Origin: a virus
Length of the DNA stretch: 30,150 bases
IMG/VR virus record: IMGVR_UViG_3300017758_000074
Span: 1 to 30,150 of that record
Direction: 5' to 3' (one strand)
The notes below the pieces were generated by a model, which made no database searches, was not told the origin of the DNA, and saw only the letters and a program-made list of their open reading frames with translations. A program made the position numbers and the translations under genes. This document shows, one piece after another, positions 1 through 30,150 of this stretch; the stretch's first letter is position 1, and each line of letters starts with the position of its first letter.

Positions 1-123
1 CAAAGCAACCTTAATATTGTCTCCAATCTGGCCATACGGTTGGTAAGGTTTGGTTCTGGCTTGATAGAATGGTTTGGTAAAGAATGATTAGAGCGGTGCA
101 TCTCCAAGTAGTATGTTGATACC
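1..123. repeat. Terminal direct repeat, copy 1 (genome closes on itself)
   Basis: Bases 1-123 are identical to 30028-30150. The repeat lies in non-coding DNA and holds two TTGGTAAG-type motifs (40-48 and 74-82). An exact repeat at both ends of a contig means either a circular assembly with an overlap of about one k-mer or a true short terminal redundancy of the packaged genome; the sequence alone cannot decide. In either case the unique length is 30027 bp and no gene is cut at the ends. Confidence 0.95.
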
Positions 124-193
124 CAAGCAACCCTTCTCACCTAAATAACACCCCTCTATGTGTGTCTAAAGGCTATTCATTTGTGGGTCAATG
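124..193. other. Non-coding stretch continuing the junction region
   Basis: With 1-123 and the right end (29997-30027) this forms a gap of about 220 bases of the closed circle between the stop of the 151-aa gene at 194 and the 38-aa ORF at 29996. I find no convincing ORF in it; a 40-codon TTG-initiated frame on the minus strand has no support. It may hold part of an origin or control region together with the TTGGTAAG motifs. Confidence 0.5.
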
Positions 194-649
194 CTATGCA
201 AAATGCAACGTGTCCGTGTCACTTGTTTGCAGTATCCTTATCAGTTCTTTCTGCTCCAATAGATCCAAACGACTCTGTTGTTTGAATTCCTTGCCTGTTG
301 TCTCTGTGACGTGCTTGTGGAATCTCAAATAGTGTATTGGTCTAACCACCTTTGTGAATATAGCACTCTGATATCTTATCTGATCCCGTATCAATGCAAA
401 GGTCACTGCCGCTTCCACTTGCTTCTTCCAGTCTGAATATTGTGCGTCTATTTCACCTCTCTTCACAAGATCCTCACTGAAGTTTCTGATTACTTTGTGT
501 AACTCCTCGCAGTAATGTTCTTGGCTTTCTGGATCGCGATGCCAGTCCAGTTGTTGCATTAGACTTTTCGCTCGGTCAGTTGGATATATGGCCATCAATG
601 TCAGTGCCACCGAACGGTCCTTTGCCCTAAGTTTTGTGTATGCTATCAT
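194..649 (-). CDS. Hypothetical protein, 151 aa
   Basis: I do not recognise this protein. It is a mostly helical, charged, soluble-looking sequence with no signal peptide or membrane segment. The ATG at 649 overlaps the TGA of the upstream 223-aa gene (ATGA) and has an AAGGA-type ribosome site, so the two genes form an operon from the promoter near 1365. Its place in the early-looking block, beside the non-coding junction region, would fit a role in replication, regulation or host takeover, but nothing in the sequence proves this. Confidence 0.8.
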   Translation of the reverse strand: MIAYTKLRAKDRSVALTLMAIYPTDRAKSLMQQLDWHRDPESQEHYCEELHKVIRNFSEDLVKRGEIDAQYSDWKKQVEAAVTFALIRDQIRYQSAIFTKVVRPIHYLRFHKHVTETTGKEFKQQSRLDLLEQKELIRILQTSDTDTLHFA

Positions 650-1317
650 ATATTTTCCTTACGCTTTGTATAGGTAGTGGTGTAGTGTTTGTTAAGGAAG
701 TCCCTGTCAGGCCTCACGGTATAGAAGTTGCCTTTGGTCTCACCCGTCGTTTGTTCCTCACTATCTATCACACGCACCTCTCCCGGTTCTACTGACTCTA
801 TCTCAGTCCTCCAATTGACGTGGGTGTTGAAGTCTGCCAACCTATCATTCGCGAACTTCCAGGCCATTGTTCTGTCTGTGGCTTCTATACACATCTCAGC
901 GAAACTTATACCTTGTAGTGTTACTATGAACTTCTGTATTGGTCCTTCAAGTTCTCTTGGCACTTCTTTTATCTCCACTGCAGGTTTCTGTTGTGCTGAC
1001 AATGGAGTCCGGTTCATCTGATACTTCACTGCCCACTTCCTTGCATCGTGTTTGAAGAACTTGTCCATCCTGTCTGGGAAGTGTGATTCACTTGGTGTTG
1101 TGCTTATGGTCCAAGCACCCGTGAATATGTATTCACCTCGCTCATTCACTTGTTCATTGTTCTGTAGATACTCAAGGAACTTGCCTGTGGCAATACCTTT
1201 GATGTTCAGGAACTTGATGTTTGCTCCTCCATACACAGTCTCTACCTGTTTCGTAAGCACACCAAACTTCTCCATTGTTTCGTATGCCATCTTCTCTGTC
1301 TTATCTTGCTTTGACAT
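646..1317 (-). CDS. Hypothetical early protein, 223 aa
   Basis: Product unknown. The gene starts at an ATG with an AGGAGG ribosome site about 8 bases upstream and a 35-base leader after a near-consensus sigma70 promoter, so it should be strongly expressed early. The protein is soluble, with a mixed beta/alpha look in the first half, a segment around residues 125-165 with aromatic and charged residues, and a basic tail (ending KRKENI). It is the first gene of an operon with the 151-aa gene. A single-strand-binding or other nucleic-acid role is possible from position and charge, but I see no family signature. Confidence 0.82.
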   Translation of the reverse strand: MSKQDKTEKMAYETMEKFGVLTKQVETVYGGANIKFLNIKGIATGKFLEYLQNNEQVNERGEYIFTGAWTISTTPSESHFPDRMDKFFKHDARKWAVKYQMNRTPLSAQQKPAVEIKEVPRELEGPIQKFIVTLQGISFAEMCIEATDRTMAWKFANDRLADFNTHVNWRTEIESVEPGEVRVIDSEEQTTGETKGNFYTVRPDRDFLNKHYTTTYTKRKENI

Positions 1318-1351
1318 TTTTTCCTCCTATGTTTTTCGTTGTCATAGTGTT

Positions 1352-1379
1352 AGTATAACACAGGATACGGATATGTCAA
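1352..1379 (-). promoter_or_regulatory. Strong sigma70-type promoter for the 223-aa/151-aa operon
   Basis: Read on the minus strand: TTGACA (1379-1374), 16-bp spacer, TATACT (1357-1352), preceded by TGTGT so that it is also an extended -10. Transcription should start near 1345, giving a leader of roughly 30 bases before the ATG at 1317. A tandem TTGGTAAGG pair lies about 7 bp upstream of the -35 box. Confidence 0.8.
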
Positions 1380-1385
1380 TCCGGT

Positions 1386-1403
1386 TTGGTAAGGTTGGTA
1401 AGG
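1386..1403. repeat. Tandem TTGGTAAGG repeat upstream of promoter
   Basis: TTGGTAAGG occurs twice back to back (1386-1394 and 1395-1403). The same nonamer, or it with the last base or bases changed, occurs at 40-48, 74-82, 29568-29576 and 29694-29702. The placement just upstream of a -35 box suggests a regulator site or an iteron. It sits between the promoter and the end of the 97-aa gene. Confidence 0.5.
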
Positions 1404-1415
1404 AGGTTTTGTCCG

Positions 1416-1709
1416 TTAATATTCTTCTTCACCAAGCACTCTCCAAACGATTGCCTTTTCCAACCATTGGGGACATCTTGGATCTGCCAACAATGTCCTG
1501 TAGAATGCCCTGCAACTGATCCATTCTTCTGCGTCGATGTAGTCCTCATTGTCCTCCTCCTCGGACATTGGTTCGTATCTAAGGTCCTTGCGATATTCAA
1601 CCACTGCATTGATGTGACGTCTGTTCAGTTCCTGTATGGTGAATTCCTGCAATTGATCCAGTGTGGTGAAGCGATGTATGTTTGCGAATATGGTGTCAAG
1701 TATCGTCAT
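1416..1709 (-). CDS. Hypothetical acidic protein, 97 aa
   Basis: Unknown function. The protein has a strongly acidic centre (SEEEDNEDYIDAEEW, about residues 49-63) and an acidic end (LGEEEY). I prefer this frame over the overlapping frame 1376-1609 because its composition is protein-like and its start follows a long leader. The ATG at 1709 lies inside a perfect 12-bp palindrome (GTCATATATGAC, 1705-1716), which could be a repressor site or mask the start. Small acidic early phage proteins are sometimes DNA mimics, but this is only a suggestion from charge. Confidence 0.65.
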   Translation of the reverse strand: MTILDTIFANIHRFTTLDQLQEFTIQELNRRHINAVVEYRKDLRYEPMSEEEDNEDYIDAEEWISCRAFYRTLLADPRCPQWLEKAIVWRVLGEEEY

Positions 1710-1716
1710 ATATGAC
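1705..1716. promoter_or_regulatory. 12-bp perfect palindrome over a start codon
   Basis: GTCATATATGAC is self-complementary and contains the ATG of the 97-aa gene. It could be a dimeric protein operator or a small RNA hairpin. A palindrome of this length can also arise by chance in AT-rich DNA. Confidence 0.35.
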
Positions 1717-1902
1717 CGTGACCTTTAAGGGGATATGCCAAGCCTATGTCAGAAAACCTGAACACAAAAAGGCCACGGTTCGAAAGTGTTGGAGGAGGTA
1801 TGGCTCATATGGTTGTAGGAAACAACCACGTTAGTCGTTATGCTCTGCAAGGAGTTTAAACAACATCTCCCCCAACAACAGTATTTACTATGATCGAAAA
1901 AA
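1710..1902 (-). other. Untranslated leader/intergenic stretch with hairpin
   Basis: This is a 193-bp gap between the 74-aa and 97-aa genes. It holds a TATAAATA-like AGTAAATA (1889-1882) and a perfect 7-bp hairpin, TGGTTGTAGGAAACAACCA (1810-1828, AGGAA loop). An 11-codon ORF (1838-1803 approximately) lacks a properly spaced ribosome site. The gap may be a regulated leader of the 97-aa gene or a small RNA; neither is shown. Confidence 0.4.
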
Positions 1903-2127
1903 TCACGCTATCTTAACGACTCTGGTTGGCTTTCCGTATTTGCGTTTTATCGTGTCAGCGGCCTTGGTGGCACTTTCTTTTGTGACGAAATGTTTGTTCC
2001 AACGTTGCCCCATTATTTCAATCGCGAACAACTGTGGTTTCTTTTCTGTGTCCTTCCAGTGCAAGTCACCTTGCTGTCGCAATTGGGTCTGTTGTTTGAT
2101 CCTGTTCCAGTTAAATCCTTTTGCCAT
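1903..2127 (-). CDS. Hypothetical small basic protein, 74 aa
   Basis: Not recognised. It is lysine/arginine-rich with Q-rich and KK patches and a C-terminal KRKYGKPTRVVKIA segment, so nucleic-acid binding is plausible. The ATG overlaps the stop of the 220-aa gene as TAATG, so the two are translated from one message. No cysteine clusters or membrane segments are visible. Confidence 0.75.
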   Translation of the reverse strand: MAKGFNWNRIKQQTQLRQQGDLHWKDTEKKPQLFAIEIMGQRWNKHFVTKESATKAADTIKRKYGKPTRVVKIA

Positions 2128-2789
2128 TACAGATAATCATCAATATGCACACCCACACTTGACTTCAGTATCGTGTTCGCTGTGCCAGTTGCAATTTGAT
2201 TCATCTTCCTTTGGTTTGAACTTAGATATCCTTTGTCTCCTTTCAAAGGAACTATGATCTTGTGTTCCTTGTGTATGACAATAGCAGTATATCTGTGATC
2301 TTGTTTTTCGGGAACAAGCAACACACTGAGTTCTTTGAGTGTGCTACCTTTCTTGTTCTTGTAACCTGGCATATAGCATTTACTTGCCCTGATCTCTTTG
2401 GTCTTGTATCCTGCGTTCTTTAACTCTTGCCTTGTTTGCTTGACCAACTCATAGTGTGGTGCGGCCCATTCTTCTTTAGTTAAGTTTCTTCTGAAGTGTG
2501 GCCACTCAGTGTTCATCAATGCCCTCGCAGGTTTGAGTTGATTGTTCTTGCAAATTGTAACATTCAATCTTAGATGCTCTATGTTGTTGTTGACGTTGTT
2601 GAACAGATCTAATTTTGCCCATTGCCAGTCCTTTGGTAAGTCCTGGTGGCAATGGCTAATCTTATCTGCTTTCAATTCCTTGACGGAGTCAAAGTTGATT
2701 ACTGATTGCTCACTGGCAATCTGTAATTTGTTTTTATTAGTTGTTATTATGTTGTTAATGTTGTTAATGTTGTTATTGTTTGCCACCAT
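2127..2789 (-). CDS. Hypothetical protein with Asn-rich N-terminus, 220 aa
   Basis: I do not recognise the family. The N-terminus is a low-complexity Asn/Ile stretch (residues 4-20, including NNNNINNINN). The rest is a compact, mixed alpha/beta sequence with a beta-rich centre (ELSVLLVP, TAIVIHKEHKIIVPL). A TTG-initiated extension to 2882 is open, but I choose the ATG at 2789 because AAGGAGG lies 9 bases upstream and the extension overlaps the -10/-35 region. It is the first gene of an operon with the 74-aa gene. Confidence 0.78.
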   Translation of the reverse strand: MVANNNNINNINNIITTNKNKLQIASEQSVINFDSVKELKADKISHCHQDLPKDWQWAKLDLFNNVNNNIEHLRLNVTICKNNQLKPARALMNTEWPHFRRNLTKEEWAAPHYELVKQTRQELKNAGYKTKEIRASKCYMPGYKNKKGSTLKELSVLLVPEKQDHRYTAIVIHKEHKIIVPLKGDKGYLSSNQRKMNQIATGTANTILKSSVGVHIDDYL

Positions 2790-2814
2790 TGTGTATTCCT
2801 CCTTGCATAATAGT

Positions 2815-2843
2815 AGTATATATCCAAACTGGAGAAAAAACAA
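2815..2843 (-). promoter_or_regulatory. Probable promoter for the 220-aa gene
   Basis: On the minus strand TTGTTT (2843-2838), 17-bp spacer, TATACT (2820-2815). The -35 is weak. The -10 overlaps a 13-bp element, ATACTACTATTAT (2819-2807), that occurs again before the first tail-fibre gene (27148-27136), so this could instead be a variant of the late promoter class. Confidence 0.5.
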
Positions 2844-2862
2844 CCTTTTATTAAATATCTGT

Positions 2863-2917
2863 GTGGGTGACTTGCTTTCCAAAGGTCTTACACCTTTCTC
2901 TCCAGCCAGTCACTCAC
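2863..2917. repeat. Nested inverted repeats in the divergent intergenic region
   Basis: The outer arms 2863-2872 and 2908-2917 (GTGGGTGACT / AGTCACTCAC) pair over 10 bases with one G-T wobble. Inside is a perfect 6-bp hairpin, AAAGGT (2881-2886) with ACCTTT (2892-2897). The element lies between the divergent 220-aa and 182-aa genes, so it could be an operator or an RNA switch for either. Confidence 0.45.
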
Positions 2918-3018
2918 CTTTTCTTAAATATTCGTATGCTGTTATCATACCTTTTCTACTGCTTCATTTTGTGTTTGCTTGGATATGCTCAATATGTTAG
3001 AAATAGATATCTCAAGAA

Positions 3019-3567
3019 ATGTTAATTTGGTTTAATTCACCTCTCATAAAGGATTTGGTCAGTTTGGTTCCAAAACAACCAAACGAAATAGGTTGTAACC
3101 ATCTTTACACGTTAAGATCAGTTGATAACTGCGTTGCTTACGATCCAAGAACAAGGGACCAAATTGATCAGGACCTCAAGTCACCTAAATCACCAAAAAC
3201 ACCAAATCTACCAAAGTTTTGGACCAGGAACGGTTGTAGGACTGACCTCTTTGACGAAGTTGTGACACCAAATAGATTGCAACCACAAGATTCAGGCACA
3301 CTTGCCGTAGCACTTGCTATCTTTTATTTGAAAGCCAAGGATATCACTGTGTTAGGATGTGGATGGCACACCAATGACACCAAGAGCCTGTTTGACCACA
3401 GATACACACATAAGAAATGTTTTGAAAAAGGCAACAACAGCAAACTGCAATTACTCAAGACCTATCAAAAAGAATTTGGAGTTAAAATACGATTCGTTTC
3501 GGAACATATAGTGGATCCCGCACTTGGACACGCACAGGTCGAAGATCTACTGAAAGAACTTTCCTAA
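3019..3567 (+). CDS. Sialyltransferase/DUF115-like protein, 182 aa
   Basis: This is the only convincing plus-strand gene. The pattern recalls the Rossmann-like DUF115/sialyltransferase-type proteins: IGCNHLY (24-30), a VDNCVAYDPR segment (35-44), then DSGTLAVALAIFYL (91-104) and DITVLGCGW (108-116), which resembles the usual SG-x-A-x-x-A and I-x-L-x-G-x-D elements. The N-terminal GNGPS-like motif appears degenerate (FNSPL), so catalytic activity is uncertain. A stop codon lies five codons before the ATG, fixing the start; no strong ribosome site or plus-strand promoter is seen. Its 3' end overlaps the convergent 68-aa gene by 86 bases. Role could be surface glycan or nucleotide-sugar chemistry; assignment is tentative. 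Confidence 0.6.
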   Translation: MLIWFNSPLIKDLVSLVPKQPNEIGCNHLYTLRSVDNCVAYDPRTRDQIDQDLKSPKSPKTPNLPKFWTRNGCRTDLFDEVVTPNRLQPQDSGTLAVALAIFYLKAKDITVLGCGWHTNDTKSLFDHRYTHKKCFEKGNNSKLQLLKTYQKEFGVKIRFVSEHIVDPALGHAQVEDLLKELS

Positions 3568-3688
3568 ACTTTTTATCAAGCACGAATTTACAGGTGTGTT
3601 GTCCTTGACACTTGTTTCTCTCAGTCTTGTCATCACACGTCCAATGACCAAACTTAACCAATCTCAAGTCAAAAAGACTTTGCTTCAT
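3482..3688 (-). CDS. Small Cys/His-containing protein after the tail-tip gene, 68 aa
   Basis: Unknown product. The ATG overlaps the tail-tip stop as TAATG, the same coupling used through the structural operon, which supports it being real. Cys18, Cys27, Cys33 with His15 and His31 could form a small metal site, and the C-terminal half is basic. The last 86 bases are antisense to the 3' end of the 182-aa plus-strand gene, which is unusual and leaves the C-terminus (residues after about 40) less certain. Confidence 0.55.
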   Translation of the reverse strand: MKQSLFDLRLVKFGHWTCDDKTERNKCQGQHTCKFVLDKKFRKVLSVDLRPVRVQVRDPLYVPKRIVF

Positions 3689-6498
3689 TACGATACCGTG
3701 TGTCTTGTGGCATTCGCGTAATTACTTCTCTTGTTAAGTTCGTTTCTACTTGCTACCCTAACGTCGTATTGCTCACCGCTGGTTACAGGAGCAATGAAGA
3801 ATTGGGTGTCATTTGTTATACCTGCCGTGATGTAAGTTGAATCACCGGCTAACTTAAATTGAACGATATATTCTTTAAAGAACGGATCTGCCGTCGCTGT
3901 CCAGGTCACGCTTAACCTCGATTCAGCAACATAACCCGAAGATGCCTGGTTGGTTGATCCTGAAGTTACCGTAACACCTGTGACTGGTGGGACCGTTAAT
4001 GGGTTAGGTAAATTCAGACTTGGTCTTGTTATGTCTGCTGACTTGGCATTTATAGTGTAAATCGTTGGTTGGTGTTCAAATCCTGTAACCTGGATGTCAC
4101 CTTCCGCATTCAATCTAATGTCTGTAATTCTAAACTGACCATCTAATCCAATGTTTGGACTTGTGACTCTACACAGGTCACCTACTGAAACATTTGATCC
4201 TGCTATGGTCGTAGCAAATTGTATTTGTTTTGCGTTCCTTGATCTTTTGACAAAAACCTCTGCGTATTGTAATGCTTGTTCTCTGCTGGCAACGGTTGGC
4301 AAACTTAATGTTGCTTCTAATCTCTGTCCGTTGTCCTCATTCAAGAAAGTTGTGTCATCAGTCGAACCATCATCAGGATAGATCACCTCATTGGGTTGGA
4401 AGTCCGCATTTGGATCAACATAAGTTACCCTTGCCCTATTGACCTTTGTTTCTTTGTTGTCTCCTATCAATTGTAGGCCACCAACAATGTTGTCAGCATT
4501 GGCAGTAAAACTTACAGGTGGATCCGACGGTATAGATTCAATGTTGTCATCATCACCTGCGTTTTCAATCTTTAATCTAAATACACCTTGGGTGAATGGC
4601 ATAATACCCCTGAAGCCTACCAATAATATTTTACAATTATTCATTATACTGGTTGAAGTTTGCACAACAGCATCGCAAGTAAATGCTTTGCCTGTGGTAG
4701 AACTTGTGTAACTTACAACTTGGTCACATAGTTTGGCCATCTTTCTCCAACTGTTCCAATGGAATGCACTATTAGGTAAGCCTTTCCCGAATCTTGGGTT
4801 ACGCATATAATCTAATAAAATATTGACAGGATTGTTGCCAAATGCCACTGTTTCATCAGCATAAGCCGTAGTGTGATTTTCTTGCACCGGTGCATCTTCT
4901 ATCTGCACACTCAAATAATATTGTGTATTCCTGCTGGTAGAAGAACCGCTATGCGTAACCGTGTTGCTATCACTAAATCTGTAATTTCCCGCAGGCAATA
5001 TGATGGTGTCGTCAATTGAAAGATCTGCTTTATAATTGGAAGAGTTGTTTGGTGTAACACTTCCAAAGGTTACAAAATAAAACTTACCTATCGCTTTGTT
5101 TCTGTTTTCACTATACACGGTCGCACCAGTGCCAGTGTTTTCTATTGTAAAATTGATACTGTTGTCAATTATGCCCACTGGTGTTCCATTTATCTGGGTG
5201 CTCATCTGTTGAATGACTCTTACCTGTGCTTCTTGATTCAATGTAAATGTTACACCTGCATCTTGTATGGTGTTGTTTGAAGTCTGACTGCTTACACTAT
5301 GAATCCTTGTCGCGGTCTCTGATCTCCTATTCAATAGGCCCGATGCTGTGCCTGTCTGTCCTGTGAATGAACCAACTGTCTGTGGTGTATAGGCTGATGT
5401 TAAATCAAATATCTTCTTACCCTTGACTGTAACTTTTACATTAGGTATTCCACCACCATATGGGTTGTTATCAGCATCTTCTTGATCTTCGACCTTCTTC
5501 CATCTAAACTTACAAGCCAAATAAGCCAGTCCTCTCAACCTATGGTCATCTGTCCAACCAGGTGCTTCTTTCAACAAAGACGAAGCAACTTGATCATCTC
5601 TACCGTCAAAAAATTGTAATTCTAATCTGCTTTCATCTGAATATGGACTTGTTGATGAAGTTGTCTTTACTCCGTGAGCAAAACTATTTGGAGTAACAAC
5701 AATATCATCAATCAACAACTGCGTGTAACTATCAACTTGACCTTCTGACAGCACATAGGCCACATACAGATATTCATTACTCGAACCATTCGTAGATACA
5801 AACACTCTTGCTCCACCAACCATCCTTGTTCCATAGACCACAGGCACGTTTGTTATACCTGAGTCTTTGTTTAGTAATACACCTTGTATCTGTTCTGTCT
5901 GTGCCGCTGAAACTTCTGGCACCGTAAGGTCTAAACCAAACGGAGATGTAAATATTTTTACTACACCCTCAACGATGTCTCCAATAAAATCAAAGACTCT
6001 GCTGATGATACCTCCACCACCACCTCCACCTTTGTTATGGACAAGGTAATCGTTGGCATAGTAAGTGTTGTCATTATCTAATTCTAAATTATAAACTTTT
6101 TCAAACCAATTTAATGGATTCCAATTGGCTTTTATTTTTTTAACTTCTATCTGTCCTAATTCCGTAAGGATCTTGTCTCCAACCTTCAATTCTGTGATGT
6201 TTTCTAAGTCCTTGTGATTATGGAACCAATTGTCCCAGGTCTCTGGATCCCACCATTTCTTGTATGGTTTGATTGCCTTCCATCCTGTTGTAGTTTGGAA
6301 TGGGTGTTCTGCTGTCGTAAAATATTCACCATCATTAATGCTGTATTTCTTTCTGAAATGCAAGAACGGAGTGTAGATCTTTTTAACGTGATTTAATTTC
6401 TTAGCACCTCTGATTTGATCACCTATTCTGATATCCTTGATGGCTTTCGTTTCACCATTCGCTAATTTTATCTGTGTATCACCTGCAAAACAACACAT
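3688..6498 (-). CDS. Tail-tip (J-like) protein with N-terminal Hint domain, 936 aa
   Basis: This is a central tail-tip/host-recognition protein carrying a Hint (hedgehog/intein) domain at its very start. Hint blocks: Cys3-F-A-G-D (block A), TAEH at 62-65 (block B), and YNLELDNDNTYYANDYLVHN at 136-155, ending in His154-Asn155. Residue 156 is Lys, followed by seven glycines (157-163), then the tail-tip protein proper (IISRVFDFIGD onward, beta-rich central part, fibronectin III-like C-terminus about 835-936). Without a Cys/Ser/Thr after the Asn, normal splicing is not expected; cleavage at Asn155 would release a Gly-rich N-terminus. It is the last large gene of the tail operon; the TAG of the upstream GNAT gene abuts its ATG. 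Confidence 0.85.
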   Translation of the reverse strand: MCCFAGDTQIKLANGETKAIKDIRIGDQIRGAKKLNHVKKIYTPFLHFRKKYSINDGEYFTTAEHPFQTTTGWKAIKPYKKWWDPETWDNWFHNHKDLENITELKVGDKILTELGQIEVKKIKANWNPLNWFEKVYNLELDNDNTYYANDYLVHNKGGGGGGGIISRVFDFIGDIVEGVVKIFTSPFGLDLTVPEVSAAQTEQIQGVLLNKDSGITNVPVVYGTRMVGGARVFVSTNGSSNEYLYVAYVLSEGQVDSYTQLLIDDIVVTPNSFAHGVKTTSSTSPYSDESRLELQFFDGRDDQVASSLLKEAPGWTDDHRLRGLAYLACKFRWKKVEDQEDADNNPYGGGIPNVKVTVKGKKIFDLTSAYTPQTVGSFTGQTGTASGLLNRRSETATRIHSVSSQTSNNTIQDAGVTFTLNQEAQVRVIQQMSTQINGTPVGIIDNSINFTIENTGTGATVYSENRNKAIGKFYFVTFGSVTPNNSSNYKADLSIDDTIILPAGNYRFSDSNTVTHSGSSTSRNTQYYLSVQIEDAPVQENHTTAYADETVAFGNNPVNILLDYMRNPRFGKGLPNSAFHWNSWRKMAKLCDQVVSYTSSTTGKAFTCDAVVQTSTSIMNNCKILLVGFRGIMPFTQGVFRLKIENAGDDDNIESIPSDPPVSFTANADNIVGGLQLIGDNKETKVNRARVTYVDPNADFQPNEVIYPDDGSTDDTTFLNEDNGQRLEATLSLPTVASREQALQYAEVFVKRSRNAKQIQFATTIAGSNVSVGDLCRVTSPNIGLDGQFRITDIRLNAEGDIQVTGFEHQPTIYTINAKSADITRPSLNLPNPLTVPPVTGVTVTSGSTNQASSGYVAESRLSVTWTATADPFFKEYIVQFKLAGDSTYITAGITNDTQFFIAPVTSGEQYDVRVASRNELNKRSNYANATRHTVS

Positions 6499-6996
6499 CT
6501 ATTTGTTCTCCATTTCAAAATAATAAAAAGGTTTCTTGTGTGGTCCAAACTCAGGATAAAGATCTTTAACTTTAAATCCTAACCATTCCAACCATTTGAT
6601 ATGATCTTTGTGGTCGCAATAAACAAAATTGAATAATTTTTTATACTTTGGTTTGAAGCCTAATATAACTCTCCTACATTCAACTAAAAATTCTCTTTTC
6701 AAGTGTGGGAACTCTGACATCCAATCACTCATAAGCAACCAAGGTTGTCCAATATCTTTCTTGCCTGCAACACCAAACATTCCAACAGGCCTGCCATCCA
6801 CCACAATAGTGTAACTTTCCAAACTTGCGTTGCAAGTTATCTTCATTGCCTCTCTGTTAGGCAGATCTGTCATCCACTTGATTGTGTTTGTGTCTTCTTC
6901 ACGAAGTTTATCTGCAACTATTATTATATCAGTTGCATTGGCTTCTCTGAAGTAACCTTCTATCGCTGTGTGTATGCCTTGTTTCTTTCTTATCAT
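6499..6996 (-). CDS. Gp13-like GNAT-fold protein, 165 aa
   Basis: The layout matches the phage Gp13/DUF2833 GNAT-fold family: an N-terminal (REANATDIIIVADKLREED) helix, a strand with YTIVVDGRPVGMFGV (about 61-75), PWLLMSDW, a helix with RRVILGFK, and a C-terminal HIKWLEWLGF motif (about 132-141), which in this family packs against the cofactor site. T7 gp13 family members are needed for virion assembly; the acetyltransferase activity is not established. Here it sits directly before the tail-tip gene, where lambda-like phages carry the NlpC/P60 protein. The ATG overlaps the previous stop (ATGA). Confidence 0.7.
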   Translation of the reverse strand: MIRKKQGIHTAIEGYFREANATDIIIVADKLREEDTNTIKWMTDLPNREAMKITCNASLESYTIVVDGRPVGMFGVAGKKDIGQPWLLMSDWMSEFPHLKREFLVECRRVILGFKPKYKKLFNFVYCDHKDHIKWLEWLGFKVKDLYPEFGPHKKPFYYFEMENK

Positions 6997-7427
6997 AATG
7001 CTTTCTCGAAGTGTATTGATTGTTGTTTCACATCACTAACAGTATCTACCAAATGATTACTGAAATGTGGCAAAGATGAATCAAAACCAATTGATACATT
7101 GCCATTTGTTAGTGCAAAATTCTCAATAAACCTAAACACCTCATCCATATTTTCTTTTGTTCTATATTCTTCTAAGATGTAGAAGAAATTGATATTCAAC
7201 TTCTTTTTGTCATTGTGTATGAATCGTTCTTCCGTTAAAACAAACAGACCAACCATCATTTTATCAACGTATAGTGCTCTTGTTACATTACCTGGTGTAA
7301 CAAAAACATTCTTAATTTTAAAATTGAAATCAAAGGCAGGTTCAGTGCCAAATAATTCTTTTATTGCTATGTTGCTTACATCAATCGCTGAAGCATAGTC
7401 TTTCTCTCTTATCTCTCTTATTTCCAT
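6993..7427 (-). CDS. GNAT-like protein, 144 aa
   Basis: The sequence has a GNAT-like pattern: MEIREIREKDYASAIDVSNIA at the start, a TRALYVDKMMVGLFVL strand pair (about 54-69), and INFFYILEEYRTKENMDEVFRFIENFA (about 79-105) resembling the V-x-P-x-x-R-x-x-G region, but without a clear RxxGxG/A acetyl-CoA loop (YRTKEN instead). It may be a degenerate or structural GNAT. An ATG at 7442 is in frame, but I choose 7427: GGGGGAG lies 6 bases before it and it overlaps the previous stop as TAATG. It forms a tandem pair with the next GNAT gene. Confidence 0.62.
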   Translation of the reverse strand: MEIREIREKDYASAIDVSNIAIKELFGTEPAFDFNFKIKNVFVTPGNVTRALYVDKMMVGLFVLTEERFIHNDKKKLNINFFYILEEYRTKENMDEVFRFIENFALTNGNVSIGFDSSLPHFSNHLVDTVSDVKQQSIHFEKAL

Positions 7428-8008
7428 TATGGTCTCCCCCATTTTATGTCTTTTACAATTTGTGGTGAAAAGTCCATTCCCTTGTCACCACTGAAATGTA
7501 GATTCTGTGATGCTGGGTTTGTTCTTCTGCCGTTTGTTCTGTTGAAATCTGCAAAGAAACTTGCAACAGCCAAATTCACGTTGGCACTATTTTGCGATTC
7601 AGTTATCCTCCAGCCTGATATTCTGCCATCAAAGATAGTGAATACATCATTGGCCGTGAATGAATAATCATCCTGCAAAACTGCTCTATACAAGACAACC
7701 CTCTTGTCTATGAAGTCATTGTTCAATAAAACTGCAACCATAGTTGGATCAACTGCTGTGAATGAAAGATCCAAAGTCCCAACCCTTAGGTCAGAATTTT
7801 CAACAATGTCTTTGTAATTTAAGAATAAACCTTGTGCTATGTAGGTGTTGGCACCGCTGTCTGGTGCTGTTGGTGAATCATATGATAAGTTGATGTTTGC
7901 TGTTGTGAAATACAACGCAGTAGAAAAATGAAATTCTAATAAGTCTGCTACGAATACTTTTTTCTCGGCTAACTTATCTTGGAGTGCCTTTGGTATATCT
8001 CTTGGCAT
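7427..8008 (-). CDS. Tail-tip/baseplate protein (DUF2163-like), 193 aa
   Basis: It resembles the phage BR0599/DUF2163 group of tail hub proteins, the position of lambda gpL: MPRDIPKALQDKLAEKK start, an FVADLLEFHFS strand, the YTIAQGLFLNYKDIVENSD-like element (seen as YIAQGLFLNYKDI), LDLSFTAVDP, and VFTIFDGRISGWR. Members join the distal tail to the tail-tip protein. TAATG/ATAATG coupling on both sides shows it is part of the tail operon. The family call is from recollection of the pattern, so the exact hub role is less certain than tail membership. Confidence 0.7.
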   Translation of the reverse strand: MPRDIPKALQDKLAEKKVFVADLLEFHFSTALYFTTANINLSYDSPTAPDSGANTYIAQGLFLNYKDIVENSDLRVGTLDLSFTAVDPTMVAVLLNNDFIDKRVVLYRAVLQDDYSFTANDVFTIFDGRISGWRITESQNSANVNLAVASFFADFNRTNGRRTNPASQNLHFSGDKGMDFSPQIVKDIKWGRP

Positions 8009-8634
8009 TATATCTCCTCACGAACACTTATTTCATAGTAGTATTTGCCATTCTTCTGGACTTCATAACTTAATTCGTCTGTTGTAAAAAATACTTTGAA
8101 TGGCACGTTGTTGTATGTAACTGTTGTTGATCCACCTGTGATACCTGTCACTAATGGTGGGAAGAATGACATCTGTTTCACTGCTGAGTCATTCGCTAAT
8201 GTAAGGTCATCTACAAGCATATAAACTTTGTCGTGATTACTAAACTTAATTAAATCTCCCTTCTTCAATGTGCCAGAAGGTGTGCCATCATCTGTGATAC
8301 CAACCGCTACAGATCCCGCTGATTGATTCATCGATGGATCAACTGATGTAACATTGGCAGTTGTTACCGTGCCTGTCATCGTGCCTGTTGTTGAACTAAT
8401 CTCTGGTGGAACTATGTTGAATGATTCAACCTGACCGTCCTGCTGTATTATGAACGAATAGATTGCGTTGAAGTCTGTTCTGTTTAAAGGTGGTGATTTC
8501 AATTTCAAACTGAAATATTGAGCACCTGACTTAACTCTTTGTGTCTTGCCTGATATAGATTCTGTCAATCTACTCTTCGTGTTGCTTTTTAATTCTGTTG
8601 CAGTAAAACCTGCTGTGGGAAATGTTCCTGCCAT
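8008..8634 (-). CDS. Distal tail/minor tail protein, 208 aa
   Basis: It follows the tape measure gene and precedes the DUF2163-like protein, the usual place of lambda gpM or Dit-type proteins. The sequence is beta-rich, starting with a QRVKSGAQYFSLKLKSPPLNR segment shared in style with minor tail proteins (fit to a tail ring), then a central Thr/Ser/Gly-rich insertion (about 80-125), and ending YYYEISVREEI, typical for the final strand. No enzymatic motif is seen. Start and stop overlap neighbours as TAATG. Confidence 0.68.
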   Translation of the reverse strand: MAGTFPTAGFTATELKSNTKSRLTESISGKTQRVKSGAQYFSLKLKSPPLNRTDFNAIYSFIIQQDGQVESFNIVPPEISSTTGTMTGTVTTANVTSVDPSMNQSAGSVAVGITDDGTPSGTLKKGDLIKFSNHDKVYMLVDDLTLANDSAVKQMSFFPPLVTGITGGSTTVTYNNVPFKVFFTTDELSYEVQKNGKYYYEISVREEI

Positions 8635-10670
8635 TATACTAACCTCGCTCTGCCTCTTTCAGTTAATCCTCTATTGACTAAACTAATTATTAATTCTTGT
8701 CTTGTCGCTAATAATTCATCAAAGTCTCTCGCATCAACCGTTGATATGTTAAAATTAATTGTTGCTCCTTGTGCCGTGCCAAATCCTTCTGTTGTTGGTT
8801 CAATGAATCCTGAAGTTGAAGGACGGAAAAGTTCTGGTTGGCTTTCTCCAACGACATAAGTCTGTCCTGGAACAACTGGACCACCCATCTCCCTGGCCTG
8901 GTATGATTCTCCTTTAATGGCATTGATCTGTGATGCCGTGTAGGCAATTGCCGCTCCTGCAAAAAGGAAAGCCGCAATTGGTCCCCCAACTTTCATTCCA
9001 TATGCAAATGCTGATTGTGTTGCCGCCTTGCCATCAATTACTGCCTCTGCGATACGCACCGCTTTGTATGCCGCAAATGCCTGCTTGTTCATTGAAGCCA
9101 TTTGTTCTAATATGCTTCTGCCTGCTTCTCTGTTAATTTCTTTCTTCTGCTCATTAGTTGCATTCTCAAGATCAATCTCCTGTATCTTGCCTGAACGGAT
9201 TAAATCTATATTCTTTTTGTGTCGTGCTTTATTTTCTTTTGCCCTGTCATCTTCCATTTTTGTAACGTCTTTATGGAATGCTTTATTGATTTCTGCTTTC
9301 AACTCTGCCGCTTCCTTTTCATTTAGAACTTCTTTTTTAAGCAGTTCATCAACTCGTGTAAATCTTTCATTTCTTATTCTTAAGATCTCGTCACTATGGC
9401 TTTCATTTAGTTGTCTCATTTCGTCTATGAAACCTTGATTCTTCTGTTTTAATTTGTCAAGTGCATCCGCCGCCGCTTGATCCGCCTGTGCTTGTTTTTG
9501 TTTTTCAGCATTTAGTTTTTTCTGATTTTCAATATGATCCTTGATGTGTTGATCCTGTTGTCCGTCCGCTATTGCTTTGTTAGTTTCTGCAAGTATTCTG
9601 TTTTGTTCTATTGTTGCAATGATCTCATCTCTAAGGTCAATATATCCTTGCACTTGTTTCTTGTTATGAGTAACAAGATTTTCACCAGTCTTGATATAGT
9701 GCATTATTGCCGCTGGTAGGTCTGTAGGACCCATCTCCAAGAAGGTTTCGTTTATCCTGTGGTTTAATTCTTTTAATACTTGATCTAACTTGTTTGTGTC
9801 TTCAATGGCTTGCAAAGCCTCAAGGCCCAAGTTTTCAAATGGTCTGCCTGCCGCAATACCATCTAAGATGTTTGTAAGACTGACTAATGTGTTTTGATAC
9901 TTTTCAGTTACACCTGTGGCCTCTGCAATTTTGTTTATCGCTCTTCCAAATGCATCACCAAATGCCATTTCTGATTGTGCAAGTGTGGCATTCATTTTCG
10001 CAAATTCAGTGTCAATGGCTGTGGAATTCTCCAACATCTCAAACATAACCATCGCATTAAGTTTGCCTGACTGCGACATTTTTCTAAGTTGACCAACGCT
10101 GATACCAGTCTCCCTGGCCATAATAGAAAGTGCTGGACCAAGTCCTTCAACTAAACTTCTAAATTCATCACCTCTTACCTCACCAGAAGCCATCGCTTGT
10201 CCAAACTGCCTAATAACAGCGGAAGCCGTGTTACCATCTGCTCCAGCAAGTTGAAGTGCTTTTGATAGTTTGCTTGTTACGTTGGCTACCCTCTCTTCAG
10301 ATACACCAAGTTGTTCAGTTGTAACTCTTAACTTAGAATAAAGATCAACAGTATCAGCAAAAGCAGTCCTGTTCTCTTTGGCCATTTGCACCAAGTGATT
10401 GAAAACTCTGTTTCTATCTTCTTCATCTTTGGTGATAAGTCTTAATTGGTTATGATACGTTTGAAAGTCTGATGTTATGTTTTTTACAACACCGGCAAAT
10501 CTTAATAATTGCTGAACTGCAAATGCACCAGCAATGAATTTTCCTGCGGTAGCGGCCACACTTCCAGTCTTAGACAAGTTACGATTTGTCCTGTTCAACG
10601 CTCTTTCAATCTTGTCAAGTCGTTGGGTGTTCTTTGTAACTACGTCAATGATAAGTTGTTGTGTTGCCAC
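8634..10670 (-). CDS. Tape measure protein, 678 aa
   Basis: It determines tail length and fills the tail lumen. Evidence: longest protein between chaperone and distal tail genes; tape-measure N-terminal domain with VSEERVANVTSKLSKAL and FGQAMASGEVRGDEFRSLVEG (about residues 120-175) and the following SIMARETGISVGQLRKM; long charged coiled-coil region (about 340-500); hydrophobic GPIAAFLFAGAAIAYTAS segment (about 570-590); and a GGPVVPGQTYVVGE C-terminal motif common in this family. The start is GTG at 10670, overlapping the TAG of the frameshifted chaperone as TAGTG. At 678 aa the tail should be of moderate length (roughly 100 nm by the usual 1.5 A per residue rule, an estimate). Confidence 0.93.
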   Translation of the reverse strand: MATQQLIIDVVTKNTQRLDKIERALNRTNRNLSKTGSVAATAGKFIAGAFAVQQLLRFAGVVKNITSDFQTYHNQLRLITKDEEDRNRVFNHLVQMAKENRTAFADTVDLYSKLRVTTEQLGVSEERVANVTSKLSKALQLAGADGNTASAVIRQFGQAMASGEVRGDEFRSLVEGLGPALSIMARETGISVGQLRKMSQSGKLNAMVMFEMLENSTAIDTEFAKMNATLAQSEMAFGDAFGRAINKIAEATGVTEKYQNTLVSLTNILDGIAAGRPFENLGLEALQAIEDTNKLDQVLKELNHRINETFLEMGPTDLPAAIMHYIKTGENLVTHNKKQVQGYIDLRDEIIATIEQNRILAETNKAIADGQQDQHIKDHIENQKKLNAEKQKQAQADQAAADALDKLKQKNQGFIDEMRQLNESHSDEILRIRNERFTRVDELLKKEVLNEKEAAELKAEINKAFHKDVTKMEDDRAKENKARHKKNIDLIRSGKIQEIDLENATNEQKKEINREAGRSILEQMASMNKQAFAAYKAVRIAEAVIDGKAATQSAFAYGMKVGGPIAAFLFAGAAIAYTASQINAIKGESYQAREMGGPVVPGQTYVVGESQPELFRPSTSGFIEPTTEGFGTAQGATINFNISTVDARDFDELLATRQELIISLVNRGLTERGRARLV

Positions 10671-11190
10671 TATCGTCTCCTCGTTTTCATTTGTCTAACC
10701 TGTTTGTTGGCCACATCCTGCTCTTTTTTAATATAAGCAGACCATAAGTCTAACTCCAACACAGATAGTTCCATAACTTTTGCGATAGGCATTTTTAGCC
10801 TATCAGCCAACATTATTAGGAACCCTAACTCTGGGTTGGTTGTGATTCCTTTACTGCTTCTTTTCCCTCCAAACGAATGTTAGCAGTATTGATCGCTGTG
10901 ACAATCTTTAAAATGACTGAAGGATCTGCTTCATTCATTAAATTAACTTTGTCAGCATCATTAAAGATTCTCTTACCATCTTTATCTAATGCCTTAACAA
11001 TCAAGGTTTCAACCAAAGCCTCAACAGGTTCGCCTTGTGACTGTAACTTCATCACGCGGCTTTCGTCTTTGAATGGATACGCACTTTTGATATAAATGTC
11101 CATATCCCACTCATCAACTCTAACTTTTGTTAATCCACCCGCAATGGCTTTCTGCCAATGCTGTGCAATTTTTTCTAATGTCTTACTCAT
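10670..11190 (-). CDS. Tail assembly chaperone GT fusion via -1 frameshift, 173 aa
   Basis: The upstream 121-aa frame (G-type chaperone, stop at 10825) contains G GGA AAA at 10867-10861 in the right phase for a -1 slip. After the slip the frame stays open to a TAG at 10672-10670 and encodes 63 more residues with the typical T-part pattern NPELGFLIMLADRLKMP...ELDLWSAYI. The extension has no start of its own. Ribosomes would make mostly the short form and some 173-aa fusion; both are needed to load the tape measure in lambda-type phages. A 5-bp hairpin (10837-10821, AACCC/GGGTT) lies about 23 bases downstream. Confidence 0.85.
10825..11190 (-). CDS. Tail assembly chaperone, short form, 121 aa
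   Basis: This is the gpG-like partner of the fusion described at 10670-11190. It binds and protects the tape measure protein until the tube polymerises. It lies between the neck/tail genes and the tape measure gene as expected, and has no cysteines or membrane segments. The sequence ALDKDGKRIFNDADKVNLMNEADPSVILKIVTAI (split across about 67-100) is the helical end typical of phage chaperones. Its ATG overlaps the upstream stop (ATGA). Confidence 0.8.
   Translation of the reverse strand: MSKTLEKIAQHWQKAIAGGLTKVRVDEWDMDIYIKSAYPFKDESRVMKLQSQGEPVEALVETLIVKALDKDGKRIFNDADKVNLMNEADPSVILKIVTAINTANIRLEGKEAVKESQPTQS
10861..10867 (-). promoter_or_regulatory. -1 ribosomal frameshift heptamer GGGAAAA
   Basis: Read 5' to 3' on the minus strand, GGGAAAA fits X XXY YYZ with GGA and AAA as the zero-frame codons. 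The lambda G/GT site is GGGAAAG. The -1 frame downstream is open for 63 codons and encodes the expected T domain. A GGAGG sequence overlaps the 5' side of the site. Confidence 0.85.
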
Positions 11191-11495
11191 CTTACTCTCC
11201 TTTTGTTTGTATTCCTGATTGCCGGCCTCATTATGCCTTTGCCTCTTGTTTGCTGACTGTAATTGTTTTCCAGTCTCTCAATGTAAGGCACACGGTTCGC
11301 AACCGTAACCGTGTTTCCAGTTGTTCTTTTAATCCAACCCCTCCTTGCTCTACCGCCATTGACCTTTGCTATCGGTGTTGTCCTTTTGGCTTCTTGCAAT
11401 AGGATTTCTCCCACCACTTGAAGTTCCTTTTTGACTTCACGTCTGATGACGTCAACGACTTGTTTTGCTGAAGGGGTTGAACTTACGCGAAACAT
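11187..11495 (-). CDS. HK97 gp10-like neck/tail protein, 102 aa
   Basis: The pattern AKRTTPIAKVNGGRARRGW followed by VANRVPYIERLENNYS and GIMRPAI corresponds to the HK97 gp10-like family (A-x-x-x-T-P-x-x-x-G-x-x-x-x-x-W, then N-x-x-P-Y-x-x-x-L-E). These small proteins act at the head-tail joint. It is located next to the tail tube gene and is coupled by TATAATG to it. Slightly shorter than most members. Confidence 0.78.
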   Translation of the reverse strand: MFRVSSTPSAKQVVDVIRREVKKELQVVGEILLQEAKRTTPIAKVNGGRARRGWIKRTTGNTVTVANRVPYIERLENNYSQQTRGKGIMRPAIRNTNKRRVR

Positions 11496-11920
11496 TATAC
11501 TGCTGTTCGAACTAATGCCCCTGACCCTTGTATTGTCAAAGATAATTCTACCGGTCCGTCAAAATTACTCGTTACCGAGTGTCCAGTAACGATAACGTTA
11601 CCTGTTAATTTGATACCTGTAGTTTCACCTGACGGGAACAGTTCAATCTTTGCAACTGAATCTGGATTTTCAACATAACTCATAAAGTTTGATTGACCAG
11701 GATCTTCATCTCTTAGATATGCATCTATAGATCCTGAAAATTGTGTCAAACCTGCTTGATAAGTTCTTGCCGATTCACCCATAACTGTTGTTTCTATACT
11801 TTGGACCTCTCTGTCTATTGTGAAAGATCTAATTGAAGCAACAGCCGCCACTGTAGAGTCGTCACCAACGAATTTGATGACACCTGACTCACCAGTATAT
11901 ACACCTGTATTAACTGCCAT
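11495..11920 (-). CDS. Major tail tube protein, 141 aa
   Basis: A beta-rich protein of tube-protein size between neck genes and chaperone. Signature pieces: TGESGVIKFVGDDS at the start, SIRSFTIDREVQSIETTVMG (residues about 30-49), and YQAGLTQFSGSIDAYL, which match the TP901-1/lambda gpV tube fold (strand, helix, sandwich). No C-terminal Ig-like domain is present. The AGGAG ribosome site and short spacer suit high expression. Confidence 0.85.
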   Translation of the reverse strand: MAVNTGVYTGESGVIKFVGDDSTVAAVASIRSFTIDREVQSIETTVMGESARTYQAGLTQFSGSIDAYLRDEDPGQSNFMSYVENPDSVAKIELFPSGETTGIKLTGNVIVTGHSVTSNFDGPVELSLTIQGSGALVRTAV

Positions 11921-11924
11921 TGTA

Positions 11925-12143
11925 TTACTCCTCTGTTGTTAGATCTTTTGGACCCGAAAGATCAATTTTTGATTTAACCTCAACCTCACCTATCTCAAGT
12001 TTTAATTTGGGTAGGATTCTCTTTCTCGGTTTGAGTTTGGTTTGTTTAACAGGTTCTAAGGTCCAACCTGTATCCAAATGTGCTTGAACATTTAATCCAC
12101 GCACACGTTTTGAATTCTCATCTTTATACATCTTAACAGACAT
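11925..12143 (-). CDS. Small hypothetical tail-operon protein, 72 aa
   Basis: Unknown. It is a lysine-rich, soluble small protein (QTKLKPRKRILPKLKL in the middle, acidic C-terminus DLTTEE). It is coupled upstream by TAATG and sits between tail terminator and tail tube genes, so it is likely a structural accessory or assembly factor. Confidence 0.75.
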   Translation of the reverse strand: MSVKMYKDENSKRVRGLNVQAHLDTGWTLEPVKQTKLKPRKRILPKLKLEIGEVEVKSKIDLSGPKDLTTEE

Positions 12144-12580
12144 TATAAAACTCCTTTTTTGTAATGATACGTCACATCAACATTGACAACGACTTCACCT
12201 AATGGCAACTCACGTTGTATAACTTCTACACCTGCTACTGCTGTTGTGACATTGTGGATGTTTGTTGAAGCAAGTGTTATGTCTCTGTCTCTGGACAGTT
12301 CCAAGGTCTCTTCGATACGTTCAACTATTTCATTCCTTAACGTATCGATCTCTGTGCCCCTCACATAACACCTTAAGTTGTATCTAATGATACCTCTCCT
12401 TAGATCCGTTGCCAGATCTTCCCTTGACTCTTCACCTGATGTTATCAGGATTGCGGGAAACTGTGTTATTGCAAGTTTTTGGACATCAAAGAATACCCTG
12501 CTCACTGACCCCGGTGCAGGATCCGTCATATTCTGTAATTGTTTTTCTATGTTGACTGCTATATTTTCTCTTGCGGACAT
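12143..12580 (-). CDS. Tail terminator/completion-like protein, 145 aa
   Basis: The length, alpha/beta pattern and position match the gpU-like tail terminator group: N-terminal helix (SARENIAVNIEKQLQNM), PAILITSGEE strand, RRGIIRYNLRCYVRGTE strands, helix with LRNEIVERIEETLEL, and C-terminal VVVNVDVTYHYKKG strand. The protein would cap the tail tube and connect it to the neck. Its start overlaps the stop of the connector gene. Confidence 0.72.
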   Translation of the reverse strand: MSARENIAVNIEKQLQNMTDPAPGSVSRVFFDVQKLAITQFPAILITSGEESREDLATDLRRGIIRYNLRCYVRGTEIDTLRNEIVERIEETLELSRDRDITLASTNIHNVTTAVAGVEVIQRELPLGEVVVNVDVTYHYKKGVL

Positions 12581-13032
12581 TACCTTACCAATCTGTTATG
12601 ATGGAAGGATCTTTCTTCTGCGTCGGAATAATCTCCACTGCTGTCAGAATCATAGGCAACACCTTCTCTTAAAATTAAATCAAATTCTTCTTCAAATGCT
12701 CTTTTGTAATAGGTCAATTTTTCTCTGAAAAGGTCACCGTCTGGATCAAACGTGGATAGACGTGGGTAAATGTAATATCCTAAAACGTGATAGACAGCCG
12801 CTCTTGTAAATTGTGCCGCTTTAAGTCTTGACGGACTTAATTTTTCACTGCTTGTTCCAACTATCGTGATATCATATCTACCATAGTCAGCCTTTGGCCA
12901 CCATTTGATGTTTAGTAATCTGATGATGTCATCATATGACTTTTCGTGGAGTGAATCAAATTCTGCGATACCGTATTTTTGGATGTCTGGTTCGTATTCT
13001 AAGATGTTTGTGTCGTTAGCGAAAGTGCTCAT
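12580..13032 (-). CDS. Head-tail connector (adaptor) protein, 150 aa
   Basis: First gene after the capsid-unit terminator, with its own TATAAATA-type promoter (13086) and a 5' hairpin in the leader. The helical sequence, FTRAAVYHVLGYYIYPRLS and FREKLTYYKRAFEEEFDLILREG, fits the small helical adaptors that sit below the portal. Family assignment is by position and helical pattern; no specific domain is visible. Confidence 0.65.
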   Translation of the reverse strand: MSTFANDTNILEYEPDIQKYGIAEFDSLHEKSYDDIIRLLNIKWWPKADYGRYDITIVGTSSEKLSPSRLKAAQFTRAAVYHVLGYYIYPRLSTFDPDGDLFREKLTYYKRAFEEEFDLILREGVAYDSDSSGDYSDAEERSFHHNRLVR

Positions 13033-13060
13033 AAGGTCCTTCCTTAAAATTATGTTATGT

Positions 13061-13077
13061 GTTTGGTCCTACCAAAC
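13061..13077 (-). other. 5' leader hairpin downstream of the 13086 promoter
   Basis: GTTTGGT AGG ACCAAAC is a perfect 7-bp stem with a 3-base loop. If transcription starts about 6 bases after the TATAAATA-like box, the mRNA would begin within a few bases of this stem. Such 5'-end stems commonly protect phage mRNA from RNase E-type decay. Confidence 0.55.
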
Positions 13078-13085
13078 TACAATGT

Positions 13086-13093
13086 TATTTATC
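13086..13093 (-). promoter_or_regulatory. T4-late-like promoter GATAAATA before the connector/tail block
   Basis: Seven of eight bases match TATAAATA. It is placed between the capsid terminator (13101-13141) and the connector gene (ATG at 13032), where a new promoter is needed. No sigma70 -35 box is visible upstream. Confidence 0.55.
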
Positions 13094-13100
13094 GGGTCGT

Positions 13101-13141
13101 AAAAAAAGGATGGGCCTATACAATCCATATTAGGCCCACCC
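13101..13141 (-). terminator. Rho-independent terminator after the major capsid gene
   Basis: On the minus strand GGTGGGCCTA ... TAGGCCCATCC forms a strong GC-rich stem of about 9-11 pairs with a short loop region, followed by TTTTTTT. It sits about 20 bases after the capsid stop codon (13163), so the scaffold-capsid message ends here. Confidence 0.92.
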
Positions 13142-13162
13142 TAATGAGCAAAGGTATTACCC

Positions 13163-14032
13163 TTATGCTATTGCTTTAGAACCTTTAACTCTAACTGCAT
13201 AAGCCGCCTTAACTAATTGCGTCTTAACTGCTGTAGAACCAACGTATTCTGTATGTCTCATTGAAGCATCTCTTTGTGATTCAATTCTTAGTGGTCTTTT
13301 GATCACGTGTGCAAATGCTTGTGGAGAAAATACGCAACCTTGTGCATCAGTAGATACTGAGTCAGCCGCGATACCTGTTGAAGAAAAGATCTTCACGTTG
13401 AATAATTTTCCAACGAATGCAGATGAACTTAATAAAGTGTTACCTACATTAGATATTGCGTTCGCTGATGTGCCGTAACCTGCACCTGCTAAAGCAGACG
13501 CAACACCATACGCTTGACCCGGGTGGATCACTGCGTGGTAGTCACCTTCACCATCAGTTGGTGCGTTTTGTTCTCTTAATTTATACACCGCTTGAAGAAT
13601 AAGTGCTGGAGTAATTGTAGTTCCATTGTCACCTACATCATTTGATATATTTGCTTCTGTGAATAATGAAAAAGCATTTGAATCAACTTTCTCACCTATT
13701 GCACTTCCGATCATTTGACCTACATCAGAACCCATATTTCTAATTGTAGATTCCGCAAGTAAATCAGATACGTCGATTCTTGCTTGAACTTCAGCCGCTG
13801 TAACATCAACCTGTGCAACTGTGAAGTTAGTGTCTGAAACTTCAGTTGTTTGGTTTTGTTCTTGAGCCGCTATTTCTGGATATACAGGAATCTGTGCTGT
13901 TAAGCCTGGAGTCCCTGTCATATCGTATGTTGTGAAAACTTTATCCGCAATCATTTTTTCAGATTGTGTGAATACAGCCTCTTGCAACATATTAGTCAAT
14001 AATTGACTGTCGCTTATGTTAGTATTAGCCAT
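13163..14032 (-). CDS. Major capsid protein (HK97 fold), 289 aa
   Basis: The main head shell protein. Elements: N-terminal helical arm without a delta domain or protease site, the E-loop region (YDMTGTPGLTAQIPVYPEIAA, about 35-56), an acidic spine helix (ALILQAVYKLREQNAP), the GDYHAVIHPGQAYGVASAL motif (P-domain, about 160-180), GKLFNVKIFSST (A-domain strand) and a final FSPQAFAHVIKRPLRIES strand. Follows the scaffold gene with an AAGGAG site and ends at a strong terminator, so it should be made in large amounts. No separate head protease is seen. Confidence 0.88.
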   Translation of the reverse strand: MANTNISDSQLLTNMLQEAVFTQSEKMIADKVFTTYDMTGTPGLTAQIPVYPEIAAQEQNQTTEVSDTNFTVAQVDVTAAEVQARIDVSDLLAESTIRNMGSDVGQMIGSAIGEKVDSNAFSLFTEANISNDVGDNGTTITPALILQAVYKLREQNAPTDGEGDYHAVIHPGQAYGVASALAGAGYGTSANAISNVGNTLLSSSAFVGKLFNVKIFSSTGIAADSVSTDAQGCVFSPQAFAHVIKRPLRIESQRDASMRHTEYVGSTAVKTQLVKAAYAVRVKGSKAIA

Positions 14033-14068
14033 TGTGCTAATCTCCTTTGTTGTTAGGAGTTATAATGC

Positions 14069-14785
14069 CTATAATACGTTAGGATAAATCTTTTTCCGCA
14101 TTTGGGAGTATAACTCACGTTGTTTAGGATCATTAAGATCCAACTTGTTTATATCAACATCTGTTTTCACACCCTCGGGAGATTGATTTGATTGGCTTCC
14201 TGAACCGGCTGGTCCCGCCTGAACAAAATGTGGATTATCTTGTAACCACATCTTAACTGCGTTCTCGGTATCCAACGGAGTTCCTGCTTCAGTATATCTT
14301 GTGTTTCCTGTTCTTGGATCTACAATTTCTACTTGACCAGTCTCTGACATCTTAACTTGATCTCTAACAAGTCTTACAACTTGTTCTGGATTAACTGCTT
14401 TGTATTTGCTTGCCGCATTTAGTAAAGCACCATCCACTTTGATCTTCGTCAATTCGTCAGTCAAAGCCGATATTTTTTCACTTGACTTTTCAGCCTGTGT
14501 CTTCAATATCTCTTCAAACTCTCCCTTTCTTTTCTGCTCTTCAAGTTTTCTGTCTTCTTCTTGTTGCATCAAAGAACGGTAGTGATTAACATCAACACCA
14601 TCGTATTGTTTGGCTACACGCTCTTCACCGTGCTTTCTGGCACTCTTCATTGCGTTGTCAAACTGCTCTTTGGTATATACTGGTTGATTATCAGTTCCCT
14701 GCGTTGGATTATTTTTTGAGTCTTCTTGAACTGGTGCAGTAGTCTGTTCAGTATTGACTTCCAATGTTTTATTTGTTTCACTCAT
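14069..14785 (-). CDS. Capsid scaffolding protein, 238 aa
   Basis: Acidic, Gln/Thr/Asn-rich N-terminus; a central charged coiled-coil (about residues 70-125, including EEDRKLEEQKRKGEFEEILK); a conserved DGALLNAASKYKAVNPEQVV segment (about 127-150); and a short basic C-terminus (YSQMRKKIYPNVL) suitable for capsid contact. The place directly before the capsid gene is classic. It would nucleate procapsid assembly and leave the head later. First gene of the capsid unit with the perfect TATAAATA at 14842-14835 upstream and a GGAGG ribosome site. Confidence 0.85.
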   Translation of the reverse strand: MSETNKTLEVNTEQTTAPVQEDSKNNPTQGTDNQPVYTKEQFDNAMKSARKHGEERVAKQYDGVDVNHYRSLMQQEEDRKLEEQKRKGEFEEILKTQAEKSSEKISALTDELTKIKVDGALLNAASKYKAVNPEQVVRLVRDQVKMSETGQVEIVDPRTGNTRYTEAGTPLDTENAVKMWLQDNPHFVQAGPAGSGSQSNQSPEGVKTDVDINKLDLNDPKQRELYSQMRKKIYPNVL

Positions 14786-14808
14786 TGTTGTGTTCCTCCA
14801 TTTGTTTG

Positions 14809-14826
14809 CAACGCTGGATAACGTTG
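14809..14826 (-). other. 5' leader hairpin of the scaffold-capsid message
   Basis: CAACG TTATCCAG CGTTG: a 5-bp stem starting about 9 bases after TATAAATA, in the same relative place as the stems at 13061-13077 and 22051-22060. It may protect the transcript's 5' end. Confidence 0.4.
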
Positions 14827-14834
14827 AATAATGT

Positions 14835-14842
14835 TATTTATA
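14835..14842 (-). promoter_or_regulatory. T4-late-type promoter TATAAATA before scaffold and capsid
   Basis: Exact T4 late consensus on the coding strand, about 50 bases before the scaffold ATG, in the 62-base gap that follows the 162-aa gene. No convincing -35 box upstream. Together with the terminator at 13101-13141 it defines a two-gene high-expression unit. Confidence 0.7.
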
Positions 14843-14847
14843 CCGCA

Positions 14848-15336
14848 CTAATAAAACATACTATCATTAGGGTCAAGGCCCCAAGCATCATAATAATTAG
14901 ATTTTCTAAGTTGTTGTTGTGCATTTTTTAATTTGTTCAAGTTCTGGATCATCAGCAACGGTGCTTTACCATAACTGAAACTGACTCCTTTGTGTTTGCC
15001 TTTGTTGTCAGGATGATCATACAGCATAGCATAATCAGGATTGTTTTCAAAACCCTTTTTGCAGACTGATGATAATTTTTTCTCGTTTATCTTGTAAGGA
15101 AAATATAGGACCACAATATCCAGATGAAAGATACTAAACAAAGAGCAACAATGATCAATCTGAGCCAACACATTCTTCTTCGCCATTGTGATCTGGACTT
15201 TTCTATCTTGTAAAGTTTTTTTTGCATACGGACAGATTGCTTTTCCACTCGCTTTATGAGTTTTAGCAACAACCTGTCCGATCCATTTCTCAATATCTTT
15301 ACTTCCTACGACCACTTTTCTTTTTTTTCTTCGCAC
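14848..15336 (-). CDS. Cys-containing protein, DUF1415-like pattern, 162 aa
   Basis: The core DIEKWIGQVVAKTHKASGK followed by ICPYAKK (Cys35) recalls the DUF1415-type proteins, where a W...V...CPFA motif is typical; later parts include DYAMLYDHPDNKGKHKGVSF and APLLMIQNLNKLKNAQQQLRKS. Function is unknown. The annotated GTG start at 15336 lies in an A-rich stretch in the tail of the previous gene with no good ribosome site, so a frameshift from that gene or a different start is possible. It is between portal-linked small genes and the scaffold gene and so is probably late, perhaps a virion or maturation protein. Confidence 0.6.
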   Translation of the reverse strand: MRRKKRKVVVGSKDIEKWIGQVVAKTHKASGKAICPYAKKTLQDRKVQITMAKKNVLAQIDHCCSLFSIFHLDIVVLYFPYKINEKKLSSVCKKGFENNPDYAMLYDHPDNKGKHKGVSFSYGKAPLLMIQNLNKLKNAQQQLRKSNYYDAWGLDPNDSMFY

Positions 15337-15460
15337 CCATAGGAGATCTTCTTCCAGATGATTTTGGCATCCTTCTTCCGCTTTTCTTTCCTGGCATAAC
15401 TGCCCTCCTCATTGTTGAACCCATAACGGCCTTGCCTGTTGTTGTGTTAAGGCCTGCCAT
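15299..15460 (-). CDS. Very basic peptide, 53 aa
   Basis: The start at 15460 (MAGLNTTTGK) is preferred to an in-frame upstream one at 15520 because it just overlaps the end of the 82-aa gene, as do other starts here. The peptide is rich in Lys/Arg/Ser/Gly with repeats of SGRR (three copies) and a C-terminal KKKKKSGRRK. This protamine-like composition suggests DNA binding or charge neutralisation in the head, but no family is recognised. Confidence 0.6.
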   Translation of the reverse strand: MAGLNTTTGKAVMGSTMRRAVMPGKKSGRRMPKSSGRRSPMGAKKKKKSGRRK

Positions 15461-15695
15461 TGATAGGTTGTTTTCCTTCGTTTTTTGATGGAGCATACAA
15501 CTCCAACAATTCCATTCCACGATAGTGTGCTGTCTTCTTAATGTTGATCAATGCCTTACGAGCCTTCTCAGCATAACGTCTGCTGGGTCTCTCCATAAGT
15601 TTCTCCATTGCTGAAAAGTATTCCATACATTGGACTTTTAGTTGCTCGTGTCTGGCTGACTCAACTGGTGTTCTGTAAATCTTTGCGATGCCCAT
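15447..15695 (-). CDS. Small helical protein, 82 aa
   Basis: Not recognised. Predicted as one helical hairpin from composition (ARHEQLKVQCMEYFSAMEKL, then RRYAEKARKALINIKK), basic overall. The ATG overlaps the preceding stop as TAATG. It is part of the small-protein cluster between portal and scaffold genes. Confidence 0.7.
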   Translation of the reverse strand: MGIAKIYRTPVESARHEQLKVQCMEYFSAMEKLMERPSRRYAEKARKALINIKKTAHYRGMELLELYAPSKNEGKQPINGRP

Positions 15696-15931
15696 TAATC
15701 TAAACCTTCAGGTTTTACAGGTGTGAAAGGTATTGAATGCCACGGTGCGGTGTTACCGTGTGAGTTCTTGTATGTCTCACCTGTCTGGACTGATTGTGCC
15801 CCCATAAATGTTCTCGTGCCATTGCCATATCTCTTCTTCTGTATCACCTTACAAGGTCTCCACTCTTGACCTTTCGCATAGAACTTTGAATGATGAGTCT
15901 GCGTGCCTTTGCGTGTTTTTATACCTGCCAT
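15695..15931 (-). CDS. Small basic protein, 78 aa
   Basis: Unknown. It is basic in its first half (KTRKGTQTHHSKFYAKGQEW) with Gly/Asn-rich second half. Starts 6 bases after the stop of the preceding gene. A component of the same portal-linked cluster, possibly virion-associated. Confidence 0.7.
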   Translation of the reverse strand: MAGIKTRKGTQTHHSKFYAKGQEWRPCKVIQKKRYGNGTRTFMGAQSVQTGETYKNSHGNTAPWHSIPFTPVKPEGLD

Positions 15932-15937
15932 CTAAAT

Positions 15938-16201
15938 CTACCTCCACGCTCTTATACTCCAATATGCCGGTGATAAACTCTTCTGACCTCGGACTGCTTT
16001 TAGGATTGGTTTGAATCTTGCCATAAAGGATTTTTTCCTTGCTGGTATATTCTTCTTGATGGTCATACCTTGCTGACCAAATCTTACTATATTGACTTTA
16101 CCTGATTTTTGATTACGAACATACACGGCACTTTTCTTTGATCCGCTTGGTGTTCTGAATGGTTTATTGAGTGTTACTTTCCGTCCCTGATACGTCGCCA
16201 T
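15938..16201 (-). CDS. Small basic protein of a widespread phage family, 87 aa
   Basis: The ATG at 16201 is chosen over the one at 16213 since GGAGGTG lies 5 bases before it. The patterns GRKVTLNKPFRTPSGSKKSAVYV, KVNIVRFGQQGM, IKKNIPARKKSFMARF and the C-terminal YWSIRAW match, in my recollection, a family of small phage proteins (xVxFGxxxMxIKKxxPxRxKSFxARxxC...YWSxRxW). The usual ARHxCD element near residue 65 has been lost here. Role is not established. It overlaps the portal gene's end by 38 bases. Confidence 0.68.
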   Translation of the reverse strand: MATYQGRKVTLNKPFRTPSGSKKSAVYVRNQKSGKVNIVRFGQQGMTIKKNIPARKKSFMARFKPILKAVRGQKSLSPAYWSIRAWR

Positions 16202-17744
16202 TGGCACCTCCATTAAAAAATGTTTTTATTTCTGGATGTAACTCCATAATCTGTTCATCCGTATAACCTTGTGAAACCATTTCTCTCATATGTTTGATCA
16301 TTGCATCTGGTGAAGTCATTGGTGGATGTGTCATTCCTGTTTGTGGTGCTGGTTGATTTAATTTGTCAATAAGTTCTTGTCTGGCATCGTCGTCAGTCTC
16401 TACTATATCAACAATCTTCTCATCAATAATTTGTTTGATGGCAGGATCCTCTGGTTTTGTGTCTGCCGCTTTCTTCAATATATCCATTTCATAACTTCTG
16501 TCTCTGATGTTGAATATAGTTGGATATTTCACTTCTCCATCCCAATTGATGTTTTGGAATTGACCAAACAATCTAAAGATGTGTTCTTCAGCAAGTTGTA
16601 AGTTCTTTGCCTTGTCAATTAATTTTGTATCTAATTGAAGCATCTCAGTTTGTAAAGCAATACCACTCATTGATCTTTGTTCTATCGCTCTAACAGATCC
16701 TAAGTGTCCCATTCTGTCAATTGCTTTAACTTTGTTTTCAATAGATGAAAGAATCATATCAATTGATTGACCACTTGGTTGTAGGAGTTGTGGTCTAAGT
16801 CCAGGATCAAGTTCATTAGGCATTGTTATGATTGAACCTGCTCCAGCACCTGCTTCTGTGTCAATAGTTTTTACAAGTGTAGGATGTCCTGATATTCTGA
16901 TCGTTTGCTCTATCTCAGACAGTTCATTGTAAATTGCATTCTGCATATCCGCTATGTCGTTTATGTCTGACACACCAATACCTCTTGTTGGTGATCTGCC
17001 AGCATACACGAATACCGCTGGAACTTTGCCCAAAGGATTAGGCATATCTTCCATTAATCTTAATTTTTCTTTTTTGTCAGGATTGTATTCTTCTACATAC
17101 ACTCTATCTTTTGTGAATGTTCTAAGATAGTATTTTGTTGTCTGTTGGTATGCTCTCTGTTCTTGTTCAAACAATCTAACAAAACTTAATTCGTATAATC
17201 CATTAGGTAGTCTTTCAAACTCCCAGTCTAATATGTTTGGTGGAGTGTAAATTGAAACGTAAGGTCTTAGACCTTGTTGTAATTCTTCGGCTCTTGTGCC
17301 TGCTTGTGTGTTAGGCTTATCTACTAAAATTAATGAATGTCCGTAGATGCTTGACTGGATATTGACATCTCTCATAAACTGATTGAAATCTCTGCCTTCA
17401 AGGTCAGCATCTTTAAGGAATGCTTCTACCTCAGGCATACCTTCCATATTGCCAAACATTCTTTTAGGATCATTTCTAAACAGGAAACTGTTATAAATGT
17501 GAATTATTGATTTACAATGATTATCTAAAGGTGTCTGTGCTATTCTGCCAACATACTCAGATGAGTTCTCCATCACATACTTGGTTAGATAATTTCCCAT
17601 TCTGTAATGGGCACCACCGCTGTATGATCTTTCTAAGAAGTTCCATCTGTTGATGTAATTCACATACTCGTCGTGTAAAGGAATACCATCAAAGTTTGGA
17701 GTCCCGTAATTTGTCATTGTGTTGGTTAAACTATAATCTGCCAT
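16164..17744 (-). CDS. Portal protein, 526 aa
   Basis: The dodecameric channel through which DNA is packaged and ejected. Size, position right after the large terminase and conserved segments support it: HDEYVNYINRWNFLERSYSGG near the start, an IYGHSLILVDKP strand-turn (about 132-144), the PPNILDWEFER element, FVYAGRSPTRGIGVSDINDIADMQN stem entry (about 246-270), and the RAIEQRSMSGIALQTE helix (about 353-368). The pattern is nearest to DUF4055/SPP1 gp6-like portals. The C-terminal tail is Pro/Met-rich (TGMTHPPMTSPDAMI). Start overlaps the terminase end by 14 bases. Confidence 0.9.
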   Translation of the reverse strand: MADYSLTNTMTNYGTPNFDGIPLHDEYVNYINRWNFLERSYSGGAHYRMGNYLTKYVMENSSEYVGRIAQTPLDNHCKSIIHIYNSFLFRNDPKRMFGNMEGMPEVEAFLKDADLEGRDFNQFMRDVNIQSSIYGHSLILVDKPNTQAGTRAEELQQGLRPYVSIYTPPNILDWEFERLPNGLYELSFVRLFEQEQRAYQQTTKYYLRTFTKDRVYVEEYNPDKKEKLRLMEDMPNPLGKVPAVFVYAGRSPTRGIGVSDINDIADMQNAIYNELSEIEQTIRISGHPTLVKTIDTEAGAGAGSIITMPNELDPGLRPQLLQPSGQSIDMILSSIENKVKAIDRMGHLGSVRAIEQRSMSGIALQTEMLQLDTKLIDKAKNLQLAEEHIFRLFGQFQNINWDGEVKYPTIFNIRDRSYEMDILKKAADTKPEDPAIKQIIDEKIVDIVETDDDARQELIDKLNQPAPQTGMTHPPMTSPDAMIKHMREMVSQGYTDEQIMELHPEIKTFFNGGANGDVSGTESNTQ

Positions 17745-18984
17745 TCATCACTCCTGTTTGAAAATTGAATCTTTGTGGTTCTACTTGTTCTCTGTTCTTG
17801 ACTATTGGATAAAGAAAACTTATCAAATATCCTAAACTGTCGTTTAAATGATCCCATCCTTCATCCTTTGTCGGCAAGTTTGTTCCTGCTTTGTATGTGT
17901 GTCTTATTAAACTATTTATTGAGTTCTTTGCTTTAGGGTCTATTATAACCCCTCTAATGCCCAAGGCATTACACAACTTACTATTGACACAATTGATCCT
18001 GTCTCTGATACTCATATGTCTGCTTGGCATCTTAACAATGAAGCCTGCGTTCTGAAGTATAGAAGCATCCGTCCTTCTTGCTGAACTGGTTCGTCTTTGC
18101 CTTGCGGCAGGATCAGGATATGCAAATATTTTTTTACCAGGATACCTTCTGTGGATCTCTTCAGCCAGTTCATCTGTGTTTGAACTCCATATCTGTATTT
18201 CATCAAACACATAAACGATATCATTCCTGATGTAAGACACTGACGCACTCATAGGATTCAAGTTGAAGTCTATGCCTATGTGTAGTGCTGTGATGTCCTC
18301 TGGTATTTCAACGTTTTTAACATTGTGCTTGATGTCAAAGCCATAATATATGATTCCTGAATATGTCTCAAATGTTGCTTCGTATTCTTGCCTAAATGTT
18401 TTAGCATCTAAATCTTTCTTTGCTTGTTCTATCTCAGCATCTGGAACCCATCCACCATCTATGGTAGTGAATTGCCAACTCTGCCAATTCTCATCAGTGG
18501 TCTTTTGTCCCTGTTGATATAGGTCGTGGAACCAATTCAACCCACGTGGTGTTCCTGTGAAGAAAACGTGTCCACCCGTGTCTGATAATGTTGGACGTAG
18601 AACTTCGTGCCAAGCATACTCGTCTATGTCAGCCGCTTCGTCAATTACCAAATAATCAAGTCCAACTCCACGCAGTGACTGGGGATTGTCCGCACCTCGC
18701 AAACATATCCTTGAACCATTACGTAGGAATATTGTAAGTTCTGCTTCGTTGATTTTTCTGATCCAGTTCAGATCATTCAATACTTTTTTGATTTGCAACC
18801 ATACCGTTTGTTTTGCTTGTCTGTATGATGGTGCCACATACCAACACAGTTTCTCAGGATTCCTTGCGAAATAACAAAGTTGTCTGATAGCAAGTGTGGT
18901 CTTGCCAAATCTTCTTCCTGTAACTAAAACTTTGAATCGTGCTGGATGTTCAGCAACTCTTTTCTGCGGTGCAGATAATTTCAT
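17731..18984 (-). CDS. terL: Terminase large subunit, 417 aa
   Basis: DNA packaging ATPase and headful or cos nuclease. Visible motifs: Walker A GRRFGKT (23-29), Walker B YLVIDE (111-116), coupling motif FTGTP (142-146), nuclease Asp239 in HIGIDFNLNP, VFDEIQ (259-264) and Asp291 in YPDPA. The order and spacing are those of a complete terminase of about normal, slightly short length. The ATG overlaps the small subunit stop (TAATG). The nuclease and ATPase motifs all appear intact. Confidence 0.96.
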   Translation of the reverse strand: MKLSAPQKRVAEHPARFKVLVTGRRFGKTTLAIRQLCYFARNPEKLCWYVAPSYRQAKQTVWLQIKKVLNDLNWIRKINEAELTIFLRNGSRICLRGADNPQSLRGVGLDYLVIDEAADIDEYAWHEVLRPTLSDTGGHVFFTGTPRGLNWFHDLYQQGQKTTDENWQSWQFTTIDGGWVPDAEIEQAKKDLDAKTFRQEYEATFETYSGIIYYGFDIKHNVKNVEIPEDITALHIGIDFNLNPMSASVSYIRNDIVYVFDEIQIWSSNTDELAEEIHRRYPGKKIFAYPDPAARQRRTSSARRTDASILQNAGFIVKMPSRHMSIRDRINCVNSKLCNALGIRGVIIDPKAKNSINSLIRHTYKAGTNLPTKDEGWDHLNDSLGYLISFLYPIVKNREQVEPQRFNFQTGVMNGRL

Positions 18985-19295
18985 TAGGCATCTTCAGGCC
19001 AAGGTAAAGGATCATTGTTCTCAGTCTCGCTTGGTGAATCTTGTTGTCCAAGATACTGCTTGGCTAAGAAGATCAACATTCTAACGTCTTTGTCTTTGGT
19101 TGCCTTAGAATACTGAGCACGTCTTATACCCATCTTTCCTTCTGCTCTGCCTCTCTCGATAATGTCTGTGTAACGTTTCTTTAGATTATCAACGCTGGTG
19201 TTAAGAACCATAGCAATCTCTTCATAGGAACACATTATAGAAGCAAGTCGCTCTATCATATCCTTGTCTAATTTGTATGTTCTTGCCTTAGCCAT
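18984..19295 (-). CDS. terS: Terminase small subunit-like protein, 103 aa
   Basis: Contains a helix-turn-helix (about residues 17-42, SYEEIAMVLNTSVDNLKKRY) followed by the EGKMGIRRAQYSKATKDKDVRMLIFLAKQYLGQQD stretch (split about 52-87), which is typical of small terminase proteins and related DNA-recognition proteins. It is directly upstream of the large subunit and coupled to it. It selects genome DNA for packaging. Confidence 0.82.
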   Translation of the reverse strand: MAKARTYKLDKDMIERLASIMCSYEEIAMVLNTSVDNLKKRYTDIIERGRAEGKMGIRRAQYSKATKDKDVRMLIFLAKQYLGQQDSPSETENNDPLPWPEDA

Positions 19296-19642
19296 TATAA
19301 AGTCTTCTCCCTTATAATTACTCTGAAACTTCTTGCGTCTGTGTCACCTTGTTGTGTGACTATCGTAATTTTGATTGTATAAACATTTTGCACACTACCA
19401 CCTGATACCCTTACATTTACTAAATTGCCTCCTGTGATATTAACATCTGCTATTGCACTTGTCGGTAATTGTAATGGAGCGGCATCACCAGTCACTGTGC
19501 TGATTGCCACAGTTGCTGATGTTATAGTATCTCCCGCGGCCAAGTAATCTGTAAAATCTAAACCGTATTGAATATTTGATGCTGGGTCCTTCGTAGCGAA
19601 GAGTCCATCTCGATCACTTCTAAATCCTGTCAAGTTCGCCAT
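19295..19642 (-). CDS. Fibre-tail adaptor-like protein, 115 aa
   Basis: The beta-rich pattern with DPASNIQYGLDFTDYLAAGDTITSATVAIS-type start (cut to residues about 18-48) and VYTIKITIVTQQGDTDARSFRVIIREK at the end resembles the phage fibre-tail adaptor family, whose members join fibre proteins to the tail. It is next to the 625-aa structural protein and fibre genes. Coupled by TAATG on both sides. Confidence 0.7.
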   Translation of the reverse strand: MANLTGFRSDRDGLFATKDPASNIQYGLDFTDYLAAGDTITSATVAISTVTGDAAPLQLPTSAIADVNITGGNLVNVRVSGGSVQNVYTIKITIVTQQGDTDARSFRVIIREKTL

Positions 19643-21519
19643 TATACTTCTGCCCTTATTTTTGGTGTAACAAATCTGTCTTTAATTGGAGGTATTCTCA
19701 ATTTGTGTCTCCTTGTTTCTTGTGATACCATATGTGTCCTTGTTTCTGCAACAACTTTATTTACTCTATTTTCTTGATCAATCGCAGTTATGCGTGTATC
19801 TGCGCCAATAGTTACTATTCTTGTCTCTTTTAAAACTTTTGCGATGTTGTGTGGATCTGCTTGATAATATAATTTTCCAGTGACCAATTTGCTTGCCAAT
19901 GCTGGTAACACTAACTGATACGGCCCTAATCTTCTTGATGGTATCGTATCTGGTTGTGTAAATGCCGATGTAAAAGTTAATTGGTATGGTCCTCTTCTAT
20001 GCGTCGGAGTTATAGCAAAACCAAATGCTGAACTTAACGCAGTCTCTCCACTGAATGTTGCGTTGGCTGTTAATACAGGAGTAAAAGCACCTGTTATTGT
20101 TACCGCGGATGGTTGATCGAATATTATAGTATCTGATAATGTTGGACTAAATGCTGATGATATATTACAAAAACCTTGTAACACACCTGCCGCTTGTAGA
20201 TCACCTGTGACCGTAACCGTTAAGTCTGCCTCACCTCTCTGCTCGAATGCTGAATTATCAACTAAACTAAATGCTGAACTTAAATCACTCGCACCAGAAG
20301 GTTTAAATTGGACATCTGTAAGATCTATTGTTGCTGTATTGACAAGGTTATAACTTCTTGCCCATACATTAAGATCCCATTCATCCCAACTTTCTAAAAC
20401 ACTTCCCCAGGTATTATCTGGCCAACTTTCCCAGGCTACCTGATCAAAGTCTTCCCAGGTATTGTCATTTGCCAATGCTATGGCATTGACGGTATCCCAG
20501 GTATAGTCACCACCTATATCATATATGGCATTACCTTGCGGACTTGAAGAAGTTGTATTTGATAATGATGATTCACCTTGTATGTCTATTTGTAACCTTG
20601 GTATGATTGTTATACTTGTTGATGTCGAATAACTTTCAACTGGCAATAATACCAGGTTATTCGTAGATGATATTATATCAGATACAACAGATAAACTTTT
20701 TGTTACATCTGAAATATACTTTGGTGTAACTGCTAATGTGGATACCGTTGAAGGTGTCGCAGTTGCTAATTTTAAATTGACAGAATCTTCAACAATTCCA
20801 AAACTACTTGACGGACTTGACTCTCCAAACTTTGTGACCAGAGCCGTTGCGGACATAGTTGCCGCTACATTAATTGGATCAATTGAATCACCATTTAAAC
20901 CATCTATTACGTGGTTGTCTGCTTCCCATTTCCTGTTAAGACTGCCTGCTGGACCTGTATTGGCCTCCAAGACCATATTGGATAATTGTAAAGATATACT
21001 ATGAAGACCATTACTATTGTTATTGGATGTGTTTATTTGAATACTAAGATTACATTCGTCAGCAACAATGTCATCTTGGTTGGCTGTCACCGTAGTCACA
21101 GCACTTCCAGTCTGTGTTAAAGTATCAAGGCCAATACTTGGACGACTTAAAAATGGCCAATCTATAATTGATATTCCGAAAGCATCACCTCCAGTATAAT
21201 CTATATCGAATATAACACCTAAACCACCACCTGTTGATGATACGGTTATGTTGGGCCTACATAAAAAATTGACAATACACCGTTCTGGTGGTATGTTATA
21301 TAAATCGTCTGTGGTTTTTAAATCAACTTCCCAATGAACTTTGAATCCTTGTGAATTATGATTGCTGTTTGAAAGACCTATCGTCCTTGTCGCACTGGCT
21401 CCCGTGCCGACTCCTCCGCCAAAGGCCGTGCCACCACCTGATGTAGAGAATGATGTAAAACCTACATCTGGATCTGATGTATCACTTACCTCTCGTCTTA
21501 TTATTCGGGTCGTAGTCAT
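19642..21519 (-). CDS. Large structural/fibre-associated protein, 625 aa
   Basis: The protein is Ser/Thr-rich and beta-rich and located among fibre genes. It has a Trp-rich block near residues 345-395 (repeated TWEDF, AWESWPDNTW, WDEWDLNVW pieces), then an immunoglobulin-like-looking region, two RRxGPYQL motifs, and a C-terminal block (about 565-609) of five 9-residue repeats beginning [E/D][T/N]R. The final 16 residues are basic. This is likely a virion surface or fibre-linking protein. No enzyme domain is visible. GGGAGG precedes the ATG. Confidence 0.68.
   Translation of the reverse strand: MTTTRIIRREVSDTSDPDVGFTSFSTSGGGTAFGGGVGTGASATRTIGLSNSNHNSQGFKVHWEVDLKTTDDLYNIPPERCIVNFLCRPNITVSSTGGGLGVIFDIDYTGGDAFGISIIDWPFLSRPSIGLDTLTQTGSAVTTVTANQDDIVADECNLSIQINTSNNNSNGLHSISLQLSNMVLEANTGPAGSLNRKWEADNHVIDGLNGDSIDPINVAATMSATALVTKFGESSPSSSFGIVEDSVNLKLATATPSTVSTLAVTPKYISDVTKSLSVVSDIISSTNNLVLLPVESYSTSTSITIIPRLQIDIQGESSLSNTTSSSPQGNAIYDIGGDYTWDTVNAIALANDNTWEDFDQVAWESWPDNTWGSVLESWDEWDLNVWARSYNLVNTATIDLTDVQFKPSGASDLSSAFSLVDNSAFEQRGEADLTVTVTGDLQAAGVLQGFCNISSAFSPTLSDTIIFDQPSAVTITGAFTPVLTANATFSGETALSSAFGFAITPTHRRGPYQLTFTSAFTQPDTIPSRRLGPYQLVLPALASKLVTGKLYYQADPHNIAKVLKETRIVTIGADTRITAIDQENRVNKVVAETRTHMVSQETRRHKLRIPPIKDRFVTPKIRAEV
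19693..19827 (-). repeat. Five 9-codon repeats ([E/D][T/N]Rxxxxxx)
   Basis: Within the 625-aa gene: ETRIVTIGA, DTRITAIDQ, ENRVNKVVA, ETRTHMVSQ, ETRRHKLRI in direct succession. The nine-residue register with Arg at position 3 suggests a repetitive beta structure or a trimer stalk. Confidence 0.75.
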
Positions 21520-21536
21520 TAGACACCTCCCTAATA

Positions 21537-22031
21537 TTAAGCAAGACTAATCGATAAATTGCCAGAACTGATTGTAAATTGGTCTCCTGATGAAACCGTT
21601 TTTGAAGTTGTTAATGCACCGTAAAACAAAACGTTACCACTTGTTGACGCATCCATCAATGCCAGGTGAGTTACAACTTGTCCAGTTGAACCTGCTGTCT
21701 GATAGTTTGCTGTCGCTACTGGGAATGATACCGTCTGATTTGAACTTATCGTTCCTGTAGTTGAAGCACCTGCGTTTGCAAATGTGATTGTTTGTCTTGC
21801 ATATGAACCATTATTAATTTCGTAGTATCCGAATTTTGATGTTGCGTCTGTTCCTGAAGTGTTTGACTCCAGTGTTGCCGCTACACCTGATCCTGAATCT
21901 GCGAATAATGCCACATAAACGGTTGCTGGTGGAGTATAACCTCTACCTGAACCAACTGTCAAAGAACCGTTCCCAAAATTAAGAACGTGATCTAATAATT
22001 TGTCTTCTAAATAATTTGAAGCCGCACTCAT
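21537..22031 (-). CDS. Phage tail fibre-type protein, 164 aa
   Basis: Matches in style the widespread small fibre family with an S-x-YLED-x-LLDHVL start, ATVYVALFADS, YARQTITFA, VTHLALMDASTSGNVLFYGALT and a DQFTISSGNLSISLA end. These are trimeric or particle-surface proteins of unknown receptor. It is the first gene after a perfect TATAAATA promoter (22066-22073), so it heads its own message through adaptor and terminase genes or further. Confidence 0.78.
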   Translation of the reverse strand: MSAASNYLEDKLLDHVLNFGNGSLTVGSGRGYTPPATVYVALFADSGSGVAATLESNTSGTDATSKFGYYEINNGSYARQTITFANAGASTTGTISSNQTVSFPVATANYQTAGSTGQVVTHLALMDASTSGNVLFYGALTTSKTVSSGDQFTISSGNLSISLA

Positions 22032-22050
22032 TATTGTTTCTCCTTTGTTT

Positions 22051-22060
22051 GTAATATTAC
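22051..22060 (-). other. Leader palindrome GTAATATTAC
   Basis: A 10-base perfect palindrome just after the TATAAATA at 22066. It can form only a small stem in RNA, but matches the position of the stems after the other late-type promoters. It may be coincidental in AT-rich DNA. Confidence 0.3.
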
Positions 22061-22065
22061 GTTAG

Positions 22066-22073
22066 TATTTATA
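22066..22073 (-). promoter_or_regulatory. T4-late-type promoter TATAAATA before the 164-aa fibre gene
   Basis: Exact consensus on the coding strand followed by CTAACG, 35 bases before the ATG. It sits in the 63-base gap after the 58-aa gene. Confidence 0.7.
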
Positions 22074-22094
22074 TGAAGCCTATGTATCAAGCCT

Positions 22095-22271
22095 TTAACT
22101 TCCCATTTGTGCTATCTTTTGAGCAAATGCCTTAAGACTAAAAGGAACAGCATCTCTTTCTTCCATATGGGAGTTTTTTATCTGCTCGAATAAGTCGTTT
22201 TTTTCTACAAAATTAGTTTCTTCTTCGTCAAAGGTTGTCAAACCTTTTTCAAACACACACCATTTATCCAT
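22095..22271 (-). CDS. Small acidic hypothetical protein, 58 aa
   Basis: ORF starting MDKWCVFEKGLTTFDEEETN and ending FAQKIAQMGS. The ATG overlaps the TAA of the 60-aa gene (ATGGATAA), the same coupling used by its neighbours, and it fills an otherwise unexplained gap. It is acidic and helical. Not recognised; probably a fibre accessory or chaperone by context. Confidence 0.75.
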   Translation of the reverse strand: MDKWCVFEKGLTTFDEEETNFVEKNDLFEQIKNSHMEERDAVPFSLKAFAQKIAQMGS

Positions 22272-22446
22272 TGAAACTTGTCCCTACTGATGGAGTCGTC
22301 CAACTGCCATCTATCTGTTCTTCAATTGAAAAACTATGATTTAATGGATCACCTGTTGGTGCTTTGTCTTTTGCCCACGTGACCATTGCCGCTTGGCTGT
22401 CAAATTCATACCACTTGCTGTCGTCTTGCCAGTATATTCTCCACAT
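22264..22446 (-). CDS. Small protein next to LamG gene, 60 aa
   Basis: Not recognised. It is aromatic-rich (MWRIYWQDDSKWYEFDSQ start) and looks like a small beta domain. The ATG overlaps the stop of the LamG-like gene as TAATG. It may be a small receptor-side component, assembly factor or a truncated fibre module. Confidence 0.7.
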   Translation of the reverse strand: MWRIYWQDDSKWYEFDSQAAMVTWAKDKAPTGDPLNHSFSIEEQIDGSWTTPSVGTSFNG

Positions 22447-23336
22447 TAGTAACTATCTCCTGATCCTGGTCCTTCTGTTGTTGGTATAACCACAACATCA
22501 CCAGAACCTTTAGTGACCTTGCTTGGTGTTACTGATGACAGGCTACCACCATTCACCAATGTCGTTGCCGAATGATAAAGGTATAATTCTGGTTGATCGG
22601 CTCCACCTGCTGTGCCATCTGTGCCTCCATCAACATAACCATCAGTCAATGCTGAATTATAATATTTTGCCCTAACACTTGAACTGGAGAAATCTATGTG
22701 AGTATCATAGAACCATATTGGTCCAAAATCGAACTCGGCACCTCTCTCCCAGGCCGCATTATAACCTGTTGCGGTTCCACTCGATCCTTGATATCCTAAA
22801 TTAATATTTTGTATGCCATCCATATCACCATCTGATGTAAAATTACTGCCTGAATTTATAATTGCTGGTTGAACATCTTCACCATCTATATACAAAGGTC
22901 TATTGGTGTTATCTGTTGGATCCATTGCGAACATAACACAATGCCAACTACCATCTAAAAAATTACTTGCAAAATTGGTCGTGTTATATTTTGTATTGCC
23001 ACAACCACTTGTTGTTGGAGCAGGGTTTTGACTCCCATTAAAGAAGTTAATGTTAAAACTATTACCGAATATAGACCACGAACCACCACCACTATCACCA
23101 CCATTGATGAATCTCATTGCCCTTACACCTGGACTATCTAATTGACTGGTGCCATTGATCCTGACCCACGCAACAAAACTGAATCTATGATTGTTAGCAA
23201 ACCCACCATTTACCGGTATGTTGTATGTGGCCTTGTTAGCCGCATTAACAGCCTGTCCGTCATTGAACGCTCTCGCGGCACTTCCTCCGGCCGCTCCTGC
23301 TGTGGTTAAAATTGATTTAGCAAATCCTAATGGCAT
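22446..23336 (-). CDS. LamG/concanavalin-like fibre or decoration protein, 296 aa
   Basis: The segments FSFVAWVRINGT (about 52-63), SWHCVMFAMDPTD followed by RPLYIDGE (about 124-152) and FDFGPIWFYDT (about 203-213) are the usual order of a LamG/laminin-G or concanavalin jelly-roll (strand with W, H/V-x-x-x-x-D, Y-I-D-G). Such domains bind sugars on the host surface. An AGGAGGAG ribosome site lies in the short gap after the upstream fibre gene. Confidence 0.75.
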   Translation of the reverse strand: MPLGFAKSILTTAGAAGGSAARAFNDGQAVNAANKATYNIPVNGGFANNHRFSFVAWVRINGTSQLDSPGVRAMRFINGGDSGGGSWSIFGNSFNINFFNGSQNPAPTTSGCGNTKYNTTNFASNFLDGSWHCVMFAMDPTDNTNRPLYIDGEDVQPAIINSGSNFTSDGDMDGIQNINLGYQGSSGTATGYNAAWERGAEFDFGPIWFYDTHIDFSSSSVRAKYYNSALTDGYVDGGTDGTAGGADQPELYLYHSATTLVNGGSLSSVTPSKVTKGSGDVVVIPTTEGPGSGDSY

Positions 23337-23347
23337 CTATCTCCTCC

Positions 23348-24901
23348 TTATGCGAATGCTTTTGCTATGTTACCTATATAATCTGTTCCATCATAGAACA
23401 CCGTAACAACATCAATGGCATTTGCCCCTGTTGATAAAGTTGGAGCACCACCGGCAAACTTGACAGCGGTTGAATCACCAGTCCCAAAACTTGCAGTTCT
23501 GCTACCAGTGCCATCTTGTTTGATTTTTATAGTCACCGTCTGACCAGCGATTAGACCACTGATAACAAATTGAGTATTCGTAGCCAATGTCACTGTATGG
23601 AATGGTGCCAATGTTGTATCAACGGTAATCGTTGAACTTGATGTTAATGAATTTATTTTTTCACTGTATGCTTCTAACTTTCCTATTCTTAATAGGTCTG
23701 TAAGATCTTCTTGATAGAAACTATAAGTTGATCCGGCTGGATTCTGTGTATTATTGTTTGCGTAGAAATGATACATATTGCCTGTTACCGTAGCATCAGT
23801 TCCTATATCACCCATTGAATAAAAACCTATGAAGTTATCTACTGCTACCGTGCCTGATCCATCTTCTGAATTTTCTAAATATGAAGCAACACCAGTAGCA
23901 TCTGTGATCGTGATATTTTGATTGTTACCATAAACCAGCACACCACTCATATTTGCTGATACCGTTCCCAATGTTGAAGCACCTGAACCATTGTTCTCAA
24001 CGGTTGTATTGATGTCTGCCCCCATTGGACCTCTGCTTCTGAATGTGGCAGATGTTGATGTTGAACTTGAACCGTTTAGATCTATAGATGTATAAATTGC
24101 CTGTCTAAATCTATCATTTGAATTGGATGATGATTGACCTGATGCTAATTTGTAATAAGAAATCATAGCATTTTTATAATGCCTGTTGCCATCACCTATC
24201 GTCAATGATAGGTCTTCTTTGTAAATTATGTTTCCATCAGAATATCTTGAATTACTATTATAATTTTCTGCGAAGTTACCACCTCCACCTACTAACTGAA
24301 CCCTACCTGTTCCATTTGCTGATATCATAAGATCATCATTTGATCTTGAAGATTGTATAACGTTATCTGTGATACTCACAGCGTCGTTGGATATAGATCC
24401 TGTTGCAGTTACGTTTGTAGTTGCCGTAATGGCTCCTGTCACTGCCAATGTTGAACCATCAAATGTTAATCCTGATTCAGCATCTAATTCTGTTGTTGTT
24501 GAACCCACGGTAACAATTTCATTTGCAGTAGCATTATTCAATGCTGTCACTGCCGGTGTGGCCCCTGTGATTGTTAAAACATCACCACTTACTGCCGTCG
24601 TCACCGTTCCGGCACCAGCAACTTTGAAAGTTTCATCTATATTGACCAAAGTCCCTGAACTATCGTCACCTACAAATGTTATACCACCTGCGGCTGAATC
24701 TGCCGCTAATTCAAATCTTGCGTTACTGCTATTATATTTTAAAATCTGATTGTTAGACGGTGATGATATGTTGAACATATCAATAATAGCATTTTGATTG
24801 TCTATGTTTTGTTTTGCATCTGCACGAAATAATCTTGGTGAGTCTGATCCAGAATCACAGTTTGCCGTCGATGCTTTAGTTGAACTTGGCCAGGTTGCCA
24901 T
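23348..24901 (-). CDS. Tail fibre protein A, 517 aa
   Basis: Thr/Ser/Ala/Asn-rich beta protein with the fibre motif STLAVTGAITATT and the DNVIQSSRSNDDLMISANGTG block, and a conserved C-terminus (SSSTITVD through IGNIAKAFA) shared with fibre B. It likely forms a trimeric fibre ending in a knob. I use the ATG at 24901 (AAGGAG 8 bases upstream) rather than the TTG at 24907. Confidence 0.82.
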   Translation of the reverse strand: MATWPSSTKASTANCDSGSDSPRLFRADAKQNIDNQNAIIDMFNISSPSNNQILKYNSSNARFELAADSAAGGITFVGDDSSGTLVNIDETFKVAGAGTVTTAVSGDVLTITGATPAVTALNNATANEIVTVGSTTTELDAESGLTFDGSTLAVTGAITATTNVTATGSISNDAVSITDNVIQSSRSNDDLMISANGTGRVQLVGGGGNFAENYNSNSRYSDGNIIYKEDLSLTIGDGNRHYKNAMISYYKLASGQSSSNSNDRFRQAIYTSIDLNGSSSTSTSATFRSRGPMGADINTTVENNGSGASTLGTVSANMSGVLVYGNNQNITITDATGVASYLENSEDGSGTVAVDNFIGFYSMGDIGTDATVTGNMYHFYANNNTQNPAGSTYSFYQEDLTDLLRIGKLEAYSEKINSLTSSSTITVDTTLAPFHTVTLATNTQFVISGLIAGQTVTIKIKQDGTGSRTASFGTGDSTAVKFAGGAPTLSTGANAIDVVTVFYDGTDYIGNIAKAFA

Positions 24902-24943
24902 TAGCAATTCTCCTTGTTTATGTTATATTTAACGAATCTTGTG

Positions 24944-26293
24944 TTAAGCATATGCTTTAGCAATATTTCCAAAGAAACTTGATCCGTTGTTAAAAATTGT
25001 TACGATGTCTATGGCACTTGCCGCCGTTGATAGTGTTGGTGTGCCACCTGCGAACTTGACAGCAGTTGAACCATCTGTTCCAAAACTTGCTGTCCTTGAA
25101 CCTGTGCCATCCTGCGTTATGATCAATGTAACACTTTGACCAGTCGCTAAATTAGAAATTACAAATTGCGTGTTGGTTGCCAATGTAACATTAAACACTG
25201 GACACTGATTACAATCTACCGTTATGGTTGATGAACTTGATAAACTTTTTACTTCTTCTCTGTAATTTTCTAAAGTTCCTACTCTTGATTGATATGAATC
25301 ATCATTCGTATAGATCAAATACTTGTTCGTAGCAACACTACCTGAATCCATAAAGAAACCATATTCTGTCGTCACTGTTTCTGTGCCGGCTCCAGTGGTA
25401 TCTGCTGGCTGTGATCTGAAATGTTTAAGATCTGATACCTGGACGGTATGATTAGAATCTGCTGACTGTATGAAAGGCACTGATACATAGGTATTCAGTG
25501 CTTCTAAAGTTATGTTACCAGCATTTGAAGTGTCAGAATAGATATAAGGTTCAGCAAAAATTCCATTTGCATTTCCTATCGTCACATCAGTGGTGCTTGT
25601 GTTATCTATTTCTACAACATTATAATTTGCTACTGGTCCTCTATAGATACCTGTGCTTGTTAGACTTGATCCATTAGCATCAATGTGCATTATATCACCC
25701 TGTCTAAATCTTGAATTACTCTGTGCTGAATTGGTTCCATTAAATGTGTATTTTGTTATCCTATTATTTCCATATCTTCTTAAACTGCTTGAATTCATAG
25801 CATTAGGATCAATCGTGCCACCATCGTGGACAATATTGACTCCGTGGTTCCATCTTGCGTTGCTTGAAAAATCCGTTATTCTGTCTTTGATACCTATAGA
25901 ACCTGTGCCACTTACTTCTAAAAATAGATCATCATTACTTCTTGTGCCTTTTATAACATTATCATCTATTGATATTGCATCATTGGCTATTGAAGTTGTT
26001 GCCGTCATCGCACCTGTGACTGCCAATGTTGATCCATCAAATGTTAAATTGGATTCTGCGTCTAACTGCGTTGTGGTTGATGCCACTGTGACTAATTCAT
26101 TTGCTGTTGCATTATTGATCGTCGTGCCACCAGCACTTGTGTTGTATGCTAAACTATTCCAGGCTGTTGAACCATCACCTACCTTGAACTTGGTAGTGTC
26201 TGATTCATATCCAAATTCTCCTGCCGCTAAAGTTGGATTGGCTGATGACCAATCTGATGCTGTGTCTCTTCTAAATTGTATTTGTGTTGGCAC
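24944..26293 (-). CDS. Tail fibre protein B, 449 aa
   Basis: N-terminus QIQFRRDTASDW...NPTLAAGEFGYESDTTKFKVGDGS (split) is the attachment-type domain seen in many phage fibre proteins. The middle and C-terminal parts are paralogous to fibre A: STLAVTGAMTATTS, DNVIKGTRSNDDLFLEVSG and an about 95-residue end (SSSTITVDCNQCPVFNVTL to GNIAKAYA). Starts at GTG at 26293, overlapping the stop of the preceding fibre gene (TAGTG). Confidence 0.82.
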   Translation of the reverse strand: MPTQIQFRRDTASDWSSANPTLAAGEFGYESDTTKFKVGDGSTAWNSLAYNTSAGGTTINNATANELVTVASTTTQLDAESNLTFDGSTLAVTGAMTATTSIANDAISIDDNVIKGTRSNDDLFLEVSGTGSIGIKDRITDFSSNARWNHGVNIVHDGGTIDPNAMNSSSLRRYGNNRITKYTFNGTNSAQSNSRFRQGDIMHIDANGSSLTSTGIYRGPVANYNVVEIDNTSTTDVTIGNANGIFAEPYIYSDTSNAGNITLEALNTYVSVPFIQSADSNHTVQVSDLKHFRSQPADTTGAGTETVTTEYGFFMDSGSVATNKYLIYTNDDSYQSRVGTLENYREEVKSLSSSSTITVDCNQCPVFNVTLATNTQFVISNLATGQSVTLIITQDGTGSRTASFGTDGSTAVKFAGGTPTLSTAASAIDIVTIFNNGSSFFGNIAKAYA

Positions 26294-27123
26294 TATGCTG
26301 TTCCTCCGTCTATGGCCGTTATTGCTCCGTATGTGGATACGGCTGTTCCCCCATCAATATTTATTGTCCCAACAGAAGCAAAGGATAATACACCTGAACC
26401 GTTGGTAACTATGACCTGTCCATTAGTGCCATCTGCTATCGGTAAGTTGTAGGCATTACAAATCTCAACTGCTCCTGAACCGGCTGGTGTTAAATGGATT
26501 GGTTCATTAGTTCTTGCCGTTGATATTCTGTTGTCATTGATTATGAAACCTCCAGTGGAATCACCTCCCACACCAACGTGTAATTCACAATTAAGTGATA
26601 TCACATTCGCGTTAAGATGCATAGCACCTCCCGGAGCGGTTAAATTCATACCTGATGAATCACTTGATATGGTGGTTCCTGATATCGTTAAATCTCCTGT
26701 GCTCGCACTACCACCTGTTGAAGCAAATGTTATAGTGTCTGATCCAGCATTCGTGGTTATAGTCATATTTGAACCTGCCACTAATGTTAGACCATCTGAC
26801 GTTCCGTCCGCTACTACATCACTCTGTCCTGCAACGGATATGGTTTTGAAAACATCTTGGTCTGCTGTGGTGTTGATTGTGACTGAACCATCTGAATTAG
26901 TTGATGTTGTGCAGTTTGTCCCACCTTGTATGTAAAGGGTATCACCTGCTTTGATATCTATCGTTGAACTATCGTCTGCGACAATTCCGATCGACTGATC
27001 ACGCAGTTCTAAAAAATTAGAATCTATCTCGCTTCCTATCAAACCCGAATTTTTGGGTAATTGATCACTTGCTGTTGTTGGTGAAGATAAACTTCTTGTG
27101 GTAAGCGTTGCTCTTTTTGGCAT
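26293..27123 (-). CDS. Tail fibre protein C, 276 aa
   Basis: Starts with an NSGLIGSEIDSNFLEL motif (about 25-40), resembling fibre N-termini of the form G-x-E-I-D-x-N-F-x-x-L. Later NRISTARTNEPIHLTPAGSGAVEI and LPIADGTNGQVIVTNGSGVLSF are shared with fibre families. It ends with two IDGGTA pieces. It is the most upstream fibre gene and likely the first gene of the late structural block, after AGTAAATACTAC and a GGAGAAGG ribosome site. Confidence 0.78.
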   Translation of the reverse strand: MPKRATLTTRSLSSPTTASDQLPKNSGLIGSEIDSNFLELRDQSIGIVADDSSTIDIKAGDTLYIQGGTNCTTSTNSDGSVTINTTADQDVFKTISVAGQSDVVADGTSDGLTLVAGSNMTITTNAGSDTITFASTGGSASTGDLTISGTTISSDSSGMNLTAPGGAMHLNANVISLNCELHVGVGGDSTGGFIINDNRISTARTNEPIHLTPAGSGAVEICNAYNLPIADGTNGQVIVTNGSGVLSFASVGTINIDGGTAVSTYGAITAIDGGTA

Positions 27124-27135
27124 TCCTTCTCCTGA

Positions 27136-27153
27136 ATAATAGTAGTATTTACT
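27136..27153 (-). promoter_or_regulatory. TATAAATA-like element before fibre C
   Basis: AGTAAATA (27153-27146) matches the late box at 6 of 8 positions. It continues into ATACTACTATTAT (27148-27136), a 13-bp sequence found also at 2819-2807 before the 220-aa gene. It overlaps the stop codon of the 62-aa gene. Confidence 0.4.
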
Positions 27154-27337
27154 TTGATTTTAAGAATCTGTCGTATAACTCCCAATATTCGTCTCTTAAT
27201 CTGATACGTCTATGTTCTTCAAAGTGTTCAAAGCCATACACACCGTAATAGATGTCAGTTATCAATTCAAAATCATCCAATTCCTTTACAGGCTTTGGAG
27301 GTCTTGGTGGTGGTGGGAATTTTATTATCTTAGCCAA
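27149..27337 (-). CDS. Proline-rich small protein, 62 aa
   Basis: The best start is the TTG at 27337 (AGGA 9 bases upstream, overlapping the stop of the 135-aa gene), because the frame upstream of it is only a shadow of the 135-aa gene. The protein begins with a basic helix and FPPPPRPPKPVKEL, then ELITDIYYGVYGFEHFEEHRRIRLRDEYWELYD. Not recognised; the Pro-rich stretch could bind a partner protein. Confidence 0.6.
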   Translation of the reverse strand: MAKIIKFPPPPRPPKPVKELDDFELITDIYYGVYGFEHFEEHRRIRLRDEYWELYDRFLKSK

Positions 27338-27737
27338 TGGTGAAAAGATCCTGTGGATTGGTTCTCTTACGCAATTTGCTTTTGTCAGTGTCTGGATCAA
27401 CGATGTCCAAAATGTTTATTGGTGAATCTTCAACATCCGCATCAATCAAACCTGTTTTGGCATTCTTGTATGTGTAACCATTAGGAAACTCCAATAAAAT
27501 GTTGCAGGGTCTATGTTTTACGAATTGTTCTATAACTTCTTGCCACTTGTTTTGGTTGTTGTTTGTTGGATCCACGTAAGTGTATTCATCAAACTCCTTG
27601 TCGTCTTTGACTGTTTTAAATCTAAGTTCAGCGATCCTATGTCCATATGCTTTCCTTGGATTGTGTGGATTTTGTTGTGCTATCCTTGTCGTGATTGATT
27701 CTAATAATGTTGTGTTTGCTATATCTTTATGTTCCAT
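27330..27737 (-). CDS. Hypothetical early protein, 135 aa
   Basis: Unknown. Acidic/charged and soluble, with a helix-rich centre (QNKWQEVIEQFVKHRPCNILLEF) and an unstructured-looking acidic end (DIVDPDTDKSKLRKR). It lies under a consensus sigma70 promoter (27782-27810), with AAAGGA before its ATG. Could be a regulator or an inhibitor of host functions; no signature supports a specific role. Confidence 0.78.
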   Translation of the reverse strand: MEHKDIANTTLLESITTRIAQQNPHNPRKAYGHRIAELRFKTVKDDKEFDEYTYVDPTNNNQNKWQEVIEQFVKHRPCNILLEFPNGYTYKNAKTGLIDADVEDSPINILDIVDPDTDKSKLRKRTNPQDLFTIG

Positions 27738-27772
27738 ATGATTCCTTTTGTAAAAAATATTTTTCTATTTTT

Positions 27773-28129
27773 CTATTCTTTATTATACGTTATATTGGGC
27801 ATTGTGTCAATCGTCCTTGTCTGACCTCTACGATGGTAATAGTGTCTCCTCATATTACCACGTCTCTGTCGCACCTCAACGTTGGCACGATGCCAACCTT
27901 TACCAATTTCAATAAAGGTAATGATGTAGTCTTCGCTCCTTTTACCACGTTTCCTCCACAGTTCCAGGGGCCACAGTTCATACCAGTCGTCTAATGTCAA
28001 TGACCATTCCTCTCCACGGAATCTTGCCTGGCATCTTGATCTCAAGAATGCCAATCTCCTTGCCCTCAGTTCCTTGTCGGGACCTGATTTCCAAAGGTGT
28101 GGTCTGTGTGGTTTGTAATTCTGTTTCAT
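27773..28129 (-). CDS. Basic phage protein of the T4-like environmental type, 118 aa
   Basis: The pattern LAFLRSRCQARFRGEEWSLTLDDWYELWPLELWRKRGK (split across about 28-63) recalls a family of small phage proteins I associate with T4-like cyanophage and pelagic myovirus genomes (xxSRxQAxFRGExWxLTxxDWxELWxxxxWxxRGR). Function is unknown; high Arg/Lys content points to nucleic-acid binding. The ATG overlaps the TGA of the 38-aa gene (ATGA). It belongs to a two-gene operon under the TATAAATA at 28319. Confidence 0.7.
   Translation of the reverse strand: MKQNYKPHRPHLWKSGPDKELRARRLAFLRSRCQARFRGEEWSLTLDDWYELWPLELWRKRGKRSEDYIITFIEIGKGWHRANVEVRQRRGNMRRHYYHRRGQTRTIDTMPNITYNKE
27782..27810 (-). promoter_or_regulatory. 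Consensus sigma70 promoter inside the end of the 118-aa gene
   Basis: Minus strand TTGACA (27810-27805), 17-bp spacer, TATAAT (27787-27782). It is identical to the sigma70 consensus and drives the 135-aa and 62-aa genes. It overlaps the last codons of the preceding gene. Confidence 0.85.
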
Positions 28130-28242
28130 TTGTAGATGAAAGGATCTTTCTTTTTAAGATCACGAATTTTTTTCCTGAACTTGATCTCGTCGGCTACTCT
28201 GTGATATGGCCAAGTTATGAATTCCCATATTTTTTTGAACAT
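28126..28242 (-). CDS. 38-aa peptide ending DPFIYK
   Basis: The ATG has AAGGAG 7 bases upstream and the stop overlaps the next ATG (ATGA), so it is a real small gene. It encodes MFKKIWEFITWPYHRVADE followed by a Lys/Arg helix and ends KKDPFIYK. I associate the pattern of a short amphipathic N-terminus and a DPFIYK-like end with small genes of T4-like marine phages; this is a recollection, not a search result. It lacks cysteines and is probably a single helix. Confidence 0.75.
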   Translation of the reverse strand: MFKKIWEFITWPYHRVADEIKFRKKIRDLKKKDPFIYK

Positions 28243-28318
28243 TGTGTTTCTCCTTGTGGTAGCGAAGCCAGCCTGTCTTAATCATATGGAGCACGTTAGG
28301 ATCGGCTGACTTCAAATG

Positions 28319-28326
28319 TATTTATA
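28319..28326 (-). promoter_or_regulatory. T4-late-type promoter TATAAATA before the 38-aa/118-aa operon
   Basis: Exact consensus on the coding strand, ending two bases before the stop-adjacent position of the lipoprotein gene (stop 28329-28331) and 77 bases before the 38-aa ATG. A long-range stem (GTCAGCC pairing with GGCTGGC, one G-T) can form in the leader. Confidence 0.62.
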
Positions 28327-28328
28327 AC

Positions 28329-28472
28329 TTATTGCTGATTGGTGCCGTGATTTGGATCACACCAGTGTTCTCTGGGAGTGAATGGATGCACATTCTCGCA
28401 TCTCTGTGGATAGGATGAGCAGGCAGTCACCGTTAATATGACCACCATAGAAAGGAGGACTGGCCTGCTCAT
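28329..28472 (-). CDS. Small lipoprotein, 47 aa
   Basis: MSRPVLLSMVVILTVTACSS has a short basic n-region, a hydrophobic core and a lipobox VTAC with lipidated Cys18; the mature part has about 30 residues with Cys25 and Cys38 and no other hydrophobic stretch. It would be anchored in the inner face of the outer membrane or the outer face of the cytoplasmic membrane. An in-frame ATG at 28499 would be almost leaderless after the promoter. No ribosome site is seen, and the 28472 ATG is in a 14-bp inverted repeat. Function could be a spanin (Rz1-like) or superinfection exclusion; neither is proved. Confidence 0.72.
   Translation of the reverse strand: MSRPVLLSMVVILTVTACSSYPQRCENVHPFTPREHWCDPNHGTNQQ
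28415..28472. repeat. Imperfect 14-bp inverted repeat over the lipoprotein start
   Basis: 28415-28428 (ATGAGCAGGCAGTC) and 28458-28472 (GACTGGCCTGCTCAT) pair over 14 bases with one bulged base. The loop is 29 bases. The right arm contains the lipoprotein ATG, so in mRNA the start would be hidden in the stem. Confidence 0.7.
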
Positions 28473-28508
28473 TATAGATATGATATGAACGAAAAACATA
28501 TCTACTCT

Positions 28509-28537
28509 ATATTAACACAATGGATACTATGTGTCAA
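28509..28537 (-). promoter_or_regulatory. Sigma70-type promoter for the lipoprotein
   Basis: Minus strand TTGACA (28537-28532), 17-bp spacer, TAATAT (28514-28509) preceded by TGTGT. Transcription should start near 28502, within a few bases of the in-frame ATG at 28499. Confidence 0.78.
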
Positions 28538-28547
28538 TTCTTTAATT

Positions 28548-28790
28548 TTATTTTTTTTCATTTTGTTGCTTGTCAAGTTCATCACATATTACCAACAGCC
28601 TCTCCTTGATCTCTGACAGGTGCTCAAATATCTGTGTTGCTATCTCTGGTTCAAACACCCGGGATGACCGTTCCATACGTTCAACTATGGTGTCTATGTC
28701 TATGCAGTCTTTCCTGATGGATTCGTTGCTTTGCTCTTTGTTGAACAATTGGGGATCCTTTATCACTTCAAAAACCCTTTCAGTTTTCAT
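28548..28790 (-). CDS. Hypothetical helical protein, 80 aa
   Basis: Unknown. It is acidic/charged, mostly helical and probably coiled-coil (IVERMERSS and IATQIFEHLSEIKERLLVICDELDKQQ). Its ATG overlaps the stop of the 100-aa gene. Three genes, 135-, 100- and 80-aa, are read from the 29520-29548 promoter. Confidence 0.72.
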   Translation of the reverse strand: MKTERVFEVIKDPQLFNKEQSNESIRKDCIDIDTIVERMERSSRVFEPEIATQIFEHLSEIKERLLVICDELDKQQNEKK

Positions 28791-29089
28791 CTATAGACCT
28801 CGAGCGTGTCATCTACCACGTTGTTATTGACATAAAGATGTATTATTATGTGCTCTGGATCATTTTTTGGGAATACCGCATACTGACTGTCGTCAGGATA
28901 TTCCTCAGGTGGTTTGTAGTTTTTGTCTATTTTTTTTTGGGTATGATCCCATTGTGGTTCAACGTCGTATGCTGATGGTAGCAATCGTTTGACTTGTTCT
29001 ATGCTTTTGCCCATATAAGGCAACGATTGGATATACGCATCTTGTCCTCCCCGGATAACCTCAAATATTTTTTCTCGTGCAATCTTCAT
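28787..29089 (-). CDS. Hypothetical early protein, 100 aa
   Basis: Product unknown. Begins MKIAREKIFEVIRGGQDAYIQ, has a KSIEQVKRLLPSAYDVEP centre and a beta-like C-terminus (EHIIIHLYVNNNVV). Closely spaced after the 135-aa gene (1 base apart) and overlapped by the 80-aa gene. A soluble small protein with no membrane segments. Confidence 0.72.
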   Translation of the reverse strand: MKIAREKIFEVIRGGQDAYIQSLPYMGKSIEQVKRLLPSAYDVEPQWDHTQKKIDKNYKPPEEYPDDSQYAVFPKNDPEHIIIHLYVNNNVVDDTLEVYR

Positions 29090-29090
29090 A

Positions 29091-29498
29091 TTACACCGTC
29101 CAAGTTGGATGTCTGAATTGATGCTGACAGTTGGGACATTCTATCTTGAATGGATATCCCTTGCCGGCAGTCTTTTGTAGCATCGTTGAACAAGTCATAG
29201 CGAATAGTGTCGCATACTTGCCCTCTTTAAAGTAATATTCGTAATGCTTGGTCAAGACATCATATTGCACCATATAGTCCTGGTATCTCTTTAGACTGCA
29301 ACCTTGCAAGTATGTTGTAAGGCTCTTGATGGGTCTGACTTTTGTTCCCCATTTCATCTCCGCACCCTTGTGGGTCAATACCGGGAACTTGAATGAGTAA
29401 GTGGCATCCAGATTGGGATCCTTGGGAACCCGGACGCAGTGGCTGAACTTGGTGCCTGATGTGTTGTATATTGCTTTCTTCTTAGTTTTTGTGGTCAT
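29091..29498 (-). CDS. Zinc-site-containing early protein, 135 aa
   Basis: First gene behind a strong promoter (29520-29548), with AAGGAGA before the ATG and a leader of about 15 bases. The C-terminus has CPNCQHQFRH (Cys121, Cys124, His126, His130), a possible zinc-binding knuckle, and other Cys at 21, 67 and 103. The body is mixed with YQDYMVQYDVLTKHYEYYF, aromatic-rich. Not recognised. As first gene of the strongest early operon it might be a regulator or host takeover protein. Confidence 0.78.
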   Translation of the reverse strand: MTTKTKKKAIYNTSGTKFSHCVRVPKDPNLDATYSFKFPVLTHKGAEMKWGTKVRPIKSLTTYLQGCSLKRYQDYMVQYDVLTKHYEYYFKEGKYATLFAMTCSTMLQKTAGKGYPFKIECPNCQHQFRHPTWTV

Positions 29499-29519
29499 AT
29501 GTTCTCCTTGTTATATCTC

Positions 29520-29548
29520 ATTATAGCACAAGATTGGTGTGCCGTCAA
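29520..29548 (-). promoter_or_regulatory. Strong promoter with inverted repeat filling the spacer
   Basis: Minus strand TTGACG (29548-29543), 17-bp spacer, TATAAT (29525-29520), with TGC before the -10. The spacer reads GCACACCAATCTTGTGC, so its ends form a 5-bp inverted repeat (GCACA/TGTGC) that exactly fills the gap. This looks like a built-in operator for the 29498 operon. Confidence 0.82.
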
Positions 29549-29567
29549 TAGGGTTTGGCAATTTCTT

Positions 29568-29576
29568 TTGGTAAGA
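29568..29576. repeat. TTGGTAAGA motif copy
   Basis: One-base variant of TTGGTAAGG, about 20 bp upstream of the 29543 -35 box. Same orientation as the copies at 29694 and 40. Confidence 0.45.
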
Positions 29577-29693
29577 TGCGTCCGCTCGTAAATTGCGTCA
29601 GCAACCCGCGTTACGGTGGATCTACCCTGGCCCCTGGTTTGAGCGACGGTGTGTGAGCACGGGGTGAAATCAAATCTGGGTCAAAAGGATGGC

Positions 29694-29702
29694 TTGGTAA
29701 GG
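29694..29702. repeat. TTGGTAAGG motif copy
   Basis: Exact copy in GGCTTGGTAAGGTCTGG, which resembles the context CGGTTGGTAAGGTTTGG at 37-53 beyond the nonamer core. Thus the conserved unit may be about 17 bp. Confidence 0.5.
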
Positions 29703-29816
29703 TCTGGTTGAACCAAAATCACCGAGTTTAAGTCTCGAAGATGGCTTCGTATTCTTGGCTAAAGGATGGCCCCGGTTGGTGCGAAAATGTTACAATGCAA
29801 TAGGACAGCCATTACC

Positions 29817-29860
29817 AAAAAAAGGATGGGGACGGCCTGAGCCACCGTGCCTACCATTCC
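29817..29860 (-). terminator. Terminator after the 38-aa ORF
   Basis: On the minus strand GGAATGG ... CCATCC encloses GGCACGG ... CCGTCC, about 12 pairs with small bulges, followed by TTTTTTT. It lies 20 bases after the 38-aa stop, so it closes a short transcript starting near 30000. Confidence 0.72.
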
Positions 29861-29879
29861 GGATTGTGGCCCTACGGTT

Positions 29880-29996
29880 CTAATATGGTCGTAAGAGTTC
29901 TATCAATTCTATTATCACAATGGCTCCCAACTCCACAGCCAGGATGGTGTGATAGATGTGCCAAAGAATAGGCCTACTCTGATCTGATTTCTTCAT
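29880..29996 (-). CDS. 38-aa possibly membrane-associated peptide
   Basis: ORF MKKSDQSRPILWHIYHTILA followed by VELGAIVIIELIELLRPY. A basic start precedes a largely hydrophobic stretch (about residues 10-36), interrupted by three Glu, so it may be a membrane peptide or an amphipathic helix. It is placed between a promoter with TATAAT and a Rho-independent terminator. The ATG is only a few bases after the expected transcription start (about 30000), so translation would be nearly leaderless; no ribosome site is seen. It could also be non-coding, with the transcript acting as an RNA. Confidence 0.5.
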   Translation of the reverse strand: MKKSDQSRPILWHIYHTILAVELGAIVIIELIELLRPY

Positions 29997-30006
29997 TATG
30001 CTTTTG

Positions 30007-30035
30007 ATTATAACACAATAGACGGATCAAAGCAA
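30007..30035 (-). promoter_or_regulatory. Promoter reading into the 38-aa ORF
   Basis: Minus strand TTGCTT (30035-30030), 17-bp spacer, TATAAT (30012-30007), preceded by TGTGT. The -10 is perfect and extended; the -35 matches only at TTG. It overlaps the first bases of the terminal repeat. Downstream lie a 38-codon ORF and a terminator. Confidence 0.68.
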
Positions 30036-30150
30036 CCTTAATATTGTCTCCAATCTGGCCATACGGTTGGTAAGGTTTGGTTCTGGCTTGATAGAATGGT
30101 TTGGTAAAGAATGATTAGAGCGGTGCATCTCCAAGTAGTATGTTGATACC
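30028..30150. repeat. Terminal direct repeat, copy 2
   Basis: Exact copy of 1-123. See the entry at 1-123 for the interpretation. It includes the -35 box of the promoter at 30007-30035 and the TTGGTAAG copies. Confidence 0.95.

Follow-up and report, generated by a model that had tools for sequence, protein, structure and literature searches.

The question raised by this locus is what reads a set of T4-type late promoters in a siphophage-like genome that encodes no recognisable late sigma factor. The answer favoured here, to which a probability of about 0.6 is given, is that the window (the whole stretch of DNA analysed, 30,150 nucleotides) is a virion-encoding satellite siphophage that would use the gp55 system and the replication of a co-infecting T4-like phage.

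The window is apparently the complete genome of a small tailed phage. It corresponds to a circular genome of 30,027 bp with a 123-bp direct end repeat, and its junction is bridged by an independent contig (1600 bp, 99.94%). Because of the end repeat and the bridging contig, the reading of the window as a fragment with its sigma gene off the contig was ruled out. The six circular relatives are all of 29.8-32.0 kb (one a deposited circular record, the other five bearing end repeats of 96-127 bp), and the longest related contig among the matches listed measures 32,038 bp. The genome ends and the main virion, packaging and nuclease genes are the following:

1..123, no strand, direct terminal repeat copy 1, marking the ends of the circular 30,027-bp genome
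30028..30150, no strand, direct terminal repeat copy 2, identical to 1..123
27773..28129, minus strand, HNH endonuclease-like protein, 118 aa, family in 12/15 genomes
21537..22031, minus strand, head protein (phrog_240)
18984..19295, minus strand, probable small terminase subunit, with a helix-turn-helix (HTH), directly before TerL, family in 15/15 genomes
17731..18984, minus strand, large terminase subunit, TerL (phrog_2, E 2e-51)
16164..17744, minus strand, portal protein (phrog_145, E 9e-67)
14069..14785, minus strand, head scaffolding protein (phrog_206, E 6e-13)
13163..14032, minus strand, major capsid protein (phrog_544)
8634..10670, minus strand, tape measure protein (phrog_3336, E 1e-53)
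3688..6498, minus strand, central tail fibre J-like protein (phrog_5616 and phrog_31)

The relative of the HNH endonuclease-like protein in phage DSL-LC06 is annotated as PacI-like. About five T4-type late boxes, with no -35 element, head the virion operons of the window; they are listed here together with a terminator that lies among them:

28319..28326, minus strand, late box TATAAATA, exact match, upstream of the HNH-endonuclease gene 28129-27773
27146..27153, minus strand, late box variant AGTAAATA, upstream of the tail-fibre gene 27123-26293
22066..22073, minus strand, late box TATAAATA, upstream of the head-protein gene 22031-21537, motif in 31/34 non-redundant relatives
14835..14842, minus strand, late box TATAAATA, upstream of the scaffold gene 14785-14069, motif in 53/61 non-redundant relatives
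13101..13141, minus strand, intrinsic terminator GGGTGGGCC...GGCCCATCC followed by T7, read from the sequence, separating the major capsid gene from the late box that follows
13086..13093, minus strand, late box GATAAATA, upstream of the connector/tail operon (first gene 13032-12580), motif in 35/48 non-redundant relatives

On the minus strand, which is the coding one, the original prediction had placed TATAAATA at 14842-14835, 22073-22066 and 28326-28319 and GATAAATA at 13093-13086. These positions were exact, and no further exact TATAAATA occurs in the window on the minus or the plus strand. The list was nevertheless incomplete, as a fifth box, AGTAAATA at 27153-27146, had been overlooked; it lies 30 nt upstream of the tail-fibre start, where relatives carry ATAAATA or GTAAATA. 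At the HNH gene, one relative (G001) has TATAAATA at the equivalent place, between an 83% identical upstream gene and the downstream HNH gene, and the order of hairpin and then box is also found in several relatives. The sequence AATAAATA is present inside genes at 17920-17913 and 26365-26358; the former is probably not a promoter and codes for an INS stretch of TerL.

The unusual feature of the boxes is their location, not their count. The raw count of three TATAAATA is unremarkable, because about 1.9 are expected by chance on both strands summed, with 3 reached in 31 of 100 shuffles of the whole window; the two or three copies per strand supposed earlier were an overestimate. All boxes lie in intergenic gaps, which make up 7.2% of the window as the prediction of a small share had it. 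Inside these gaps 3 copies of TATAAATA were seen against 0.14 expected by dinucleotide shuffling, a number that none of 2000 shuffles reached, and [AG]TAAATA was seen 6 times against 0.74 expected by the same procedure, so that the claim of a clustering beyond chance was borne out.

When the motif was sought before the orthologous genes of non-redundant related contigs, as had been proposed, it was present upstream of the head-protein gene in 31 of 34, of the scaffold gene in 53 of 61 and of the connector gene after the terminator in 35 of 48; most exceptions at the scaffold gene have CTAAATA at the box position. Upstream of eight other structural genes, including those for the major capsid protein, portal and TerL, a box was found in only 0-9% of the non-redundant relatives. 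The motif as first given was right in being a T4-type late box, but the consensus in the relatives is NATAAATA, with GTAAATA and CTAAATA as variants, rather than TATAAATA. The box is kept among relatives with 31-49% protein identity and in genomes of 48 to 64% AT, and therefore presumably across different hosts. Coding sequence, by contrast, is purged of it: across 15 genomes the antisense TATTTAT occurs 0 times against 39.2 expected by synonymous-codon shuffling, which makes it the most depleted among 42 7-mers of the same composition, and sense copies number 21 in coding sequence against 58 expected, with 61 outside it. The boxes are real and under selection. No -35 element appears in a logo of 123 box sites, where only a weak A/T preference is seen from -26 to -24 relative to the box. 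As judged from sequence comparison, the boxes would behave as T4-type late promoters, as originally proposed: they precede the same late genes in distant relatives, come without a -35 element and are weeded out of coding sequence, on the antisense strand completely.

At T4 late promoters the start lies about 12 nt past the box and depends on gp55. A start-site signature (T then purine) was considered as added proof and dropped, since it was no stronger at sites outside coding sequence than at those inside genes. In T4-like cyanophages the late box is known to be NATAAATA (PMC2984593); T4 late promoters lack a -35 element, and every T4-related genome available in sequence by 2010 encoded gp55 (PMC2988020).

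The reported lack of a gp55-like protein held in a wider search, as the gp55 family phrog_234 gave no match in 45 records, including the complete window genome, at E values up to 10. Queries with the polymerase, clamp, loader, helicase, primase, UvsX, gp46/47 and gp55 of T4 and of HTVC008M found no match in 15 genomes, and in a control the T4 replication and late queries do recover their HTVC008M counterparts. In the window genome and its six circular relatives, gp55, clamp, polymerase and helicase went undetected. Family matches gave no replication family in the window genome, and the relatives were likewise without one, bar a borderline AAA match (E 7e-4); two other tallies of families covered the 25 commonest out of 118 and 25 out of 32. 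The genes found in at least 6 of the 7 circular genomes are all virion, packaging, HNH or acetyltransferase-like. The motif is family-wide, yet no non-virion gene is family-wide that could encode its reader, which favours a reader supplied by another phage. The original prediction had left the choice between an unrecognised sigma factor and that of another phage; the second is now favoured, and the first, for which there is no family-wide candidate gene, is less so.

With no box-reading protein and no recognisable DNA-copying genes, the window probably depends on a T4-type phage in the same cell. Upstream of early genes there are strong sigma-70-type promoters, each a consensus match only:

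29520..29548, minus strand, TTGACG-17-TATAAT (11/12), before early gene 29498-29091
28509..28537, minus strand, TTGACA-17-TAATAT (10/12), before the small lipoprotein-like gene 28499-28329
27782..27810, minus strand, TTGACA-17-TATAAT (12/12), before gene 27737-27330
1352..1379, minus strand, TTGACA-16-TATACT (11/12), before gene 1317-646

These matches suggest use of the host polymerase. In the proposed course, the satellite would enter a cell infected by a T4-like phage, and its early genes would be transcribed from the host sigma-70-type promoters. The helper, which we infer to supply both the reader and replication, would copy the satellite DNA with its replisome. RNA polymerase modified by the helper, with gp55 and gp33, would open the late boxes, gp55 being their presumed reader, and this opening would be activated by gp45, the clamp loaded through replication. 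The satellite would then package its own genome into its own particles.

It is also conceivable, although unlikely, that the window is an autonomous small phage whose own late sigma factor, unrecognised among the early proteins together with a replication initiator, reads the boxes. About ten early proteins of the genome have no family match and could hide a novel initiator or a very diverged sigma factor beyond the reach of homology. One of them is conserved:

2127..2789, minus strand, conserved early protein of about 220 aa with no assigned function, in nine related loci

An attempt to identify it by structure was fruitless, as the predicted model had low confidence (mean pLDDT 63) and the fold search was empty. 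The cultured phage HTVC111P, of similar size (31.6 kb), is annotated with little for replication beyond a DnaD-like protein, and the DSL-LC06 paper reports replication genes in all its genomes (PMC10611076); the deposited DSL-LC06 record (OR003941), however, lists none. A motif shared by the whole family calls for a reader equally shared, and no non-virion gene is that widespread. The most widespread DNA-binding protein is the probable small terminase subunit (18984..19295), which was rejected as a sigma factor: its resemblance to Sigma70_r4 is weak and confined to the HTH, its model is helical with an HTH, its fold search returned nothing significant, and pelagiphage relatives that show no box bias have it too. 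The other Sigma70_r4-like hits, in G031-G035 proteins, are HTH parts of unrelated proteins, each from a single genome.

More doubtful still is a host-encoded alternative sigma factor reading the boxes, with the phage living autonomously on host replication proteins and no helper phage involved. The sigma-70-type matches before the early genes are in keeping with it. Common host sigma factors, however, differ from T4-late-type boxes lacking a -35 element, and the box of this family is that of T4 in sequence, without such an element. It is kept from 48 to 64% AT, presumably across different hosts, and the pelagiphage relatives form a single TerL clade without box bias. That TATAAATA is an accident of composition in AT-rich gaps can be set aside, for although the whole-window count falls within shuffled counts, the idea is refuted by the comparative data, being rejected by the gap-only shuffles, conservation at 31-49% protein identity and the depletion in coding sequence.

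The satellite reading may extend beyond one genome. At least 447 scaffold-matching stretches were found in IMG/VR in one scan, and it is slightly more probable than not that they belong to a large family of aquatic satellite viruses, so far overlooked, that encode virions, are of unrelated siphophage descent and have converged on T4-like late promoters, making particles only during the helper's replication-coupled late programme. Gene sharing between the box-bearing family and T4-like phages is sparse. As proof of a T4-like helper it was discarded, since a 91-aa gene in common with HTVC008M also occurs in ordinary pelagiphage siphoviruses, and DSL-LC06 comes from the same lake as the T4-like phage DSL-LC03, with which almost nothing specific is shared. 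A search for the host in bacterial genomes yielded one scaffold match, on a 28-kb contig in a Porticoccaceae MAG, which is unusable as host proof.

If the satellite reading is true, T4-like phages, among the commonest viruses of water, have an abundant class of parasites whose particles are their own but which exploit the gp55 system, and numerous 30-kb "phages" now listed as autonomous, DSL-LC06 for one, would not be so. NATAAATA without gp55 and without a replisome would then be a sequence signature for satellite viruses in metagenomes, and the family a naturally occurring test case for late transcription coupled to replication on a foreign genome. Even if reading by a helper fails, an unrecognised factor reading the T4 late box in such phages would be new.

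Among known systems, the late promoters of T4 (PMC2988020) and of cyanomyoviruses (PMC2984593) resemble those of the window in their 8-bp box, the lack of a -35 element, an AT-rich segment downstream and a place before virion genes, whereas the window boxes sit in a siphophage without detectable gp55, gp45 or T4-type replication genes. What marks a T4-related phage, namely gp55, clamp gp45, polymerase gp43 and other replisome proteins, was not found in the window genome. The pelagiphages HTVC111P, HTVC026P, HTVC112P and HTVC202P, of about 32 kb, share with it related TerL (about 50%), scaffold and connector proteins. In HTVC111P, unlike in the window family, the box is neither strand-biased nor depleted, and this phage has a DnaD-like protein, an HTH regulator, a lysozyme and a recorded SAR11 host; the family matches of the window genome include neither a DnaD-like replication protein nor a lysozyme, so that it does not fit an autonomous pelagiphage of this type. 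DSL-LC06 (OR003941, PMC10611076) belongs to the same family as the window, being circular, of 29.8 kb and with boxes before the same genes; it is described as an ordinary uncultured phage, and the available text does not mention the boxes or the missing replication genes (PMC10611076).

Capsid-forming PICIs are islands that have their own capsid and packaging genes and need a helper (PMC10690885), as the window probably does. They reportedly take the tails of their helpers (PMC10690885) and have no tail genes of their own, whereas the window has a full set, and no integrase match was obtained among its gene families. No relevant account of T4-type late promoters in satellites or siphoviruses came up in the literature searched, and their borrowing appears to be new; it is unreported for MiniFlayer and MulchRoom, the word "promoter" being absent from PMC10690885. 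These two capsid-encoding, replication-less satellite viruses of Streptomyces phages (PMC10690885) are, by analogy, the closest precedent. Like the window they carry terminase, portal, scaffold, major capsid protein and an HNH nuclease and miss key replication genes, and MiniFlayer is apparently non-integrating (PMC10690885). Their helpers are BE-cluster actinophages known by isolation (PMC10690885), whereas that of the window is a putative one and the likeness is one of description; as in satellites of the MiniFlayer type, the window combines its own capsid and packaging proteins with a complete genome without recognisable replication genes.

The four late-promoter boxes of the original prediction, three TATAAATA and one GATAAATA, lie exactly where they had been placed. 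All are on the minus strand, as are nearly all genes of the window. The list was incomplete, since a further box, AGTAAATA, stands upstream of the tail-fibre gene, at a place where relatives have ATAAATA or GTAAATA. The boxes, with the genes compared among relatives, are:

28326-28319, minus: box, TATAAATA
27153-27146, minus: box, AGTAAATA
22073-22066, minus: box, TATAAATA
22031-21537, minus: head-protein gene
14842-14835, minus: box, TATAAATA
14785-14069, minus: scaffold gene
13093-13086, minus: box, GATAAATA
13032-12580, minus: connector gene

By itself, the raw count of TATAAATA in the window is ordinary (3 seen vs 1.9 expected on both strands together), and the two or three chance copies per strand originally estimated were too many. 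It is the location in gaps that is unusual, as had been argued: intergenic gaps make up 7.2% of the window, and under gap-only shuffling 0.14 copies of TATAAATA were expected there vs the 3 observed (0/2000 shuffles), while [AG]TAAATA reached 6 vs 0.74 expected.

Relatives were collected via the portal protein (33), TerL (80 loci) and the scaffold protein (80), and, after removal of near-identical upstream sequences, [AG]TAAATA was counted 15-100 nt before gene starts in contigs of at most 64.5% AT. With gene starts aligned, the motif is present before the orthologous head-protein, scaffold and connector genes as NATAAATA, or as GTAAATA in some distant relatives, and is kept even at 31-49% protein identity. 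Among non-redundant cases, [AG]TAAATA precedes the head-protein gene in 31/34, the scaffold gene in 53/61 (most of the others carry CTAAATA at the same place) and the connector gene in 35/48; upstream of eight further genes in these operons the counts are 2/49, 4/58, 2/58, 1/61, 0/37, 0/42, 2/23 and 0/19. Antisense boxes were found in none of these non-redundant upstream stretches, whether of the three box genes or of the eight others. A strong hairpin-plus-T7 terminator (13141-13101) separates the major capsid gene from the late box that follows, and terminator and box stand in this order in several relatives as well. A Porticoccaceae MAG includes a 28-kb contig that has a scaffold-gene relative and four boxes on the coding strand, possibly a host hint only.

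Stray boxes are depleted within genes. Plus-oriented coding sequence was compared with synonymous-codon shuffles in 15 genomes (26-32 kb): the antisense box was absent from it (0 vs 39 expected), being the most depleted and the sole zero among 42 7-mers of the same composition, and the sense box occurred 21 times vs 58 expected, with 61 copies outside. Such selection is expected if the box truly serves as a start for some polymerase present during infection. The same test found no depletion in HTVC111P, a cultured pelagiphage relative. The 16 rows without strand bias, including HTVC111P, fall together on one side of a single branch (support 89/77) in a 65-row TerL tree, and each remaining row has no antisense box or at most one. 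HTVC111P encodes a DnaD-like protein, an HTH regulator and a lysozyme; in this single cultured member, at least, replication genes thus accompany the lack of late boxes.

As the motif is family-wide, its reader should be family-wide too, and none is visible. PHROG and Pfam scans matched window proteins to head, packaging and tail families, and to no replication, sigma or polymerase family. The reported lack of a gp55-like protein was borne out, the gp55 family profile giving zero matches among 45 records with the threshold relaxed to E 10; Sigma70_r2 had no match in 20 records, nor DnaB_C in 12 family genomes from IMG/VR or in the family member DSL-LC06 (OR003941). Replication and late-transcription proteins of T4 and of the T4-like pelagimyophage HTVC008M gave two chance matches and nothing else in 15 genomes; as a control, the same T4 queries readily matched their HTVC008M counterparts. 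The DSL-LC06 paper states that replication genes occur in all seven genomes (PMC10611076); the deposited DSL-LC06 annotation lists none. The same lake also yielded complete assemblies of two T4-like cyanophages, DSL-LC02 and DSL-LC03.

Accessory proteins in 13 relatives, in a survey resting partly on the 25 commonest families, match methyltransferases, acetyltransferases, glycosyltransferases, HNH and GIY-YIG nucleases, AdoMet decarboxylase and similar proteins. All families in at least 6/7 circular genomes are virion, packaging, HNH or acetyltransferase-like, and a glycosyltransferase-like protein occurs in 5/7. The only clear plus-strand gene of the window (3019-3567; 182 aa, in 10/15 genomes) looks by eye like a sialyltransferase or glycosyltransferase of small size. 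The window genome has no recognised lysis gene; a 56-aa lipoprotein-like protein (28329-28499, minus), with a signal peptide and LTVTAC box and 83% identical in a related contig, is perhaps a spanin-like or exclusion protein.

That the missing genes merely lie off the contig can be dismissed, as the 30,027-bp genome is complete. Positions 1-123 and 30028-30150 form an exact 123-bp direct terminal repeat, despite which IMG/VR classes the record as linear and without end repeats, and the junction is spanned by an independent contig from another sample (1600 bp at 99.94%). End repeats of 96-127 bp, lengths likely set by assembly k-mer size, occur in five relatives, and DSL-LC06 was deposited as circular. 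All seven circular genomes measure 29.8-32.0 kb, and the largest relative among the matches listed for portal, TerL and scaffold has 32,038 bp.

Less probably, the early proteins include a novel initiator or sigma factor of the phage's own that homology searches would miss. One early protein of about 220 aa (2127-2789, minus) is kept at 63-100% across nine related loci; its KLDLF stretch is invariant, and its acidic-hydrophobic C-terminus (IDDYL/IDDVL), also conserved, bears a faint resemblance to clamp-binding tails. The low-confidence structure model of this protein gave no fold match. Strong sigma-70-type matches (12, 11, 11 and 10 of 12) stand before early genes, although such matches in total equal the shuffled mean.

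On the simplest reading, a T4-like phage co-infecting the same cell would supply gp55, gp33, gp45 and DNA replication, with the 30-kb phage giving its own particle. We infer this helper; shared genes were rejected as proof of it, those common to the family and T4-like phages being few or not specific. A 91-aa phrog_7595 gene between portal and scaffold (15938-16213, minus) is common to HTVC008M, but also to pelagiphages and roseophages. In T4, the clamp couples late transcription to replication (PMC2988020), and box use would therefore link the virion genes of the satellite to the late stage of its helper. As MiniFlayer and MulchRoom show, there are satellite viruses that encode capsids but are without key replication genes (PMC10690885). 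At the promoters themselves, a T-then-purine signature at the would-be +1 is not counted as evidence, because it is as common at in-gene sites as elsewhere. T4 late promoters have a TATA box of 8 bp, placed one turn ahead of the start and followed by AT-rich sequence, and lack -35 conservation (PMC2988020), and T4-like cyanophages use NATAAATA as their box (PMC2984593). Likewise, no -35 element shows in the sequence logo built from 123 non-redundant sites on the coding strand, so that the boxes of this family share this feature with T4 late promoters (PMC2988020).
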